A DNA stretch of 57,024 nt from an uncultured Eubacteriales bacterium. Lineage in GTDB: Bacteria > Bacillota > Clostridia > Christensenellales > Aristaeellaceae. Positions 1-57,024 of this stretch are shown here, in pieces. The position numbers were made by a program, and so were the translations under genes. The stretch covers positions 1 to 57,024 of the forward strand of contig CADCAS010000033.1 in assembly GCA_902799465.1 (NCBI GenBank), given 5' to 3'. Positions within the stretch are counted from its first letter, which is position 1. Each line of letters starts with the position of its first letter. The notes under the pieces were generated by a model. The model saw nothing but the letters and a program-made list of their open reading frames with translations. It was not told where the DNA came from and ran no database searches.

Positions 1-91
1 CGATTTCTTTGTGGGAATCCACATGCACCGGCGAAGCCGGTACATGTGATTGAAACAGGTACGATTCCAATCCGTCTTGTCATTCATGCGT
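1..91. repeat. Interspersed repeat, inverted copy of 25681-25770
   Basis: The first 90 bases are the reverse complement of 25681-25770 with about three mismatches (bases 33-34 and 71 differ). The copy is cut by the window edge. The other copy appears to run on to about 25840 and is bounded by CGCATGAATG and CATTCATGCG, which are inverted repeats of each other. No coding potential is seen, and it is not related to the MITE or heptad families described elsewhere in this window. Confidence 0.75.
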
Positions 92-118
92 GGACCGTGT
101 CACAGTATCCGGAAATGC

Positions 119-147
119 TTGACAGTTCAACGATTGTGTATTACAAT
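119..147 (+). promoter_or_regulatory. Sigma-A promoter of the toxin-antitoxin pair
   Basis: TTGACA at 119-124 and TACAAT at 142-147 are separated by exactly 17 bases. The antitoxin start codon lies 26 bases downstream. Such TA promoters are commonly autorepressed by the antitoxin (family knowledge); no clear operator palindrome was identified. Confidence 0.8.
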
Positions 148-173
148 GTATGACAAAGAGAGGAGTTGATCGC

Positions 174-401
174 ATGTCCACCACCCTGACCGTTCGGTTC
201 TCCGACAAGGAGGCCAAGTTCATCCGCGACTACACCGCATTCCACGGCATCACCGTCAGCGAATTCCTCCGCCGCGAAGCCCTGGAGGCCATCGAGGACG
301 AGCTGGACTTGCGCGCGGCGGAAAAGGCCCGCGCCGAATACCTCGCCAATCCCGTGACCTATAGCCATGAAGAGCTCATGAAGGAGTTTGGAATCGAATG
401 A
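174..401 (+). CDS. RelB/DUF6290-type antitoxin
   Basis: A 75-residue protein that opens with a ribbon-helix-helix-like segment (STTLTVRFSDKEAKFI) and the typical phrase GITVSEFLRREALEAIEDE, followed by a charged C-terminal tail that would wrap the toxin. This matches the RelB/DUF6290 antitoxins. The ATG at 174 is preferred over an in-frame ATG at 150 because AGAGAGGAG sits at the right distance upstream of 174 and the earlier ATG directly abuts the -10 box. It overlaps the next gene by ATGA (398-401), the usual translational coupling of type II TA pairs. It probably neutralises the toxin and represses its own promoter. Confidence 0.85.
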   Translation: MSTTLTVRFSDKEAKFIRDYTAFHGITVSEFLRREALEAIEDELDLRAAEKARAEYLANPVTYSHEELMKEFGIE

Positions 402-667
402 AGGGCTATCACGTCGATTATTCCACGAGCGCCGCAAAGACGCTGCGAAAAATGGATCCCGGCGTACGCGCCATGATCATGAAGTGGATCGATAAGAATC
501 TCATGGGCACCGCCAATCCCCGCACGCACGGCAGGGCCCTGGCGGGAAACCTCTCAGGGCTCTGGCGGTATCGCGTGGGCAGCTACCGCCTGATCGCCGA
601 GATCCACGACGACCGGCTGGTCATCCTCCTGCTTGAGGTCGGCCACCGCTCGGAGATCTACCTGTGA
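398..667 (+). CDS. RelE/ParE-family toxin
   Basis: An 89-residue basic protein with the RelE fold pattern: N-terminal YSTSAAKTLRKMD, central GRALAGNLSGLWRYRVGSYRLIAEI and terminal LLEVGHRSEIYL. The R-Y-R-V-G-x-Y-R motif and the C-terminal GHRxxIY are typical of RelE/YoeB-like mRNA interferases that cleave mRNA on the ribosome. It follows the antitoxin with a 4-base overlap. Whether it is active cannot be judged from sequence, because catalytic residues vary in this family. Confidence 0.88.
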   Translation: MKGYHVDYSTSAAKTLRKMDPGVRAMIMKWIDKNLMGTANPRTHGRALAGNLSGLWRYRVGSYRLIAEIHDDRLVILLLEVGHRSEIYL

Positions 668-692
668 CCTTGTGCCGGGAGGAAAAATCTTA

Positions 693-721
693 TTGACAAA
701 TGCGTCCAAAGAATCTATAAT
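693..721 (+). promoter_or_regulatory. Consensus sigma-A promoter of the first sugar ABC operon
   Basis: TTGACA (693-698) and TATAAT (716-721) with a 17-base spacer is a perfect consensus match. A roughly 90-base leader follows before the start codon at 820. A catabolite-responsive element was not recognised. Confidence 0.88.
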
Positions 722-819
722 TAATCTGTCAGAAGGAATGGATATTTTACCTTTATATTGTCCATACGCGATACCTGACGGGCGGCTTGCCCGTTGGAAA
801 TAAAAAGGAGGAACTACTC

Positions 820-1731
820 ATGAAGAAAGTTCTCGTACTCGTGCTGGCTCTGGCGATGGTGCTGAGCTGCACCGCGGCTATGGCTGAGAAGATCGGCTAT
901 ACCTGCATGGACGGCACCAACCCCTTCTTCGTCGCCCTGGAGGGCGCGATCCGCGAGGTCGTCGAGGCCAACGGCGACGAGCTGATCTCCCTGGATCCCC
1001 AGAACAGCAATGAGAAGCAGCTGAACCTGGTCGAGGACCTGATCAACCAGGGCATCGTCGCGATGTTCATCAACCCCGTCGACCGCGACGGCATCACCCC
1101 CGCGCTGGACGCCCTGCAGGCTGCCGGCATCCCCATGTTCGGCTTCGACACCGAGGTCACCGACATGGACAAGCTGGTCACCTACGCCGGTTCCGATAAC
1201 TACAACGCCGGTTACGTCTGCGGCCTCGACCTGGTCGAGAAGTGCCCCGACGGCGGCCCCATCATCGTGCTGGATTCTCCCACCATGCAGTCCGTCGTGG
1301 ACCGCACCGACGGCTTCCTGGCCGCCATCGAAGGCCATGGCTTTGAAGTGGTCGCCCAGATCGACTGCATGGGCAACCAGGAGCAGGGCAACCTGAACGG
1401 CACCGACGCCCTGACCGCCCATCCCGACGCCGTCGCCATCTTCGGCGGCAATGATCCCACCGCTCTGGGCGCCCAGGCTGCTGCCGAGGCCGCTCAGTCC
1501 AGCGCCCTGATCTACGGCGTTGACGGCTCTCCCGACATCAAGGCTCTGATCGCTGAAGGCAAGGTCACCGGCACCGGCGCTCAGTCCCCCATGACCATCG
1601 GCAAGACCATCGCCGAGCTGTACTATCAGTGGAAGGCTGATCCCGAGTCCGTCGAGGATCGCTATCCCATCGAGACCTTCATGATCAACTCCGACAACAT
1701 CGCCGAGTACAACAACGGCGGCTGGCAATAA
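820..1731 (+). CDS. Sugar ABC transporter substrate-binding protein (ribose/galactose type)
   Basis: Extracytoplasmic receptor of 303 residues feeding the ATPase and permease downstream. Residues 1-22 form a signal peptide (KKVLVLVLALAMVL core) that ends in SCTAAMA before E. Cleavage after AMA is likely; a lipoprotein reading at the Cys fits less well. The rest is a type-1 periplasmic-binding fold: GYTCMDGTNPFFVALEGAI, then AMFINPVDRDGITPALDALQAAGIPMFGFDT, then IFGGNDPTALGAQAAAEA. AAAAGGAGG at 802-811 sets the start at 820 rather than an upstream TTG/ATG-like start. The exact sugar cannot be assigned; the family includes RbsB, MglB, XylF and autoinducer-2 receptors. Confidence 0.9.
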   Translation: MKKVLVLVLALAMVLSCTAAMAEKIGYTCMDGTNPFFVALEGAIREVVEANGDELISLDPQNSNEKQLNLVEDLINQGIVAMFINPVDRDGITPALDALQAAGIPMFGFDTEVTDMDKLVTYAGSDNYNAGYVCGLDLVEKCPDGGPIIVLDSPTMQSVVDRTDGFLAAIEGHGFEVVAQIDCMGNQEQGNLNGTDALTAHPDAVAIFGGNDPTALGAQAAAEAAQSSALIYGVDGSPDIKALIAEGKVTGTGAQSPMTIGKTIAELYYQWKADPESVEDRYPIETFMINSDNIAEYNNGGWQ

Positions 1732-1773
1732 GTCGAAGCGATCAATATCTGATCCAGGCATAGGCTTTGAGCC

Positions 1774-1808
1774 AAGGGGCTTTGTTCTCTCAGAGGGCAA
1801 AGCCCCTT
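1774..1808 (+). promoter_or_regulatory. Intra-operon hairpin after the binding-protein gene
   Basis: AAGGGGCTTTG (1774-1784) pairs perfectly with CAAAGCCCCTT (1798-1808), followed only by TAA and no long T-run. It lies 43 bases after the binding-protein stop. Such hairpins commonly protect or partly terminate the upstream message, so that receptor is made in excess over ATPase and permease (inference from malE/rbsB-type operons). Confidence 0.65.
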
Positions 1809-1814
1809 TAAGAA

Positions 1815-1891
1815 TCGGGAATTGGGAATGCGGAATGGAGCGACCCGGGCCATTCATTCCCCATTCCCAATTCCCAATTCCCAATTTTCTA
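1815..1891. repeat. Short heptad inverted element
   Basis: Left arm GGGAATTGGGAATGCGGAATGG and right arm of repeated CCCAATT/CCATTCC units face each other around a core of about 15 bases. It lies between binding-protein and ATPase genes and ends next to the ATPase ribosome-binding region. It is the smallest member of the heptad family in this window. Confidence 0.7.
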
Positions 1892-1908
1892 TACGGTGGT
1901 GATCGTTA

Positions 1909-3426
1909 GTGAGCGAATACTTGCTCGAAATGAAAAATGTCTGCAAATCCTTCCCCGGCGTCAAGGCGCTGCAGAACGTGGATTTTCAGCTGAGGTCCGG
2001 CGAGATACACGCGCTGCTGGGCGAGAACGGCGCGGGCAAATCCACGTTGATCAAGGTCCTGGGCGGCATCTACATCCCCGAGGAGGGCGAGATCTACATC
2101 GACGGGCAGAAGGTGGACATCAACGGCGTCAACGCCGCCCGCGACAACGGCATCTCCATCATCCATCAGGAGCTGGTGCAGGTGCCCCACATGACCGTGG
2201 CGGAGAACATCTTCCTGGGCCGGGAGATCATGGGCAGCTTCGGCGTGGACACCCGGAAGATGGTGGCGGAATCCCAGAAGATGCTGGACCGCTTCGATCT
2301 GGGCATCAACGCCGCCTCCGAGATCTACGACCTGTCCATCGCCCAGCAGCAGATGGTGGAGATCGTCAAGGCCATCTCCTTCAACTGCAAGATACTGGTC
2401 ATGGACGAGCCCACCTCCTCCATCTCCGACCGCGAGGTCGAGCAGCTGTTCGACATCATGCGCAACCTGGCCCGTCAGGGCGTGGGCATCATCTACATCA
2501 GCCACAAGATGTCCGAGCTGAACGAGGTCTGCGACCGGGTCACGGTGCTGCGCGACGGCACCTACGTGGGCACCCGCGTGGTGGCCGAGACCCCCAGGGA
2601 CGAGCTGATCGCCATGATGGTCGGCCGCGAGCTCTCCAACTACTACACCCGCGACCACGTCAAGGACACCCCGGTGTTCTTCCGCTGCGAGCACATCGAT
2701 GACGGCAAAAAGCACCACAAGCGCGTCAACGACGTCACCTTCGAGGTGCGGCAGGGCGAGATCGTGGGCTTCGCGGGCCTGGTTGGCGCGGGCCGCAGCG
2801 AGACCATGCAGTGCATTTTCGGCCTGACCCCCGGCTCCAAGGGCACCGTGACGATGGACGGCAAGGCGCTCAACATCAAGACCCCGGTGGACGCCATGAA
2901 GCAGGGCATCTCCCTGGTGCCCGAAAACCGCAAGGTGGAGGGCCTGTATCACGTCCAGAGCGTGGCGTTCAACTCCACCATCGAGGTGCTGCACGAGTTC
3001 ATCAACAAGCTGATGGTCAACGCCAAGCGCGAGACGGAGATCACCCAGGAGTACATCGACAAGATGCACACCAAGACGCCTTCCCATGAGCAGTCCGTGA
3101 CCAACCTGTCCGGCGGCAACCAGCAGAAGGTCATGATCGGGCGCTGGCTGGCCACCCACCCGAAGCTGTTGATCCTGGACGAGCCCACCCGCGGTGTGGA
3201 CGTCGGCGCGAAGGCCGAGATCTACGAGATCATGAACGAGCTGACCAAGCAGGGCGTGTCCATCATCATGATCTCCTCGGAGCTGCCCGAGATCATCAAC
3301 ATGGCGGACCGCGTGTATGTGATGTACGACGGCCGTATCACCGGCTGCATCGATTATGAAAACGTCAGCCAGGAGGCGATCATGAAGCTCGCCACCCTGG
3401 AGAGCACAGGAGGGGCAAAAGCATGA
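1909..3426 (+). CDS. Sugar ABC transporter ATP-binding protein (RbsA/MglA type)
   Basis: Double-ABC ATPase of 505 residues. The first domain has Walker A GENGAGKST (residues 38-46) and Walker B ILVMDEPTSS. The second domain has the degenerate P-loop GLVGAGRSE near residue 287 and signature LSGGNQQKV near residue 400. One normal and one degenerate half is the known pattern of RbsA/MglA/XylG. Start is GTG at 1909; the upstream Shine-Dalgarno is weak, GGTGGTGA. The stop overlaps the permease start by 4 bases. It energises uptake of the sugar delivered by the product of 820-1731. Confidence 0.93.
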   Translation: MSEYLLEMKNVCKSFPGVKALQNVDFQLRSGEIHALLGENGAGKSTLIKVLGGIYIPEEGEIYIDGQKVDINGVNAARDNGISIIHQELVQVPHMTVAENIFLGREIMGSFGVDTRKMVAESQKMLDRFDLGINAASEIYDLSIAQQQMVEIVKAISFNCKILVMDEPTSSISDREVEQLFDIMRNLARQGVGIIYISHKMSELNEVCDRVTVLRDGTYVGTRVVAETPRDELIAMMVGRELSNYYTRDHVKDTPVFFRCEHIDDGKKHHKRVNDVTFEVRQGEIVGFAGLVGAGRSETMQCIFGLTPGSKGTVTMDGKALNIKTPVDAMKQGISLVPENRKVEGLYHVQSVAFNSTIEVLHEFINKLMVNAKRETEITQEYIDKMHTKTPSHEQSVTNLSGGNQQKVMIGRWLATHPKLLILDEPTRGVDVGAKAEIYEIMNELTKQGVSIIMISSELPEIINMADRVYVMYDGRITGCIDYENVSQEAIMKLATLESTGGAKA

Positions 3427-4379
3427 CGAGCATCAAACGGTATTTCAAGGACAACCTGGGCATTATCCTCGCCCTGGCGATCATGATCGCATTCCTGTAC
3501 GTATTTCCCAGGACGCACAGCACGTTTCTGACCAAGAACAACATCTTCAACGTGCTGCGCCAGTCCTCCACCAACCTGATGCTGGCCTGCGGCATGACCA
3601 TGGTCATCATCCTGGGCGGCATCGACCTGTCCGTGGGCTCCATCATCGCCATGTCCGGCGTGCTAGGCGCGGCGGCGGTGGTGTGGCACGGCATGCCTGA
3701 GATCGTCGGCATCCTCATCGCCATCCTCTCCGGCGTGGTGTTCGGCCTGCTGAATGGCCTGGTCATCGCCAAGACCGAGATCCCGCCCTTCATCGTCACC
3801 CTGGCCTCCATGAACATCGCCAAGGGCATCGCCTACGTGTATTCCGGCGGCAAGCCCATCCGCTGCATGACCGACGCCTGGAAGTTCCTGGGCGCTGGCA
3901 ATGTGGCGGGCGTGCCCACCCCCGTCATCACCATGTTCATCGTGTTCGTGGTGTCGGTGCTCTTCCTGAACCGCACGCGGATCGGCCGCCACATCTACGC
4001 GGTGGGCGGCAATGATACCGCCGCCCGGTTCTCCGGTATCTCCACCGCCAAGGTCAAGTTCGTGGTGTTCTCCTTCTCCGGCCTGATGGCCGGCCTCGCG
4101 GGCATCACCATCGCCTCCCGCCTCTACGCCGGCACCTGCACCTCCGGCGACGGCGCCGAGATGGACGCCATCGCGGCCGTGGTCGTCGGCGGCACCTCCA
4201 TGAGCGGCGGCTCGGGCAAGCTGGGCGGCACCCTCATCGGCGTGCTGATCATCGGCATCCTGAACAACGGCCTGAACCTGATGGGCGTCAACTCCGACTG
4301 GCAGTACATCATCAAGGGCGCGGTCATCCTCCTCGCCGTCTACACCGACTTCCTGCGCTCCCGCAAGAAGGCAGGCTGA
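3423..4379 (+). CDS. Sugar ABC transporter permease (RbsC type)
   Basis: Membrane protein of 318 residues with about eight to ten hydrophobic segments and the hallmark region MVIILGGIDLSVGSIIAMSG, plus AVGGNDTAARFSGI and VGGTSMSGGSGKLGGTLIGV near the end. These are conserved in branched permeases of the RbsC/XylH/MglC family. The ATG overlaps the ATPase stop (ATGA, 3423-3426), so translation is coupled. The gene closes the operon before a strong terminator. Confidence 0.93.
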   Translation: MTSIKRYFKDNLGIILALAIMIAFLYVFPRTHSTFLTKNNIFNVLRQSSTNLMLACGMTMVIILGGIDLSVGSIIAMSGVLGAAAVVWHGMPEIVGILIAILSGVVFGLLNGLVIAKTEIPPFIVTLASMNIAKGIAYVYSGGKPIRCMTDAWKFLGAGNVAGVPTPVITMFIVFVVSVLFLNRTRIGRHIYAVGGNDTAARFSGISTAKVKFVVFSFSGLMAGLAGITIASRLYAGTCTSGDGAEMDAIAAVVVGGTSMSGGSGKLGGTLIGVLIIGILNNGLNLMGVNSDWQYIIKGAVILLAVYTDFLRSRKKAG

Positions 4380-4412
4380 TTCGGAGAGTATCGCTTCCAC
4401 AAAATCATACAC

Positions 4413-4450
4413 ACCCCCGGCCTATGGACACATGGGCCGGGGCTTTTTTT
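4413..4450 (+). terminator. Rho-independent terminator of the first sugar ABC operon
   Basis: CCCCGGCC (4415-4422) pairs with GGCCGGGG (4435-4442) around a 12-base loop, followed by CTTTTTTT. Confidence 0.9.
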
Positions 4451-4487
4451 GTCTCGAACGCAGAACGTTCTCTTCCTTCTCCGCGTT

Positions 4488-4697
4488 ATAACTGCTCCGT
4501 TCTTTGGCAAACTGGGATGTCACAAGCTGACGGAGAACGACCTCTCAGTCAGCCTTTCGGCTGCCAGCTCCCCTGAAAGGGGAGCCAAGAGGACAATGAT
4601 GTGACAGCATTGGCTCCCCTTTCAGGATAGCTGGCGCCAATGAAGTCGGCGACTGAGAGGTCGTTCCCCATCCCGTCAAATCCCTGTTCACCCCATA
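4488..4697. repeat. Degraded MITE-like element, interior type 1
   Basis: The left end (ATAACTGCTCCGTTC) and next 50 bases align base for base with the intact copy at 31177, sharing the GACGACCTCTCAGTCAGCC-like core. The right half keeps GACTGAGAGGTCGTTCCCC, then decays. No target duplication is visible. It occupies most of the gap between the ABC terminator and the Big2 gene end and contains no gene. Confidence 0.65.
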
Positions 4698-4735
4698 GAA
4701 AAGCCCCCGCTTGCGCGGGGGCTCGGGGGCGTCGG

Positions 4736-7700
4736 TCACTTGACGGTCACGGTGAACTCCGCGACGATCTTCTTGTTCTTGGTGGAGGTGGCGGTGATCT
4801 TGACGGTGCCGGGCTTGACGCCCTTGACCAAACCGCTCTTGCTCACACTGGCCACCTTGCTATTGGCAGACTTCCAGGTCACGGTCTTGACCGCGGTGGA
4901 GGGCTCCACGGCGGAGATGGACAGCTGGAGGGTCTTGCCCTTTTCCACCTCGGTGGCGTTGCCGGCGCTGGCGATGGTCAGCGCGGTGGGGATGGTGTTG
5001 TCGTAGACGTGGAGCTTGAAGCTGTCCACCTTGCTGCCCCGCTTGGTGGTCACGGTGATGGTGGTCACGCCCTCGCCCTTGAGCGTCAGCTTGCCACTCT
5101 TGCTGTCGATGGTCGCCGCCTTCTTGTTGCTGGACTTCCAGGTCAGCGCGCTGGACGCGGTAGCGGGCTCCATCACAGCGTTCAGCTTGAAGGTCCTCTC
5201 GTTCAGGCCGATGACGTAGCCCTCGCCCTCCGCGTCAAGGCCGTCCCGGCTGATGGCGACGGCGGTGGGCATGGTATTGTCCAACACGTGCAGCTTGAAG
5301 CTGTCCACCTTGCTGCCCCGCTTGGTGGTCACGGTGATGGTGGTCACGCCCTCGGCCTTGAGGGTCAGCTTGCCGTTCTTGTCCACCGTTGCCGCCTTGG
5401 TGTTGCTGGACTTCCAGGTCAGCGCGCTGGAGGCGGTGGAGGGCTCCATGACGGCGCTCAGCTTGAAGGTCTTCTTGTTCAGCCCGATGACGTAGCCCTC
5501 GCCCTCCGCGTCAAGGCCGTCCCGGCTGATGGCGACGGCGGTGGGCATGGTATTGTCCAACACATGCAGCTTGAAGCTGGCCGTCTTGCCGCCCCGCTTG
5601 GTGGTCACCGAGACGGTGGTCACGCCCTCGCCCTTGAGGGTCAGCTTGCCGTTTTTATCGATGGTGGCCGCCTTGGTATTGCTGGACTTCCAGGTCAGCG
5701 CGCTGGAGGCGGTGTCGGGCTCCATGACGGCGTTCAGCTTGTAGGTCTTCTTGTTCAGGCCGATGACAAAGCCCTCGCCCTCCGCATCCAGCTCGTCGGT
5801 GTCGATCGCAACGGCGGTGGGCATGGTATTGTCCAACACATGGAGCTTGATGCTGGCCGTCTTATTGCCGCGCTTGGTGGTCACCGAGACGGTGGTCACG
5901 CCCTCGGCCTTCAGGGTCAGCTTGCCGTTTTTATCGATGGTGGCCGCCTTGGTATTGCTGGACTTCCAGGTCAGCGCGCTGGAGGCGGTGTCGGGCTCCA
6001 TGACGGCGCTCAGCTTGAAGGTCTTCTTGTTCAGGCCGATGACGTAGCCCTCGCCCTCCGCATCCAGCTCGTCGGTGTCGATCTCGACGGCGGTAGGCAT
6101 GGTGTTGTCAAACACATGGAGCTTGATGCTGGCCGTCTTGTTGCCGCGCTTGGTGGTCACCGAGACGGTGGTCACGCCCTCGGCCTTCAGGGTCAGCTTG
6201 CCATTCTTGTCAATGGTGGCTGCCTTGGTGTTGCTGGACTTCCAGGTGAGGTCACTCTTGGCAGTCTCCTCGGGCTCCATGACGGCGCTCAGTTTGAAGG
6301 TCTTCTTGTTCAGGCCGATGACGAAGCCCTCGTCCTCCTGCTCCAGTTCGTCGGTGTCGATCTCGACGGCGGTGGGCACGGTGTTGTCAAACACGTGCAG
6401 CCGAATGGTGTCCTTCTTGCTCGCGCGGTTGGTGGTGACGGTGATGTTGGTCCAGCCCTCGGCCTTCAGGGTCAGCTTGCCGTTCTTGTCAATGGTGGCC
6501 GCCTTGCTGTTGGAGGAGGCCCAGGTCACATCGCTCTTGGCGGTCTCCTCGGGCTCTAAGGTGGCCGAGAGGGTCAGAGTGCCCTTGCCCAGGCCCACCA
6601 CAAAGCCGTCGTCCTCCTCATCCAGCGCGTCGGTCACGATGGACACACCGGTGGGCAGGGTATCGTCCACGATGTGCAGCTTGACCTGGGCGGTTCTGTT
6701 GCCCTTCTTGGTGGTGGCGGTGATGGTGACGTCGCCCGCCTTGAGGAACTTCACCACGCCGTTTGCGACGGTGGCGGTCTTGGTGTCGCTGGACTTCCAG
6801 GTCACGTCGCTGACGCCGTTGTGGGGCTCCAGGTGCCACTCGATCTCATAGCTGCCGTCGGAGAGGATTACATCCTCCTCTTCCTCGGTGTGCAGTATGA
6901 TGGCGGTGGGGTCCACGGGGGTGTCGTCCACGGTGGACACCTTGGTGTTGAAGCCCACCTTGACATACCCGCTATCGCCCTGATAGTTCAGCGCGTAGTC
7001 CTCTTCCTCCTCGGGCTCATGGTCCATGGCCTCCACCAGGTTGGGGCAGGCGGAGACGTTGACCTTGGTCAGCCGGGGATTCTGCTGAACAAACAGCTCG
7101 CTCAACTGGGGGTTGTTGTCGACATTCAGCGAGGCCAGGTCGCAGTCGTTGACATAGAGGGATTCCAGCTGGGTGTTCTTGCTGACGTCGATGGCCGTCA
7201 GCTTGGGATGCATGGAGGCGTTGAGGACCTTGAGGTTCTTGAAGAACTCGATGCCCTTCAAGCTGGTGACGGGGTTCTCCTCGTCCTCCTCGTCAAACCA
7301 GATCTCCTCGGACATGAGGGCGTCGTTGTACAGATAGCCCGTGCCGTCGGGGTCGAAGTTCTCGCTGATGTAATTGCGGAAGGCGGGATCGGGGAAGTTC
7401 GTGGCGTTGATCTCAACGATGATGGCCGTTGGCTTGGGCGTGATGGTCGTGCCCTTGTCCACCGCCAGCTCGGCGTCGATGATGGCGCGCGTCTGCACAT
7501 AAGCCTCTCCGTCCTCGGCAAACACTTCAACATCTTCGAAGTGCTGCAGGGTATACTTGTAGTAGCCCTTCGGAGCCACGCGCAGCATGTTCTGAGTGGC
7601 CTCGATCAGCAGGGGGTTCTTGGAGATATCCAGGGACTTGATGCCGGTGCTCTGCACATACAGCCGGGCCAGCGCGGCATTCTTGCTGAGATTGAGCGAG

Positions 7701-9568
7701 GTAATGCCGGTGTAGCTGGCGTCCAGCATCTTCAGCTCGGTGTTGTTGCTGATGTCCAGGGCCTTCAGGCCGCTGTTTTCAAGGACGAACAGCGTGACCA
7801 GATTGACGTTCTTGGACACGTCCAGCGCCTTGATGCCCGTGCCGCACACAAACAACTCCGTCAGGGCGGTGTTCTTGGACACGTCCAGGCTGGTGAGGGT
7901 GGGGAAGCTCGCGTCCAGGATGCGCAGGTTCGTGAAATACTCGATGCCCTTGATGCTCTGGATGGGGGTCTCCGTGTCCCCCTCATACAGGAACAGCTCC
8001 TCGATCCGGGACAGCTCCAGCGCGTTCAGACTGCCGTTTTGGTTCTCATCGAAGTTTTCCTGAACGTACTGGCGGAAGGCCGCGTCCGGGAAGTTGGAGG
8101 CGTCGATGGGCAGCGTGACGGCCGTGGGCTTGGGCGTGAGGGCGACGCCCTCCCCGACCACGAGCTCATACACCCCTTCGTCGTCTTCGTCGTCGAGGAT
8201 GAGCGTGTAATGGACGCTGCCGTCCTCTTCCTTCGTGGGCTCCGCGGACAGGGCCGACACCAGCTTCGGGCAGGCGGACACGTCCAGCTTGGTCAGCTTG
8301 GGAAGCTCGGCCACGTTCAGATACTTGAGGTTGGTATTCTTGCTGAGATTGAGCGCGGACAGACCGCTCTCCTCTGCGCCCTCAAACCAGAGCCGCTCCA
8401 GCTTGGTGTTTCTGGACAGGTCCAGGCTGTTCAGCACGGCGTGGTGGAACTCCAGGGCGGTCAGCTCCGACAGCTTGCTCAGATCGACGCCGTTGGGCAG
8501 CTCCATATCCGAAAAGTGCAGCTCCCGCAATGCGGTCAGATACTCCAGACCTGCAAAGCTCTCGCCTTCTCTGATGTCCAGCGTCTGCGCGCCCTCGATC
8601 TCCTCGTCGGACAGCGCGCCGTCGCAGTCCCAGTCGCACGTCCGCCAGATAAAGTTGCGGAAATTGGCGTCCGGGAAGTACTGCGCGGTGATGGGCAGGC
8701 CCTCGGGCAGGTCATCGGTGGAACCGGTGACGGTGACCGTCAGGGACGCTGACAGGCGATTGTGGGTCTTTACGGTGATGGTCGCCGTGCCTGCCCGCAG
8801 GCCGCGCACGCAGGCGCCCTGGACCACGGCGATGCCGGGATCGCTGGTATCCCAGCTCAGGATGTTCGTGGCATCCTCGGGCTCGAGGGTGTAGGTCAGC
8901 TCCGCTTCCTCGCCGGCGTTCAGGGTCAGGGCGCTCTGATCCAGCTTGATCGCGCTGGGCGCATTGGGATCGACGACAGTGACCTTGACCACAAACTTTG
9001 CCGAATTCGCGCCGGTCACCAGATCGGTGGCACTGATCGTAATCGTGGACGTGCCAAGATACTGGGCGCTGAGGACATATATACCACCATCGTTATTGAT
9101 CGCGGCAACCTTCCTGTTGTTGCTTTTCACGCTCGTGATCGCATACTGTTCCTCGTCAAGATACAGCTCGTACTCCTCGCCGAGGATAACCTCGCATCTG
9201 CCACCGACATTCTGAACGTCAATACAGTCGCCCGCTTCGACCATATAGCCGTCCGCGGTCAGGGACGCGCCCATGATCTCCTCGGGGATCTCCTCGATGG
9301 TCTCTGCCGCTTCGGGCTCCGCTTCCTCCGCGGGGGCGGCTTCGCCGATTTCGTCTGAGGGCTCGGTCAGGGCAGGTGTGACTTCCTCGAGGGTTTCGGT
9401 CTCCGCGGGCAGGGCTTCCCCGTCCGCGATGACGATGTCCTCGCCCAGTTCCACGACGACCTCCTCCACGTAGCCCTCAAGAGCCTCCTCCATCAGGGCC
9501 ACGGGCGTGGTCATCAGCATGCAGGCCGTCAACAGTGCGGCCAGCCAGCGGTTCAGACTGCGCTTCAT
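4736..9568 (-). CDS. Giant secreted Big2 / leucine-rich-repeat surface protein
   Basis: About 1610 residues. A signal peptide (KRSLNRWLAALLTACMLMTTPVA) is followed by an acidic Glu/Ala-rich stretch, two Big2 immunoglobulin-like domains, then three leucine-rich-repeat blocks. Each block is introduced by a motif like FPDAAFRQYVQENFDENQNGSL (EF-hand-like Asp/Asn loop, probably Ca-binding). Eight tandem Big2 domains of about 92 residues end the protein (WKSSNTKAATIDKNGKLTLK repeated). No LPXTG, SLH or membrane anchor is seen at the C-terminus. Two ATGs are possible; the one at 9568 is chosen because GGAGGAA lies just upstream of it, inside the longer reading. It is likely an extracellular adhesin or matrix protein; the ligand is unknown. 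Confidence 0.85.
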   Translation of the reverse strand: MKRSLNRWLAALLTACMLMTTPVALMEEALEGYVEEVVVELGEDIVIADGEALPAETETLEEVTPALTEPSDEIGEAAPAEEAEPEAAETIEEIPEEIMGASLTADGYMVEAGDCIDVQNVGGRCEVILGEEYELYLDEEQYAITSVKSNNRKVAAINNDGGIYVLSAQYLGTSTITISATDLVTGANSAKFVVKVTVVDPNAPSAIKLDQSALTLNAGEEAELTYTLEPEDATNILSWDTSDPGIAVVQGACVRGLRAGTATITVKTHNRLSASLTVTVTGSTDDLPEGLPITAQYFPDANFRNFIWRTCDWDCDGALSDEEIEGAQTLDIREGESFAGLEYLTALRELHFSDMELPNGVDLSKLSELTALEFHHAVLNSLDLSRNTKLERLWFEGAEESGLSALNLSKNTNLKYLNVAELPKLTKLDVSACPKLVSALSAEPTKEEDGSVHYTLILDDEDDEGVYELVVGEGVALTPKPTAVTLPIDASNFPDAAFRQYVQENFDENQNGSLNALELSRIEELFLYEGDTETPIQSIKGIEYFTNLRILDASFPTLTSLDVSKNTALTELFVCGTGIKALDVSKNVNLVTLFVLENSGLKALDISNNTELKMLDASYTGITSLNLSKNAALARLYVQSTGIKSLDISKNPLLIEATQNMLRVAPKGYYKYTLQHFEDVEVFAEDGEAYVQTRAIIDAELAVDKGTTITPKPTAIIVEINATNFPDPAFRNYISENFDPDGTGYLYNDALMSEEIWFDEEDEENPVTSLKGIEFFKNLKVLNASMHPKLTAIDVSKNTQLESLYVNDCDLASLNVDNNPQLSELFVQQNPRLTKVNVSACPNLVEAMDHEPEEEEDYALNYQGDSGYVKVGFNTKVSTVDDTPVDPTAIILHTEEEEDVILSDGSYEIEWHLEPHNGVSDVTWKSSDTKTATVANGVVKFLKAGDVTITATTKKGNRTAQVKLHIVDDTLPTGVSIVTDALDEEDDGFVVGLGKGTLTLSATLEPEETAKSDVTWASSNSKAATIDKNGKLTLKAEGWTNITVTTNRASKKDTIRLHVFDNTVPTAVEIDTDELEQEDEGFVIGLNKKTFKLSAVMEPEETAKSDLTWKSSNTKAATIDKNGKLTLKAEGVTTVSVTTKRGNKTASIKLHVFDNTMPTAVEIDTDELDAEGEGYVIGLNKKTFKLSAVMEPDTASSALTWKSSNTKAATIDKNGKLTLKAEGVTTVSVTTKRGNKTASIKLHVLDNTMPTAVAIDTDELDAEGEGFVIGLNKKTYKLNAVMEPDTASSALTWKSSNTKAATIDKNGKLTLKGEGVTTVSVTTKRGGKTASFKLHVLDNTMPTAVAISRDGLDAEGEGYVIGLNKKTFKLSAVMEPSTASSALTWKSSNTKAATVDKNGKLTLKAEGVTTITVTTKRGSKVDSFKLHVLDNTMPTAVAISRDGLDAEGEGYVIGLNERTFKLNAVMEPATASSALTWKSSNKKAATIDSKSGKLTLKGEGVTTITVTTKRGSKVDSFKLHVYDNTIPTALTIASAGNATEVEKGKTLQLSISAVEPSTAVKTVTWKSANSKVASVSKSGLVKGVKPGTVKITATSTKNKKIVAEFTVTVK
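5000..6380. repeat. Tandem 276-bp repeats encoding Big2 domains
   Basis: Blocks of about 276 bp (92 codons) recur inside the giant surface gene, recognisable by GGTGGGCATGGTATTGTCC near 5262, 5538, 5814 and a variant near 6092. Neighbouring copies are very similar at DNA level, so recombination could change the number of domains. Confidence 0.8.
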
Positions 9569-9626
9569 GTTTTCTTCCTCCATTTGTCAAATTATAGGCG
9601 TAATTTTGGCAAATATTACCGCTATT

Positions 9627-9655
9627 ATTCTACCATCATGTTAATAGTTCGTCAA
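9627..9655 (-). promoter_or_regulatory. Candidate promoter of the Big2/LRR gene
   Basis: On the minus strand TTGACG (9650-9655) and TAGAAT (9627-9632) are 17 bases apart, inside a strikingly AT-rich stretch (about 9585-9790) upstream of the surface-protein gene. The remainder of 9656-9883 holds no recognisable gene. Confidence 0.55.
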
Positions 9656-9883
9656 TATTACGTTTATGTTTATTTTTTTCTTAATTTTACGTTAATTCAG
9701 GATGTGTCCACACCTGAGAAATGTTTTCCCCGTTCATCTGTTCAGTTCTGTGACACACCGAACCGTTCCCCCTTCATACTAAACTTCTTCTAAATGTGGA
9801 CAAGCATGCGAGTGGGTTTTTCGTCATGGCAAGGCGAAGTCCCGCAGGCTTGCTGGCGGCAAGTCAAGGGACTTATCAAACGC

Positions 9884-9914
9884 AAAACCGGGCGCTCGTC
9901 GAGCGCCCGGTTTT
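9884..9914. terminator. Bidirectional terminator after tyrS
   Basis: A 14-bp perfect stem AAAACCGGGCGCTC / GAGCGCCCGGTTTT with a 3-base loop, flanked by A-run and T-run, so it can act on either strand. It lies 13 bases beyond the tyrS stop. Confidence 0.88.
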
Positions 9915-9926
9915 TGGGGTAATGCG

Positions 9927-11159
9927 TTACGCCAGCTTGAGGCGGTGGTAGGACTTTTTGCCCTTGCGGATGAGGATGCCCTCGCCCTTGAGCTGGTCGG
10001 GGGTGAGGCGGGTCTCGGGGTCGGTGACCTTTTCATCGTTGACGGAGAGGCCGCCCTGCTGCATGGTCTTGCGGGCCTCGCCGTTGGACTTGCAGAGGCC
10101 CACCTTGGCGACCCAGGCCAGCAGGCGGTTTTCCTCGGCGAGGTCGGCCTCGGTGATCTCGGTGGTGGGCACGGAGCCGCCCATGGCCGCGCCGGAGAAC
10201 AGGGCCTCGGCGGCCTGCTGGGCCTTCCTGGCCTCCTCCTCGCCGTGGACGTTCTTGGTGACCTCGTAGGCCAGCACGCGCTTGGCCTCGTTGATGGCGC
10301 TGTCCTTGAGCGCGCCCAGGCGGCGCACCTCGTCCATGGGCAGGAAGGTCAGCAGCCCCAGGCACTTCTCCACGTCCTGGTCGTCCACATTGCGCCAGTA
10401 CTGGTAGAAGTCGTAGGGGGAGCACTTGTTGGGATCGAGCCACAGCGCGCCCTTCTCGGTCTTGCCCATCTTGCGGCCGTCGTGAGTCAGCAGCAGTTGG
10501 AAGGTCAGGGCGAAGGCGGGCTTCTGGTCCTTGCGGCGGATCAGGTCCGCGCCGGAGAGCATGTTGGACCACTGGTCATCGCCGCCGCACTGGAGGGTGA
10601 CGTTGTGGCGATGGTTCAGCTCCAGGAAGTCATAGCTCTGCATCAGCATGTAGTTGAACTCCAGGAAGGTCAGGCCGCGCTCCAGGCGCTGCTTGTAGCA
10701 CTCGGCGGTGAGCATGCGGTTGACGGAGAACAGCGCGCCCACGTCCCGCAGAAAGTCGATGTAATTCAGATCCCGCAGCCAGTCGGCGTTGTTGACGATC
10801 TGGGCGCAGTTGGGCTTGGTGGGGTCGAAGTCCAGGAAGGACTCCATCTGCCTTTTGATGTGCGCCACGTTGTTGTCGATGTCCTCCACGGTCAGTACCT
10901 TGCGCAGGTCACTCTTGCCGCTGGGGTCGCCGATCATGCCCGTGCCGCCGCCCATCAGCGCGAAGGGCTTGTGCCCCGCCTTTTGCAGGTGCGCCATCGC
11001 CATGATCGGGATGTAGTGGCCGATGTGCAGGCTGTCCGCCGTGGGATCAAAGCCCACATAGAAGGACACCATGCCCTCGTCAAAGGCCTTGTACAGCTCG
11101 TCCTCAAAGGTAATCTGCTTGACAAATCCTCTTTCCTTCAACAGGTCAAGTGCGTTCAT
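9927..11159 (-). CDS. tyrS: Tyrosyl-tRNA synthetase
   Basis: Charges tRNA-Tyr in the cytoplasm. 410 residues, usual for the bacterial class Ic enzyme. HIGH motif at residues 45-48 ([12 protein letters not shown]), KMSKS-equivalent KMGKT at 230-234, Tyr-binding QSYDFLELN and QCGGDDQW, and a C-terminal S4-like RNA-binding domain ([18 protein letters not shown]). The Shine-Dalgarno AAAGGAAG precedes the ATG. It lies about 250 bases downstream of the T-box-controlled aminotransferase on the same strand. It has no T-box of its own in that gap, so it may be served by readthrough from the Tyr T-box. Confidence 0.96.
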
Positions 11160-11209
11160 ATGAATGTTCTTCCTTTCAAACGAAATTGTTGTTTATAATT
11201 CAGCGTGAC

Positions 11210-11331
11210 ACTCCCTCAGTCACGCTTCGCGTGCCAGCTCCCTCGGGGAGGGAGCCTTTTGGGAGTGCGCATATGCCCTATAGGCTCCCTCTTTGAGGGA
11301 GCTGGCTGGCCAAAGGCCAGACTGAGGGAGT
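11210..11331. repeat. Palindromic repeat of the CTCCCTCAGTC family
   Basis: ACTCCCTCAGTC at the left and GACTGAGGGAGT at the right bound two GC-rich hairpins (CACGCTTCGCGTG; CTGGCCAAAGGCCAG). This core resembles MITE interior type 2 but lacks the GTAACTGTTCAGTC termini. It sits between the aminotransferase and tyrS genes and would fold strongly in a joint transcript. Confidence 0.65.
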
Positions 11332-11411
11332 CCATTCCGGAGGAATTGGCGATCCAACAGATTCCTCAGATCTGCGCCGCCATTCTCCATGATCCGTTAT
11401 CCTTTTCCCTT

Positions 11412-12593
11412 TCAGCCCCGAATGACCTCCGCCAGCCGCGCCATGCCCTCCCGGATGGTGGGGATGTCGCTCATGGAGAAGTTGAGGCGGAGGGTATTGA
11501 GGTGGCCGCCCTCGGTGTAGAAGTGGGTGCCGGGGACGAAGGCGACGTTGTGGGCCACGGCGCGGTTGAACACCTCCATGGCGTCCATGCCCTCGGGCAG
11601 CGCGGCCCAGATGAACAGGCCGCCCTGGGGCACGGTGTGGACGGTGCCCTCGGGGAGCAGCTTCATCTGGTCCAGCATGCAGTTGAGCTGCTGCCGATAG
11701 TCGCCGCAGATGCGCTCCAGGTGGCCGGGCATCAGGCCCTTGCGGATGTAGGCGTCCACGATGGCCTGGTTCAGCAGCGGGCTGTGGGTATCGGCGGACT
11801 GCTTGCCGATGACCATCTTGCGCCGCAGCACGGGGTTTTTGATGGCCGCCGCGCCCACGCGCAGGCCGGGGGCCACGTACTTGGAGAAGCTGGACATGTA
11901 CACCACCCAGCCCTCCTCGTCAAAGGACTGTATGGTGGGCAGCGGCTCGCCGGAATAGCGCAGGTCGCGGTAGGGATCGTCTTCTGCGATGACCACGCCG
12001 TACTTGGAGGCCAGCGCCGCCAGCGCCTTGCGCCGCGGAAGCGACAGCGTGATGCCGGTGGGGTTCTGGAAGGTGGGGATGACGTACATCAGCTTGGGAT
12101 GATGCGCCTTGATGAGCTCCTCCGCCGCCTCCACGATCACGCCCTGATCGTCGGTGGGCATGGGGATCAGCTTGGCATTGTACTCCCGCATGGCCTGGAT
12201 CGCACCCAGGAAGGTGGGGCTCTCGCACAGCACCGCGTCGCCGGGATCGATCAGCGCCTTGAGCAGCACGTCGAAGGCCTGGGTGCCGCCCTGGGTGGGC
12301 AGGATGTCCTCGGCCTCGCAGTTCACCATGGAGCCCCGCAGGAATTCCGCCGCGCTCTCCCGGAAGGGATTGAAGCCGTCCGTCGCGCCGTATTGCAGCA
12401 GGGTCGTGCCGTACTTCTCCAGCGCCTCCCGCGCCAGCCCCGAGACCACCTCCGGCTCCAGCGCCGTGTTGGAGGGATTGCCGCCCGCGAAGGAGATCAT
12501 CCCCGGCTTCGCCAGCAGCTTGAATATCTCGCGGATGGCCGACCCGTTGATGGGCCGCATGTGTCTGGCAAACATCTCTTCGGTAAATTGCAT
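11412..12593 (-). CDS. PLP-dependent aminotransferase (class I/II), probably aromatic
   Basis: 393 residues; transfers an amino group using pyridoxal phosphate. The fold is that of 2-aminoadipate/aromatic aminotransferases: FAGGNPSNTALEP, LQYGATDGFNPFRE, TQGGTQAFDVL, PTFQNPTG (Asn contacting PLP), and the Schiff-base Lys in SSFSKYVAPGLRVG near residue 238. The true start is the ATG at 12593 (GGGGAGG upstream); longer readings run back into the T-box terminator. The leader is a T-box whose specifier appears to be UAC, arguing for a role in tyrosine (aromatic) synthesis. From the protein alone the substrate would be open. Confidence 0.85.
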   Translation of the reverse strand: MQFTEEMFARHMRPINGSAIREIFKLLAKPGMISFAGGNPSNTALEPEVVSGLAREALEKYGTTLLQYGATDGFNPFRESAAEFLRGSMVNCEAEDILPTQGGTQAFDVLLKALIDPGDAVLCESPTFLGAIQAMREYNAKLIPMPTDDQGVIVEAAEELIKAHHPKLMYVIPTFQNPTGITLSLPRRKALAALASKYGVVIAEDDPYRDLRYSGEPLPTIQSFDEEGWVVYMSSFSKYVAPGLRVGAAAIKNPVLRRKMVIGKQSADTHSPLLNQAIVDAYIRKGLMPGHLERICGDYRQQLNCMLDQMKLLPEGTVHTVPQGGLFIWAALPEGMDAMEVFNRAVAHNVAFVPGTHFYTEGGHLNTLRLNFSMSDIPTIREGMARLAEVIRG

Positions 12594-12608
12594 AATCTGC
12601 GCCTCCCC

Positions 12609-12850
12609 AAAAACAAATAAGCCCTCCCACACAGGGAAGGCGATAGTAGACCGCGGTACCACTTCCGTTCACTTCCCATATCACAGGAAGCCTCGTCCAC
12701 GCGATCACGGGCGTGAACCGGGCGGCCTACTGCCGTTTCAACCGCCTGCTCCGGGATGTATTCGCCCGACCCGCTCCGCTGCCTCGCACCCGCCGCCAGC
12801 TCTCTTCATTCGCGCAATCGGATTACTTCTTCCCATCATCGCTTTTCATT
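12609..12850 (-). promoter_or_regulatory. T-box riboswitch, apparent Tyr specifier
   Basis: On the minus strand the leader contains the T-box sequence AAGTGGTACCGCGG (12651-12664), an AGTA-containing stem I base near 12832, the AGAGAG and GGTGCGAG stem I elements, and GAA-TAC-ATCC with TAC (12758-12760) in the specifier position. A terminator hairpin GCCTTCCC/GGGAGGGC (12621-12641) with a T-rich tail (12609-12620) follows. In this class, uncharged tRNA binding the specifier and T-box favours the antiterminator and lets transcription continue into the aminotransferase. Confidence 0.9.
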
Positions 12851-12853
12851 AAG

Positions 12854-12882
12854 ATCATAACAGAACCGCGCCGTTCTGTCAA
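12854..12882 (-). promoter_or_regulatory. Promoter of the T-box leader
   Basis: Minus-strand TTGACA (12877-12882) and TATGAT (12854-12859) with a 17-base spacer, directly before stem I of the T-box. Confidence 0.85.
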
Positions 12883-12949
12883 GCGTGGAGGGCGTTAAAA
12901 ATAGCAGGGAAGCAGCGCTCATGGTTTCATTCAGCCTATGCGCGCAAAT

Positions 12950-13152
12950 GAGAATGGGGAATGGGGAATTGGGAATGGGGAATTGAAACAGCTTGGTCAC
13001 GCAGGGGCGGCGATGCGCCGCCCGCCAGGTTGTACGCATTGTTTCCATCGATGGCGGGCGGCCATTGGCCGCCCCTGCAGTGTGCGCGGCAGCCGTTCCC
13101 CTTTTCCCTTTTCCCTTTTCCCTGTTCCCTTTTCCCTGTTCCCTTTTGCCTC
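12950..13152. repeat. Heptad inverted element with GC-rich core
   Basis: Left arm is GGGAATG/GGGAATT units (12950-12985). Right arm is CCCTTTT/CCCTGTT units (13094-13150). The core contains GCGGCGATGCGCCGCCCGCC and GGCGGGCGGCCATTGGCCGCC and is clearly homologous to the core at 39660-39760. It lies just beyond the ftsH stop codon. Confidence 0.75.
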
Positions 13153-13154
13153 TT

Positions 13155-15008
13155 CTAATACCCCTCCCCCTCCGCGATCTGGGGCAGCTCGGCCTCGGTC
13201 TTGTGGAGGATGTCCATGAACTCGTCGCCGGTGATGGTCTCGTGCTCGTAGAGGTACTTGGCCAGGGCGTGGAGCTGGTTGGCGTTGTCCTTGAGGATGT
13301 GGTAGGCCTTGTGGTACTGGGTGTTGATGAGGTTGCGGACCACCGCGTCGATGTGGTTGGCGGTCTCGGCGGAGCAGGCCAGGGTGGTGTCGCCGCCCAG
13401 GTACTGGTTGGTGAGCTGCTCCATGGCGACCATGCCGAACTCATCGGACATGCCGTATCGGGTAATCATGGCACGGGCGAGGCGGGTGGCCTGCTCGATG
13501 TCGTTGGACGCGCCGGTGGTGATCTGGTTGAAGATCAGAGACTCCGCGGCGCGGCCGCCGGTGAAGGTGGCGATCTTGTTTTCAAGCTCCTCCTTGGTCA
13601 GCAGGAAGTGCTCGTTCTCCTCCACCTGCATGGTGTAGCCCAGCGCGCCGTTGGTGCGGGGGATGATGGTGATCTTGTGCACCGGCGCGGACTCGGACTG
13701 CTTCGCCGCCACCAGCGCGTGGCCGATCTCGTGGTAGGCCACCACCATCTTCTCCTTGTCGGACAGCACGCGGTTCTTCTTCTGGTAGCCCGCGATGATG
13801 ACCTCCACGGACTCCTCCAGGTCGGCCTGGGTGACCAGCTTGCGCCCGTCGCGCACGGCCCGCAGCGCCGCCTCGTTGACGATGTTGGCCAGCTCCGCGC
13901 CGCTCGCGCCCGCCGCGGCCCGGGCCACAGCGCCGAAGTCGATGTTGGGCTGCATCTGCACCTTCTTGGCGTGGACCTTCAGGATGGCCTCGCGGCCCTG
14001 GAGGTCGGGCAGCTCCACGGGCACCCGCCGGTCAAACCGGCCGGGGCGCAGCAGCGCGGGGTCCAGGGATTCGGGGCGGTTGGTGGCCGCCAGGATGACC
14101 ACGCCCTTGGAGCCGTCGAAGCCGTCCATCTCGGTCAGCAGCTGGTTCAGGGTCTGCTCCCGCTCGTCGTTGCCGCCGATGCGCCCGTCGCGCTTGCCAC
14201 CGATGGCGTCCACCTCGTCGATGAACACGATGCAGGGGGCCTTCTCATTGGCCTGCTTGAACAGGTCGCGCACCTTGGCCGCGCCCATGCCCACGAACAT
14301 CTCTACGAACTCCGAGCCGGAGATGGAGAAGAACGGCACGTTGGCCTCGCCCGCCACGGCCTTGGCCAGCAGCGTCTTGCCGGTGCCGGGAGGGCCCACC
14401 AGCAGCGCGCCCTTGGGCATCTTCGCGCCGATGGATTCGTACTTCTTGGGGTTCTCCAGGAAATCCACGATCTCGGAGAGGATCTCCTTGGCCTCGTCCT
14501 CGCCCGCCACGTCGTCGAACTTGATGCCGCTGGTGGACTTGACGTAGACCTTGGCGTTGGATTTGCCCATGCCGAACATCATGCTGCCCGCGCCGCCGCC
14601 GGCGTTCTCCATCAGCTTCTTGCTGAAATACTGGCCCACGCCGATGATCAGCACCATGGGCAGCACCCAGGACAGCAGTATGGACAGGATCGGGCTCATC
14701 TGCTCGATGATCTGGCTGGAGAACTTCGCGCCGCTCTTGTACAGGCGGTCGGTCAGCTCCGGGTCCTCCATCAGGCCGGTCTTGTAGAACTTGCCGTCGG
14801 TGCCCTTGTAGATGATCTTGTTGTCCTCAAGCATCACCTCGGCGATCTGCTTGTCCTCCGTCATCTTGATGAAGGTGCCGTAGTCCACCTCTATCACTCC
14901 GGGATTGGTCAAAAACGGCATCACCAGCGCGTTGAACAGTATCAACGCCAGCAGCACGATGGCATAGTAGAACATCAGGGGTTTTCTGGGTCGCTTCACT
15001 TCGTTCAT
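13155..15008 (-). CDS. ftsH: ATP-dependent zinc metalloprotease FtsH
   Basis: Membrane-anchored AAA+ protease that extracts and degrades misfolded membrane proteins and regulators. 617 residues: N-terminal transmembrane helix (residues 11-32), extracytoplasmic segment, second helix (about 105-127), Walker A GPPGTGKT (205-212), Walker [11 protein letters not shown], second region of homology around RPGRFDRR, zinc motif HEIGH (426-430). AAGGAGGG precedes the ATG. It ends in an acidic tail just before the heptad element. It stands alone in transcription here; tilS/hpt, common neighbours in Bacilli, are absent. Confidence 0.97.
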
Positions 15009-15156
15009 CGTTTTCCCTCCTTGGGATGGTCCATCGTATACCCCTCAACAGGATGTATTGTACCCCATCAATGTTAACTCAGTATCAATTTATAGTCAAA
15101 GATGGTCAAATTTTGTATAGCCGCGGGAGGATGGGGAGAAGATAGGAAGGGAAGAC

Positions 15157-15326
15157 GGAAAATTGGGAATTGGGAATTGGGAATTGGGAATGGATGTGGA
15201 AATCCTTCGGATTTCTTTTTATTGACAGTCACCGTAATCTATGTCTGTTTTCCTTCAATCAAACAAATCCGCAAGGATTTGTACCATCATTCCCCATTCC
15301 CCATTCCCAATTCCCAATTTCTCAAT
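15157..15326. repeat. Heptad inverted element with unoccupied AAATCC..GGATTT sites
   Basis: Left arm is five GGGAATT-type units. Right arm is CCATTCC/CCAATTC units (15288-15320). The core carries AAATCCTTCGGATTTC (15200-15215) and AAATCCGCAAGGATTT (near 15266). These are the same motifs into which MITE copies have inserted at 26495, 31177 and 49010, here uninterrupted. It fills the ftsH to 15359 gap. Confidence 0.78.
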
Positions 15327-15358
15327 CCGCAACCAACCGACAATAGGAGTGTGATCAC

Positions 15359-16615
15359 ATGAATCCCTTCGATCTGAAGCCTGCGAAGCTGGAGAGCCAG
15401 TTTCTGGACTGGCAGGACATGTCGCCGGTGCCGTATGACAGCCGGGAGACGGACCCCTACACCAAGACCCGGATCATACTGATGAACGGCACGGAGTTTG
15501 AAGCGGTGTGGTTTTCCCACCAGTTCACCCGCCACTGCGCGGACAACGACCTGCGGCGCTCCCTGGCCGTGATGCGGCGGCAGGAGCAGCAGCAGCAAAA
15601 GCTGATCGGCGCGCTGAAGCCGCTGGACGAGGACATACTGGTCCACACCATCTCCTATGAGCAGCTGGCCATCGACCTGACCGCGGCGCTGGCCCAGCGG
15701 GAGGACAACCCCTACGTGAAGGAGGCGCTGGACTTCGCGCTGCTGGAGGACTTCGACCACCTGTACCGCTACGCGGACCTGATGAGCTTCGACAGCCACA
15801 TGCACGCCGAGGAGCTGGTGGGCCGCTACACCGAGATCATGCCCGGGCGCCCCACCATCGCCCATCACCGCCACCCCCTGGACAGCGTGAACTACCCGGT
15901 GCTGTACGAGTCGGCCTCCCCGGTGACGAAGCTGTGCTCGTCCATCATCACCGCCGCCGAACAGCAGACCATGAATTATTATATGAATGTGGCCCCCTTC
16001 TATCCGAAGGAGTACGGGCGGCGGCTGTACCGGGAGATCGGCATGGTGGAGGAGCAGCACGTCACCCACTACGGCAGCCTCATCGACCCCAATCCCACCT
16101 GGCTGGAGTGCTGCCTGAACCACCAGTATACCGAGGCCTACCTGTACTGGTCCGCCATGGAGACCGAGACCGACCCCCGCATCCGCGAGATCTGGTCCCG
16201 CATGTTCGACATGGAGATCGCCCATCTCCACGCCGCCGCCGAGCTGCTGCTGGCCTACGAGGGCCGCGCCTGGCAGCAGGTCATGCCCGACCCCGAGTTC
16301 CCCGCGCCGCTGAAGCTGACCGGCAATGTGGAATACGTGCGGGACGTGCTCAAGAACACCGTCACCCTCACCGCCGACCGGGAGAGCTGGGCCCCCGTGG
16401 AGACCCTGCCCGAAAACCACGATTTCTTCCGCTATCAGGCCCAGATCAACTCAAACCCCGAGACCGTGGAGAGCCACGACATCATCGAGCGCCTCATCGA
16501 GCGCGAGGGCCGCGACTACCGCTTCGAGACCGCCGAGAATCCCGTCAAGGGCCTCCGGGACCGCAAGAAGGACAACATCGCCGTGGGCCGCGAGGTCAGG
16601 GTCATGGCGCGGTGA
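15359..16615 (+). CDS. Uncharacterised ferritin-like helical protein
   Basis: 418 residues, soluble, strongly helical, no signal peptide. Several helix segments carry Glu/His pairs typical of ferritin-like di-metal sites: FALLEDFDHLYRYADLM, REIGMVEEQHVTHYGS and MFDMEIAHLHAAAELL, with another acidic helix TEAYLYWSAMETETD. This suggests a rubrerythrin-like four-helix bundle with an N-terminal region (DWQDMSPVPYDSRETDPYTKTRIILMNG) and a C-terminal extension of unknown role. No named family was recognised with certainty. It may bind iron or manganese and act in oxidative stress or redox chemistry. It stands alone between repeat elements. GGAGTGTGATCAC precedes the ATG. Confidence 0.6.
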   Translation: MNPFDLKPAKLESQFLDWQDMSPVPYDSRETDPYTKTRIILMNGTEFEAVWFSHQFTRHCADNDLRRSLAVMRRQEQQQQKLIGALKPLDEDILVHTISYEQLAIDLTAALAQREDNPYVKEALDFALLEDFDHLYRYADLMSFDSHMHAEELVGRYTEIMPGRPTIAHHRHPLDSVNYPVLYESASPVTKLCSSIITAAEQQTMNYYMNVAPFYPKEYGRRLYREIGMVEEQHVTHYGSLIDPNPTWLECCLNHQYTEAYLYWSAMETETDPRIREIWSRMFDMEIAHLHAAAELLLAYEGRAWQQVMPDPEFPAPLKLTGNVEYVRDVLKNTVTLTADRESWAPVETLPENHDFFRYQAQINSNPETVESHDIIERLIEREGRDYRFETAENPVKGLRDRKKDNIAVGREVRVMAR

Positions 16616-16703
16616 GGCGACAGATCTGGGCCGGCACCGCAGTCATGGCGGGAAAGGCATCGAAGGATTGGCTGTCTGTAGAGGACGCTTAGTATTATTC
16701 ACA

Positions 16704-16984
16704 GTAACTGTTCAGTCGCCCAGGGATGACTCCCTCAGTCAGCCTGCGGCTGACAGCTCCCTCTACTCCCTCAGTCAGCCTGCGGCTGACAGCTCCCTCT
16801 ACTCCCTCAGTCAGCCTGCGGCTGACAGCTCCCTCGGAGAGGGAGCCTGGACGGGAGCCTGGACGGGAGCCTGGACGAGAGCCTTTTGGAGCCAATAGCA
16901 TCTCTATCCGTACAAAAAAGCCTCCCTCTTTGAGGGAGGTGGCCCGCGAAGCGGGTCGGAAGGAGTCCCCGACTGAACAGTTAC
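16704..16984. mobile_element. MITE-like element, interior type 2, three 36-bp units
   Basis: Terminal inverted repeats GTAACTGTTCAGTC (16704) and GACTGAACAGTTAC (to 16984). The flanks TATTCACA and CATTCATA match at 6 of 8 positions, a decayed target duplication. The interior holds three contiguous 36-bp units starting at 16729, 16765 and 16801, then three 12-bp GGGAGCCTGGAC-like units, then a GAGGGAGGTGGCCCGCGAAGC hairpin region. No open frame codes for a transposase, so mobility would need an enzyme in trans. Confidence 0.85.
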
Positions 16985-17004
16985 CATTCATAAAAAGCGC
17001 GCGC

Positions 17005-17514
17005 TCAGTAATGCGCACGCTTTCTCATCAGCAGTCTCGCCAGCCTTCCCGGCGAGGCGGCCATCGCCTGGGCCTCGCTGAGGGCCTGGGCGTATTTTAC
17101 GGATTTGGGGTTCTGGTGGGCGGCCACGGACAGGTAGATCAGGGCCTTGTCCAGGTCGCTCTGCCGCATCAGCACCCAGCCGAACAGGTAGTTCCACTCG
17201 GCACAGCGGGTGTTGAGGCCCATCAGCTTCTTGCGGGCCACGCTGTAGCGGCCCTCGTCCACCAGCTGCTGCACCTGCTGAAGCCCCTCGGCGTCCCCCT
17301 CCACGCCCTGCCGGGCGTCCGTCAGGCCGTCCAGACACTGGCGGTAGGCCGCGTTGATGTCCGCCATCTTTTCATTGGCCCAGTCCCGCTCCGGGCCCGC
17401 CATGAAGCGGTCCGGATGCCAGCGCCGCGCCAGCACGCGGTATGCCGCGCGAATCTCCTCTCGCGTGGCCGTCCGGGAAATACTCAATATCTCATAGGCG
17501 TTCAAGGTATTCAC
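17005..17514 (-). CDS. DnaJ (J-domain) protein
   Basis: 169 residues. N-terminal J domain with AYEILSISRTATREEIRAAYRVLARRWHPDRF, including the HPD triad that stimulates Hsp70 ATPase. The Gly/Phe and Cys-rich regions of full DnaJ are missing. The rest is helical and TPR-like (VQQLVDEGRYSVARKKLMGLN, WNYLFGWVLMRQSDLDKALIYLSVAA). It is probably a small co-chaperone recruiting DnaK to a specific client. Start is GTG at 17514 with a poor ribosome site. The 3' end lies about 20 bases from a MITE copy. Confidence 0.85.
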   Translation of the reverse strand: MNTLNAYEILSISRTATREEIRAAYRVLARRWHPDRFMAGPERDWANEKMADINAAYRQCLDGLTDARQGVEGDAEGLQQVQQLVDEGRYSVARKKLMGLNTRCAEWNYLFGWVLMRQSDLDKALIYLSVAAHQNPKSVKYAQALSEAQAMAASPGRLARLLMRKRAHY

Positions 17515-17553
17515 CCCGCTCGATCTTACGTAAATATCCCTTGGAATATGCGC

Positions 17554-17583
17554 ATTATAGCAGAACTATAGAAATTATGTCAA
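17554..17583 (-). promoter_or_regulatory. Promoter of the J-domain gene
   Basis: Minus-strand TTGACA (17578-17583) and TATAAT (17554-17559), 18-base spacer. Confidence 0.75.
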
Positions 17584-17606
17584 GATTGCCCGGATTAATA
17601 TGCGGT

Positions 17607-17912
17607 AAATAGGGAGTAGGGGGTAGGGAGTAGGGAGTAGGGAGTAGGGGGAGTTACGGCAAAACTGCTGATTTCTATAGGAAACGGCGCGTTCTACGGG
17701 GGTCGGGGCTGACGCAAGAAGTAAGGTTGTATGGGGAAACCTGCGGGTCCGCAGGGGCATTTGTTCCCGCTTCGATATATATTGTTCGTGCGTTTACCGT
17801 GTTCCGGAGAAAAGGATGCTTGACGCTCTTCATTACAATATAGTATTGTCCTCTGCCGTCCTCCCCTACTCCCTACTGCCTACTCCCTACTGCCTACTCC
17901 CTACTCCCTACA
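17607..17912. repeat. Heptad inverted element (GTAGGGA type)
   Basis: Left arm is repeated GTAGGGA units (17609-17648). Right arm is the complement, CTCCCTACTGCCTA (17861-17912). The 210-base core has no gene and no close match to other cores here. It lies between two divergent genes, just outside their promoters. Confidence 0.75.
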
Positions 17913-17968
17913 TTCTGTCATATTTCAAAAATATTTGTCATATTTTTGAAATTTTTGCCTTTTTCCTG

Positions 17969-17997
17969 TTTACATTTAGACCGATATGCGGTATAAT
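17969..17997 (+). promoter_or_regulatory. Promoter of the Ada-like membrane protein gene
   Basis: TTTACA (17969-17974) and TATAAT (17992-17997) with a 17-base spacer. Confidence 0.8.
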
Positions 17998-18020
17998 AGG
18001 GCTGTGATTGCGAGATACGC

Positions 18021-18803
18021 ATGGGAGAATATACGGGAAGTGATACCATGAGAATGCGTGAATATACGGAAAATCCGGGCGAGAACCGGCAGTCGGCGGC
18101 GCGGCGCGCGGCGGCGAGCGCGCAGTCCGGGCGCGGCGGCAGGACGGGCTACAGCGGCCAGGCCGTGAGGCGGCAGGCCCCGAAGAAGGCCCGCAAGCCC
18201 CTGACCATCCGCTCGGAAAACCTCAAGGCGGCGCTGTGGCTGTGGTTCCCGCCGGTGGGACTTTTGAAGATGTGGCGGTCCGGGTGCACGTGGCGGCGCG
18301 GGGTGAAGATCGGCATCACCGCGGCCATGGCGGCGATCCTGGTGGCCATATTCGTCATCCCCACCCCGGACACCGCGAAATACGAGACCGGCGTGCAGAT
18401 GGTGGCGGGCAAGCCCGAAGTGGAGGTCTACGGCCCCGCTCTCCCGGCGCTGATCGTCCCCGGCTACACCAAGGACAGCACCGGCTCCATCATCGTGGAC
18501 GAGGTGGCCAGCGACGTGCACTACGTCTACGCCGCCGACGGCGCGGAGTGCTACCATGAATACGAGTGCAAGTTCGCCTTCGCCAGCTCCCAGCGGCTGA
18601 CGGTCTACGAGGCCTATCACCTGGGCTTCCGCCCCTGCGGGCGCTGCAATCCCCCCGTCTACGTCCCCGGCCAGACCGACCCCATCACCGCCCAGCCCCT
18701 CGGCTCCACCGCGGTGACCACCGGGGTCAGCGCGGAGACCCCCGAGACCGCGGAGACGGCTCCGGAGACAGTCGCGGAGGAAGCGGCGGCAGAGAACCCG
18801 TAA
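18021..18803 (+). CDS. Single-pass membrane protein with Ada-like Cys cluster
   Basis: 260 residues. A basic Arg/Ala-rich cytoplasmic N-terminus (about 90 residues) precedes one transmembrane helix (VKIGITAAMAAILVAIFVIP). The external part contains CYHEYECKFA..LTVYEAYHLGFRPCGRCNPP, which resembles the zinc-binding fold of Ada N-terminal and nuclease-linked domains (Y-H-x3-C-K ... P-C-x-x-C-x-P). The tail is Thr/Glu/Ala-rich and disordered. An alternative ATG at 18048 has a better-placed GGGAAG; the first ATG lies only 17 bases from the predicted transcript start. The function is unknown; a metal-dependent extracellular role is possible. Confidence 0.7.
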   Translation: MGEYTGSDTMRMREYTENPGENRQSAARRAAASAQSGRGGRTGYSGQAVRRQAPKKARKPLTIRSENLKAALWLWFPPVGLLKMWRSGCTWRRGVKIGITAAMAAILVAIFVIPTPDTAKYETGVQMVAGKPEVEVYGPALPALIVPGYTKDSTGSIIVDEVASDVHYVYAADGAECYHEYECKFAFASSQRLTVYEAYHLGFRPCGRCNPPVYVPGQTDPITAQPLGSTAVTTGVSAETPETAETAPETVAEEAAAENP

Positions 18804-18808
18804 CACAC

Positions 18809-18846
18809 AAACACCGGCACGGACACAGCGTCCGCGCCGGTGTTTT
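18809..18846. terminator. Bidirectional terminator between convergent genes
   Basis: AACACCGGC-ACGGAC pairs with GTCCGC-GCCGGTGTT around ACAGC, then TTTT; A-rich on the other side. Confidence 0.85.
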
Positions 18847-18854
18847 GATGTCCG

Positions 18855-20213
18855 TCAGTTCCGCAGGCTATGCAGCGGCGCGGGGATGCGTCCGCCGCGA
18901 TGGATGAAGGCTGCGGCGGAGTATTCGCGCACGGGGATGACGGGGGCGTGGCCCAGGAGGCCGCCGAACTCCACGTTGTCCCCCACCTTTTTGCCGGGGG
19001 CGGGGATGAGGCGCACGGCGGTGGTCTTGTTGTTGACCATGCCGATGGCGGCCTCGTCGGCGATGATGGCCGCCACGGTCTCGGCGGGGGTGTCGCCCGG
19101 CACGGCGATCATGTCCAGCCCCACGGAGCAGACGCAGGTCATGGCCTCCAGCTTCTCCAGCGACAGCGCGCCCTTCTGGGCGGCCTGGATCATGCCGATG
19201 TCCTCGGAGACGGGGATGAACGCGCCTGACAGCCCGCCCACGTGGGAAGACGCCATGACGCCGCCCTTCTTCACCGCGTCGTTCAGCAGCGCCAGCGCGG
19301 CGGTGGTGCCGTGGGCGCCGCAGATCTCCAGGCCCATCTCCTCCAGGATGGCGGCCACGGAGTCGCCCACCGCGGGGGTGGGGGCCAGGGACAGGTCCAC
19401 GATGCCGAAGGGCACCTCCAGGCGGCGGCTGGCCTCCCGGGCCACCAGCTGGCCCACGCGGGTGATGTGGAAGGCGGTGCGCTTGATGGTCTCGGCCACC
19501 TCGTCGAAGGGCGCGTCCTTCACGCCCTCCAGCGCCACCTTCACCACGCCGGGGCCGGAGACGCCCACGCTCACCGCGCAGTCGCCCTCGCCGGGGCCGT
19601 GGAACGCGCCCGCCATGAAGGGGTTGTCCTCCACGGCGTTGCAGAACACCACCAGCTTGGCGCAGCCCAGCCCGCCGTTGTCGGCGGTGGCCTCGGCGGT
19701 GCGCTTCACCACGTCGCCCATCAGCCGAACGGCGTCCATGTTGATGCCCGCCCGGGTGGAGCCCACGTTCACCGAGGAGCACACCAGATCCGTGGTCGCC
19801 AGCGCCTCGGGGATGGACTCGATGAGCCGCCGGTCCGCCTCGGTCATGGCCTTCTGAACCAGCGCCGAATAGCCGCCGATGAAGTCCACCCCCGTGGCCT
19901 TCGCCGCCCGGTCCATCGCCCGCGCCACCTTGACAGGATCGTGGATCGCGCCCGTCACCAGCGCCGCCGGGGTCACGGAGATGCGCTTGTTCACGATGGG
20001 CACGCCGATCTCCCGCTCGATGTCCCGCCCCACCTGCACCAGGCGCTCCGCGCGGCGGGTGATGAGGTCGTAGATGTTGTCGCAGAGCTTCCTTTCGTCG
20101 TCCGTCACGCAGGAGAACAGCGAGATCCCCATGGTGATGGTGCGCACGTCCAGCTTCTGATGGTCGATCATCTGGAGGGTCTCCAGAATCTCGGAGGTGT
20201 TGATCATGTGCAT
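18855..20213 (-). CDS. DUF711/UPF0210 (PFL-like) family protein
   Basis: 452 residues, full length for the family. It begins [32 protein letters not shown] and carries [41 protein letters not shown] and [16 protein letters not shown]-type blocks. This family is conserved in Firmicutes and archaea, is remotely related to glycyl-radical (PFL) barrels, and its reaction is not established. It is almost always paired with a small ACT-domain gene, as here, where the ACT gene is 12 bases upstream on the same strand. AAGGGGGTGAG precedes the ATG at 20213. Confidence 0.9.
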
Positions 20214-20225
20214 GGACTCACCCCC

Positions 20226-20507
20226 TTAAATCTGGTGCATCGCTTCAAAGATTTCGCTGCGCTGCATGCGGATCTGCACGCCGATGCGCTCCCCCAGCGC
20301 GTCCAGCTCCGTCTTGAGCGTGTCGAACGAGCACGCCTCCGAGGAGATGTCCGCGATCAGGATCATCGAAAACAGCCCCGACACGATGGTCTGGGAGATG
20401 TCCAGGATGTTGGCGTCGTTCTCATACAGGATGCGGCTCACCTGCGCGATGATGCCCTTCTTGTCCGTGCCCAGCACGCTGATGACCGCTTTTTTGTTTT
20501 CGTTCAT
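20226..20507 (-). CDS. ACT-domain protein (UPF0237)
   Basis: 93 residues, one ACT domain: KKAVISVLGTDKKGIIAQVSRILYENDANILDISQTIVSGLFSMILIADI. ACT domains bind small ligands, often amino acids, and regulate partners. It is the first gene of a two-gene operon with the DUF711 protein and likely modulates it. CGGAGGT lies before the ATG. Confidence 0.92.
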   Translation of the reverse strand: MNENKKAVISVLGTDKKGIIAQVSRILYENDANILDISQTIVSGLFSMILIADISSEACSFDTLKTELDALGERIGVQIRMQRSEIFEAMHQI

Positions 20508-20603
20508 GGGGTGTACCTCCGAATGCTGTTTTCAAAGTCCTGACTGTGCGTTATCATCATTTCAAGCCATATTTATGCGTTGCTTGGCTTGCCCAATAAC
20601 ATG

Positions 20604-20632
20604 ATGATAGCAGAATCCCCGCCCCCTGTCAA
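20604..20632 (-). promoter_or_regulatory. Promoter of the ACT/DUF711 operon
   Basis: Minus-strand TTGACA (20627-20632) and TATCAT (20604-20609), 17-base spacer. Confidence 0.8.
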
Positions 20633-20651
20633 CGGCGGGCATGTTTCATAT

Positions 20652-20680
20652 TTGCTTTCTTAACCCTGAACCATTATAAT
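20652..20680 (+). promoter_or_regulatory. Promoter of rimM-trmD
   Basis: TTGCTT (20652-20657) and TATAAT (20675-20680), 17-base spacer. The -35 is imperfect. Confidence 0.65.
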
Positions 20681-20714
20681 AGAAGCCATAAAACAGATTT
20701 GGGGGAATTGGCGC

Positions 20715-21239
20715 ATGCTTTCTGAATATCTGATGATCGGGGAGATCACGAAGCCGCAGGGGGTGCGGGGGGAGGTCAAGATCCGGCCCTGCACCTGCGA
20801 CCCGGACCGCTTCGACGGGCTGGAGACGGTGTATGTGAAGCGGGGCGAGGGCTTCGCGCCCATGAACATCCACGTGAACCGGCTGTCCGGCGACGCGGTG
20901 TTCGCCAGCGTCGAGGGCGTGACGGACCGGGACCAGGCGGAGAAGCTGCGGGGCACGCTCATCTACATCGACCGGGCCCACGCCGTGGCGCTGGACGACG
21001 ACACCACCTTTCTGGCCGACCTGTACGGCCTGCGGGGGCTGACCGACGACGGGCGGGACCTGGGCGAGCTGACCGACGTGATGCAGCCCGGCGGCAACGA
21101 CGTGTACGTGTTCAAGGGACCCCTGGGAGAGGTGCTGGTGCCCGCCCTGAAGAGCGTGGTGCAGGCCGTGGACCTTCAGAGGGGCGAGATGCGGCTGGAC
21201 GGCAGGCGGCTGGATGAGGTCGCCGTGTTCGAGGATTGA
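20715..21239 (+). CDS. rimM: Ribosome maturation factor RimM
   Basis: 174 residues; assists assembly of the 30S head around S19. RimM N-terminal domain (IGEITKPQGVRGEVKIRPCTCDPDRF) and C-terminal PRC-barrel (FLADLYGLRGLTDDGRDLGELTDVMQPGGNDVYVF, LVPALKSVVQAVDLQRGEM). GGGGGAA precedes the ATG. It is followed immediately by trmD, the conserved order. The usual upstream partners (rpsP, KH-domain gene) are absent, and rplS is 29 kb away. Confidence 0.95.
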   Translation: MLSEYLMIGEITKPQGVRGEVKIRPCTCDPDRFDGLETVYVKRGEGFAPMNIHVNRLSGDAVFASVEGVTDRDQAEKLRGTLIYIDRAHAVALDDDTTFLADLYGLRGLTDDGRDLGELTDVMQPGGNDVYVFKGPLGEVLVPALKSVVQAVDLQRGEMRLDGRRLDEVAVFED

Positions 21240-21244
21240 CGCCC

Positions 21245-22354
21245 ATGAAGATCAAGGTTTTTACCCTCTTCCCCGAGATGCTGCGCCCGATGCTGTCCCA
21301 GTCGATCCTGGGCCGGGCCATCAAAAACGGGCTTTTAGAGGTGGAGCTCTACGACATCCGCGCATACACGCTGGATAAGCACCGCCGCACGGACGACTAC
21401 CCCTTCGGCGGCGGGGCGGGCATGGTGATGTCGGCCCAGCCCATCGTGGACGCCATCGAGGCCAATACTGCGGGCTTTTCGGGCCGACGGGTGTACCTGT
21501 CCCCCCGGGGGCGGCGGCTGGATCAGCGGATCGTGGAGGAGCTGGCGCGAGAGGACGGACTGGTGCTGCTCTGCGGCCACTACGAGGGCGTGGATCAGCG
21601 GGCGCTGGACGCCGTCATCGACGAGGAGCTGTCCATCGGCGACTACGTGCTCACCGGCGGCGAGCTGGGCGCTCTGGTGGTGATCGACGCGGTGGCGCGG
21701 CTGGTGCCGGGGGTGCTGGGCTCGGACGAGTCCCCCGAGGACGAGAGCTTCACCACCGGGCTGCTGGAATACCCCCAGTACACCCGCCCCGCCGAGTTCC
21801 GCGGGCGGGCCGTGCCGGAGGTGCTGTTGAACGGCAACCACGACCACATCACCGCCTGGCGGCGGGAGCAGTCCCTGCGGCTGACGCTGGAGCGCCGCCC
21901 GGAGCTATTGGAGACGGCCCCCCTCACCGACGCGGACCGGGCCATGCTGAAGCGGCTCCGGCGGGCCGAGGCTCTGGACATCCCCGGCGAGCGGCTGGAG
22001 CTGCGGCTGGCCGACCAGTTTCCCCGCCAGTGGATCAACGCCTTTGTGCCCGAGGCAGGCCGCAAGGCCGCGCGGAAGCAGTGTATCTCCGGGCGGCGGC
22101 ACGTCGGCTTCCTCTGGCAGGCGTTCACCCTGGGCCTCATCGACGGCCTGACCGGCGACAAAGCCGAGGCCGCGTGGCGCGCCCAGCCGCCGGAGGAGGC
22201 CCTGCTCTTCCTCCCCGACGAGGGCCTGCTCTACCGCGTCCCCGGCGCCCTCGAGCTGCCCGGCCACGTCGTCCTCACCGACCCGGACATGACCCGCACC
22301 CTCCTGCGCGCCGCGGACGGGCGACGGTTCTACGCCGCGGTAGATTTATCGTAA
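21245..22354 (+). CDS. trmD: tRNA (guanine37-N1)-methyltransferase TrmD with long C-terminal extension
   Basis: Methylates G37 of tRNAs using SAM, preventing +1 frameshifts. Residues 1-240 are a complete TrmD: MKIKVFTLFPEML, YPFGGGAGMVMSAQP, LLCGHYEGVDQRALD and EELSIGDYVLTGGELGAL (trefoil-knot SAM site). Canonical enzymes stop near 240-250. Here about 129 more residues follow, including GRKAARKQCISGRRHVGFLW, WRAQPPEEALLFLPDEGLLYRVPG and LRAADGRRFYAAVDL, which I do not recognise. ATG 21245 is used, since a TTG at 21236 would have no space for a ribosome site. The gap to rimM is 5 bases, so translation is coupled. Confidence 0.93.
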   Translation: MKIKVFTLFPEMLRPMLSQSILGRAIKNGLLEVELYDIRAYTLDKHRRTDDYPFGGGAGMVMSAQPIVDAIEANTAGFSGRRVYLSPRGRRLDQRIVEELAREDGLVLLCGHYEGVDQRALDAVIDEELSIGDYVLTGGELGALVVIDAVARLVPGVLGSDESPEDESFTTGLLEYPQYTRPAEFRGRAVPEVLLNGNHDHITAWRREQSLRLTLERRPELLETAPLTDADRAMLKRLRRAEALDIPGERLELRLADQFPRQWINAFVPEAGRKAARKQCISGRRHVGFLWQAFTLGLIDGLTGDKAEAAWRAQPPEEALLFLPDEGLLYRVPGALELPGHVVLTDPDMTRTLLRAADGRRFYAAVDLS

Positions 22355-22369
22355 TTCAATAATTTTATA

Positions 22370-22398
22370 TTGACATTTCTCCTCTATCGTGCTATGAT
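22370..22398 (+). promoter_or_regulatory. Promoter of the small secreted protein/tadA unit
   Basis: TTGACA (22370-22375) and TATGAT (22393-22398), 17-base spacer. Confidence 0.82.
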
Positions 22399-22432
22399 TA
22401 TATCGAAGTTCGATAAAAGGAGATCGTTTTAC

Positions 22433-22879
22433 ATGAAAGGACTGTTTTACCTCCTGCTGGGCGTCCTGAGCCTCGCCGTCTTCGGCGGCTCCCCGTCCCC
22501 TGACGCGCACGTCCCGGAGGGATATGACTTTGCGGAATACTGGGACGATCCCTCCCCCTGGATGGATTTCATCGACTACCGCAAATATTACTATCCCGAC
22601 GGCAGCGGCCCGCTGTTCCTGCGGCAGGGGTACGCGCCTGTGACGACCGGGGATTTGCCGAAGCTGAAGGCATACTTCGACGACTACGCCCGCTGGGTGG
22701 ACGATACCCACTGCCACCTGCACGGCATCTACAGCTTCGACACCGCCTGCATCGACGCGGAGGACAGGTATTTCCTCGTGGATGAGCGCCTGGACCCCGC
22801 CCATCCCGTCGAATGCTACCGGCTCTGGTTCTACGACGCCCAGACCGCGACGCTGCACGTTCTGATCAACAAGTGGTGA
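22433..22879 (+). CDS. Small secreted protein of unknown function
   Basis: 148 residues. A hydrophobic signal segment (KGLFYLLLGVLSLAVFGG) is followed by an acidic, Tyr/Trp/Asp-rich domain (YDFAEYWDDPSPWMDFIDYRKYYYPDGSG, YARWVDDTHCHLHGIYSFD). No family was recognised. AAAAGGAG at 22415 decides the ATG at 22433; a longer in-frame reading overlaps the promoter. It is probably co-transcribed with tadA, 50 bases downstream. Confidence 0.7.
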   Translation: MKGLFYLLLGVLSLAVFGGSPSPDAHVPEGYDFAEYWDDPSPWMDFIDYRKYYYPDGSGPLFLRQGYAPVTTGDLPKLKAYFDDYARWVDDTHCHLHGIYSFDTACIDAEDRYFLVDERLDPAHPVECYRLWFYDAQTATLHVLINKW

Positions 22880-22929
22880 CGACTTTAAACGTATACATTC
22901 CGACACCGACCGACCCCGGGGAGGCAATC

Positions 22930-23391
22930 ATGACGAACGAGGAACTCATGCGCGAGGCTTTGAAGGAGGCGGCGCTGGCGCTGGCGGCGGGCGAGCTGCC
23001 GGTGGGCTGCGTGATCGCCCGGGACGGGGAGATCGTGGCCCGCGCCCACAATGAATGCGAGGGGCAGGGGGACGCCACGGCCCACGCGGAGCTGCTGGCC
23101 ATCCGGCGAGCGTCGAAGGCCGCGGGCGACTGGCGGCTGAACCGCTGTACCCTCTGCGTCACGCTGGAGCCCTGCCCCATGTGCGCCGGGGCCATCGTGC
23201 AGGCTCGGGTGGGGCGGGTGGTGTACGGCGCGGACAACCCGGAGCAGGGTTGCGCCGGGAGCCTCTACCGCATCCCCGAGGACCCGGCTTTCCCCCACTT
23301 CTGCCCCTGCGACGGCGGCGTGCTGGCGGAGGAATGCCGGGCGCTGTTGGACGGGTTCTTTGACGGCAGACGCAAAAAGATTAATGTTTAA
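22930..23391 (+). CDS. tadA: tRNA-specific adenosine deaminase TadA
   Basis: 153 residues; deaminates A34 to inosine in tRNA-Arg(ACG). Cytidine-deaminase fold with zinc ligands in HAELLAI and PCPMCAGAIVQARVGRVVYGADNPEQGCAGS, plus proton-shuttling Glu in HAE. GGGGAGG precedes the ATG at 22930. The overall length is normal and the C-terminal helix is Lys/Arg-rich. Confidence 0.93.
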   Translation: MTNEELMREALKEAALALAAGELPVGCVIARDGEIVARAHNECEGQGDATAHAELLAIRRASKAAGDWRLNRCTLCVTLEPCPMCAGAIVQARVGRVVYGADNPEQGCAGSLYRIPEDPAFPHFCPCDGGVLAEECRALLDGFFDGRRKKINV

Positions 23392-23404
23392 CATTAAAAA
23401 ATAC

Positions 23405-23433
23405 TTGACAAACATTAATATGCGTGGTATGAT
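23405..23433 (+). promoter_or_regulatory. Promoter of the DUF2975/XRE pair
   Basis: TTGACA (23405-23410) and TATGAT (23428-23433), 17-base spacer. Confidence 0.82.
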
Positions 23434-23478
23434 GGCTCCATCAGCTGATCCAACATCATTTTGAAGGAGAGCATCACC

Positions 23479-24051
23479 ATGAAAAAGCTCAATCGCGCCG
23501 TCATCATCATTGCCAAAATCGTCGAGGTGTTCATGTGGGTGGGCTGCGGCCTGTCCGTCGTCATCACCATCCTGGCCGCCATCGGCAAGTCCGACCTGAT
23601 CCGCTTCTTCACCGACGCCGTTCCCGGCACGGAGCTGCTCATCTCCGGGGACTTCGTCCTGCGGGCGCTGTCCGCGGAGGGCCAGCCCGTCATGGCCGCC
23701 TTCGTGATCTTCTTTATCATGATGGCCCTCACCCTGGCCCTGATGGCCATGTGCGCCCGGAACATCCACCTGATCTTCAAGACCAGCGCGGGCAAGACCT
23801 GGTTCTCCAGGGGCGAGACCCCCTTCCAGCCCGACAACGTCCGCATGGTGCGGGAGATCGGCATCTTCATGATCGCCATCCCGGCGGTGCAGTTCATCAT
23901 GTCCGTCGTGGCCCGCGTCGCGCTGGGACCCGACATGGTGGAATCCGGCATCGGCATGGAGAAGATATTCACAGGCCTGGTGGTCCTGGCGCTGAGCCAG
24001 TACTTCGCCTACGGCATGCAGCTGCAAAACGACGTGGACGGCCTTCTGTGA
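23479..24051 (+). CDS. DUF2975-type membrane protein
   Basis: 190 residues with four transmembrane helices (about residues 8-36, 70-95, 128-150, 160-180). The cytoplasmic loop RNIHLIFKTSAGKTWFSRGETPFQPDNVRMVREIG has the typical DUF2975 sense: helix, then a PF-x-x-x-N-V-x-x-(I/V)-R-like motif. In Firmicutes such proteins are encoded directly upstream of a tiny XRE regulator, as here with a 9-base gap. Function is unknown; the pair resembles YoaS/YozG of Bacillus. AAGGAGAG precedes the ATG. Confidence 0.8.
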   Translation: MKKLNRAVIIIAKIVEVFMWVGCGLSVVITILAAIGKSDLIRFFTDAVPGTELLISGDFVLRALSAEGQPVMAAFVIFFIMMALTLALMAMCARNIHLIFKTSAGKTWFSRGETPFQPDNVRMVREIGIFMIAIPAVQFIMSVVARVALGPDMVESGIGMEKIFTGLVVLALSQYFAYGMQLQNDVDGLL

Positions 24052-24060
24052 GGTGAGCGC

Positions 24061-24273
24061 ATGGGCAAGATCATATTGAAGCTGGACGTGGTCATGGCCG
24101 ACCGCCACATGTCCTTGAACGAGCTGGCGGAGCGCATCGGCATCTCCAACGTCAACCTCTCCAAGATCAAGAACAACAAGGTCACCGCCGTGCGCTTCTC
24201 CACCCTGGCGGGCATCTGCGAGGCGCTGAACTGCGCGCCGGGGGACATCCTGAAATACACGCCGGATGAATAA
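24061..24273 (+). CDS. Small XRE-family regulator (YozG-like)
   Basis: 70 residues, essentially one Cro/CI helix-turn-helix: MSLNELAERIGISNVNLSKIKNNKVTAVRFSTLAGICEALNCAPGDILKY. Co-operonic with the DUF2975 gene (GAGGTGAGC before the ATG), and probably autoregulates the pair. Confidence 0.9.
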   Translation: MGKIILKLDVVMADRHMSLNELAERIGISNVNLSKIKNNKVTAVRFSTLAGICEALNCAPGDILKYTPDE

Positions 24274-24281
24274 AATCCGGA

Positions 24282-24316
24282 ATATGCATCAATATACAAT
24301 ATTGGTGCATATTTTT
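24282..24316 (+). terminator. Terminator of the DUF2975/XRE operon
   Basis: ATATGCATCAATAT pairs with ATATTGGTGCATAT (one G-T wobble), then TTTTT. The stem is AT-rich. Confidence 0.8.
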
Positions 24317-24350
24317 GGCGAAAATTAACGCTATTAACGTATATTTCAGC

Positions 24351-24378
24351 TTGACATTGTATATTTTTGGATTATAAT
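24351..24378 (+). promoter_or_regulatory. Promoter of argG
   Basis: TTGACA (24351-24356) and TATAAT (24373-24378), 16-base spacer. The -10 box includes the AT of an upstream ATG, ruling that codon out as the argG start. Confidence 0.82.
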
Positions 24379-24412
24379 GGACACATCAAACGTAATCAAG
24401 GAGCGATTCCAA

Positions 24413-25648
<1,236 letters not shown>

Positions 25649-25680
25649 TCCCTGTGCCAGCGAGAACATCGCACGGCCTA

Positions 25681-25840
25681 CGCATGAATGACAAGACGGA
25701 ATGGAATCGTACCTGTTTCAATCACATGTACCGGCTGTGCCGGTGCATGTGGATTCCCACAAAGAAATCGCTTGCGATTTCGACTGGGAATCGGTACCAG
25801 CCTCCGCAGATTTTGCGCGACAGGCTCACGCATTCATGCG
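25681..25840. repeat. Interspersed repeat, second copy of 1-91
   Basis: Bounded by CGCATGAATG (25681) and CATTCATGCG (about 25830-25840). The first 90 bases match the reverse complement of 1-90 with about three mismatches. It contains the hairpins CCGGCTGTGCCGG and GAAATCGCTTGCGATTTC. It fills most of the argG to acetyltransferase gap and has no coding content. Confidence 0.65.
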
Positions 25841-25851
25841 TGAGCCGTGGA

Positions 25852-25890
25852 AAACATCGGCCCGCCCCTTGCGGACGGGCCGATGTTTGT
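25852..25890 (+). terminator. Terminator after argG, overlapping the next promoter
   Basis: AAACATCGGCCCG (25852-25864) pairs perfectly with CGGGCCGATGTTT (25876-25888) with an 11-base loop. It is 200 bases past the argG stop. Confidence 0.75.
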
Positions 25891-25897
25891 GTATAAT
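25869..25897 (+). promoter_or_regulatory. Promoter of the GNAT gene
   Basis: TTGCGG (25869-25874) and TATAAT (25892-25897), 17-base spacer. The start codon at 25904 is 6 bases past the -10 box, so the message may be leaderless. Confidence 0.6.
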
Positions 25898-25903
25898 GAT
25901 GCC

Positions 25904-26455
25904 ATGGAAATCAATGCGATCAGGACCGCGCGGCTGGTCCTCAGGCCCATCGGGCCGGAATACCTGGAGACGACGCTGGCCTACGCCGGGGACCCGGTCA
26001 ACACGCGGCTGATGATGTTCATGCCGCTGATGAGCCGGGAGGAGGTGCTCCAATACCTGGAGAACTTCCAAAAGGAGTGGGCCAAACCCCGCCCCGACGC
26101 CTGCGAATTCGCCATACTGCTGGATGGACAGCACATCGGCGAGGTGGGCGTGGACTACTACGGCGACCCCGATCTGGCCGAGCTGGGCTGGGTGATCCAT
26201 CCCGCCCATCAGGGCCGGGGCTACGTCACCGAGGCCGCCCGGGCGGTGATGGAATTCGCCGTCCAACGCCTGGGCGCGACCCAATTCGTCGCCCATTGCG
26301 ACGCCGAAAACGCCGCCAGCCAGGCCGTCATGCGCAAGCTGGGCATGACCCTCGCGGACGACACCGGCACCCGAAAGAACCGCGGCAGCGACGAGCTGCG
26401 GCGCGAACTGACCTACACAAAGACGGCGGAGGGATTTGAAATGGAGAATGGATAA
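25904..26455 (+). CDS. GNAT-family N-acetyltransferase (RimJ/RimL type)
   Basis: 183 residues. Acetyl-CoA-dependent transferase fold: INAIRTARLVLRPIGPEYLE, GEVGVDYYGDPDLAELGWVIHPAHQGRGYVTEAARAVMEFA (Q/R-G-x-G-x acetyl-CoA motif) and FVAHCDAENAASQAVMRKLGM. The acceptor is unknown; RimJ/L relatives modify ribosomal-protein N-termini or small molecules. ATG 25904 is used because earlier in-frame codons precede the promoter. No Shine-Dalgarno is present. The last residues (EMENG, stop) are encoded by the heptad repeat that begins here. It sits between argG and argH without an evident link to arginine. Confidence 0.85.
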   Translation: MEINAIRTARLVLRPIGPEYLETTLAYAGDPVNTRLMMFMPLMSREEVLQYLENFQKEWAKPRPDACEFAILLDGQHIGEVGVDYYGDPDLAELGWVIHPAHQGRGYVTEAARAVMEFAVQRLGATQFVAHCDAENAASQAVMRKLGMTLADDTGTRKNRGSDELRRELTYTKTAEGFEMENG

Positions 26456-26774
26456 TGGAGAATGGAAAATGATGGTGCAAATCCTTCGGATTTGATAACT
26501 GTTCAGTCGCGGACTCCTTCCGACCCGCTTCGCGGGCCACCTCCCTCAAAGAGGGAGGCTTTTGGGCTCCTGTGCAGGCTCCCTCTCCGAGGGAGCTGTC
26601 AGCCGCAGGCTGACTGAGGGAGTCGTCCCTGGGTGACTGAATAGGTACCGGATTTGTCTGATTAAACGCGATAAGAAGCGTTGTTGCGCTGACTCACGCG
26701 ATATTCATCAAAGAAATCCGCAAGGATTTCCACAGACATTTTCCATTCTCCATTCTCCATTTTCAATTCTCTTC
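26438..26774. repeat. Heptad inverted element interrupted by a MITE
   Basis: Left arm is ATGGAGA/TGGATAA/TGGAAAA units. Right arm is CCATTCT units (26743-26772). The left AAATCCTTCGGATTTG core motif is split by the MITE at 26495-26648. The right motif AAATCCGCAAGGATTT near 26726 is intact. The left arm supplies the end of the GNAT gene; the right arm ends near the argH leader. Confidence 0.8.
26495..26648. mobile_element. MITE-like element, interior type 2 (inverted), one 36-bp unit
   Basis: Ends ATAACTGTTCAGTCG (left) and GACTGAATAGGTAC (right), with exact 8-bp target duplication CGGATTTG at 26487-26494 and 26649-26656. The interior is the reverse complement of the type 2 copies at 16704 and 49933, but with a single CTCCCTCAGTCAGCC unit. 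Confidence 0.88.
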
Positions 26775-26803
26775 CCGTCTGCTGAAGAGAAGGAGACTAT
26801 ACC

Positions 26804-28174
26804 ATGAAGCTATGGGCGGGCCGCACGGGCGGCGACGTGGACGAGCGCTTGAGCGCCATCAACAATTCCATCGGGTTTGACAGCCGGATGTACCGGGAGG
26901 ACATCACCGGCTCCATGGCCCACGCGCGGATGCTGGGCCGGGTGGGCGTGATCACCGAGGCGGAGGCGGCGCAGATCGTGGACGGCCTGAAGGGCATCCT
27001 GGACGACATCGACGCCGGGACGCTGGACATCGACATGACCTGCGAGGACATCCACACCTTCGTGGAGGCCACGCTGACCCAGCGCATCGGCACGGCGGGC
27101 AAGAAGCTCCACACCGCCCGCAGCCGCAACGACCAGGTGGCGCTGGACATTCGCATGTACCTGTCGGCGCAGATCGACCGGCTGATCGGGCTGGCCAAGG
27201 CGCTGGTGCGCGCGCTGTGCGACGTGGCGGAGGCCCACACCGAGACGGTGATGCCGGGCTACACCCACCTCCAGCGGGCGCAGCCGGTGACGCTGGGCCA
27301 CTACCTGATGGCCTACGCCCAGATGCTGCTTCGGGACATCGACCGCCTGACGGACTGCAAGCGCCGCACGCTGGTGCTGCCCCTGGGCAGCGGCGCGCTG
27401 GCGGGCACCACCTACCCGCTCGACCGCGGCTATGTGGCCGAGCAGCTGGGCTTCAACGGCATCTCCATGAACAGCCTGGACGGCGTGTCTGACCGGGACT
27501 TCGCCCTGGAGCTGCTTTCGGACCTGTCCATACTGATGACCCACCTCTCCCGCTTCAGCGAGGAGATCTGCCTGTGGTGCAGCTGGGAATTCAAGTTCGT
27601 GACGCTGGCGGACAACTTCTCCACCGGCTCCAGCATCATGCCCCAGAAGAAGAACCCCGACATCACCGAGCTGGTGCGGGGCAAGACCGGGCGCGTCTAC
27701 GGCGACCTTATGACCCTGCTCACCGCCATGAAGGCCCTGCCCCTGGCCTACAACAAGGACATGCAGGAGGACAAGGAAGCCCTGTTCGACGCCATCGACA
27801 CCGCCGATCTGAGCCTGTCGGTGCTGGAGCCCATGCTGCGCACCGCCACCTTCCACCCCGACAACATGCGCAAGGCCGCCGCCGCGGGCTTCATCAACGC
27901 CACCGACTGCGCCGACTATATGGTCCGCAAGGGCGTCCCCTTCCGCGACGCCTACGGCATCGTCGGGCGGCTGGTGCGCCACTGCATCGAAAACGGCAGA
28001 ACCCTGGAGAACCTCACCCTCGAGGAGTACCGGGAGTTCTCCCCCGTCTTCGACGCGGACGTCTACCCCGCCATCGACCTCCTCGCCTGCGTCTCGCTCC
28101 GCGACATCCCCGGCGGCCCCGCGCCGGGAAGGGTGCGGGAGACGATAGAGGCGACGCGCAATGCCATCGGGTGA
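26804..28174 (+). CDS. argH: Argininosuccinate lyase
   Basis: Splits argininosuccinate to arginine and fumarate, the last arginine step. 456 residues: LWAGRTGGDVDERLSAINNSIGFD at the N-terminus, CEDIHTFVEATLTQRIG, HTARSRNDQVALD, and the fumarase-superfamily signature SSIMPQKKNP containing the mobile catalytic Ser loop. GAAGGAGAC precedes the ATG. It has its own leader after the heptad/MITE block and ends at a bidirectional terminator. Confidence 0.97.
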   Translation: MKLWAGRTGGDVDERLSAINNSIGFDSRMYREDITGSMAHARMLGRVGVITEAEAAQIVDGLKGILDDIDAGTLDIDMTCEDIHTFVEATLTQRIGTAGKKLHTARSRNDQVALDIRMYLSAQIDRLIGLAKALVRALCDVAEAHTETVMPGYTHLQRAQPVTLGHYLMAYAQMLLRDIDRLTDCKRRTLVLPLGSGALAGTTYPLDRGYVAEQLGFNGISMNSLDGVSDRDFALELLSDLSILMTHLSRFSEEICLWCSWEFKFVTLADNFSTGSSIMPQKKNPDITELVRGKTGRVYGDLMTLLTAMKALPLAYNKDMQEDKEALFDAIDTADLSLSVLEPMLRTATFHPDNMRKAAAAGFINATDCADYMVRKGVPFRDAYGIVGRLVRHCIENGRTLENLTLEEYREFSPVFDADVYPAIDLLACVSLRDIPGGPAPGRVRETIEATRNAIG

Positions 28175-28183
28175 TGGTGCGCA

Positions 28184-28222
28184 TAAAGCCCCGCTGCGCT
28201 GCACAGCGCGGCGGGGCTTGTC
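28184..28222. terminator. Bidirectional terminator, argH / second sugar ABC operon
   Basis: AAGCCCCGC-TGCGCTG ... CAGCGCG-GCGGGGCTT stem between two convergent genes. T-runs are short on both sides. Confidence 0.75.
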
Positions 28223-28233
28223 TGTCCTGCAAA

Positions 28234-29532
28234 TCACTTGCTGGACTGGGAGGCCTTTCTGCGGATCACGTCGATGATGACGGCCACGACGATGATGAGG
28301 CCCTTGACCATCTTCTGGGGGCCCTGGGCGACGCCCAGCAGGTTGAGGCCGTTGGCGATGATGCCGATGATGAGGATGCCGATGAGGGTGCCGATCATGG
28401 AGCCCTCGCCGCCGGACATGGAGGTACCGCCGATGACGACGGCGGCGATGGCGTCCATCTCCTGGCCGTCGGCGTTGGTGGGCACAGCGGAGTCGAGGCG
28501 GGAGGACAGCAGCAGCGCCGCCACGCCGCAGCACAGGCCGCTGACCACGTAGACGAAGCACTTGACCTTCTTCAGGTTGATGCCCGACAGCCTCGCGCAG
28601 CTCTCATTGCCGCCCACGGCATAGGTGAAGCGGCCCACGCGGGTGTACTTCAGGATGTACCAGCCCAGCAGGATGACCGCAAGCATGATCAGCGTGGACC
28701 ACAGCGGGATGCCCGCCACGCGCCCGGACACCGCGGTGAAGCCCTTCGGGAAGGTGTAGATGGGCTGACCGGCGGTGACGGTGTAGGCCGCGCCGCGCAC
28801 GATGGACATGGTGCCCAGGGTGGCGATGAAGGGCGGCAGGTCCAGGAAGGAGATCAGCATGCCGTTGACCAGGCCCACGATGCCCGAGAAGGCGATGCAC
28901 ACCACGATGGTCACGAACACCGGCACGTGGTAGTTCTTCATCAGTATGCCCATCAGCAGGCCGGACAGGGCGATGTTGGAGCCGACGGACAGGTCGATGC
29001 CGCCGGAGATGATGACGAAGGTCATGCCCACGGCCACCACGAAGTTGATGGAGATCTGCTGGAACACGTTGAGGAAGTTGGAGGAGGTCAGGAACACCGG
29101 GGACGCGATGGCCAGATCCAGGCACAGCGCCACCAGCGCGATGACGATGCCCAGCACGTTGTTGGAGGAGCTGAGCTTCTTCTCGCCGCCGGTCTTTTTC
29201 CTGCCCTTGCGCATGCCGTAGAGCAGCCCGCCCGCGCCGATGATGATCAGGTCGATAGCGCCCACCCACAGCATGCGGGAGACGCCGTTGACGCCGATGA
29301 CGAAGTTGTCCATGGCGGTGAGCTCCACCTCGTCGGGGACCTCCACCTCGTCCGGGTTGATGCCCAGCACGTCCGCCGCCTGGATCTGGGCCAGCGCCTT
29401 CTTGCGGGCCGCCTGCTGGGCCTCCACCTCCGCCACGTGGCCGCGCCGGGACCCGGCAAACAGGTTCACCGCTCCCAGCGCGATGCCCACCACCAGGCAC
29501 AGGATGAATATGAGCTTGATGTTCTTTTTCAT
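28234..29532 (-). CDS. Sugar ABC transporter permease (MglC type) with N-terminal extension
   Basis: 432 residues, versus about 320-340 for typical RbsC/MglC. The C-terminal two-thirds has the family pattern TFVIISGGIDLSVGSNIALSG, YAVGGNESCARLSGINLKKVK and VVIGGTSMSGGEGSMIGTLIGI. The first roughly 150 residues add a transmembrane helix, a charged Glu/Ala/Arg segment (VEAQQAARKKALAQIQAADVLGINPDEVEV), and another helix. Elongated permeases of this kind occur among MglC relatives. It follows the ATPase gene by 24 bases and ends the operon. Confidence 0.92.
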   Translation of the reverse strand: MKKNIKLIFILCLVVGIALGAVNLFAGSRRGHVAEVEAQQAARKKALAQIQAADVLGINPDEVEVPDEVELTAMDNFVIGVNGVSRMLWVGAIDLIIIGAGGLLYGMRKGRKKTGGEKKLSSSNNVLGIVIALVALCLDLAIASPVFLTSSNFLNVFQQISINFVVAVGMTFVIISGGIDLSVGSNIALSGLLMGILMKNYHVPVFVTIVVCIAFSGIVGLVNGMLISFLDLPPFIATLGTMSIVRGAAYTVTAGQPIYTFPKGFTAVSGRVAGIPLWSTLIMLAVILLGWYILKYTRVGRFTYAVGGNESCARLSGINLKKVKCFVYVVSGLCCGVAALLLSSRLDSAVPTNADGQEMDAIAAVVIGGTSMSGGEGSMIGTLIGILIIGIIANGLNLLGVAQGPQKMVKGLIIVVAVIIDVIRRKASQSSK

Positions 29533-29556
29533 ATCATATACCTTCTTTTCATGGGC

Positions 29557-31059
29557 TCACGCCGTATGTTTGTCGCCGCCGGTGGCGTAGTAGAGTATCT
29601 TTTCCTGGGTGAGGGTGCCGTCGTTGTCGAACACGCCGGTGATTTCGCCCTGATGCATGACGGCCACCCGGTCGGACATGCCCAGCACCTCGGGCAGCTC
29701 CGAGGAGATCATGATGACGGCCACGCCCTGGCGGATCAGGTCGTTGATGATGTTGTAGACCTCGATCTTCGCGCCGACGTCGATGCCGCGGGTGGGCTCG
29801 TCGAATATGATGACCTTGGAGTCCGACAGCAGCCACTTGGCCAGCACCACCTTCTGCTGGTTGCCGCCGGAGAGGTTGCGCGCCAGCTGGAGCATGGAGG
29901 GCGTCTTGATGTTCAGCTTGCCGATGTACTCGTTGACGATGGACTTCTCCTGTCCCAGGTTCATGTGGACGGCTGAGCCCAGCTTGTCCAGCGTGGCCAG
30001 GGTCATGTTCTGGCTGATGGGCAGCGGCAGCACCAGGCCCTCGCCCTTGCGGTCCTCGGTGACGAAGCCGATGCCGGCCTTGATGGCGTCCAGGGGCTGG
30101 CGGATCTCCACCTTCTGGCCGTCGATGTAGATGTCGCCGGAATCCTTGGGGTCCATGCCGAAGATGGCCCGCGCCGTCTCCGTGCGCCCCGCGCCCACCA
30201 GGCCCGCGATGCCCAGTATCTCGCCGCCCCGGGCGGACAGCGACACGCCGTTGACCTGCTTGCCTGCGTGGATGTTCTCCACCCGCAGGCGCTCCTTCCC
30301 CGGCTCCAGATGGATCTTCGGGAACTTCTCCTTCAGCTCGCGGCCCACCATGTAGCGGATGATTTCGTCCAGGTTGGTGTCGGCCACGTTCATGGCGGTG
30401 ACGAACTGGCCGTCGCGCATGATGGTGGCCCGGTCGCAGATCTCCATGACCTCCTCCAGACGGTGGGAGATGTAGATCATCGAGACCCCGCGCGCCTTGA
30501 GCATGCGGATGGTGTTGAACAGCACGTCGATCTCGCGGTTGGTCAGCGGCGCGGTGGGCTCGTCCAGGATCAGCACCTTCGAGTTGATGGACAGCGCCTT
30601 GGCCACCTCCACCATCTGCTTGTGGGCCACGCCCAGATCCCGCACCAGCTGGTGGGCGTTCACGTCCACCCCCAGCTCGTCCAGCAGCCGCTGGGCCTCG
30701 TCGTACATCCGCTTCCAGTCCACCTGGAAGCGGTTCTTCATCAGCTGACGCCCCATGAAGATGTTCTCCGCCACCGTCAGCTGTTCGGTCAGGTTCAGCT
30801 CCTGATAGATGGTGGAGATGTTCAGCGCCTGGGCGTCCTGGGCGGAGTGGATCTCCACCTTTTTCCCGTCAAACAGGATCTCGCCCTCGTCCATGGTGTA
30901 AGCGCCGGAGAGGATCTTCATCAGCGTCGATTTGCCCGCGCCGTTCTCGCCCAGCAGCGCGTGGACCTCGCCCTTGCGCACCGACAGGTTCACGTGGTCC
31001 AGCGCCAGCACGCCCGGGAACCGCTTCACGATCCCCCGCATCTCGAGAAATTCTGCCAC
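29557..31059 (-). CDS. Sugar ABC transporter ATP-binding protein (MglA type)
   Basis: 500 residues with two ABC domains. Walker A GENGAGKST (residues 37-45), Walker B VLILDEPTAPL, degenerate second P-loop GLVGAGRTE and second signature LSGGNQQKVVLAKW. It pairs with the permease downstream and the binding protein upstream. A 524-base gap with heptad and MITE repeats separates it from the binding-protein gene. The ribosome site AGGGGG precedes the start. Confidence 0.94.
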   Translation of the reverse strand: MAEFLEMRGIVKRFPGVLALDHVNLSVRKGEVHALLGENGAGKSTLMKILSGAYTMDEGEILFDGKKVEIHSAQDAQALNISTIYQELNLTEQLTVAENIFMGRQLMKNRFQVDWKRMYDEAQRLLDELGVDVNAHQLVRDLGVAHKQMVEVAKALSINSKVLILDEPTAPLTNREIDVLFNTIRMLKARGVSMIYISHRLEEVMEICDRATIMRDGQFVTAMNVADTNLDEIIRYMVGRELKEKFPKIHLEPGKERLRVENIHAGKQVNGVSLSARGGEILGIAGLVGAGRTETARAIFGMDPKDSGDIYIDGQKVEIRQPLDAIKAGIGFVTEDRKGEGLVLPLPISQNMTLATLDKLGSAVHMNLGQEKSIVNEYIGKLNIKTPSMLQLARNLSGGNQQKVVLAKWLLSDSKVIIFDEPTRGIDVGAKIEVYNIINDLIRQGVAVIMISSELPEVLGMSDRVAVMHQGEITGVFDNDGTLTQEKILYYATGGDKHTA

Positions 31060-31118
31060 GGGTTCACCCCCTTGTCGTGTTTCTTTGATTGAAGCTGTTC
31101 GGGCACGATACGGATTTT

Positions 31119-31467
31119 GTCAATTGGGAATGGGAAATTGGGAATGGGGAATGGATGTGGAAATCCTTCGGATTTCGTAACTGTTCAGTCCTGTGACAAA
31201 CAGAGACTTGGCAGGCTGCGGGGGACGACCTCTCAGTCAGCCTAACGGCTGACAGCTCCCCTGGAAGGGGAGCCAAGGCTGACTGACTGAGAGGTCGTTC
31301 CCCGTTGCCTCGGACAATCTCCACTTATCACAGCAGAACTGAACAGTTACCGGATTTCTTTAATTCAACGGGACAGCCCGTATAAACCCGCGTTCTCTTG
31401 TCAATCAGACAAATCCGCAAGGATTTGGTCCTTCATTCCCCATTCCCCATTTCCCATTCCCCATTTC
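31119..31467. repeat. Heptad inverted element interrupted by a MITE
   Basis: Left arm GGGAATG/GGAAATT units (31119-31152), right arm CCATTCC/CCATTTC units (31433-31467). The left core motif AAATCCTTCGGATTTC is split by the MITE at 31177-31350; AAATCCGCAAGGATTT at about 31409 is intact. It lies inside the second sugar ABC operon, between binding-protein and ATPase genes. Confidence 0.82.
31177..31350. mobile_element. MITE-like element, interior type 1 (intact)
   Basis: 174 bp with termini GTAACTGTTCAGTCCTG and CAGAACTGAACAGTTAC and exact 8-bp target duplication CGGATTTC (31169-31176, 31351-31358). The interior reads GACGACCTCTCAGTC ... GACTGAGAGGTCGTTCC, itself an inverted repeat. The same element occurs in opposite orientation at 49010-49202. 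Confidence 0.92.
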
Positions 31468-31541
31468 TCCGGTCAAACGCCCGAGGATCGCAGTATGAAC
31501 AGCTTCCTTTTTTTACAGCCGAATTTGTGTTTCACCGAAAT

Positions 31542-31566
31542 GCGGCGGCGCGTTCAGCGCCGCCGC
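31542..31566 (-). promoter_or_regulatory. Hairpin after the second binding-protein gene
   Basis: GCGGCGGCGC (31542-31551) pairs perfectly with GCGCCGCCGC (31557-31566). It lies 17 bases after the binding-protein stop with no T-run. As at 1774-1808, it may stabilise the receptor message relative to the rest of the operon (inference). Confidence 0.6.
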
Positions 31567-31583
31567 AAGGATATTGGGATGGA

Positions 31584-32498
31584 TTACAGGAACTGGTCCA
31601 CGTTGGTGGAGTCCACGACGGTGGTCTCGGCCTCGATGACCTTCTCATCGCGGGCAACGCCGTCGATGGCGTCGGCCAGGGCCTTGATGGCGTTGGCGCC
31701 GATGGCCACGGGGCCGCAGTCCAGGGTGCCGTCCAGCTCGCCGGCCTTCACGGCTTCCTTGGCGTTGGGGTTGCCGTCCAGACCCACGCAGATGATGTCG
31801 TCGCGGTTGAGCTGCTTGCAGGCCTGCACAGCGCCCAGCGCCATCTCATCGGACAGGCCGTAGATCACGTTGATCTCGGGATGCGCCTGGATCATATCCA
31901 TGGCGGCGTTCATGCCCTTCTCACGGACCCAGTCGCCGGGCTGGGTGGCCACGACGGTGATGCCGGGATAGGCTTCCGCGCACTTGTCCACGAAGCCGCC
32001 CATGCGCTGGGTGGTGTAGTCGGAGGGCAGGCCCTCGATGATGGCCACAACGGCTTCGCCGTTCATCTTCTCATTGACCCAGTCGGCGATCTTGGCGCCG
32101 CCGTTGTACTGGTTGTAGCCGGAATAGGCGTACACGTCCACGCCGTCGAGCTCGGTGATGGTGTTGAACATGACCACCGGGATGCCGGCCTCATTGGCCT
32201 TCTTGATGGCGGGGATCAGCGCGTCCAGGTTGATGCCGCAGACCGCGATGCCCTTGACGCCCTGGGTGATGAAGTCCTCCATCATGGAGGTCTGGGTGGC
32301 ATAGTCGTCCTCCGACGGCGGCGCGAGAACCTCTAATTCATAGCCAAGCGCCTCGGCAACGGGGGTCGCGCCCTCGATGCAGCTGGCATAGAAGGGGCTG
32401 GTCATGGCCGGGGGCAGGAAGCCCAGCTTCCCCTCCGCCATGGCGGCGCAGGACAGGAGCATCATCATGACGAGTACGATGGCAAGCACTTTCTTCAT
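31584..32498 (-). CDS. Sugar ABC transporter substrate-binding protein
   Basis: 304 residues. Signal peptide KKVLAIVLVMMMLLSCAAMA before E, closely like that of the first transporter. Type-1 binding fold: KLGFLPPAMTSPFYASCIEGATPVAEALGYELEVLAPP, IAVCGINLDALIPAIKKANEAGIPVVMFNT, VIYGLSDEMALGAVQACKQL, CVGLDGNPNAKEAVKAG. The ligand pocket differs clearly from the 820-1731 receptor, so a different pentose, hexose or related compound is likely. First gene of the minus-strand operon; AGGAGG precedes the ATG. Confidence 0.92.
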   Translation of the reverse strand: MKKVLAIVLVMMMLLSCAAMAEGKLGFLPPAMTSPFYASCIEGATPVAEALGYELEVLAPPSEDDYATQTSMMEDFITQGVKGIAVCGINLDALIPAIKKANEAGIPVVMFNTITELDGVDVYAYSGYNQYNGGAKIADWVNEKMNGEAVVAIIEGLPSDYTTQRMGGFVDKCAEAYPGITVVATQPGDWVREKGMNAAMDMIQAHPEINVIYGLSDEMALGAVQACKQLNRDDIICVGLDGNPNAKEAVKAGELDGTLDCGPVAIGANAIKALADAIDGVARDEKVIEAETTVVDSTNVDQFL

Positions 32499-32585
32499 AG
32501 TTCGTTCCTCCTTATTTTTTCACGCCCTCGCGGGACGCAAAATTCAACCTGACGTTTGCCAAACCGAAATTCTTTTATCACTTAT

Positions 32586-32614
32586 AGTATAAAATCCCTC
32601 GCCATTTTTGTCAA
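32586..32614 (-). promoter_or_regulatory. Promoter of the second sugar ABC operon
   Basis: Minus-strand TTGACA (32609-32614) and TATACT (32586-32591), 17-base spacer. Confidence 0.83.
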
Positions 32615-32650
32615 GATGAGATTTTTTCTGAAATTGGGTGTGTTTTTATT

Positions 32651-32836
32651 GGAAATATAGGGAAAAGGCAAAAGGGAAAAGGGAAAAGGAGGACGAGGGA
32701 ACAGGGAGCAGGCAACAGGGAACAGGAATAGCGGCTGCCGCGTACCCGGGCCATGCTATTCCGATATCCTGCGCCGCGTACCCGGTTCCTCGTTCCCCCG
32801 TTCCCCTTTTCCCTTTTCCCTATTCCCTGTTCCCTT
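32651..32836. repeat. Heptad inverted element (GGGAAAA type)
   Basis: Left arm GGGAAAA/GGCAAAA/GGGAACA units (32659-32728), right arm CCCTTTT/CCCTATT/CCCTGTT units (32800-32836). The short core has GCCGCGTACCCGG twice. It fills the gap between the operon promoter and the 414-residue protein gene end. Confidence 0.75.
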
Positions 32837-32839
32837 AAC

Positions 32840-34084
32840 TCACTCCATCCCCCGCCGCCGGGCCTCCGCATGGACGAAACGGGCCAGCTCTTTCGGGAGC
32901 GCGCCGGCGTTTTCCATGTCCAGCAGCAGCTCGATGAGCTCGTCGGGGGCGGCGCGCAGGGCCTCGGGGTCCTGGATCAGATCGAGTATGGACTCCGCCT
33001 CTTCCGCTTCCTCGTCGTCGTTCCCGCCGCCGAAGCGCTCGGCGAAGCCGCTGAGCATCTCGTCCATCAGCGGCACGCGCTCCTGCCGCAGCAGACCCAC
33101 ACCCAGCTGGGCGCACAGGGGCCTGAGCAGCGCCTCGGTGCGGTCGTCGGACACCATCAGCGCCCGGGGCAGCCCCGCCCGGGACGCCACGTCCAGGAAG
33201 ATCCCGCCCAGCGCGTCGGCCCAGTCCTCCGGGTCCGGGGCCAGGGAGATGGTGAGCACCTGGTCGTTGTCCACGTCCATCAGCGCCAGCGCCATCGGAA
33301 AGAAGGGCGGGCGGGTCAGGGCGTCGTAGGGCAGGTTGTCGCCCTCGTCGGAGATGGGCTGGATGTGGCGGAGGGTCCTGGCCGCCCAGGTCCCCTTGCC
33401 GCGATTGCGCCGCAGCCGGGCGCGGGTCATCTCGTCGGTCAGCGCCGCGGAGGGCCACGCCGCCGGGCCTGCCGCCGGCAGCGTCCAGCGCTCCCAGCGC
33501 CAGCCGCCGTCCTCCATGGCCAGCAGCGGGATGCTCACGCCGCCCTCAATGTCCACCGGGATGAAGCCCGCCGCGCCGGGCGCCAGCCGCGCCGCCTTCA
33601 GCCGCCGCGACACCTCCAGCGCCGCGTTCAGCCCATCCAGCAGCCGCTGCTGATCCTCCGCGTCCTCCAGATACCAGGCCACGTAGCCGGGACGGTAGCG
33701 CACAAAGTGGGGATACGCCTTGGGTCCCCGGGGCAGCAGCCCGTGCCGCCGGAAATAGTCCTCCGCCTCGGCCAGATCCCGCGTTGCCAGCTCGGACTTA
33801 TTGTCCATAAAGAGCATGGCGCAATCCTGGCTGTGCATGCGCTCCGAGGTCTCCAGCGCGCCCTCGCCGGGCCGACGCATAAGCAGCTGCCGCAGCGAGT
33901 CGAACCCCGCCGGGCCCGTGTACACCGCCAGCGCCGTCACCTCTCCCGCCATGCCCAGCACGCAGCAGCAGCTCACCTGCCCGTCCGCGTGCCGCACCGC
34001 GAACAGCTCCAGGTCCGTGAGCCGCCGCCACAGCTTTTCCCGCTTGTACGCCATCGCCGCGTCGAATAATGCCTCCGCTATCAC
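32840..34084 (-). CDS. Conserved protein of unknown function (414 aa)
   Basis: Soluble, no signal or membrane segment. The N-terminal half looks like a mixed alpha/beta domain (WRRLTDLELFAVRHADGQVSCCCVLGMAGEVTALAVYTG). The C-terminal half contains ALALMDVDNDQVLTISLAPDPEDWADALGGIFLDVASRAGLPRALMVSDDRTEALLRPLCAQLG, ending in a very acidic stretch. This resembles the DUF6930/DUF7309 type proteins of Clostridia, but the assignment is from memory of style, not a search. A neighbouring heptad element starts 3 bases past the stop. Confidence 0.65.
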   Translation of the reverse strand: MIAEALFDAAMAYKREKLWRRLTDLELFAVRHADGQVSCCCVLGMAGEVTALAVYTGPAGFDSLRQLLMRRPGEGALETSERMHSQDCAMLFMDNKSELATRDLAEAEDYFRRHGLLPRGPKAYPHFVRYRPGYVAWYLEDAEDQQRLLDGLNAALEVSRRLKAARLAPGAAGFIPVDIEGGVSIPLLAMEDGGWRWERWTLPAAGPAAWPSAALTDEMTRARLRRNRGKGTWAARTLRHIQPISDEGDNLPYDALTRPPFFPMALALMDVDNDQVLTISLAPDPEDWADALGGIFLDVASRAGLPRALMVSDDRTEALLRPLCAQLGVGLLRQERVPLMDEMLSGFAERFGGGNDDEEAEEAESILDLIQDPEALRAAPDELIELLLDMENAGALPKELARFVHAEARRRGME

Positions 34085-34193
34085 GTGACGCCCTCCTTCC
34101 GTATATCACAAGCATATCATCTTTATGCCGCCGTGGCAATACCCCGTGTCCTAAAAATTTACACCCATAATCCCCACAACCGCAAAAAAACAC

Positions 34194-34222
34194 TTGACAA
34201 ACCCCCGCGAAGAGCGTATAAT
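34194..34222 (+). promoter_or_regulatory. Promoter of tRNA-Pro
   Basis: TTGACA (34194-34199) and TATAAT (34217-34222), perfect consensus with 17-base spacer. Confidence 0.88.
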
Positions 34223-34259
34223 AACCTACGTTGTCGAGGCGAACCGCCGAGACGCATGA

Positions 34260-34336
34260 CTGGGTGTAGCGCAGTTTGGTAGCGTGCTTGAATGGGGTTC
34301 AAGAGGCCGAGAGTTCAAATCTCTCCACCCAGACCA
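34260..34336 (+). tRNA. tRNA-Pro (anticodon GGG)
   Basis: Folds as a cloverleaf: acceptor CTGGGTG/CACCCAG, D arm GCGC..GCGT, anticodon stem CTTGA/TCAAG with loop ATGGGGT (anticodon GGG, reading CCC/CCU), T stem GAGAG/CTCTC with TTCAAAT loop, discriminator A, and encoded CCA. 77 nt, single gene with its own promoter and terminator. Confidence 0.93.
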
Positions 34337-34341
34337 AGGGA

Positions 34342-34373
34342 AACCTGAGAATTTCGGTTCTCAGGTTTTTTCT
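34342..34373 (+). terminator. Terminator of tRNA-Pro
   Basis: AACCTGAGA pairs with TCTCAGGTT around an 8-base loop, then TTTTC. Confidence 0.9.
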
Positions 34374-34461
34374 TTGTCCTGCCGCGCCTGCGGCATGGCT
34401 GAGCCTGCACGGAATCCGGCTTTATATGGAAATGATTTCACATCTGTACGTCCCTTTATAA

Positions 34462-36012
<1,551 letters not shown>

Positions 36013-36020
36013 CCTCAATA

Positions 36021-36046
36021 CCGCCGAAGCGATTCGGCGGTTTTTT
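36021..36046 (+). terminator. Terminator of guaB
   Basis: CCGCCGAA pairs with TTCGGCGG around GCGA, followed by TTTTTT. Confidence 0.93.
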
Positions 36047-36080
36047 GCATGGGGGCGTCCCTTCGCGGCGCAGAAAAATA

Positions 36081-36109
36081 TTGATGTTCCGAAAAGCCTG
36101 TGTTATAAT
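36081..36109 (+). promoter_or_regulatory. Promoter of the Rpn-like gene
   Basis: TTGATG (36081-36086) and TATAAT (36104-36109), 17-base spacer. Confidence 0.75.
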
Positions 36110-36132
36110 AAGGATGAGGAGGGGATTTGGCC

Positions 36133-36795
36133 ATGGCGGGAGAGGCGCGCGAATACAAGGACCGGCTGTTCTGCTACATCTTCGGCAGCGAGGCGCACAA
36201 GGACTGGACGCTGAGCCTCTACAACGCCGTAAACGGCTCCAGCTACACCGACCCGTCGGCCATCACCATCTACAACCCCAACATGCCTCTCAGGCTGTTG
36301 CAGTACACGGGCAACATCTACGAAAAGCTGGTGATGCTGCGCCGGGAGAACAAGTACGGCAAGCGGCTGATCCGGCTGCCGGTGCCCAAGCTGGTGGTGT
36401 TCTACAACGGCACCGCCGACATGCCCGACGAGGTGGAGCTTCGCCTGTCCGACGCCTTCCCCGAGGAGAAGCGCGCGGAGGCCGACATCACCGTGCGGGT
36501 GCGCATGGTGAACATCAACGCGGGGCGAAGCCCCAGAGTCGTGGCCTCCTGCAAGCCGCTGGATGAATACGCCTGGCTGGTGGCGCGCATCCGCCGAAAC
36601 GAGCGGGAAGCGGACCCCGCCGCCGCCATCGACGCCGCCCTGGACGCCATGCCCGAGAGCTTTCTCATCAAGCGATATCTGGACGCCAATCGCGTGGAGG
36701 TGAAGAAAATGCTGCTGACGGAATACAACGAGACCCAGGCGAAGAGGGCCGTGCAGAAGGCGAAACCAAGCTCGGCATCCTCATCAACAAGCTGA
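36133..36795 (+). CDS. Rpn/PD-(D/E)XK-family nuclease-like protein, frameshifted tail
   Basis: 220 residues. The N-terminal 180 residues fit Rpn/YhgA-like putative nuclease proteins: YKDRLFCYIFGSEAHKDWTLSLYNAVNGSSYTDPSAITI, RRENKYGKRLIRLPVPKLVVFYNG, EADITVRVRMVNINAG. The tail diverges: compared with the repeated segment at 36903-37150, about 40 bases are missing after the codons for TEYNETQ. The frame then shifts, giving a Ser/Lys-rich nonsense end instead of ETKLGILINKLMAAGR. The original end is still readable in another frame up to 36884. ATG 36133 is favoured by GAGGAGGGG. Possibly a partly inactivated gene. Confidence 0.75.
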   Translation: MAGEAREYKDRLFCYIFGSEAHKDWTLSLYNAVNGSSYTDPSAITIYNPNMPLRLLQYTGNIYEKLVMLRRENKYGKRLIRLPVPKLVVFYNGTADMPDEVELRLSDAFPEEKRAEADITVRVRMVNINAGRSPRVVASCKPLDEYAWLVARIRRNEREADPAAAIDAALDAMPESFLIKRYLDANRVEVKKMLLTEYNETQAKRAVQKAKPSSASSSTS

Positions 36796-36889
36796 TGGCC
36801 GCGGGGCGCATCGGCGACATCGAGAAGGCAGCCACCGACCCGATGAGCCGGGATCATCTGTACGCGGAGTTTGGGATGGCGTAAGGAGC

Positions 36890-37150
36890 ATGGCTTCCGG
36901 TGATTTGCGTGCCAATCGCGTGGAGGTGAAGAAAATGCTGCTGACAGAATACAACGAGACCCAGACCATGGAGCTGTTCAAGGAGGAGGGCCGCGAGGAG
37001 GGCCGTGCAGAGGGCCGCGCAGAGGGCGAAACCAAGCTCGGCATCCTCATCAACAAGCTGATGGCCGCGGGGCGCATCAGCGACATCGAGAAGGCGGCCA
37101 CCGACCCGATGAGTCGGGATCATCTGTACGCGGAGTTTGGGATGGTCTGA
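36890..37150 (+). pseudogene. Duplicated 3' fragment of the Rpn-like gene
   Basis: From 36903 on, the sequence repeats the end of the upstream gene (from NRVEVKKMLLTEYNETQ) with few substitutions. It has the intact charged repeat EEGREEGRAEGRAEGETKLGILINKLMAAGR and ends MSRDHLYAEFGMV. The frame is open for 86 codons but lacks the whole catalytic part. It is either a remnant of tandem duplication or a small protein in its own right; no convincing ribosome site is seen before 36890. Confidence 0.6.
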
Positions 37151-37165
37151 TGGAAGGTTGCATAA

Positions 37166-37210
37166 AAGGATCACGGCGCGGGGACACAAGCCCCGCGCTG
37201 TGATCCTTTT
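37166..37210 (+). terminator. Terminator after the Rpn-like region
   Basis: AGGATCACGGCGCGGGG pairs with CCCCGCGCTGTGATCCT (one mismatch), then TTTT. The stretch 37211-37459 holds a TATAAT at 37270-37275 but no clear -35. Confidence 0.9.
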
Positions 37211-37459
37211 TTGTGCCGTGCTCCCGGCAGGTTTAACGAGGGGTTAAAGCCCGCGAGGGCGGGGAATGCTATAATACATATATCTGTTCAGTTGTGCCTA
37301 AGACTGGGATTTGTAAAAGAGCGAAACGTTAAACGGCGTGCCGCCATTTAACTCTCCACTTCCTACTCTCAACTTCCCTGCATCCCCCTTATCTGCAAAA
37401 CTGAACGCCAGCAAACAAACGATCCATCCAACCCATCAATATCTCCCACGGAGGTCCCG

Positions 37460-38680
37460 ATGTCCACGAAAGCCTCGAAGAAGAAACACCGAAGGGATGC
37501 GCTGCGCCTGCGCGCGCTGCTGGGCGGGGCAGCGCTGCTGGCGGTGGCGTGCCTGACGCTGATGCTGAAGTCAGGGCCTGGAGAGGACGCGGCGGCGACG
37601 GCAATCCCGGAGCCGACGCCCACGCCGCCGCTGGTCCACATGACCCCGGACCCCACGCCGACGCCCACCCCGGTCCCGACGCCGACGCCCACCCCCACCC
37701 CGGAGCCCACCGCCGCGCCCACGCCGGTGGTGCTGCGCATCACGGCGGTGGGAGACTGCACCCTGGGCGGCAGCGTGCACCAGAAGACCTACATGCAGTT
37801 CAAGCAGGCGGTGCAGGCCTGCGGCTACGACTACTTCTTCTCCAACGTCCGGGGCCTGTTCGAGTCGGACGACCTGACCGTCGTCAACCTGGAGGGCCCG
37901 CTGACGGACGTGGGCCAGGACCGCAGGGGCAGCTACGTGTTCAAGGGCGACCCGGACTACGTGCAGATCATGACCGGCTCCTCGGTGGAGCTGTGCAACG
38001 TGGCCAACAACCACTCCCAGGACTTCGGCACCGAGGGCCTGATCCGCACGGCGCAGATCCTGGACGCGGCGGGAATCGGGTACTGCGGCTACGACAAGGT
38101 GTTCCGCACCACCGTCAACGGCGTGCGGATCTCGGCGCTGGGCTATCTGCAATGGGAGATCGGGCTGGACAAGGTGCTGGACGCGGTGAAGGCGGAGCGC
38201 CCCAACTGCGACGTGCTGATCGTCAACATGCACTGGGGCAAGGAGAAGCACTACGAGCCCATGAAGGCCCAGAAGAACTACGGCCACGCCGTCATCGACG
38301 CCGGGGCGGACCTGATCATCGGCACCCATCCCCACGTCTACGGCGGGGTGGAGCTGTACAAGGGCAAGTACATCGTCTATTCCCTGGGCAACTTCTGCTT
38401 CGGCGGCAACGCGAATCCCTCGGACAAGCGGGCGCTGATGTTCCGGCAGAACCTGATCGTCTCCCCCGAGGGCGCGGTCAGCGACGGCGGCATCGACGTC
38501 ATCCCGGTCTGCATCTCCAGCACCAGGGGGAAGAACGACTACCGCCCGATGGTCATGGCGGCGGAGGACGGCGTGAAGCTGCTCCAGGCCATGGGCAAAT
38601 ACTCCAACTTTTCCGACCAGACCCTCTGGCTTCCCGACAGCTACCCGGTGCGGGTGGGGATGGTCGACAGCATGAGGTGA
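37460..38680 (+). CDS. CapA-family (PgsA-like) metallophosphatase-fold protein
   Basis: 406 residues. Basic N-terminus, one membrane anchor (LLGGAALLAVACLTLMLK), then a Pro/Thr linker (PTPTPTPVPTPTPTPTPEP) that crosses the wall, then a CapA domain: ITAVGDCTLGG, TVVNLEGPLTD, NVANNHSQDFG, VLIVNMHWGKEKHYEP and IIGTHPHVYGGVELYKGKYIVYSLGNFCFGG. These Asp/Asn/His motifs fit the calcineurin-like fold. Relatives act in poly-gamma-glutamate or capsule formation, but pgs/cap partners are not adjacent, so the true substrate is unknown. The next gene starts 5 bases downstream. Confidence 0.88.
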   Translation: MSTKASKKKHRRDALRLRALLGGAALLAVACLTLMLKSGPGEDAAATAIPEPTPTPPLVHMTPDPTPTPTPVPTPTPTPTPEPTAAPTPVVLRITAVGDCTLGGSVHQKTYMQFKQAVQACGYDYFFSNVRGLFESDDLTVVNLEGPLTDVGQDRRGSYVFKGDPDYVQIMTGSSVELCNVANNHSQDFGTEGLIRTAQILDAAGIGYCGYDKVFRTTVNGVRISALGYLQWEIGLDKVLDAVKAERPNCDVLIVNMHWGKEKHYEPMKAQKNYGHAVIDAGADLIIGTHPHVYGGVELYKGKYIVYSLGNFCFGGNANPSDKRALMFRQNLIVSPEGAVSDGGIDVIPVCISSTRGKNDYRPMVMAAEDGVKLLQAMGKYSNFSDQTLWLPDSYPVRVGMVDSMR

Positions 38681-38685
38681 CACGC

Positions 38686-39537
38686 ATGGCCCGAACATTG
38701 GACCGCTGCCAGCTGATCGAGCGCAGCATCCAGAAGAAATATCGCAAGGAGCTCTGGACGCCCTTCGTCACGGCGGTAAAGCGATATCAGCTGATCCAGC
38801 CGGGGGACCGGATCGCGGTGTGCATCTCCGGGGGCAAGGACTCGATGCTGCTGGCAAAGCTGATGCAGCAGCTCAAGCGCGTCACGGAGATCCCCTTTGA
38901 GGTCGAGTATCTGGTGATGGACCCGGGCTACATGCCCGAAAACCGCAGGCGCATCGAAGAAAATGCGGCGCTGTTGCGCATCCCCGTCAGGATCTTTGAG
39001 AGCAACGTGTTCCAGGTGGCCAACGGCGCCGAAAAGAATCCCTGCTACCTTTGCGCCCGCATGCGCCGGGGCTTTCTGTACGACCAGGCCCGGGCGCTGG
39101 GCTGCAACAAGATCGCCCTGGGGCACCACTTCAACGACGTCATCGAGACCACCGTCATGGCCATGTTCTACGGGGCCCAGCTCCAGGGCATGATGCCCAA
39201 GCTCCACAGCGCCAACTTCCCCGGCATGGAGCTGATCCGCCCCCTCTACTGCGTCCACGAGGACGACATCATCGCCTGGCGCAACTACAACGGACTCGAG
39301 TTTTTGCAGTGCGCCTGCAAATTCACCGAGCACGCCGCCCAGGAGATCCACGCCTCCAAGCGCCTCGAGGTCAAGCGCCTGCTCCGCGACCTTCGCCGGA
39401 ACAACCCCGACATCGAGAAGTGCGTATTCAACAGCATCCACGCCGTCAACCTCGACACCTTCCCCGCCTACAAGACCCGCGGCGTGGAGCACAGCTTCCT
39501 GGAGCGATACGACGAGTGTGGAAACGAGGAATCGTAG
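38686..39537 (+). CDS. TtcA/TilS-like PP-loop ATPase (tRNA-modifying)
   Basis: 283 residues. PP-loop CISGGKDSMLLAKLMQQ, then CYLCARMRRGFLYDQA with two Cys, ALGHHFNDVIETTVMAMFYG, and CACKF near the C-terminus. The Cys pattern and ALGHHxDD-like segment fit TtcA, which 2-thiolates cytidine 32 of tRNAs with an iron-sulfur cluster. Clostridial paralogues have varied targets. ATG at 38686 follows the CapA-like gene closely, suggesting one transcript. Confidence 0.85.
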   Translation: MARTLDRCQLIERSIQKKYRKELWTPFVTAVKRYQLIQPGDRIAVCISGGKDSMLLAKLMQQLKRVTEIPFEVEYLVMDPGYMPENRRRIEENAALLRIPVRIFESNVFQVANGAEKNPCYLCARMRRGFLYDQARALGCNKIALGHHFNDVIETTVMAMFYGAQLQGMMPKLHSANFPGMELIRPLYCVHEDDIIAWRNYNGLEFLQCACKFTEHAAQEIHASKRLEVKRLLRDLRRNNPDIEKCVFNSIHAVNLDTFPAYKTRGVEHSFLERYDECGNEES

Positions 39538-39631
39538 GCCGGGTATATTATAATAAATCTCAAAGGAACCGTTGATCATCGCTCCGAGGTTACCATTCAG
39601 GCTTCAAATAGGGATTTGTAGAGGAGAATTA

Positions 39632-39806
39632 GGAATTAGGAATGAGGAATTAGGAATTGAAATAGCTTGGCTGCGTATGTGCGGTGATGCGCCGCCCGCC
39701 AGGCAGTACGTATTGTTTCGATATATGGCGGGCGGCCATTGACCGTTCCTACAACGCGCGACAGTTGCTATTAATTCCTAATTCCTCATTCCTAATTCCT
39801 CATTAT
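39632..39806. repeat. Heptad inverted element (AGGAATT type) with conserved GC-rich core
   Basis: Left arm AGGAATT/AGGAATG units (39632-39660), right arm AATTCCT/CATTCCT units (39771-39806). The core GGTGATGCGCCGCCCGCCAGG ... ATGGCGGGCGGCCATTG is homologous to that at 12995-13075 although the arms differ in sequence. It lies between the TtcA-like gene and the rpsO promoter. Confidence 0.78.
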
Positions 39807-39886
39807 CTCCGTCAGATCCCTTTTTATCGCATTGGCTGAATGGTATCGCTCCGAGCTCCCCGCCCTGTTAAACTTTCAGAAAGCCG

Positions 39887-39915
39887 TTTACAAAAATAGG
39901 GGGCTGTGCTACAAT
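39887..39915 (+). promoter_or_regulatory. Promoter of rpsO
   Basis: TTTACA (39887-39892) and TACAAT (39910-39915), 17-base spacer. The roughly 100-base leader that follows has GC-rich complementary segments (CGGCCG; CCGCCGAGGACTCCGACGG). It could be an S15 autoregulatory leader, but this is not proven. Confidence 0.75.
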
Positions 39916-40020
39916 AGTTTTTGTGGCAAAATAGGATTGTCACGGCCGTTTGCCCGGTCCGCCGAGGACTCCGACGGCTCACCTGGCTTACCGGCGCATC
40001 GAATGAAGGAGGAAAACACA

Positions 40021-40281
40021 ATGGTTATCAACAAGCAGGAAATCATGGAAACCTATGCCCGCCACGAAGGCGACACCGGCTCCCCCGAGGTGCAGATCGC
40101 GCTGCTGACCGCGCGCATCAACCACCTGAACGAGCACCTGAAGGTGCACAAGAAGGACCACCACTCCCGTCGCGGCCTGCTGCTGATGGTCGGCCAGCGC
40201 CGTGGTCTGCTGGACTATCTGAAGAGCACCGACATCGAAGCCTACCGCGCCCTGATCGCCAAGCTGGGCCTGCGCAAGTAA
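40021..40281 (+). CDS. rpsO: 30S ribosomal protein S15
   Basis: 86 residues; primary binder of 16S rRNA central domain. Full-length S15: [72 protein letters not shown] sets ATG 40021; a longer open frame covers the leader and is not real. It is followed by pnp, the widely conserved order. Confidence 0.98.
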
Positions 40282-40392
40282 GGATCTGTGCAGAAATTAT
40301 TCATACATTATGCTTGTCTGAATCCGCCATTGCGGCGTTGTCGTCGGTCAACGTGCCCCGGCACGCCTCCCTCCTTACGATGTCTTGTTTCG

Positions 40393-40423
40393 CGCCGCCG
40401 CTTCGGCTTGCCGAGCGGCGGCG
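40393..40423 (+). promoter_or_regulatory. Hairpin in the rpsO-pnp spacer
   Basis: CGCCGCCGCTTCGG pairs with CCGAGCGGCGGCG around CTTG, no T-run. The 321-base spacer holds no gene. In other bacteria a hairpin here is an RNase processing site controlling pnp; that role is inferred only. Confidence 0.5.
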
Positions 40424-40602
40424 TCGTTCGGATTATGGGAATATGGAGTCATTCCGATAAGCCGGACTGCCGGGCGTGGTGTGCGGACGCCAGGATGCGG
40501 GGATCATCGCCCGCAGGCGCGCGTCTGTACATCGCGCCGCCGCATAATACCAATCGGATTCAATGAGCATCATCATAGATAAGACCCAAGGAGGGTAACA
40601 CC

Positions 40603-42792
40603 ATGTTCAAGAGCTATTCCATGGAGCTGGGCGGGCGGACGCTCACCCTTGAGTTCGGCAAGTATGCCGAGCAGGCCAGCGGCGCGACCTTTGTGCGCTA
40701 CGGCGACACCTGCGTGCTGGTCACCGCCACCGTCGCCGACACCCCCCGTCCCGGCATCGATTTCTTCCCGCTGTCCGTGGACTTTGAAGAGAAGCTGTAT
40801 TCCGTGGGCCACATTCCCGGCTCCTGGAACCGCCGCGAGGGCCGTCCCGCGGAGAAGGCCATACTGACCTCCCGCCTGATCGACCGCCCCCTGCGCCCCC
40901 TGTTCCCCAAGGGCATGCGCCACGACGTGTCCGTCGTCGCCACCGTCATGTCCGTTGAACAGGACAACATCCCCGACATCCCCGCCATGATTGGCGCCTC
41001 CGCGGCCCTGTCCGTCAGCCAGATCCCGTGGGCCGGCCCCATCGGCGCGGTGAACATCGGCTATGTGGACGGCGAATACATCGTCAATCCCACCGTGGCC
41101 CAGCGCGAGGAGAGCCTGCTGAACCTGACCGTGGCCGGCACCAGCGAGGCCGTGCTGATGGTCGAGGCCGGCGCGAAGGAGGTCTCCGAGGAGGTCATGC
41201 TGGGCGCCATCCTGTTCGCCCACGAGGAGATCAAGAAGATCGTCGCCCTCATCAACGACATCCGCGCCGAGATTGGCAAGGAGAAGAAGGAATTCCCGCT
41301 GCAGCTGCCCGGCGAGGACGTGAAGGCCGCCGTGCGCGAGTACGCCCTGCCCAAGGTCGAATGGATGTTCGAGACCTTCGAGCGCTCTGAGCGCAACGCC
41401 CGCGAGGAGCAGGTGAAGGCCGAGGTGGCCGAGCACTTCGCGGAGCAGTTCGAGGGCCGCGAGCAGGAGGTCGCCGACGCGCTGTATGGCGTGCAGAAGG
41501 AGGTCATGCGCCGCCACATCATCGACAAGGGCATCCGTCCCGACGGCCGCAAGCTCACCGAGGTCCGCCCCATCTGGTGCGAGGTCGGCGTGCTGCCCCG
41601 TCCCCACGGCTCCGCCGTGTTCACCCGCGGCCAGACCCAGGTCATGACCGTGGCCACGCTGGCTCCGATGTCCGAGCAACAGATCATCGACGGCATCGGC
41701 ACCGAGGACCGCAAGCGCTATATGCACCACTACAACTTCCCGGGCTATTCCACCGGCGAAGCCAAGCCCGCCCGCTCCCCGGGACGCCGCGAGATCGGCC
41801 ACGGCGCGCTGGCCGAGCGCGCGCTGCTGCCCATGATCCCCTCCGTCGAGGAGTTCCCCTACTGCCTGCGCCTGGTCAGCGAGGTCATGTCCTCCAACGG
41901 CTCCACCTCCCAGGCCTCCGTGTGCGGCTCCACCCTGGCGCTGATGGACGCGGGCGTGCCGATCAAGCGCCCCGTGGCCGGCGTGGCCATGGGCCTGATC
42001 AAGGACGTCGAGAACACCGGCAAGGTGGCCGTGCTGACCGACATCCAGGGCCTCGAGGACTTCCTGGGCGACATGGACTTCAAGGTGGCCGGCACCGCCC
42101 AGGGCATCACCGCCATCCAGATGGACATCAAGATCAAGGGCATCGACGAGGCCATCCTGCGCCAGGCGCTGGCCCAGGCCTACGACGGCCGCATGCACAT
42201 CCTGGGCAAGATGCTCGAGGTGCTGCCCGCGCCGCGCGAGGAGCTTTCCAAGCACGCGCCCAAGATCGTCCACTTCATGATCAACCCCGAGAAGATCGGC
42301 GAGGTCGTCGGCCCCCGCGGCAAGACCATCAACAAGATCATCGAGGACACCGGCGTGAAGATCGACATCGAGGACGACGGCAGCGTGTTCATCGCCACCG
42401 AGGATGCCGAGGCCGCCAAGAAGGCCCGCCGCATCATCGAGGGCATCGCCAAGGACCTGCAGGTGGGCGACGTGTTCACCGGCAAGGTGGTGCGCATCAT
42501 GTCCTTCGGCGCGTTCGTCGAGTACGCCCCCGGCAAGGACGGCATGATCCACATCTCCAAGCTGGATAACAAGCGCGTCGAGAAGGTGGAGGACGTGGTC
42601 AACATCGGCGACGAGCTGGAGGTCCGCGTGGGCGAGATCGACAGCCAGGGCCGCGTGAACCTGGTCCGCAACGACATCGTCTATGACGACGACTCCATGC
42701 CCGTGCGCCGTCCCCCGCGCCGCGACGGCGACCGCGGCGGCCGCGGCGGCGACCGTCCCCGCGGAGATCGTCCCCCGAGGCGTCGCGACTGA
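40603..42792 (+). CDS. pnp: Polyribonucleotide nucleotidyltransferase (PNPase)
   Basis: 729 residues, full length. 3'-5' phosphorolytic RNA decay. Two RNase PH domains (first: MELGGRTLTLEFGKYAEQASGA; second, active: RPDGRKLTEVRPIWCEVGVLPRPHGSAVFTRGQTQ with the GSA phosphate loop), KH domain (VGPRGKTINKIIEDTGVKIDIEDDG) and S1 domain (VGDVFTGKVVRIMSFGAFVEYAPGKDGMIHIS). The C-terminus is Arg/Gly/Asp-rich (RRPPRRDGDRGGRGG), likely RNA-binding or disordered. AAGGAGGG precedes the ATG. Confidence 0.98.
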   Translation: MFKSYSMELGGRTLTLEFGKYAEQASGATFVRYGDTCVLVTATVADTPRPGIDFFPLSVDFEEKLYSVGHIPGSWNRREGRPAEKAILTSRLIDRPLRPLFPKGMRHDVSVVATVMSVEQDNIPDIPAMIGASAALSVSQIPWAGPIGAVNIGYVDGEYIVNPTVAQREESLLNLTVAGTSEAVLMVEAGAKEVSEEVMLGAILFAHEEIKKIVALINDIRAEIGKEKKEFPLQLPGEDVKAAVREYALPKVEWMFETFERSERNAREEQVKAEVAEHFAEQFEGREQEVADALYGVQKEVMRRHIIDKGIRPDGRKLTEVRPIWCEVGVLPRPHGSAVFTRGQTQVMTVATLAPMSEQQIIDGIGTEDRKRYMHHYNFPGYSTGEAKPARSPGRREIGHGALAERALLPMIPSVEEFPYCLRLVSEVMSSNGSTSQASVCGSTLALMDAGVPIKRPVAGVAMGLIKDVENTGKVAVLTDIQGLEDFLGDMDFKVAGTAQGITAIQMDIKIKGIDEAILRQALAQAYDGRMHILGKMLEVLPAPREELSKHAPKIVHFMINPEKIGEVVGPRGKTINKIIEDTGVKIDIEDDGSVFIATEDAEAAKKARRIIEGIAKDLQVGDVFTGKVVRIMSFGAFVEYAPGKDGMIHISKLDNKRVEKVEDVVNIGDELEVRVGEIDSQGRVNLVRNDIVYDDDSMPVRRPPRRDGDRGGRGGDRPRGDRPPRRRD

Positions 42793-42809
42793 TAACGACT
42801 GAAAAATAA

Positions 42810-42844
42810 GCGAAATGGGCATACTGATGGTATGTCCATTTCGC
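42810..42844 (-). terminator. Terminator of the minus-strand XRE gene
   Basis: GCGAAATGG-G-CATAC pairs with GTATG-T-CCATTTCGC. On the minus strand it is followed by TTATTTTTC, 15 bases beyond the XRE stop. It may also stop pnp transcripts. Confidence 0.75.
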
Positions 42845-42858
42845 GTTCTGTCAGCCGA

Positions 42859-43110
42859 TCAACGGATTTCCTGCTCAAGGTCGTCAAACAGCGGACTATC
42901 AAAAAACTGTCTGACACTGATATCAAGACCGTCGCACAGCTTTTGGATGGTATCTACCCGCGCACTTTTCGTCCGTCGATTGACAATGTCGCTGACGGTG
43001 GATTGTGTCACGCCTGAAATAGTGCTGATCTTGTTGATCGTCAAGTCGTGCACCTCGCACAATTCGTACAGCCGCTTCACCACGGCCTCGGATATCGTCA
43101 TAGCGTCCAT
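42859..43110 (-). CDS. XRE-family regulator
   Basis: 83 residues. Helix-turn-helix VHDLTINKISTISGVTQSTVSDIVNRRTKSARVDTIQKLCDGLDISVRQFFDSPLFDD, typical of small Cro/CI proteins with a short acidic end. It is divergent from a second XRE gene (43232). Base composition here is less GC-rich than in neighbouring pnp, suggesting acquisition. The pair sits between pnp and the M16 peptidase, genes that are adjacent in many Bacilli. Confidence 0.88.
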   Translation of the reverse strand: MDAMTISEAVVKRLYELCEVHDLTINKISTISGVTQSTVSDIVNRRTKSARVDTIQKLCDGLDISVRQFFDSPLFDDLEQEIR

Positions 43111-43176
43111 GCCTCCATTGGGATATCATGCTTCAAATGGTATCCATTCGAGGCTCGAAAGTTTAACGGATTCCCG

Positions 43177-43205
43177 TTGACTTTCATCTTTGTCGGGATT
43201 AAACT
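43177..43205 (+). promoter_or_regulatory. Promoter and possible operator of the plus-strand XRE gene
   Basis: TTGACT (43177-43182) and TAAACT (43200-43205), 17-base spacer. Two similar 13-mers, TAACGGATTCCCG (43164-43176) and TAACGGTATTCCG (43205-43217), flank it and could bind a regulator. Confidence 0.5.
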
Positions 43206-43231
43206 AACGGTATTCCGATGTGGAGGCGATT

Positions 43232-43501
43232 ATGATGAAAGACCTCATGAATTATGTTGAAATGGGGGTAAGGGTACGACAGCTGAGACAAAGCCTTAAG
43301 CTTACCCAGGAACAGCTTGCTGAAAAAATCGGTGTCTCGACATCTTTTATCGGTCATATCGAACGTGGCGAAAAGCAGTGTTCGCTGGATACCGCCTGCA
43401 AGCTATCTGTATTCTTGGGAAAAACGCTGGATTATATCGCTTTGGGCATCGTCAACCAGTGTGATCGACAATCGTGTTCTCTATATGCTGATTTGAGGTA
43501 A
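43232..43501 (+). CDS. XRE-family regulator ended by a MITE
   Basis: 89 residues. Canonical HTH: RVRQLRQSLKLTQEQLAEKIGVSTSFIGHIERGEKQCSLDTACKLSVFLGKTLDYI. GGAGG at 43222 supports ATG 43232 (or 43235). The stop codon TAA (43499-43501) is formed by the first bases of the MITE at 43498, so the present C-terminus may be shorter or longer than the ancestral one. AT-richer than flanking genes. It likely regulates itself and/or the divergent XRE gene. Confidence 0.88.
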   Translation: MMKDLMNYVEMGVRVRQLRQSLKLTQEQLAEKIGVSTSFIGHIERGEKQCSLDTACKLSVFLGKTLDYIALGIVNQCDRQSCSLYADLR

Positions 43502-43651
43502 CTATTCAGTCCACCTGAAGAAAATGCAGGATGCCTTCGTAGGGACGCCATTCATAGCGTCCGCAGGCTGCCCTTTCGCGGGGAACGGACGCCATAAATG
43601 GCGTCCCTACGGTGTGTTTCCGTCATATTTCAGACAGGACTGAATAGTTAC
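43498..43651. mobile_element. MITE-like element, interior type 3
   Basis: 154 bp with GTAACTATTCAGTCC and GGACTGAATAGTTAC termini and exact 8-bp target duplication GATTTGAG (43490-43497, 43652-43659). The interior is unrelated to types 1 and 2: CGTAGGGACGCCATTCATAG ... GGCGTCCCTACG, another inverted repeat. Confidence 0.9.
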
Positions 43652-43726
43652 GATTTGAGAAAAGTTTTGACTGCCTATGGAGACAAATACAAACCGCAAT
43701 AAATGTATTTCGACAGGAGGCATAGC

Positions 43727-44977
43727 ATGACCTTTGACCAATACACCCTCCCCAACGGCCTGCGCATCATCGGCGAGCGGATCGACCACTTCCGCTCGGT
43801 GTCGGTGGGCCTGTGGCTGGGGGCGGGCTCGCAGTACGAGGTGCCCTCGGAGGCGGGGCTTTCCCACTTTTTGGAGCACATGGTGTTCAAGGGCACCGCG
43901 AAGCGCACGGCGCGACAGATCGCCGAGGAGATGGATGCCGTGGGCGGGCAGCTGAACGCCTTCACCGCCAAGGAGTGCACCTGCTTCTACGCCAAGGTGG
44001 TGGACGAGCACCTGCCGCTGGCGATGGACGTAATCGCGGATCTGGCCACCGCCCCGGCCTTCGATCCCGTGGAGCTGGAGAAGGAAAAGGGCGTGGTGAT
44101 CGAGGAGATCAACATGGCCGAGGACACCCCCGAGGATTTGTCCTTCGAGCTTCTGATGCTGGCCCACTACGGCGACCAGCCCCTTTCCCGGCCCATCCTG
44201 GGGGTGGAGTCGGGCATCCAGAGCTACCGCAGCGAGGACCTGCGGACCTACTGGGGCAAGATGTACCATCCCCAGAACGCCGTGCTGGCGCTGGCGGGCA
44301 ACTACGACTGGGAATCCGTGAAGGCCCTGGCCGAGTCCCTGCTGGGAAAGTGGTCCCCCGACGGGCTGGAGACCCGGCCCTTCGTGACCCATCCCGTGAA
44401 GCCCACGCTGCTCACCCGGGAGAAGGACATCGAGCAGGTCCACATCAGCCTGGGCTTTCCCGGCCTGCCCACCGGCGACGAGCGGGTCTACGAGCTGTCC
44501 GTATTCAACGCGGTCTACGGCGGGGCCATGTCCTCGCGGCTGTTCCAGAAGATCCGCGAGGAGAAGGGCCTGGCCTACAGCGTCTACAGCTATCCCAACG
44601 CCTATACCGACACCGGCGTGCTGGCCGTCTACGCCGCCACCAACCCCGAGTCCGCGACGGAGGTCGTCGACATGATCGTGGCCGAGGCCCGCGCCCTGGC
44701 CGAGACCGGCATGACCCGGGAGGAGTTCAACATGGCCCGGGAGCAGATGAAGGCCGGGTTCATCATGGCCCTGGAGTCCACCTCCGCCCGCATGCAGTCC
44801 CTGGGCCGCCGCCTGCTGCTGCTCAACCAGACCCGCACCGAGACCGAGACCATCGACCGCATCAACCAGATCGACTTCGACACCACCAACGCCCTCATGC
44901 GCGAGACCCTCACCGCGCCCTATTCCATCTCCCTGGTGGGCAGGGACGCGGAGAAGCTCGGCGGGAGGCTCGGGTAA
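43727..44977 (+). CDS. M16-family zinc peptidase (processing-peptidase-like)
   Basis: 416 residues. Inverted zinc motif HFLEH (residues 47-51) with a downstream Glu-rich helix (EKGVVIEEINMAEDTPED) supplying the third ligand. First M16 half, then the inactive second half (HISLGFPGLPTGDERVYELSVFNAVYGGAMSSRLFQKIREEKGLAYSVYSYPN). It matches YmxG/MlpA-type peptidases encoded beside pnp in Bacilli. ACAGGAGG sets ATG 43727. A MITE and the XRE pair separate it from pnp. Confidence 0.93.
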   Translation: MTFDQYTLPNGLRIIGERIDHFRSVSVGLWLGAGSQYEVPSEAGLSHFLEHMVFKGTAKRTARQIAEEMDAVGGQLNAFTAKECTCFYAKVVDEHLPLAMDVIADLATAPAFDPVELEKEKGVVIEEINMAEDTPEDLSFELLMLAHYGDQPLSRPILGVESGIQSYRSEDLRTYWGKMYHPQNAVLALAGNYDWESVKALAESLLGKWSPDGLETRPFVTHPVKPTLLTREKDIEQVHISLGFPGLPTGDERVYELSVFNAVYGGAMSSRLFQKIREEKGLAYSVYSYPNAYTDTGVLAVYAATNPESATEVVDMIVAEARALAETGMTREEFNMAREQMKAGFIMALESTSARMQSLGRRLLLLNQTRTETETIDRINQIDFDTTNALMRETLTAPYSISLVGRDAEKLGGRLG

Positions 44978-44987
44978 AACACGATAT

Positions 44988-45026
44988 GCCGAAGGGGCGA
45001 CGCCACCGCGTCGCCCCTTCGGCGTT
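44988..45026. terminator. Bidirectional terminator between M16 and PucR genes
   Basis: GCCGAAGGGGCGACG pairs with CGTCGCCCCTTCGGC, a 15-bp perfect stem, between convergent genes. Confidence 0.82.
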
Positions 45027-45046
45027 TATATGGATAGAACAAACGC

Positions 45047-46573
45047 CTACCCCCTTCGCCCCTCCCGCTCCAGAATCTTCAGCGACACCAGCAGGTACAG
45101 GCGCTTGTCGGGGTCGTTGAGTTTGAGCTCCACCAGCTCGTTGATCTTCCTGAGGCGGTAGAGGAGGGTGGTGCGGTGGATGATGAGGCGTTCGGAGGTG
45201 CGGGGGATGTCGCGCTCGAGGAGGAGGTAGGCGCGCAGGGTCTCGAAGTAGGGGGTGTCGTGGGCGGCGTCGTGGGCCATGAGGCGGATGAGCTCCGGGG
45301 CGACCAGGTGATTGAGCGCCATGGGAGCCGGGAGGCCGTCCAGCAGGGTGTCCAGGGCGCAGTCGGAGAAGGGCACGATCCAGCGCTCGGAGCGCAGCTC
45401 GAAGGCGCGCTCCAGGGCCAGCTCCGCCTGCCGCCACGCCACGGGCCAGTCCCGGAGGGCGCGCACCGGGGAGGACACCCCGGCGTAGAGGCAGTAGTCC
45501 CGGCACAGCGGCGACAGGCGGTGGCTGAGCCGCGCGGGAGTGGTGGGGTCCTTCCGCAGGTTCAGCACCACGCACTGCTGCCGGTCGTTGAACATGATAT
45601 AGCCCTCGGGAAAGGCGCGGAACAGCTCGGAGTGCAGGGCGTGGGCCATGAGGATGCTGTCGTCGGGCCGCTGCTGGCGCATGCGGATGCACAGCACCGA
45701 ATCGCTGCGCTGCCAGTCCAGCATGCGGGTCAGCTGGCCGATCTCCTGGGGCTCGGTGGGGCGGCCCTCCAGCAGGTCGTAGACGATGTCGTCCATGCTG
45801 CGGTGGGGACGGTCCACGCCCAGGCGCTTGCGGCCCAGCAGCTCCATGGCCCGCTGGGTCAGCACCTCGGTGAGGCGGTAGTCCGCCCGACGGAAGCCCC
45901 GGCGGTATTTGACCACCAGCAGCCGCCCCCGGTAGATCTCCCCCTCCCACAGGTTCATGTACAGGCAGGAGGGCTGGTTGGGGGAGCCCTCCCACAGCTG
46001 CGCCTCCCGGTGGACGTAGGTCTCCAGGTACTCCGTGTCGTTCTTGAAGTCGTCGATGATGATGCGGGGGATGAACTCCCGGGACGAGGACATGATGTAG
46101 TCCGGGGGCAGCACCTGGGACAGCTCCTGCGAGCGGGCGATCATCACAAACCAGTCGTCGTGGATGCAGATGGGGTTCTCCAGCAGCGCCGCGCCCGCCT
46201 CGCACAGCTCGTTCAGGCTGGCGTTCTGAAACACCAGCTCGTCCAGCCGGCGCTCCTGGGCGCGGAAGCGGTCGAACAGCTCCAGCAGCGCGTCCAGCAG
46301 CCGCGCCGGGTCCGCGCCGGGACAGACCAGCCCCGCGCTGCCCGTCTCCATCGGCCCGGCGCTGGCATATCCGCCCGGAAAGGCCGCGGCATCCCCGGCC
46401 TCCACCACATAGAGGATGTCGTCCGAAACCGCCATCCCCGCCCGGTAGCGCCGCGCGTCCGTAAACCGCGCCGTCCCCGCCCCCACCGCGCGGCAGGCAA
46501 ACCCCGCGCGGGTCAGCTCCTCCTCAAGCGTGGGCAGATCAGGGTGCATGTGCAGCATGGCGGTTGTGTCCAT
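45047..46573 (-). CDS. PucR/CdaR-family transcriptional regulator
   Basis: 508 residues. The C-terminal PucR helix-turn-helix reads LLERDIPRTSERLIIHRTTLLYRLRKINELVELKLNDPDKRLYLLVSLKIL. Upstream lies a GGDEF-like/PucR middle region (DSVLCIRMRQQRPDDSILMAHALHSELFRAFPEGYIMFNDRQQCVVLN) and an N-terminal sensory part. ATG 46573 is chosen because AAAGGAGGCC lies just before it; a longer frame runs into heptad DNA. It is transcribed divergently from the corrinoid methyltransferase genes. PucR members often sit beside corrinoid/UroD methyltransferase genes in Clostridia, so it is the likely regulator of that module. Confidence 0.88.
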   Translation of the reverse strand: MDTTAMLHMHPDLPTLEEELTRAGFACRAVGAGTARFTDARRYRAGMAVSDDILYVVEAGDAAAFPGGYASAGPMETGSAGLVCPGADPARLLDALLELFDRFRAQERRLDELVFQNASLNELCEAGAALLENPICIHDDWFVMIARSQELSQVLPPDYIMSSSREFIPRIIIDDFKNDTEYLETYVHREAQLWEGSPNQPSCLYMNLWEGEIYRGRLLVVKYRRGFRRADYRLTEVLTQRAMELLGRKRLGVDRPHRSMDDIVYDLLEGRPTEPQEIGQLTRMLDWQRSDSVLCIRMRQQRPDDSILMAHALHSELFRAFPEGYIMFNDRQQCVVLNLRKDPTTPARLSHRLSPLCRDYCLYAGVSSPVRALRDWPVAWRQAELALERAFELRSERWIVPFSDCALDTLLDGLPAPMALNHLVAPELIRLMAHDAAHDTPYFETLRAYLLLERDIPRTSERLIIHRTTLLYRLRKINELVELKLNDPDKRLYLLVSLKILEREGRRG

Positions 46574-46595
46574 GGGAAGGCCTCCTTTTTGGGGA

Positions 46596-46917
46596 AATTG
46601 ATAATGGAGAATGGAAAATGGAGAATGGCGGTGCAAATCCCTTCGGGATTTGTTTTATTTGGGCGCTGTTCCTTTTAGCAGGTCAAATGGAAGTCAGCGG
46701 GGAACGACCTCTCAGTCTGGCCTGCGGCCAGACAGCTCCCCTGAAAGGGGAGCCAAGGAAGGACGGCAATCGGTTTTAATTATCCTAAAATGATTGCAGC
46801 AGCAACGATTCTTATGGAAGGGAACCAAGGAGGACGCGGACCGGCACTTCATTCCTAATTCCTAATTCCCAATTCCCAATTCCCAATTCTCCATTCTCCA
46901 TTCCCCATTCCCCATTA
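46596..46917. repeat. Heptad inverted element with partial type 1 MITE core
   Basis: Left arm ATGGAGA/TGGAAAA units (46602-46627), core AAATCCCTTCGGGATTTG, then a fragment CGGGGAACGACCTCTCAGTC ... GAAAGGGGAGCC (46697-46757) related to MITE interior type 1 but without its termini. Right arm AATTCCC/CATTCTC/CATTCCC units (46850-46915). It occupies most of the PucR to methyltransferase gap; 46918-47113 holds the promoter. Confidence 0.7.
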
Positions 46918-46991
46918 TATCCTCATTTTTGAGGAATGAAAATGGCCCATTTATAAAATGTGTGGAAAATTAACAATTTGTTTGAAAGGAA

Positions 46992-47019
46992 TTGACACGG
47001 CTTTTGCGGCTATGATACT
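46992..47019 (+). promoter_or_regulatory. Possible promoter of the methyltransferase operon
   Basis: TTGACA (46992-46997) with GATACT (47014-47019) at 16 bases. The same stretch also reads TTGACACGGCTTTTGCG, one base from a sigma-54 -24/-12 pattern. The choice cannot be made from sequence. Confidence 0.45.
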
Positions 47020-47113
47020 ATTCTATTGGAAAGTTTGCGCGGGCTGATTGAATCGGCCGTGCATAATAATGTGGAAACCGAAGCACTGCGATCAATGACA
47101 AGGGAGGAAAACC

Positions 47114-48166
47114 ATGCTTACCGCAAAAGAGAACATGCGCGAAGTCATTCGCGGCGGCAACCCTGACCGCGTCGTCAACCAGTACGAAGCCATCTCGCTG
47201 CTCTTCCACCCGTTCCTGCTGGCCTCGCCGCTTCTGAAGAAGGGCGATATGAACGTGGTCAACGCCTGGGGCGTGACCAACTCCTTCCCGGCCAACGTGC
47301 CCGGCGCGTTCCCGGTGCACACCCCGGACAAGATCGTGGTCAAGGACATCGAGTCCTGGCGCGACTACGTCAAGGCCCCCAGCCTCAAGTTCCCCGAGGA
47401 GCTGTGGAACGTGGCCCAGGGCATGTACGACGCCGTGGACGGCACCAAGTCCTACAAGGCGACCTTCGTGGCCCCCGGCCTGTTTGAGCAGAGCCACCAC
47501 CTGTGCTCCATGGAGGAGGCCCTGATGAACTACATGGAGTATCCGGACGAGATGCACGACCTGATCAAGTATCTCACCGACTGGGAGCTGGAGCTGGCCG
47601 AGGGCATCTGTTCCCGCCTGCATCCCGACGCCATCTTCCATCACGACGACTTCGGAAGCGAGCGCAACTCCTTCCTGCGTCCCGAGATCTTCGCCGATTT
47701 CTTCCTGGATGCCTACAAGGAGATCTACGGCTACTACCACAGCCACGGCGTGGAGTTCATTTTCCACCACTCCGACAGCTACTGCGCCAACCTGATCCCC
47801 ATCATGATCGAGATGGGCATCGACGTGTGGCAGGGCTGCATGCACTCCAACAACGTGCCCGAGCTCATCAGGCAGTACGGCGGCAAGATGACCTTCATGG
47901 GCGAGATCGACAACAAGCAGGTGGACTTCGAGGGCTGGACCTACGCCGACTGCGAGAAGGCCGCGCTGAACGCCATCAACACCTGCGGGGCCGCCGCCGA
48001 CGGCAAGTACTTCATCCCCTGCATCACCCAGGGCGGTCCGGGCTCCCTGTACGAGGGCACCTACAAGGGCCTCTGGGACGCCATCGACAAGTACAACCGC
48101 GACAAGTTCGGCTTCACCCAGCAGCAGCTGGACGACGCCCGCCCGCCGATCTCCATCATGTTCTGA
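47114..48166 (+). CDS. UroD-family corrinoid methyltransferase
   Basis: 350 residues of the uroporphyrinogen-decarboxylase-like superfamily (MtaA/MtbA branch), which move methyl groups to or from a corrinoid protein. Seen: TAKENMREVIRGGNPDRVVNQYE (typical UroD N-terminus), HHDDFGSERNSFLRPEIFADF, FIFHHSDSYCANLIPIMIEMGIDVWQG (residues 218-241) and IPCITQGGPGS (Cys303). The zinc ligands of MtaA are H-x-C and a distant Cys; here the middle position is Ser (HHS), with Cys224 four residues later. The neighbour is a cobalamin-binding protein, so the true partner is at hand. The substrate is unknown. Confidence 0.85.
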   Translation: MLTAKENMREVIRGGNPDRVVNQYEAISLLFHPFLLASPLLKKGDMNVVNAWGVTNSFPANVPGAFPVHTPDKIVVKDIESWRDYVKAPSLKFPEELWNVAQGMYDAVDGTKSYKATFVAPGLFEQSHHLCSMEEALMNYMEYPDEMHDLIKYLTDWELELAEGICSRLHPDAIFHHDDFGSERNSFLRPEIFADFFLDAYKEIYGYYHSHGVEFIFHHSDSYCANLIPIMIEMGIDVWQGCMHSNNVPELIRQYGGKMTFMGEIDNKQVDFEGWTYADCEKAALNAINTCGAAADGKYFIPCITQGGPGSLYEGTYKGLWDAIDKYNRDKFGFTQQQLDDARPPISIMF

Positions 48167-48215
48167 TTTTTTCGGCAGCATCTTGACGTCTTTTACCGAA
48201 AGGAGTATTATTAAC

Positions 48216-48845
48216 ATGAGCATTCAGAATGTCAACGATCTGGTTACCCGCGGCAAGGCCAAGCTGATCACCGCCGCCGTGCAGGAGACCCTGGACGAGG
48301 GCGTCGCGGCCACCGATATCCTGTCCGCGATGATCGACGCCATGGACGTGGTGGGCGAGAAGTTCAAAAACAATGAGATCTTCGTGCCCGAGATGCTGAT
48401 CTCCGCCAAGGCCATGAAGAAGGGCGTCGAGGTGCTGAAGCCCCATCTGGCCACCGGCGCGGTGGGCAGCATGGGCAAGATGATCATGGGCACCGTGGCG
48501 GGCGACCTCCACGACATCGGCAAGAACCTGGTCATCATGATGATCGAGTCCGCGGGCTTCGAGGTCATCGACCTGGGCGTGGACGTGCCGGTGGAGAAGT
48601 TCATCCAGACCTATGAGGAGAACCCCGACACCAAGATCATCGGCTGCTCCGCTCTGCTGACCACCACGATGCCCGCCCTGGCGGACACCGTCGCCGCCAT
48701 CAACGCGGCGCCCTGGCGCGGCAAGGTCAAGGTCATGGTGGGCGGCGCGCCCATCACCCAGGAGTTCGCGGACAAGATCGGCGCCGATGCCTATACCCCT
48801 GACGCCGCCTCCGCCGCCAAGGCCGCCAAGGAACTGGTCGCGTAA
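48216..48845 (+). CDS. Corrinoid (cobalamin-binding) methyltransferase protein
   Basis: 209 residues. An N-terminal four-helix cap (NDLVTRGKAKLITAAVQETLDEGVAATDIL) precedes a Rossmann B12-binding domain. That domain has the DLHDIGKNLV motif (His99 as lower Co ligand), FEVIDLGVDVPVEKF and VMVGGAPITQEFADKIGADAY. Same architecture as MtaC/MtmC/MttC. AAGGAG precedes ATG 48216. It is 49 bases from the UroD gene, one operon, followed by a strong terminator. Confidence 0.95.
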   Translation: MSIQNVNDLVTRGKAKLITAAVQETLDEGVAATDILSAMIDAMDVVGEKFKNNEIFVPEMLISAKAMKKGVEVLKPHLATGAVGSMGKMIMGTVAGDLHDIGKNLVIMMIESAGFEVIDLGVDVPVEKFIQTYEENPDTKIIGCSALLTTTMPALADTVAAINAAPWRGKVKVMVGGAPITQEFADKIGADAYTPDAASAAKAAKELVA

Positions 48846-48856
48846 GACGTGTTGAC

Positions 48857-48887
48857 AAGAGCCGGGATGCTTCCCGGCTCTTTTTTT
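48857..48887 (+). terminator. Terminator of the corrinoid operon
   Basis: AAGAGCCGGGA pairs with TCCCGGCTCTT, then TTTTT. Confidence 0.92.
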
Positions 48888-48905
48888 GAATCGGGAAAAC
48901 TCATA

Positions 48906-49257
48906 AATGGAGAATGGGGAATGGATGTTGTAATCCTTTGGATTTCTTTCTATTGAACAAGCATCCGTTATCACGAGTCTTGCCCCTTTAATCAGACAAA
49001 TCCGCAAGGGTATCTATTCAGTTCTGCTGTGATAAGTGGAGATTGTCCGAGGCAACGGGGAACGACCTCTCAGTCACCGACTTCGTCGGCGACAGCTCCC
49101 CTGAAGCTCCCCTTCCAGGGGAGCTGTCAGCCGTTAGGCTGACTGAGAGGTCGTCCCCCGCAGCCTGCCAAGTCTCTGTTTGTCGCAGAACTGAACAGTT
49201 ACCCGCAAGGATTTGTTCCTTCATTCCCAATTCCCCATTCCCAATTCCCCATTCAAC
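48906..49257. repeat. Heptad inverted element interrupted by a MITE
   Basis: Left arm GGAGAATGGGGAATGG, right arm CCCAATT/CCCCATT units (49227-49256). The right core motif AAATCCGCAAGGATTT is split by the MITE at 49010-49202. The left motif is a variant, AATCCTTTGGATTT. Confidence 0.82.
49010..49202. mobile_element. MITE-like element, interior type 1 (opposite orientation)
   Basis: 193 bp. Termini GTATCTATTCAGTTCTG and CAGAACTGAACAGTTAC with exact 8-bp duplication CCGCAAGG (49002-49009, 49203-49210). The reverse complement aligns along its whole length with 31177-31350, apart from a longer middle hairpin. Confidence 0.92.
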
Positions 49258-49321
49258 GTAACGCTTTCCATTGTCGATCCACCAATGCTGACTTTCAACC
49301 GACAACCACTGGAGGGATACC

Positions 49322-49861
49322 ATGAACTACGAGGAGCTTGCGAGGCTGGCCGAGGCGGCGGGGTTCACGGCGTGGAAGCCGCTGGACGGCGCGACGCTGG
49401 AGGTCAAGCGCGAGGTGCGCGACATGTGCGCCACCAACACCTGCGGCATGTACGAGAAGCGCTGGAGCTGTCCCCCCGGCTGCGGCAGTCTGGAGGACTG
49501 CGCCGGGCGGCTGGGACAGTATCCCGGCGGCATACTGGTACAGACCTACGGCGACATCGAGGACGGCTTCGACTTCGAGGCCATGATGGAGATCGAACAG
49601 GAACACAAGGCGCACTTCCAGCAGATGTACGCCGAGCTGCGCAAGGCCGGAGCGGACGTGTTCGCCCTGGGCGCGGGCGCATGTATCCAGTGCCGGGAAT
49701 GCACCTACCCCGACCAGCCCTGCCGCTTCCCCGACCAGATGGTCTCCTCCATGGAGGCCTATGGGCTCGTGGTGCTCGAGGTCTGCAAGGCCAACGGCCT
49801 GCAATACTACTACGGCGCCGACAAGATGGCATATACGAGCTGCCTTCTTATCAGGGAGTAG
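49322..49861 (+). CDS. DUF2284 metal-binding protein
   Basis: 179 residues with two Cys clusters typical of DUF2284/COG5423: CATNTCGMYEKRWSCPPGCG near the N-terminus and CIQCRECTYPDQPCRFP in the middle. The spacing suggests an iron-sulfur or zinc site. Members often lie beside corrinoid methyltransferase genes, as here, and may act in reductive activation or electron transfer (inference). GGAGGG precedes the ATG. Its stop TAG (49859-49861) is supplied by the first GTAGGGA unit of a heptad array, so the C-terminal IRE may be repeat-derived. Confidence 0.88.
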   Translation: MNYEELARLAEAAGFTAWKPLDGATLEVKREVRDMCATNTCGMYEKRWSCPPGCGSLEDCAGRLGQYPGGILVQTYGDIEDGFDFEAMMEIEQEHKAHFQQMYAELRKAGADVFALGAGACIQCRECTYPDQPCRFPDQMVSSMEAYGLVVLEVCKANGLQYYYGADKMAYTSCLLIRE

Positions 49862-50258
49862 GGAGTATTAGGGAGTAGGGAGTAGGCAGTAGGGAGTAGG
49901 GAGGGAACGGCAAGCCATTTCTTTCTTTTGAGGTAACTAATCAGTCGCCCAGAGATGACTCCCTCAGTCAGCCTGCGGCTGCCAGCTCCCTCAACTCCCT
50001 CAGTCAGCCTGCGGCTGACAGCTCCCTCGGAGAGGGAGCCTGGACGGGAGCCGATGGGCGCCTGATCGAGGAGCCCAAAAGCCTCCCTCTTTGAGGGAGG
50101 TGGCCCGCGAAGCGGGTCGGAAGGAGTCCGCGACTGAACAGTTACCTTTTGAAATCGACGTGTCACAGTATCGTCTGCGGATACAGCGGATCGCAAAAGA
50201 AACACCAGGTCTCGCCGCCCCTCCCCTACTCCCTACTGCCTACTCCCTACTCCCTAAT
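49852..50258. repeat. Heptad inverted element (GTAGGGA type) carrying a MITE
   Basis: Left arm GTAGGGA units (49853-49902), right arm CTCCCTACTGCCTA units (50220-50256). The core contains the MITE at 49933-50145. Sequence outside the MITE shows no gene. Confidence 0.8.
49933..50145. mobile_element. MITE-like element, interior type 2, two 36-bp units
   Basis: 213 bp. Termini GTAACTAATCAGTC and GACTGAACAGTTAC; flanks CTTTTGAG and CTTTTGAA match at 7 of 8. Interior as at 16704 but with two rather than three CTCCCTCAGTCAGCCTGCGG units. Confidence 0.88.
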
Positions 50259-50278
50259 ATAATTTAACACATTCCTTC

Positions 50279-50307
50279 TTTTCACTCTCCGCCGCTTATG
50301 CTATAAT
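50279..50307 (+). promoter_or_regulatory. Possible promoter of rplS
   Basis: TATAAT (50302-50307) with a weak TTTTCA (50279-50284) at 17 bases. The leader 50308-50382 could hold an L19-type autoregulatory structure; none is proven. Confidence 0.5.
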
Positions 50308-50382
50308 GGACAAGTTGAAATCGGGCGGTCCTCTGTTGCGCTGCGAGTATGAACGCCCTGGAGAGGAAAGGAGGAAATTCCC

Positions 50383-50727
50383 ATGAATGAGATCATCCGT
50401 TCCATCGAGAGCGCCCAGCTCAAGAGCGACATCCCGGAGTTCGCCATCGGTGATACCGTGCGCGTCCAGGTGAAGGTCGTTGAAGGCTCCCGCGAACGTC
50501 TGCAGGCCTTTGAAGGCGTGGTCATCGCCCGCCGCAATGGTTCTGTCCGCGAAACGTTCACCGTTCGCCGCACTTCCTACGGCGTCGGCGTCGAGCGCAC
50601 GTTCCCGCTGCACAGCCCCCGCGTGGATTCCATCAAGGTCATCCGTCGTGGTAAGGTTCGCCGCGCGAAGCTGTACTATCTGCGCGAGCGCAGCGGCAAG
50701 GCCGCCAAGGTCAAGGAGAGGTCTTAA
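50383..50727 (+). CDS. rplS: 50S ribosomal protein L19
   Basis: 114 residues; lies at the 30S-50S interface. Typical: [105 protein letters not shown] precedes the ATG. Followed by rbgA, conserved in Firmicutes. Confidence 0.98.
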
Positions 50728-50741
50728 TCCCTTGCCCAATC

Positions 50742-50775
50742 CGGGAATCGCAGCACATGCGGTTCCCGTTTTTTT
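50742..50775 (+). terminator. Terminator between rplS and rbgA
   Basis: CGGGAATCGCA pairs with TGCGGTTCCCG (one G-T), then TTTTTTT. Confidence 0.87.
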
Positions 50776-50860
50776 GAATCTTTACGAGGACGCGGCGTTG
50801 CGGCACAGGTTTTCCGCCGCGACCGTCCTATCTCAGCTCACCAAAAGGCAGGTGTTCAAA

Positions 50861-51769
50861 ATGCCGGACAAGATCAACTGGTATCCGGGACACATGGCGA
50901 AGACGCGGCGGCTGTTGCAGGAGCAGCTGCGGGCGGTGGACGCGGTGATCGAGCTTTGCGACGCCCGCGCGCCTCAGGCCACCCGCAACGGCGACCTGGC
51001 GAAGCTGACCCGGGGCAAGACCCGCATCCTGGTGCTGAACAAGGCCGACCTGGCCGACGACAACGCCACCGCCCGGTGGGTGGAGCGCTTTCGCCGGGAG
51101 GGCTTGACGGCCCTGCGGTTCAACGCCAACGGCGGCAAGACCAGGGACATCCTCAACCGCATCCAGGAGGCGTCCCAGCCCGCGCTGGACCGCTTCGCCG
51201 CCCGCGGGGTAAAGAAGACCGTGCGCATCATGGTCACCGGCATCCCCAACGTGGGCAAGTCCACCTTCATCAACCGGCTGCACGGCTCCGCCATCGCCAA
51301 GGCGTCGGACCGGCCCGGCGTGACCCGGTCCAACCAGTGGGTGAAGCTGAACCCCTACCTGGAGCTGCTGGACACCCCCGGCATGCTGCCGCCGCGCATG
51401 GACGACCAGGAATCCGCCCGGCTGCTGGCCTACCTGGGCTCCATACGGGACGAGATCATGGACACCGAGGACCTGGCGGGCGGGCTGCTGGAGCTGCTGT
51501 ACCGGCTGAACCCCGCCGCCGTCGCCAAACGCTTCAAGCTGCCCGACGGCGTCGAGCCCCTCCCCCACGCCCTGCTGGAGGCCGCCTGCCGGGGCCGGGG
51601 CTGGCTCCTCTCCGGCGGACGCCCCGACACCGACCGCGCCGCCGCGCTGGTACTGGACGAGTTCCGCGGGGGCAAGATCGGGAAGATCACCATCGAGCGG
51701 ATCAGGGAACAGGGAGAAGGGAAAAGGGAAAAGGGGAACGGGGAACCGGGGATCAGGGAAGAGGAATAG
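50861..51769 (+). CDS. rbgA: Ribosome biogenesis GTPase RbgA (YlqF) with repeat-derived tail
   Basis: 302 residues; late 50S assembly factor. Circularly permuted GTPase: INWYPGHMAKTRRLL, G4 LVLNKADL, then G1 GIPNVGKSTFINRL and G3 LLDTPGMLPPR. The domain ends at about GGKIGKITIERI. The remaining roughly 20 residues (REQGEGKREKGNGEPGIREEE) are encoded by GGGAAAA-type heptads (51703-51768) and look like an accidental extension. Start ATG 50861 gives the family N-terminus; the only ribosome-site-like sequence upstream is AAAAGGCAGG. Confidence 0.95.
   Translation: MPDKINWYPGHMAKTRRLLQEQLRAVDAVIELCDARAPQATRNGDLAKLTRGKTRILVLNKADLADDNATARWVERFRREGLTALRFNANGGKTRDILNRIQEASQPALDRFAARGVKKTVRIMVTGIPNVGKSTFINRLHGSAIAKASDRPGVTRSNQWVKLNPYLELLDTPGMLPPRMDDQESARLLAYLGSIRDEIMDTEDLAGGLLELLYRLNPAAVAKRFKLPDGVEPLPHALLEAACRGRGWLLSGGRPDTDRAAALVLDEFRGGKIGKITIERIREQGEGKREKGNGEPGIREEE
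51703..51768. repeat. Heptad array overlapping the rbgA 3' end
   Basis: GGGAACA/GGGAGAA/GGGAAAA/GGGGAAC units run through the last 20 codons of rbgA. No complementary right arm is seen, so it is a half element. Confidence 0.7.
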
Positions 51770-51832
51770 TCCTCCTTCGCCGAGTTTCAACGGTATTGTC
51801 ACGCTTTGGCCCCAATTCGCCGCGGTTCGCGG

Positions 51833-51861
51833 TTGAACTCCGTGGAGAATGAAGGTATAAT
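51833..51861 (+). promoter_or_regulatory. Promoter of the LCP gene
   Basis: TTGAAC (51833-51838) and TATAAT (51856-51861), 17-base spacer. The predicted transcript start coincides with an in-frame ATG at 51869. Confidence 0.78.
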
Positions 51862-51901
51862 AATATAGATGACATATACACTGCACGGAGGTTTATACAA
51901 A

Positions 51902-53302
51902 TTGGCTTCTCGCTATTCCTCAGACAGATATTATGACGATGAAAGGGACATGGACCGGGTGCAGCCGGGGATCTCGCGGGATCGAAGCTCGGGCTACAGC
52001 CGCCGGACATCGTCCCCTGAAAACCGCGCCGCGCGGTATGACGAGCGCCCCGCCGCCCGCCGCGCCGCCGCGCCCCATCCGACGCGCAGAAGCGCCGGAT
52101 CCCAGCGCCCGCCCCAGCGGCGTCCCTCGAACAACAACCGCCGCAGGCCGCCCAAGCGGCGCAGCAATGCCTGGGCCTACGCCATCATCGCCGCGCTGGC
52201 GGTGGTACTGGTGGCGGTGATCCTGCTGGTTGCCCGCCCCGGCGAGGAGGTCTACCGGCCCGTGAGCCAGGACGCCACCCCCGTGGTGACGGTGACCGTG
52301 GCCCCGGAGGAGACCGCCGCCGCCAGCGGCTTCGACACCCAGAACACCGCCACGCAGACGCCCACCCAGTACGCCACCATCTCCCAGATGCTGGGCGACA
52401 CCGGCAACCAGGTGGAGGGCCTGGCCGCGGACCAGATGGTGCAGGTGGAGGACCTGTCCATCAAGGAGGGCCTTTCCGACGAGTGGCTCAACGTGCTGCT
52501 GCTGGGCACCGACGAGCGCGTGCTCTCCGAGAGCGCCCGCACCGACGCCATGATGATCTGCTCCATCAACCTCCAGACCGGCCAGGTGAAGCTGACCTCC
52601 ATCATGCGCGACCTTGCGGTGGAGTTCAAGGACATCGGCAAATACTCCGGCACCTACCGCATCAACGCCGCCAACTACTTCGGCGGCTCCAAGCTGGCCA
52701 TGAAGACCGTCAACGAGCTGTTCGACATGAACATACAGTACTACGTGATGGTCAACTTCTTCGGCTTCGGCAAGATTGCCCAGACCCTGGGCGGCGTGGA
52801 GGTGGACATCTCCGAGGCCGAGATGAAGAAGATCAACGAGGACATCGTCAAGCAGTACAAGATGGCCTACTTGGCGGGCGTCACCGACTTCGACCCGGAG
52901 CAGAAGTATCTGGAGGAGTACGGCCAGAACGTCCACCTCAACGGCAACCAGACGCTGGCCTACGCCCGCATCCGTCACCTGGACGGCGGCGACTACACCC
53001 GCACCACCCGCCAGCAGACGGTGCTGAAGAAGCTGCTGGGCAAGGTCAAGAAGCTTGGCATGATGGAGATGCTCCAGCTGGGCACCGACCTGTTCTCCAT
53101 GATCAAGACCAACATGGAGTGGGAGGACATCTTCAAGATCGCCTCCATCGTGGTCTCCAGCGGCATCTCCGACGTGGACACCCTCCGCCTGCCCGAGGCC
53201 AAGACCTATAAGGAAGAGGTCCGCAACGACGAGGGCATGCTCTACGACTGCGACTTCGCCACCAACGCCGTGCGGCTCTACGATTTCATCTACGAGCAGT
53301 AA
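51902..53302 (+). CDS. LytR-CpsA-Psr (LCP) family wall-polymer transferase
   Basis: 466 residues. A basic, disordered cytoplasmic N-terminus of about 90 residues (Arg/Pro/Ser) leads to one transmembrane helix (WAYAIIAALAVVLVAVILLVA) and an external LCP domain: WLNVLLLGTDERVLSESARTDAMMICSINLQTGQVKLTSIMRDLAVEF, FGKIAQTLGGVEVDIS, GNQTLAYARIRHLDGGDYTRTTRQQTVL. The Arg and Asp residues match the pyrophosphate-lipid site. It attaches teichoic acid-like polymers or capsule to peptidoglycan. TTG 51902 preceded by GGAGG is preferred; ATG 51869 would be leaderless. Confidence 0.93.
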   Translation: MASRYSSDRYYDDERDMDRVQPGISRDRSSGYSRRTSSPENRAARYDERPAARRAAAPHPTRRSAGSQRPPQRRPSNNNRRRPPKRRSNAWAYAIIAALAVVLVAVILLVARPGEEVYRPVSQDATPVVTVTVAPEETAAASGFDTQNTATQTPTQYATISQMLGDTGNQVEGLAADQMVQVEDLSIKEGLSDEWLNVLLLGTDERVLSESARTDAMMICSINLQTGQVKLTSIMRDLAVEFKDIGKYSGTYRINAANYFGGSKLAMKTVNELFDMNIQYYVMVNFFGFGKIAQTLGGVEVDISEAEMKKINEDIVKQYKMAYLAGVTDFDPEQKYLEEYGQNVHLNGNQTLAYARIRHLDGGDYTRTTRQQTVLKKLLGKVKKLGMMEMLQLGTDLFSMIKTNMEWEDIFKIASIVVSSGISDVDTLRLPEAKTYKEEVRNDEGMLYDCDFATNAVRLYDFIYEQ

Positions 53303-53312
53303 GCGGGATATC

Positions 53313-53352
53313 GACCGGCGGATGCCCGATGCGGGCGTCCGCCGGTCTTTGT
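53313..53352 (+). terminator. Terminator of the LCP gene
   Basis: GACCGGCGGA pairs with TCCGCCGGTC around a loop that is itself GC-rich, then TTTGTT. Confidence 0.83.
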
Positions 53353-53355
53353 TCA

Positions 53356-53520
53356 GGGAAAAGGGAAACAGGGAGCAGGGAACAGGCGACAGGCAACAGG
53401 CAACAGGCAACAGGAATAGCCTGGGCACGTCGGGGCTGCAATGCGCCGCCCCTGCGGTGTACGCGGCAGCCGTTATCCCTTTTCCCTTTTCCCTGTTGCC
53501 TTTTCCCTTCTCCCTTTTCC
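53356..53520. repeat. Heptad inverted element (GGGAACA/GGCAACA type)
   Basis: Left arm of about nine 7-base units (GGGAAAA, GGGAGCA, GGCAACA; 53356-53413), right arm CCCTTTT/CCCTGTT units (53479-53520). Core GGGGCTGCAATGCGCCGCCCCTGC shares features with cores at 12995 and 39665. Confidence 0.76.
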
Positions 53521-53645
53521 TGAATCCCCATAGCGTCATAACGACGGTTCATCCCCAAAAATGTATCTTTCGTCGGCATCCCCTTTTCTTTTTCGGGGAA
53601 AGATGGTATACTGGGTGCATCCCAAAGAGAACGAGGTGATCGAGC

Positions 53646-54149
53646 ATGGGAGGTTTACTGGGCCTGCTGGGGGCGAACGTTCCGGCGCTGATCCTGCTGC
53701 TGGTGGGCGTGGGGCTTCTGGTCTTTGAGATGTACATTCCGGGCTTCGGCGTGCCGGGGACCCTGGGCATCGGTTCGCTGGTGATGGGGTTCGTGGTGCT
53801 GAAGCCGTCGATGGAGCAGGGACTTCTGCTGTTCGTGGTGCTGGCGGCGGTGCTGTGCGTGGCGCTGTCCGTCTGTCTGGTCACCGCGTCCAGGGGAAGG
53901 CTGGAGAAATCCAGGCTGGCCCTCAAGGACGTGGCCCTCGACCCGAACGCCGCCGCGAGCAACGATCTCAACTACTTCATCGGCAAGACCGGCGTCACCC
54001 GCACCGCCCTGCGCCCCGTGGGCATGGCCGAGTTCGACGGCGTGAAGCTCAACGTGGTCTCCGACGGCGAATTCATCGGCCAGGGCGTCCCCATACGGGT
54101 GCAGAAGGTCGCGGGAAATCGCATCGTCGTCGCGGAGATCGAAGCGTGA
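53646..54149 (+). CDS. NfeD-like membrane protein
   Basis: 167 residues. Three transmembrane helices (LILLLVGVGLLVFEMYIPGFGVPGTLGIGSLVMGFVV; LLLFVVLAAVLCVALSVCLV) and a C-terminal OB-like NfeD domain (GKTGVTRTALRPVGMAEFDGVKLNVVSDGEFIGQGVPIRVQKVAGNRIVVAEI). Short NfeD form lacking the protease part. It is directly upstream of floA, the conserved partner; the two act together in flotillin-type membrane domains. The ribosome site is weak and the next start is 128 bases away. Confidence 0.92.
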   Translation: MGGLLGLLGANVPALILLLVGVGLLVFEMYIPGFGVPGTLGIGSLVMGFVVLKPSMEQGLLLFVVLAAVLCVALSVCLVTASRGRLEKSRLALKDVALDPNAAASNDLNYFIGKTGVTRTALRPVGMAEFDGVKLNVVSDGEFIGQGVPIRVQKVAGNRIVVAEIEA

Positions 54150-54276
54150 CGCGCCTGTCCAGTTCCGACCTGACGGGCGGAAGGTAGAGATTTATCTGTA
54201 CCGCCGCGCTCAGCTGTCAACGCCGGTCTGCCGCAAGGCTTGCCGATACCAGAATGACTAACAGGAGGGCAACACA

Positions 54277-55269
54277 ATGAATACCATGATTCTGTCCGCC
54301 ATCGTCCCCGTGATCATCGTGGTGCTGGTGATCACACTGTTCTCGCTGTTCCCGCTGGGGCTGTGGTTCTCGGCGCTGATGAGCGGCGTGCACATCAACA
54401 TCTTCAACCTCGTCGGCATGAAGTTCCGCCGGGTCAGCCCCCGCCGCATCGTGCCGCCGATGATCAAGGCCCGCAAGGCCGGCATCAACGTATCCATGAA
54501 CGAGCTGGAGACGCTGTACATGGCCGGCGGCAACGTGGACCGCGTGGTGGACGCGCTGATTGCCGCCCAGTCCGCGCAGATCGAGCTGGACTTCAACCAG
54601 TCCAAGGCCATCGACCTGGCGGGACGCAACGTGCTGGAGGCCGTGAAGATGTCCGTCAATCCCAAGGTCATCGAGACCCCCGTGGTCGCCGCCATCGCCA
54701 AGGACGGCATCGAGCTGCGGGCCAAGGCCCGGGTCACCGTGCGCGCCAACATCTCCCGCCTGGTCGGCGGCGCCGGTGAGGAAACCATCATCGCCCGCGT
54801 CGGCGAGGGCATCGTCACCACCGTCGGCTCCTCCGAAAGCCACAAGGCCGTGCTGGAAAACCCCGACCTCATCAGCCGCACCGTGCTGAACAAGGGTCTG
54901 GACGCCGGGACCGCGTTTGAGATCCTGTCCATCGACATCGCCGACGTGGACGTGGGCCGCAACGTGGGCGCGCAGCTGCAGATGGACCAGGCCGAGGCCG
55001 ACCGCCGCATCGCGCAGGCCAAGGCCGAGGAGCGCCGCGCCATGGCCGTCGCCCATGAGCAGGAGATGAAGGCCAGCGTTCAGGAGATGCGCGCCAAGGT
55101 CGTGGAGGCCGAGGCCGAGGTGCCGCGGGCCATGGCCGCCGCCCTGCGCGAGGGCAAGCTGGGCGTGATGGACTACTACAACATGCAGAACGTCCAGTCC
55201 GACACCCGCATGCGCGAGGCCATCGCCGGTGAGAGCGTGCCGAGCCACACCGAGAAGGACAAGAAGTAA
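54277..55269 (+). CDS. floA: Flotillin-like protein FloA
   Basis: 330 residues. N-terminal membrane segment ([34 protein letters not shown]), then the PHB/SPFH domain ([101 protein letters not shown]). The coiled C-terminal Ala/Glu-rich helix supports oligomers. Full-length YqfA/FloA. It organises membrane microdomains with NfeD. AGGAGG precedes the ATG. Confidence 0.96.
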
Positions 55270-55332
55270 CAATATCGGGACGCCGTTCGCGGCGTCCCAT
55301 GGTGATATTACAGTGAGAAGGAGGTCAGCGGT

Positions 55333-55833
55333 ATGGAATCTCTGATCGTCGTACTCATTATACTGTTCATCGTCCTCACCAACGAAAAGAGCAAGCAGAA
55401 GAAGCGCGGCGCGGCCCCCGCGAAGCCGCAGCGGCCCGCCCGCGGCAGGGAGAGCTTCAGGCAGCGGCTGGAGAAGCTGAAGGCCGAGGCCGAAAAGCAG
55501 CTCCAGGCCGCCGGGGAGGCCCTGCCCGACGGGGCCCTGTCCGACGCGGCGCCCGTGCTCCAGCCCGAGATCGCCCAGGGCGTCAGCCTGCATGACGACG
55601 AGGGCTGCGTGGGCGGCTCCATGGAGCACGTCCACACCGAGGGCGAGACCCACGCCGAGCACCGCCGCCACGTCGAGGCCCTGCGGCGCCGGGAGACCGA
55701 GGAGAGCCTCGCCGCCCAGGCCGCCGCAGACCTCGCCGCCCTGAACATCCAAAAGCTCCGGCAGGCCGTCATCATGAAGGAGCTCCTCGACCGGCCCGTG
55801 GCGCTGAGGGGAAGGAGAAGCATTAGGCAGTAG
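55333..55833 (+). CDS. Small membrane protein downstream of floA
   Basis: 166 residues. N-terminal transmembrane helix (SLIVVLIILFIVLT) then a long basic/acidic helical domain (RESFRQRLEKLKAEAEKQLQAAGEALPDG; HTEGETHAEHRRHVEALRRRETEESLAAQ), probably coiled coil. No known family was recognised. GAAGGAGG precedes the ATG. It lies 63 bases after floA and is probably in its operon. The last codons (ATT AGG CAG, stop TAG) are made by the GTAGGCA heptad array, so the native C-terminus was altered by the repeat. Confidence 0.75.
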   Translation: MESLIVVLIILFIVLTNEKSKQKKRGAAPAKPQRPARGRESFRQRLEKLKAEAEKQLQAAGEALPDGALSDAAPVLQPEIAQGVSLHDDEGCVGGSMEHVHTEGETHAEHRRHVEALRRRETEESLAAQAAADLAALNIQKLRQAVIMKELLDRPVALRGRRSIRQ

Positions 55834-55951
55834 GCAGTAGGCATTGGGCATTTTGAAAAGGCCTTTCAGAGACGCCCACGATCTGTATAGTGCGCACAGT
55901 CTCCGCCGCCCCTCCCCTACTCCCTACTGCCTACTCCCTACTCCCTAAAAC
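55824..55951. repeat. Heptad inverted element (GTAGGCA/CTCCCTA type)
   Basis: Left arm GTAGGCA units (55824-55848), right arm CTCCCTACTGCCTA units (55913-55949). It is short, about 70 bases between the arms, and ends 13 bases from the LytTR gene. Confidence 0.75.
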
Positions 55952-55963
55952 ACGGAGGTTTTC

Positions 55964-56707
55964 ATGAAGCCCATTGACATTGTGATCGCGGACGACGATC
56001 CGGGGATGCTTTTGGTGATGCGCAAGCTGGTGGAGAAGGCCGGGGGGTATCAGCTGGCGGGCGAGGCGTCGGACGGGGAGGCGCTGCTCAGGCTTTACGA
56101 CGAGGCGCGGCCCGAGGTGGTGCTGATGGACGTGGAGATGCCCGGGAGGACCGGCATCGAGTGCGCCCGCGCCATACAGGACCGCGACCCGCGGACGGTG
56201 CTGGTGTTCGCCACCGCCCACGAGGAGTACATGAAGAGCGCCTTCGAGGTCTACGCCTTCGACTATCTGGTGAAGCCCTTCCGGGTGGAGCGCGCGCTGG
56301 AGACACTGTCCCGCATCCGCGACCGGCTGCGCAGCGAGCCCGAGCGCGCCGCCCTCACCCCGCCCGCCGCGTCGGTGCCGGGGCGGATCATGCTCAAGCA
56401 CCGGGACGGCGTCAGCTTCCTCGACCTGGAGGACATCGCCATGGTCATGCGCGAGAACCGCGCCACCGTGGTGCTGATGCGCGACGGCACACGCTACACC
56501 GTCTCCGACGGCATGGCCGAGCTGGACGAGCGCCTGCCCGACCACATGTTCTTCCGCACCCACAAGAGCTACATCGTCAACCTCAACCTGATCGAGTCCA
56601 TCGCGCCCTACGGACGCTGGACCTACGTCGTGAAGCTGAAGGGCCTTAAGGACGACGCCCTCATCACCCACGAGCGCTTCGAGGCGCTGCAGGGCATGTT
56701 CGGATAA
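55964..56707 (+). CDS. LytTR-family response regulator
   Basis: 247 residues. Receiver domain with acidic pocket DDD (residues 10-12), phosphoacceptor Asp56 (VVLMDVEMP), and conserved Lys104 (FDYLVKPF). DNA-binding LytTR domain from about 140 (IMLKHRDGVSFLDLEDIAMVMRENRATVVLMRDG; FFRTHKSYIVNLNLIESIAPYGRWTYVVKLKG). No sensor kinase gene is adjacent within the window. ACGGAGG precedes the ATG. The sequence 56708-56929 to its right contains no clear gene. Confidence 0.95.
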   Translation: MKPIDIVIADDDPGMLLVMRKLVEKAGGYQLAGEASDGEALLRLYDEARPEVVLMDVEMPGRTGIECARAIQDRDPRTVLVFATAHEEYMKSAFEVYAFDYLVKPFRVERALETLSRIRDRLRSEPERAALTPPAASVPGRIMLKHRDGVSFLDLEDIAMVMRENRATVVLMRDGTRYTVSDGMAELDERLPDHMFFRTHKSYIVNLNLIESIAPYGRWTYVVKLKGLKDDALITHERFEALQGMFG

Positions 56708-56929
56708 AAACATGCCGCGCGCAGCTGACCTTCGCACATGCCATACAGAAATCGTTCACCCGTGAACACCTCCGCTTGCTTTCAGAGGGATCGCCGGTCA
56801 CTCTCTGATTGCATCGCGGAGGTTTGTTTTATGCTTCTTCGCGGATGGTTGAGGGATTTTCAAGGCAGAAGCGCCGCACCGGCGCAGGAAAATCAACCAT
56901 GCTCCATGGAGCAATACGAATCAAAAATC

Positions 56930-57024
56930 GTAACTGTTCAGTCCTGTGACAAACAGAGATTTGGCAGGCTGCGGGGGACGACCTCTCAGTCAGCCTAACG
57001 GCTGACAGCTCCCCTGGAAGGGGA
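56930..57024. mobile_element. MITE-like element, interior type 1, cut by the window end
   Basis: GTAACTGTTCAGTCCTGTG starts at 56930, and the following 90 bases match the intact copy at 31177-31270 almost base for base. The right terminus and target duplication lie beyond the window. Confidence 0.87.

Follow-up and report, generated by a model that had tools for sequence, protein, structure and literature searches.

Short gene-less elements with IS66-type ends in an uncultured clostridial genome: probable mobilisation in trans and a preferred position in a hairpin repeat

Introduction

The window, that is, the whole stretch of 57,024 nucleotides analysed here, contains short gene-less segments with inverted 14-bp termini and 8-bp direct repeats at their flanks. 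A first-pass annotation, made from the letters alone, took them for passive elements moved by one transposase encoded elsewhere. This raises the question of which transposase moves such elements, and how different interiors came to lie between the same ends.

Results

The six complete copies with inverted termini were all found where the first-pass annotation had placed them, with the flank matches it had given (Table 1). The window contains 14 terminus matches at three or fewer mismatches, compared with 1.8 expected, and 14 was reached in 0 of 100 shuffles. A terminus-like match at 37280, with three mismatches and no listed partner, was treated as chance. The copy at 56930, which had been called cut, is indeed incomplete in the window but is not itself cut; read in the full contig, it is a 199-bp element that includes a short N run and has an exact duplication. 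The decayed copy at 4488 was also recovered, with 63% identity over 97 nt to the 31175 copy, and its far terminus was not seen on inspection of the sequence by eye. The 43498 copy interrupts an HTH-like gene (start 43232) at its 3' end, and the gene now stops at a TAA supplied by the terminus of the element. An Rfam scan of the window at the gathering threshold gave a T-box and tRNA only, without any match to the elements.

Table 1. Elements and related features of the window, and two-ended IS66 elements of relatives
Feature	Position	Strand	Length (bp)	8-bp flanks	Remarks
MITE copy, interior type A	16704..16984	.	281	6/8	three tandem hairpin modules
MITE copy, type A	26495..26648	.	154	CGGATTTG, 8/8	at hot spot of heptad-flanked hairpin repeat
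MITE copy, type B	31177..31350	.	174	CGGATTTC, 8/8	at hot spot
MITE copy, type C	43498..43651	.	154	GATTTGAG, 8/8	
MITE copy, type B	49010..49202	.	193	CCGCAAGG, 8/8	same kind of hairpin as hot spot, other position
MITE copy, type A	49933..50145	.	213	7/8	
MITE copy, type B, left part	56930..57024	.	199 in whole contig	CAAAAATC, 8/8 in whole contig	cut by window edge
Decayed type B copy	4487..4583	.			left terminus degenerate; single hairpin module
Target repeat (heptad array and AAATCC-GGATTT hairpin)	26440..26494	.			interrupted by 26495 copy
Target repeat	31122..31176	.			interrupted by 31177 copy
Stand-alone pair of hairpin modules	11210..11331	.			module shared with types A and B; no recognisable IS66-type termini
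IS66 element, G044			1589	CTTCTGTT, 8/8	
IS66 element, G073			1591	ACGGAAAG, 8/8	
IS66 element, G067			1349	ATGCTTTT, 8/8	reading frames broken

The draft genome to which the window belongs, which is related to gut Clostridia, holds 235 termini like GTAACTGTTCAGTC, compared with 2 for the reversed control, and about 100 short gene-less mobile elements with ends of IS66-family type. Neither mostly single termini nor flanks without duplication above chance, the two patterns that the first-pass annotation had named as counting against it, were found. We sampled 88 paired elements genome-wide, as against 14 termini without a pair, and exact 8-bp duplications flanked 62 of the 88. A match of at least 7/8 was seen in 76, and 12 lay below 7/8. 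When other lengths from 4 to 11 bp were tried, an exact flank repeat was present once (1/88, at 7 bp) and never at 4-6 or 9-11 bp. Control flanks shifted by 1, 2, 3, 8, 10, 15 or 20 bp gave at most 1/88 at 6/8 or better and none exact. Elements with a single candidate partner terminus (n=79) gave 56 exact duplications and 69 at 7/8 or better. The sampled elements are 115-342 bp long, and 80 of the 88 have a similar partner over more than 90% of their length, at 80-98.4% identity. They thus have the properties of MITEs: they are short and without IS66 coding, they have inverted ends (88 paired termini, conserved in position), their target duplication is of fixed length and their copy number is high. 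At least five contigs of the draft break off within one of these elements, which accounts for some of the assembly breaks.

The insertions are focused. One identical 8-bp position in the heptad-flanked hairpin repeat takes 20 of 76 insertions; 21/76 lie within the hairpin and 41/76 within 60 bp of the hot-spot position, against a background of 9 motifs in 90.8 kb. Many copies share one 8-mer in similar repeats, as would be expected if the hot spot were illusory and a single MITE-in-repeat composite had been copied many times. We consider this improbable, since types A and B and both smaller interior groups are found there, either way round, and the 8-mer, CGGATTT[CG], varies in its last base. 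Moreover, the sister species G024 uses the same position for other cargo, with exact duplications in three elements, which were selected for that position. Beyond G000 and G024 the hot spot is weak, with 0 or 1 match per genome in the remaining 26 of the genus, the terminus-rich G012, G020 and G006 among them.

The first-pass annotation had suggested a search for a full IS with the same termini and a transposase. Such elements were found in relatives, and the own genome gave fragments only. Three IS66 elements with MITE-like ends and exact 8-bp duplications (Table 1) are present in other genera of the family. In G044, a single 492-aa ORF (1315-2793) occupies the element (1307-2895) with about 100 bp left over; in G073, 394 aa are visible in one frame only. 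Judged by sequence, the candidate driver is of the IS66 family, ISBst12-like (a single ORF, no tnpA/tnpB). Pfam PF03050 was over its cut-off in four proteins, among them those of G044 (4e-41) and G065 (7e-40), and NCBIfam NF033517 was over its cut-off for the full-length G044 and G065 proteins. The G001 piece P0001 reached 1e-38 with NF033517 yet stayed under the cut-off because the protein is partial. In the genus of the window, IS66 transposase genes end in or adjoin such a terminus in G001 (two copies) and G026. These same-genus loci show one end only, both ends being seen only in other genera of the family, and several further IS66 elements have a single end. IS66-family ends generally begin GTAA. 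The IS ends found here are mostly GTAACTATTCAGTC and GTAACTGTTCAGTC, and a few start GTAG, GCAA or CTAA. Two two-ended IS (L132; L098/L134) have no 8-bp duplication.

No transposase had been noted in the window, and this holds for IS66, the sole family looked for: tblastn gave no match in the window or the sampled loci (best E 0.17). An intact IS66 transposase was likewise not found in the own genome with PF03050, with P0001 at E <= 1e-20 (a strict threshold, so that distant IS66 relatives fall outside the count), with the G001 IS DNA or with tblastn of sampled loci. Two IS fragments were present: 99 bp with 100% identity at the end of a contig, and 29 bp of an IS end with 93% identity. The remaining 34 DNA matches to the G001 IS had E >= 0.3. 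The C72 fragment runs into a gene identified by eye as radical-SAM-like, with no terminus seen at the junction, and could therefore be the end of a chimeric contig. The driver in the own genome would be fragmentary, or missing from the draft. No IS66 transposase relative was confirmed in viral contigs; phage records gave one match to the IS66 transposase, at 22.7% identity. Beyond the 14-bp end, the best agreement between MITEs and sampled IS was 12/20 positions; in shuffled sequence the maximum averaged 12.0 and went up to 15. Origin of the MITEs by internal deletion of a sampled IS is therefore not supported, and their true parent IS may be unsampled. Not all definitions of a MITE demand such an origin.

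That an intact IS66 gene was not found in the own genome would also suit a driver of some other transposase family with 8-bp duplications, the IS66-like ends being convergent. G152 could be cited in its favour, with a 1737-bp terminus pair (7/8 flanks) around a transposase-like non-IS66 ORF, IS481-like (rve type) by eye only. However, G152 also holds a 207-bp MITE with identical subterminal sequence; the best interpretation of the additional 1.5 kb is therefore a nested insertion into a MITE, and a second driver there was rejected. With three IS66 elements that have both ends and exact duplications, and several with a single end, we regard a driver from another family as very unlikely.

The interiors of the window copies had been described as three unrelated kinds. 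This stands for the 43498 copy, the sole one without the hairpin module CTCAGTC...CAGCTCCC, but types A (16704, 26495, 49933) and B (31177, 49010, 56930) both carry that module, as do 69 of the 88 sampled elements. The module is also present in eight of nine genus genomes with zero terminus matches, three of which hold just 2-3 copies; it exists in the genus independently of IS66-type termini. The elements thus go beyond an ordinary MITE in having as interior hairpin repeats that are also found terminus-free in sister genomes, and in their focused insertion. The type B copy at 31177 had no match in plasmids.

The sister-species genome G020 aligns over the joined flanks of the 43498 copy at 75% identity, with the element absent, and so preserves an empty site. 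Exact 8/8 repeats surround other interiors in G012 (two), G008 and G010, and were seen at 5/18 loci examined in G002, 1/8 in G198 and 3/4 in G024. Duplications are weaker elsewhere: three pairs in G002 and one in G001 match at 3-5 of 8, pairs in G003, G005 and G009 at 0-3 of 8, and three G152 pairs at 6-7 of 8. G003 and G009 contain 31-bp back-to-back termini without duplication. That the elements are primarily functional hairpins under selection (terminators or RNA stabilisers, REP-like) with incidental termini could draw on strong folds, predicted in three copies with no shuffled sequences for comparison, and on the spread of the module in the genus apart from the termini; this reading is very unlikely, because the strict 8-bp duplications, the empty site and the varied cargo within the same ends require transposition, and a host role for the cargo, though possible, would leave the ends unexplained.

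Discussion

The elements very probably form a non-autonomous MITE family that is moved in trans by the transposase of a single-ORF IS66 element of the ISBst12 type. Mobilisation in trans is suggested by the shared ends and the length of the duplication. The proposal that the elements are passive and are served by one type of transposase from outside the window is thus supported, and that type can now be named from relatives.

The outer 14 bp may be nearly all that the transposase needs, and any DNA between two such ends would therefore move. Hairpin modules could have been acquired from surrounding DNA, because the elements insert into hairpin-rich intergenic DNA. The hot spot would reflect target recognition by the transposase, together with selection that tolerates insertions in repeats. 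More tentatively, IS66-type 14-bp ends might be a general vehicle that time and again captures unrelated hairpin repeats of extragenic origin, whole heptad-flanked ones among them, with the transposase delivering the cargo to a preferred site in another hairpin repeat; we hold this for possible, at somewhat less than even chances. If true, the repeats would form a two-tier economy, with a single type of transposase spreading the hairpins of the entire genus.

Through these elements, a layer of repeats that is abundant in uncultured gut clostridia can be linked to one transposase family, and the insertions, cleanly flanked by duplications, provide a natural sample. They also lend themselves to tests of an IS66-type transposase whose target preference is sharp and for whose ends the cargo seems not to matter.

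No IS66 MITE was found in the literature searched (titles and abstract beginnings, among the matches listed). ISDge4 of Deinococcus geothermalis, a member of the ISBst12 group reported to transpose, has the ends GTGACTACTCAGCA/GTAACTGCTCAGCA and an 8-bp repeat, according to the available part of the report (PMC12898284). As far as the available accounts go, the system described here resembles the ISBst12 group (ISBst12, ISDge4) in its IS66 transposase with a single ORF, in GTAACT-TCAG-type ends and in the 8-bp duplication. Unlike ISBst12 and ISDge4, the elements here are gene-less, 115-342 bp long and contain hairpin repeats, and their insertion is focused, whereas that part of the ISDge4 report states no target focus (PMC12898284).

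MITEPsy3 of Pseudomonas syringae pv. actinidiae is 102 bp long, has 78 copies and is thought to be moved by ISPsy25, as given in the portion of the source available (PMC6053426). On the same portion, both families are short, with inverted ends, high copy number, movement in trans and strain polymorphism (PMC6053426). They differ in the driver, and MITEPsy3, as described there, is one sequence, whereas several interiors stand behind one kind of end here.

In the accessible text of PMC1525189, where the term IS66 is absent, IS1397, IS621, ISKpn1 and ISRm22 target REP or palindromic units. Like these IS, as that text presents them, the elements have a fixed insertion position in an extragenic palindromic repeat (PMC1525189). 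The REP-targeting IS are autonomous inserters, whereas here this trait belongs to MITEs.

Termini, pairs and the 8-bp duplication

Re-inspection of the window bore out the six complete copies with inverted ends and flanks listed in the first-pass annotation, and the terminus count in the window was far over chance level. The copy at 56930 had been called cut; it is cut at the window edge, and in the contig it is whole, with an exact 8-bp duplication. The draft genome that holds the window (2,885,815 bases, 115 contigs) contained 235 matches to TAACTGTTCAGTC with at most one mismatch, compared with 2 for the reversed pattern. The sample consisted of the window and 90 loci around exact terminus matches, taken from 100 exact places among the matches listed, and is therefore biased toward elements with one perfect end. 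Pairs were built from a terminus carrying no more than one mismatch and a partner carrying up to four, over a span of 70 to 450 bp. The family proposed in the first-pass annotation, inverted pairs with 8-bp duplications, was upheld by this genome-wide sample: 88 paired elements were found versus 14 unpaired termini, and 62 of the 88 had exact duplications, with 14 at 7/8, 5 at 6/8 and 7 lower. By eye, five unpaired termini reach a contig end (fetched loci L053, L061, L080, L117 and L129), L120 lies near one, L059 is an IS-end remnant and that of L018 is cut by the edge of the fetched locus. One more is the window-edge copy, completed afterwards from the contig, and five (L010, L014, L022, L045 and L124) look by eye like copies with the far end lost or decayed.

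Where an anchor had several candidate partners, the one with the best duplication was taken, which may inflate the scores, and L070 enters the count of 88 twice, with alternative partners. The 79 single-candidate elements agreed with the full set (56 exact duplications and 69 scoring 7 or 8 of 8), and L018, among the low scorers, yields 8/8 at its outer terminus. Exact repeats of 7 bp flanked 1 of the 88 elements and those of 4-6 or 9-11 bp flanked none; with shifted flanks at most one element reached 6/8 or better. Because other lengths and shifted flanks give almost none, the 8-bp duplication is real and fixed in length.

Interiors and carried repeats

The three interiors had been described as unrelated, which does not hold for types A (16704, 26495, 49933) and B (31177, 49010, 56930): clustering by k-mers sorted the interiors into four groups of 72, 8, 7 and 1, and these two types fall in one, with a common module. 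This hairpin repeat, CTCAGTC...CAGCTCCC, occurred in 69 of the 88 elements and 414 times in the genome (0 for the reversed control). Eight of the nine terminus-free genomes of the genus carried it (45 copies in G004, 29 in G025, 21 in G021, 19 in G016, 18 in G011 and 2-3 each in G013, G015 and G017), while G023 had no module copy. Since the module is present in terminus-free genomes and outside complete elements (Table), it is a separate repeat carried by the elements. Two elements of the related genome G012, with exact duplications, have by eye heptad-repeat structures as cargo in place of the module. Past the 14-bp end, the likeness of the MITEs to the sampled IS was not over that of shuffled controls. 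The cargo of G012 elements L172 and L173 resembles the (AGGGAAC)n type of heptad structure.

Table. Coordinates of repeats and other features (window positions unless a locus is named)
Feature	Positions	Remarks
Module outside complete elements	4544, 11215, 11297, 46711	4544 in decayed copy
Inverted heptad arrays around paired AAATCC-GGATTT hairpins	15160-15320, 26440-26772, 31122-31469, 46596-46925, 48906-49269	
Second heptad array type, (AGGGAAC)n	32654-32835, 51699-51770, 53365-53534, 13056-13144	near GGAATAGCGGCTGCCGCG-like sequence
Back-to-back termini, 31 bp	294-324 of L182 (G003); 558-588 of L183 (G009)	3-bp-centred inverted repeat, without duplication
Large ORF	4736-9583, minus strand	overlaps a tandem series of five to six repeats with 276-279 bp spacing
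T-box leader	12633-12848, minus strand	

Past movement and distribution

The joined flanks of copy 43498 (type C) aligned with 75% identity to an empty site in G020:C22, unbroken over the junction and with a single GATTTGA. This copy is inserted at the 3' end of an HTH-like gene, and the GTAA of its terminus introduces a premature stop. In G010 a clear relative of the 43498 type is located elsewhere, between exact 8-mers of another sequence. In the window's own genome 80 of the 88 elements had a partner over more than 90% of their length; the best identities ranged from 98.4% down to 80%, which suggests activity spread over a long period.

Among 18 loci from sister genomes, exact duplications were found at five pairs (two in G012 and one each in G002, G008 and G010). 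Pairs of G002 and G001 at four loci scored 3-5 of 8, those of G003, G005 and G009 scored 0-3, one G012 pair was truncated by its contig end, and five loci (G006, G012) had no terminus pair. A second set of eight loci gave one exact duplication in G198 and three at 6-7 of 8 in G152; the other four had no pair at 6/8 or better. Terminus pairs on contigs C287 and C301 of G102 are spaced as in the back-to-back case.

The IS66 transposase

A PF03050 (IS66) profile search of the window's own genome gave no match. This genome retains 99 bp with full identity to the G001 transposase gene, where a contig ends, and an IS end of 29 bp at 93% identity. Ten of the 28 genus genomes had PF03050 matches, nine of them exceeding the cut-off, and among 13 such loci the terminus was present only at two in G001 and one in G026; in both genomes the transposase gene ends in or beside it. 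A full IS with the MITE termini, which the first-pass annotation had suggested seeking, was found in two family relatives, G044 and G073, as 1.59-kb elements with exact 8-bp duplications. A broken 1.35-kb element in G067 also has both termini and an exact duplication; L098/L134 and L132 have both termini and no duplication. In G044 the element contains a single 492-aa ORF. The ORF seen in the G073 element has 394 aa, and because tblastn covers an N-terminal part outside it, this frame is probably broken. HMM libraries assign the protein to IS66.

By eye, the IS66 copies at L084 and L085 of G001 are both frame-broken shortly past an NNTAE motif, and the break is absent in G026. Since the two share one lesion, this suggests that a defective IS was moved by an intact one.

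Relatives of the G001 protein piece (E <= 1e-20) were found in 14 of 308 family genomes. Exact termini occurred in 63 of the 308 and in 11 of 50 genera (reversed control, 3/308), so at the E-value cut-off applied the transposase is seen in fewer genomes than the termini. In a named collection, 10 of 12 loci with transposase relatives were in Clostridia or Clostridiales MAGs, several from goat or roe deer gut, and two were distant matches in Comamonadaceae and Rhodoferax. We infer that an IS66 transposase of this kind would move the elements in trans, with movement indifferent to the cargo between the ends.

Insertion target

For the 76 elements scoring at least 7/8, the target 8-mer was CGGATTTC (either strand) in 15 and CGGATTTG in 5. 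These 8-mers sit in an AAATCC-n-GGATTT hairpin, often beside TTTGATT. The hairpins are paired in inverted orientation on either side of a variable core some 40 bp long, with 7-bp tandem arrays at the flanks; across species the heptad sequence varies and the hairpin and TTTGATT flank are conserved. Insertions fell within the hairpin in 21 of 76 cases, and 20 shared one position, by eye always in the arm closer to the core. This hot spot was used by types A and B and both smaller interior groups; the single type C copy lies elsewhere.

Insertions lay within 60 bp of the motif in 41 of 76 cases, and the background density more than 300 bp away was 9 in 90.8 kb, mostly of coding DNA. Intergenic DNA would have a denser background, perhaps eightfold by rough estimate; the insertion excess would remain even then, and background density gives no account of the use of a single position. 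Selection against insertions within genes probably contributes to the pattern, as flanks average 48% G+C versus 62% in the window. The transposase itself may pick the target.

The 8-mer abutted a terminus (at most 2 mismatches) at 47 places in the window's own genome, 39 with exact CGGATTT[CG] (counted by hand), and at 8 in G024, 5 of them exact. The 26 other genus genomes, including terminus-rich G012, G020 and G006, had 0 or 1 each, which leaves two species with a clear focus. Of the 8 places in G024, 4 were fetched: three show exact duplications around different cargo, and one has no recognisable partner terminus.

Comparison with known elements

The closest described relative of the driver type, in the parts of the sources seen, is ISDge4 of the ISBst12 group of IS66, with ends GTGACTACTCAGCA and GTAACTGCTCAGCA, a single transposase gene, an 8-bp repeat and reported transposition (PMC12898284). 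Paracoccus IS66 elements are likewise described with 8-bp repeats (PMC3281130). The elements form a genuine MITE family of the IS66/ISBst12 type. The kind is already known; what is unusual in this family is the hairpin repeats as cargo and the sharp landing site.

Follow-up and report, generated by a model that had tools for sequence, protein, structure and literature searches.

Which enzyme of the four-gene locus described here takes the methyl group from the substrate, and where are the remaining components of the system encoded? The locus lies in the window, i.e., the whole stretch of 57,024 nucleotides that was analysed, and the original prediction treated it as an orphan corrinoid module: it found no MttB- or MtaB-type substrate enzyme and no RamA-like activator next to the UroD-type methyltransferase, and proposed that either the UroD-type protein performs the substrate step or the partners lie elsewhere. 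We consider it likely that the locus is the PucR-controlled substrate half of a corrinoid methyl-transfer (demethylase) system with three or four components, which would act on a methyl ether or a similar compound and feed methyl-tetrahydrofolate to the Wood-Ljungdahl pathway. This architecture is already known; what is new is an uncharacterised and widespread subclade of substrate enzymes (MT-I) together with a recurrent partner, the DUF2284 protein.

Genes and control region of the locus

Pfam matches showed that the four predicted genes are all real (Table 1), and their arrangement was kept in sister genomes. For the PucR gene the ATG at 46573 was a better start than the TTG at 46636, and this gene occupied the same position both in the sister genomes and in relatives with a complete operon (see below). 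Good ribosome-binding sites were found before the UroD, corrinoid and DUF2284 genes. The control region 5' of the UroD gene presented a sigma-70-like promoter (TTGACA at 46992 and a -10 sequence, TACTAT, ending at 47021), which was kept, along with two upstream boxes, in nine aligned loci including the complete operon L061; the two conserved boxes are possible PucR binding sites. No riboswitch or other Rfam family matched the region, the upstream RNA structure was no better than that of shuffled sequences, and the locus itself contained no transporter gene.

Table 1 Features of the window locus and the evidence for each
Feature	Positions	Strand	Evidence
PucR-family regulator, 509 aa	45047..46573	-	HTH_30 4e-17, GGDEF_2 1e-10; divergent from operon
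Conserved control region	46926..47021	+	Alignment of nine loci, promoter scan
UroD-superfamily methyltransferase, proposed MT-I, 350 aa	47114..48166	+	PF01208, AlphaFold2 (AF2) fold, residues
Corrinoid (B12-carrying) protein (CorP), 209 aa	48216..48845	+	B12-binding, B12-binding_2, DxHxxG motif
Intrinsic-terminator-like hairpin	48857..48882	+	11-pair stem and T run, 3' of corrinoid gene
DUF2284 protein, 179 aa, proposed Fe-S redox partner	49322..49861	+	PF10050 1.3e-48

The predicted clustering stood for the UroD and corrinoid genes, which form a tight operon, and had to be qualified for DUF2284. Because the strong terminator-like hairpin and a repeat-containing intergenic stretch of about 440 bases precede the DUF2284 gene, we regard it as an associated gene that may be transcribed separately.

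The assembly holding the window (contig 33; 2.9 Mb, 95% complete) has rumen metagenome-assembled Clostridia as its closest named relatives. We surveyed this genome by family searches and in chosen stretches. The family searches gave no match to MttB (PF06253) or MtaB (PF12176) and no RACo/RamA-type C-terminal domain, in line with the absence from the locus noted in the original prediction, and MetE was not found either. Exactly one B12-binding_2 protein was present, the corrinoid protein of the window, together with two URO-D matches and a stand-alone S-methyl_trans protein (PF02574). The tetrahydrofolate methyl pathway, also raised by the original prediction, is represented: the only pterin-binding protein of the genome was AcsE, with a score above the curated cut-off, and its gene clusters with those of AcsC, AcsD and MetF, which gives the genome the Wood-Ljungdahl methyl branch. 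AcsE was the only candidate for the pterin-binding methyltransferase (MT-II), a dedicated MT-II being absent from the assembly; since RACo is missing as well, the methyl-transfer system of this genome is incomplete as assembled. The genuinely missing partners are a pterin-binding MT-II and RACo. An MttB- or MtaB-type enzyme, which had been taken for the missing part, is not to be expected, because members of the UroD superfamily are themselves established as MT-I (MtvB, OdmB, VdmB, MtoB and CdmB; PMC13222342, PMC8630106).

Complete operons and a second locus in relatives

When genome contigs were scanned with the UroD protein, more than 430 relatives were obtained, and genes were called around the best 80, which were 62-92% identical to it over nearly the full length. 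Most of these belonged to Oscillospiraceae and Lachnospiraceae of the gut and rumen, and named isolates among them were Pseudoflavonifractor sp. MSJ-30, Lachnoclostridium sp. An196, Sporobacter termitidis and Blautia wexlerae. The 80 loci contained the corrinoid protein in 30 cases, PucR in 30, DUF2284 in 24, the pterin MT-II in 23 and RACo in 20, whereas in 34 loci the UroD gene stood alone, none of the other core genes lying within six genes of it, some contigs being short. The full operon, PucR divergent from UroD-MT-II-CorP-RACo-DUF2284, was found in L061, L063 (Pseudoflavonifractor sp. MSJ-30), L065, L066 and L076, and UroD-MT-II-CorP-RACo-DUF2284 also in Blautia wexlerae (L092). In Pfam and NCBIfam searches the MT-II of the relatives matched PRK07535 above its cut-off (339 bits), and RACo was identified by PF14574, Raco_middle and Fer2.

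The sister genomes, with UroD proteins of 84-92% identity, kept the shorter arrangement of PucR divergent from UroD-CorP, with or without DUF2284. The gene arrangement is not due to chance, because it was kept in these genomes and because DUF2284 never occurred without the corrinoid protein (24 of the 80 loci with it, 0 without; Fisher test 4e-15, the loci not being independent). The DUF2284 gene was also present in 19 of the 20 loci that had RACo. In the tree, the shortened loci of the window's genus formed one clade among the complete ones with modest supports (81-87), which is most economically read as a relocation or loss of MT-II and RACo from the operon in an ancestor of this genus.

The sister species showed where such genes may have gone. 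RACo was present in 11 of 11 sister genomes carrying the UroD orthologue, and 10 of these 11 also had an MT-II with at least 83% identity; the co-occurrence of RACo and of MT-II with the UroD orthologue or a 50% paralogue gave Fisher values of 3e-4 and 2e-5, with kinship ignored. In most of the sister genomes retrieved, MT-II and RACo were found in a second locus (locus B), and the orphan label does not apply to a module whose partners are encoded within the operon itself in more distant relatives and at another locus in sister species. Besides MT-II, locus B encodes a sugar ABC transporter of the rhamnose/AI-2 type with a substrate-binding protein, an ATPase and two permeases, an L-rhamnose mutarotase of 101-108 aa, a second UroD protein only 26-27% identical to that of the window and, in several genomes, RACo and a second DUF2284 protein. 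Pfam and NCBIfam confirmed these assignments; the binding protein was most like RhaS and LsrB, with scores under their cut-offs. The parts of locus B were scattered in some genomes (L157, L158, L162, L164 and L165), and ten genomes of the genus had neither RACo nor locus B and presented instead a match (32-35% identity) that forms part of a long open frame, probably MetH. Locus B, including its UroD protein, was not found in the assembly of the window's own genome, where a search with a conserved flanking gene of this locus retrieved remote paralogues only; it is either missing from the assembly or lost.

The UroD, corrinoid and DUF2284 proteins

The UroD protein matched PF01208 at 5.5e-8 (32.6 bits) over residues 133-289 only; with such a partial match and an adjoining gene for a corrinoid partner, an identity as uroporphyrinogen decarboxylase (HemE) was rejected. 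Among solved folds, its AlphaFold2 model (pLDDT 93, pTM 0.92) was nearest to the Methanosarcina mazei methyltransferase 4ay7 (E 6e-10, probability 1.00, TM 0.64-0.66), which we take to be MtaA. Uroporphyrinogen decarboxylases were the next matches, and CdmB structures were not among the matches of the fold search. Sequence searches with the UroD protein and two profiles against solved structures found no solved MT-I, and by its sequence the protein is very divergent from these enzymes.

Fourteen residues were invariant in 50 relatives: E25, H69, E125, H128, H176, H177, D179, H218, H219, D221, Q240, N267, C303 and Q306. H219-x-D221 aligns with a His-Ser-Cys motif in the second UroD protein of locus B, and the third ligand would be expected in the part of the protein that contains C303. 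His219, Asp221 and Cys303 are probably a metal site. The zinc motif of OdmB and VdmB is E-x14-E-x20-H; with the Glu residues fixed it was absent in 49 of the 50 relatives, and a relaxed form found in the UroD protein was set aside because it was also present in 20% of shuffles. Carboxylates in place of Cys ligands have been reported for O- rather than S-methyltransferases (PMC10418091), and CdmB and the Moorella O-demethylase were reported to be without zinc (PMC13222342).

Among known systems, the acetogen and archaeal O-demethylases (MtvABC, Odm/Vdm and MtoABCD) share with the complete relatives of the locus a UroD-superfamily MT-I, a corrinoid protein, a pterin MT-II and RACo, and here, as would be expected of a three- or four-component corrinoid O-demethylase, the UroD gene adjoins that of a cognate corrinoid protein. 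In contrast to them, the window locus has no MT-II or RACo, its MT-I shows no sequence link to any solved one, and it presents the recurrent DUF2284 partner and the PucR regulator. The Cdm chloromethane system of Acetobacterium dehalogenans (CdmBCA, PMC13222342) also combines a UroD-superfamily MT-I with a corrinoid protein and MT-II, but CdmB is reported as metal-free with a cavity of mainly aromatic residues, whereas the window's UroD protein has the invariant His, Asp and Cys; the two are set apart by this description. We found no characterised member of the window's MT-I family. The most likely role of the UroD protein is that of substrate enzyme (MT-I), from an uncharacterised subclade, and both halves of the originally predicted alternative hold, the UroD protein probably carrying out the substrate step and the partners lying elsewhere.

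The corrinoid protein matched B12-binding (3e-23) and B12-binding_2 (3e-17), presented DLHDIG, a DxHxxG motif, at residue 97, and had 1y80 as the nearest solved structure (7e-54). Its best scores were against an MtgC model (194 bits) and a dimethylamine model, so that the systems for glycine betaine, dimethylamine and trimethylamine (MtgC, MtbC and TMA corrinoid proteins) are also among the closest known; these scores, however, were under the curated cut-offs, and the genome has no MttB-superfamily gene.

The DUF2284 protein scored 165 bits against a Pfam gathering cut-off of 25 (PF10050). Ten Cys residues were invariant across 24 relatives, suggesting that it carries two [4Fe-4S] clusters. 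Its AlphaFold2 model (pLDDT 91) had no significant structural match in the fold search, and a relationship with nitroreductases or epoxyqueuosine reductase is not claimed, the similarity being weak (best E 0.01). The literature searched contained no functional study of DUF2284. The simplest idea is that the protein would act as the electron donor for corrinoid reactivation.

Proposed pathway and candidate substrates

In the proposed pathway PucR would control the divergent operon, probably responding to the substrate. The UroD-superfamily MT-I would bind a methylated compound, probably at the His219/Asp221/Cys303 site, and move its methyl group to the Co(I) of the corrinoid protein, a direction that we infer by analogy with known systems. 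A pterin-binding MT-II would then pass the methyl group from the methyl-corrinoid protein to tetrahydrofolate, and methyl-tetrahydrofolate would enter the Wood-Ljungdahl pathway. RACo would restore Co(I), perhaps with electrons from DUF2284. In the window's genus MT-II and RACo would act from outside the operon, mostly from the sugar-transport-linked locus B. The analysis shows the identity of the genes, the recurrent gene sets and the fold, from which the direction of transfer, the metal site, the part played by DUF2284 and the class of substrate are inferred. The absence of RACo and of a dedicated MT-II from the assembly, the strong sequence divergence of the MT-I and the 34 loci in which the UroD gene stands alone count against this pathway.

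The substrates reported for UroD-superfamily MT-I enzymes are methoxy-aromatics (MtvB, OdmB, VdmB and MtoB) and haloalkanes (CdmB) (PMC8630106, PMC13222342), and the O-demethylation of drugs in the gut has been ascribed to systems of the same architecture (PMC12915777). We found no direct support for the methoxylated aromatic or methylamine substrate of the original prediction. A methoxylated aromatic, which would make the locus a further acetogen-type O-demethylase (Odm/Mtv/Mto), is nevertheless possible, if short of probable: the complete relatives have the same components, known MT-I enzymes of the superfamily mostly take such compounds (PMC13222342, PMC8630106), and a carboxylate at the proposed metal site is what has been reported for O-methyltransferases (PMC10418091). 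However, no inspected locus had an aromatic-degradation gene beside the UroD gene, and the transporters of related loci were of sugar and carboxylate types.

In view of these transporters, O-methylated sugars or sugar acids have to be considered seriously, and we give sugars and aromatics about equal weight. The substrate could be an O-methylated sugar, a sugar acid or a methyl glycoside of plant or bacterial polysaccharides. MT-II and RACo share locus B with the RhaS-like ABC transporter and the L-rhamnose mutarotase; the locus of the 50% paralogue has GPH and DASS transporters (symporters); in L130 a GPH-type transporter gene lies directly 3' of the UroD gene; and a pterin-corrinoid fusion protein adjoins carbohydrate ABC transporters and, in one genome, GH43 as well. 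All this is support by association, though, the transporters lying outside the window locus; the UroD protein of locus B may itself be the sugar-specific one, and a literature search for corrinoid demethylation of methylated sugars found nothing relevant.

A role in S- or Se-methyl metabolism is improbable. The type 1 mlp clusters and the methanogen MtaA/MtbA belong to the same superfamily, and MtaA (4ay7) is the nearest solved fold. Against the His-Cys-Cys zinc site of the Mlp proteins, however, the window protein has Asp for Cys in H219-x-D221, which is invariant in the 50 relatives, as is C303, and the locus has one UroD gene where type 1 clusters need at least the Mlp2 and Mlp3 pair (PMC10418091). 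It is highly improbable that the corrinoid protein and the stand-alone PF02574 protein make up a split methionine synthase, with the former as its B12 module: such a protein is encoded in a genome with no MetE match and no other B12-binding_2 protein, but the conserved partners are UroD, MT-II, RACo, DUF2284 and PucR rather than methionine genes, and methionine may come via AcsE/CoFeSP or another route.

Returning to the substrate half of a demethylase system, a broader proposal is offered as tentative: gut and rumen Clostridia would demethylate O-methylated sugars or sugar acids by UroD-superfamily B12 enzymes and pass the methyl group into the Wood-Ljungdahl pathway, while DUF2284 would be a new Fe-S redox partner for both RACo and the corrinoid protein. 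Genes of the MT-I family are common among Oscillospiraceae and Lachnospiraceae of the gut, with more than 430 loci including one in Blautia wexlerae, and a single testable reaction joins a regulator, an MT-I subclade and the Fe-S-type family DUF2284. If the substrate is an O-methyl sugar, the system would allow methylated sugars to be used anaerobically by a B12-dependent route; if it is an aryl methyl ether, a large clade would be added to the gut O-demethylases, with relevance to diet and drug metabolism.

Distribution of the activator and the acs cluster

The 28 genomes of the window's genus fell into two groups: 10 presented a long MetH-like match and lacked the corrinoid activator RACo, and the remaining ones had RACo and, mostly, the UroD locus too. 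In the genome that contains the window, the acs methyl-branch cluster included an unrelated 126 aa gene, and no RACo (AcsV) was found adjoining AcsE, unlike in locus L166, where the two are adjacent.

Loci and elements besides the corrinoid module
Feature	Position or locus	Genome
UroD paralogue locus	L049, L050, L051, L053	sister genomes (same genus)
Second URO-D protein, 349 aa	L037:9430-10479	own genome, contig 2
Repeated intergenic elements	46701, 49059, 31285, 4651	window
MT-II/corrinoid fusion protein	L169:5191-8112; L170:2663-5560; L171:4164-7064	
Second corrinoid-methyltransferase locus	L154-L156, L159-L163	sister genomes
acs methyl-branch cluster (AcsE, AcsC, AcsD, CooC-like, MetF)	L035:7682-13074	own genome, contig 69

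UroD relatives and intergenic repeats

The UroD protein of the paralogue locus was about 50% identical to the module's methyltransferase (P0002); a PucR regulator, transporters of the DASS and GPH families and, in L049-L051, a corrinoid protein were also encoded there. The own genome's second URO-D protein carried His-His-Cys-Gly and a late Cys, and its gene had no corrinoid gene in the vicinity.

The PucR/UroD/corrinoid/DUF2284 module was flanked by intergenic repeats, GGAACGACCTCTCAGTC with its inverse and CCCCATTCCC-type repeats, which look like small mobile repeats and had further copies throughout the window.

Corrinoid genes near sugar transporters

The fusion protein (966-974 aa) joined a pterin-binding second methyltransferase (MT-II), a corrinoid protein and a C-terminal region of ~400 aa without a Pfam match. 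Its gene adjoined those for carbohydrate ABC transporters and for regulators of the AraC or LacI type; one genome also had a GH43 nearby and, judged by eye, a probable arabinofuranosidase. The second corrinoid-methyltransferase locus encoded a UroD protein with a His-Ser-Cys motif, a pterin MT-II, a RhaS/LsrB-like sugar ABC transporter and L-rhamnose mutarotase, often RACo and sometimes DUF2284; this gene set hints at an O-methyl sugar as its substrate.
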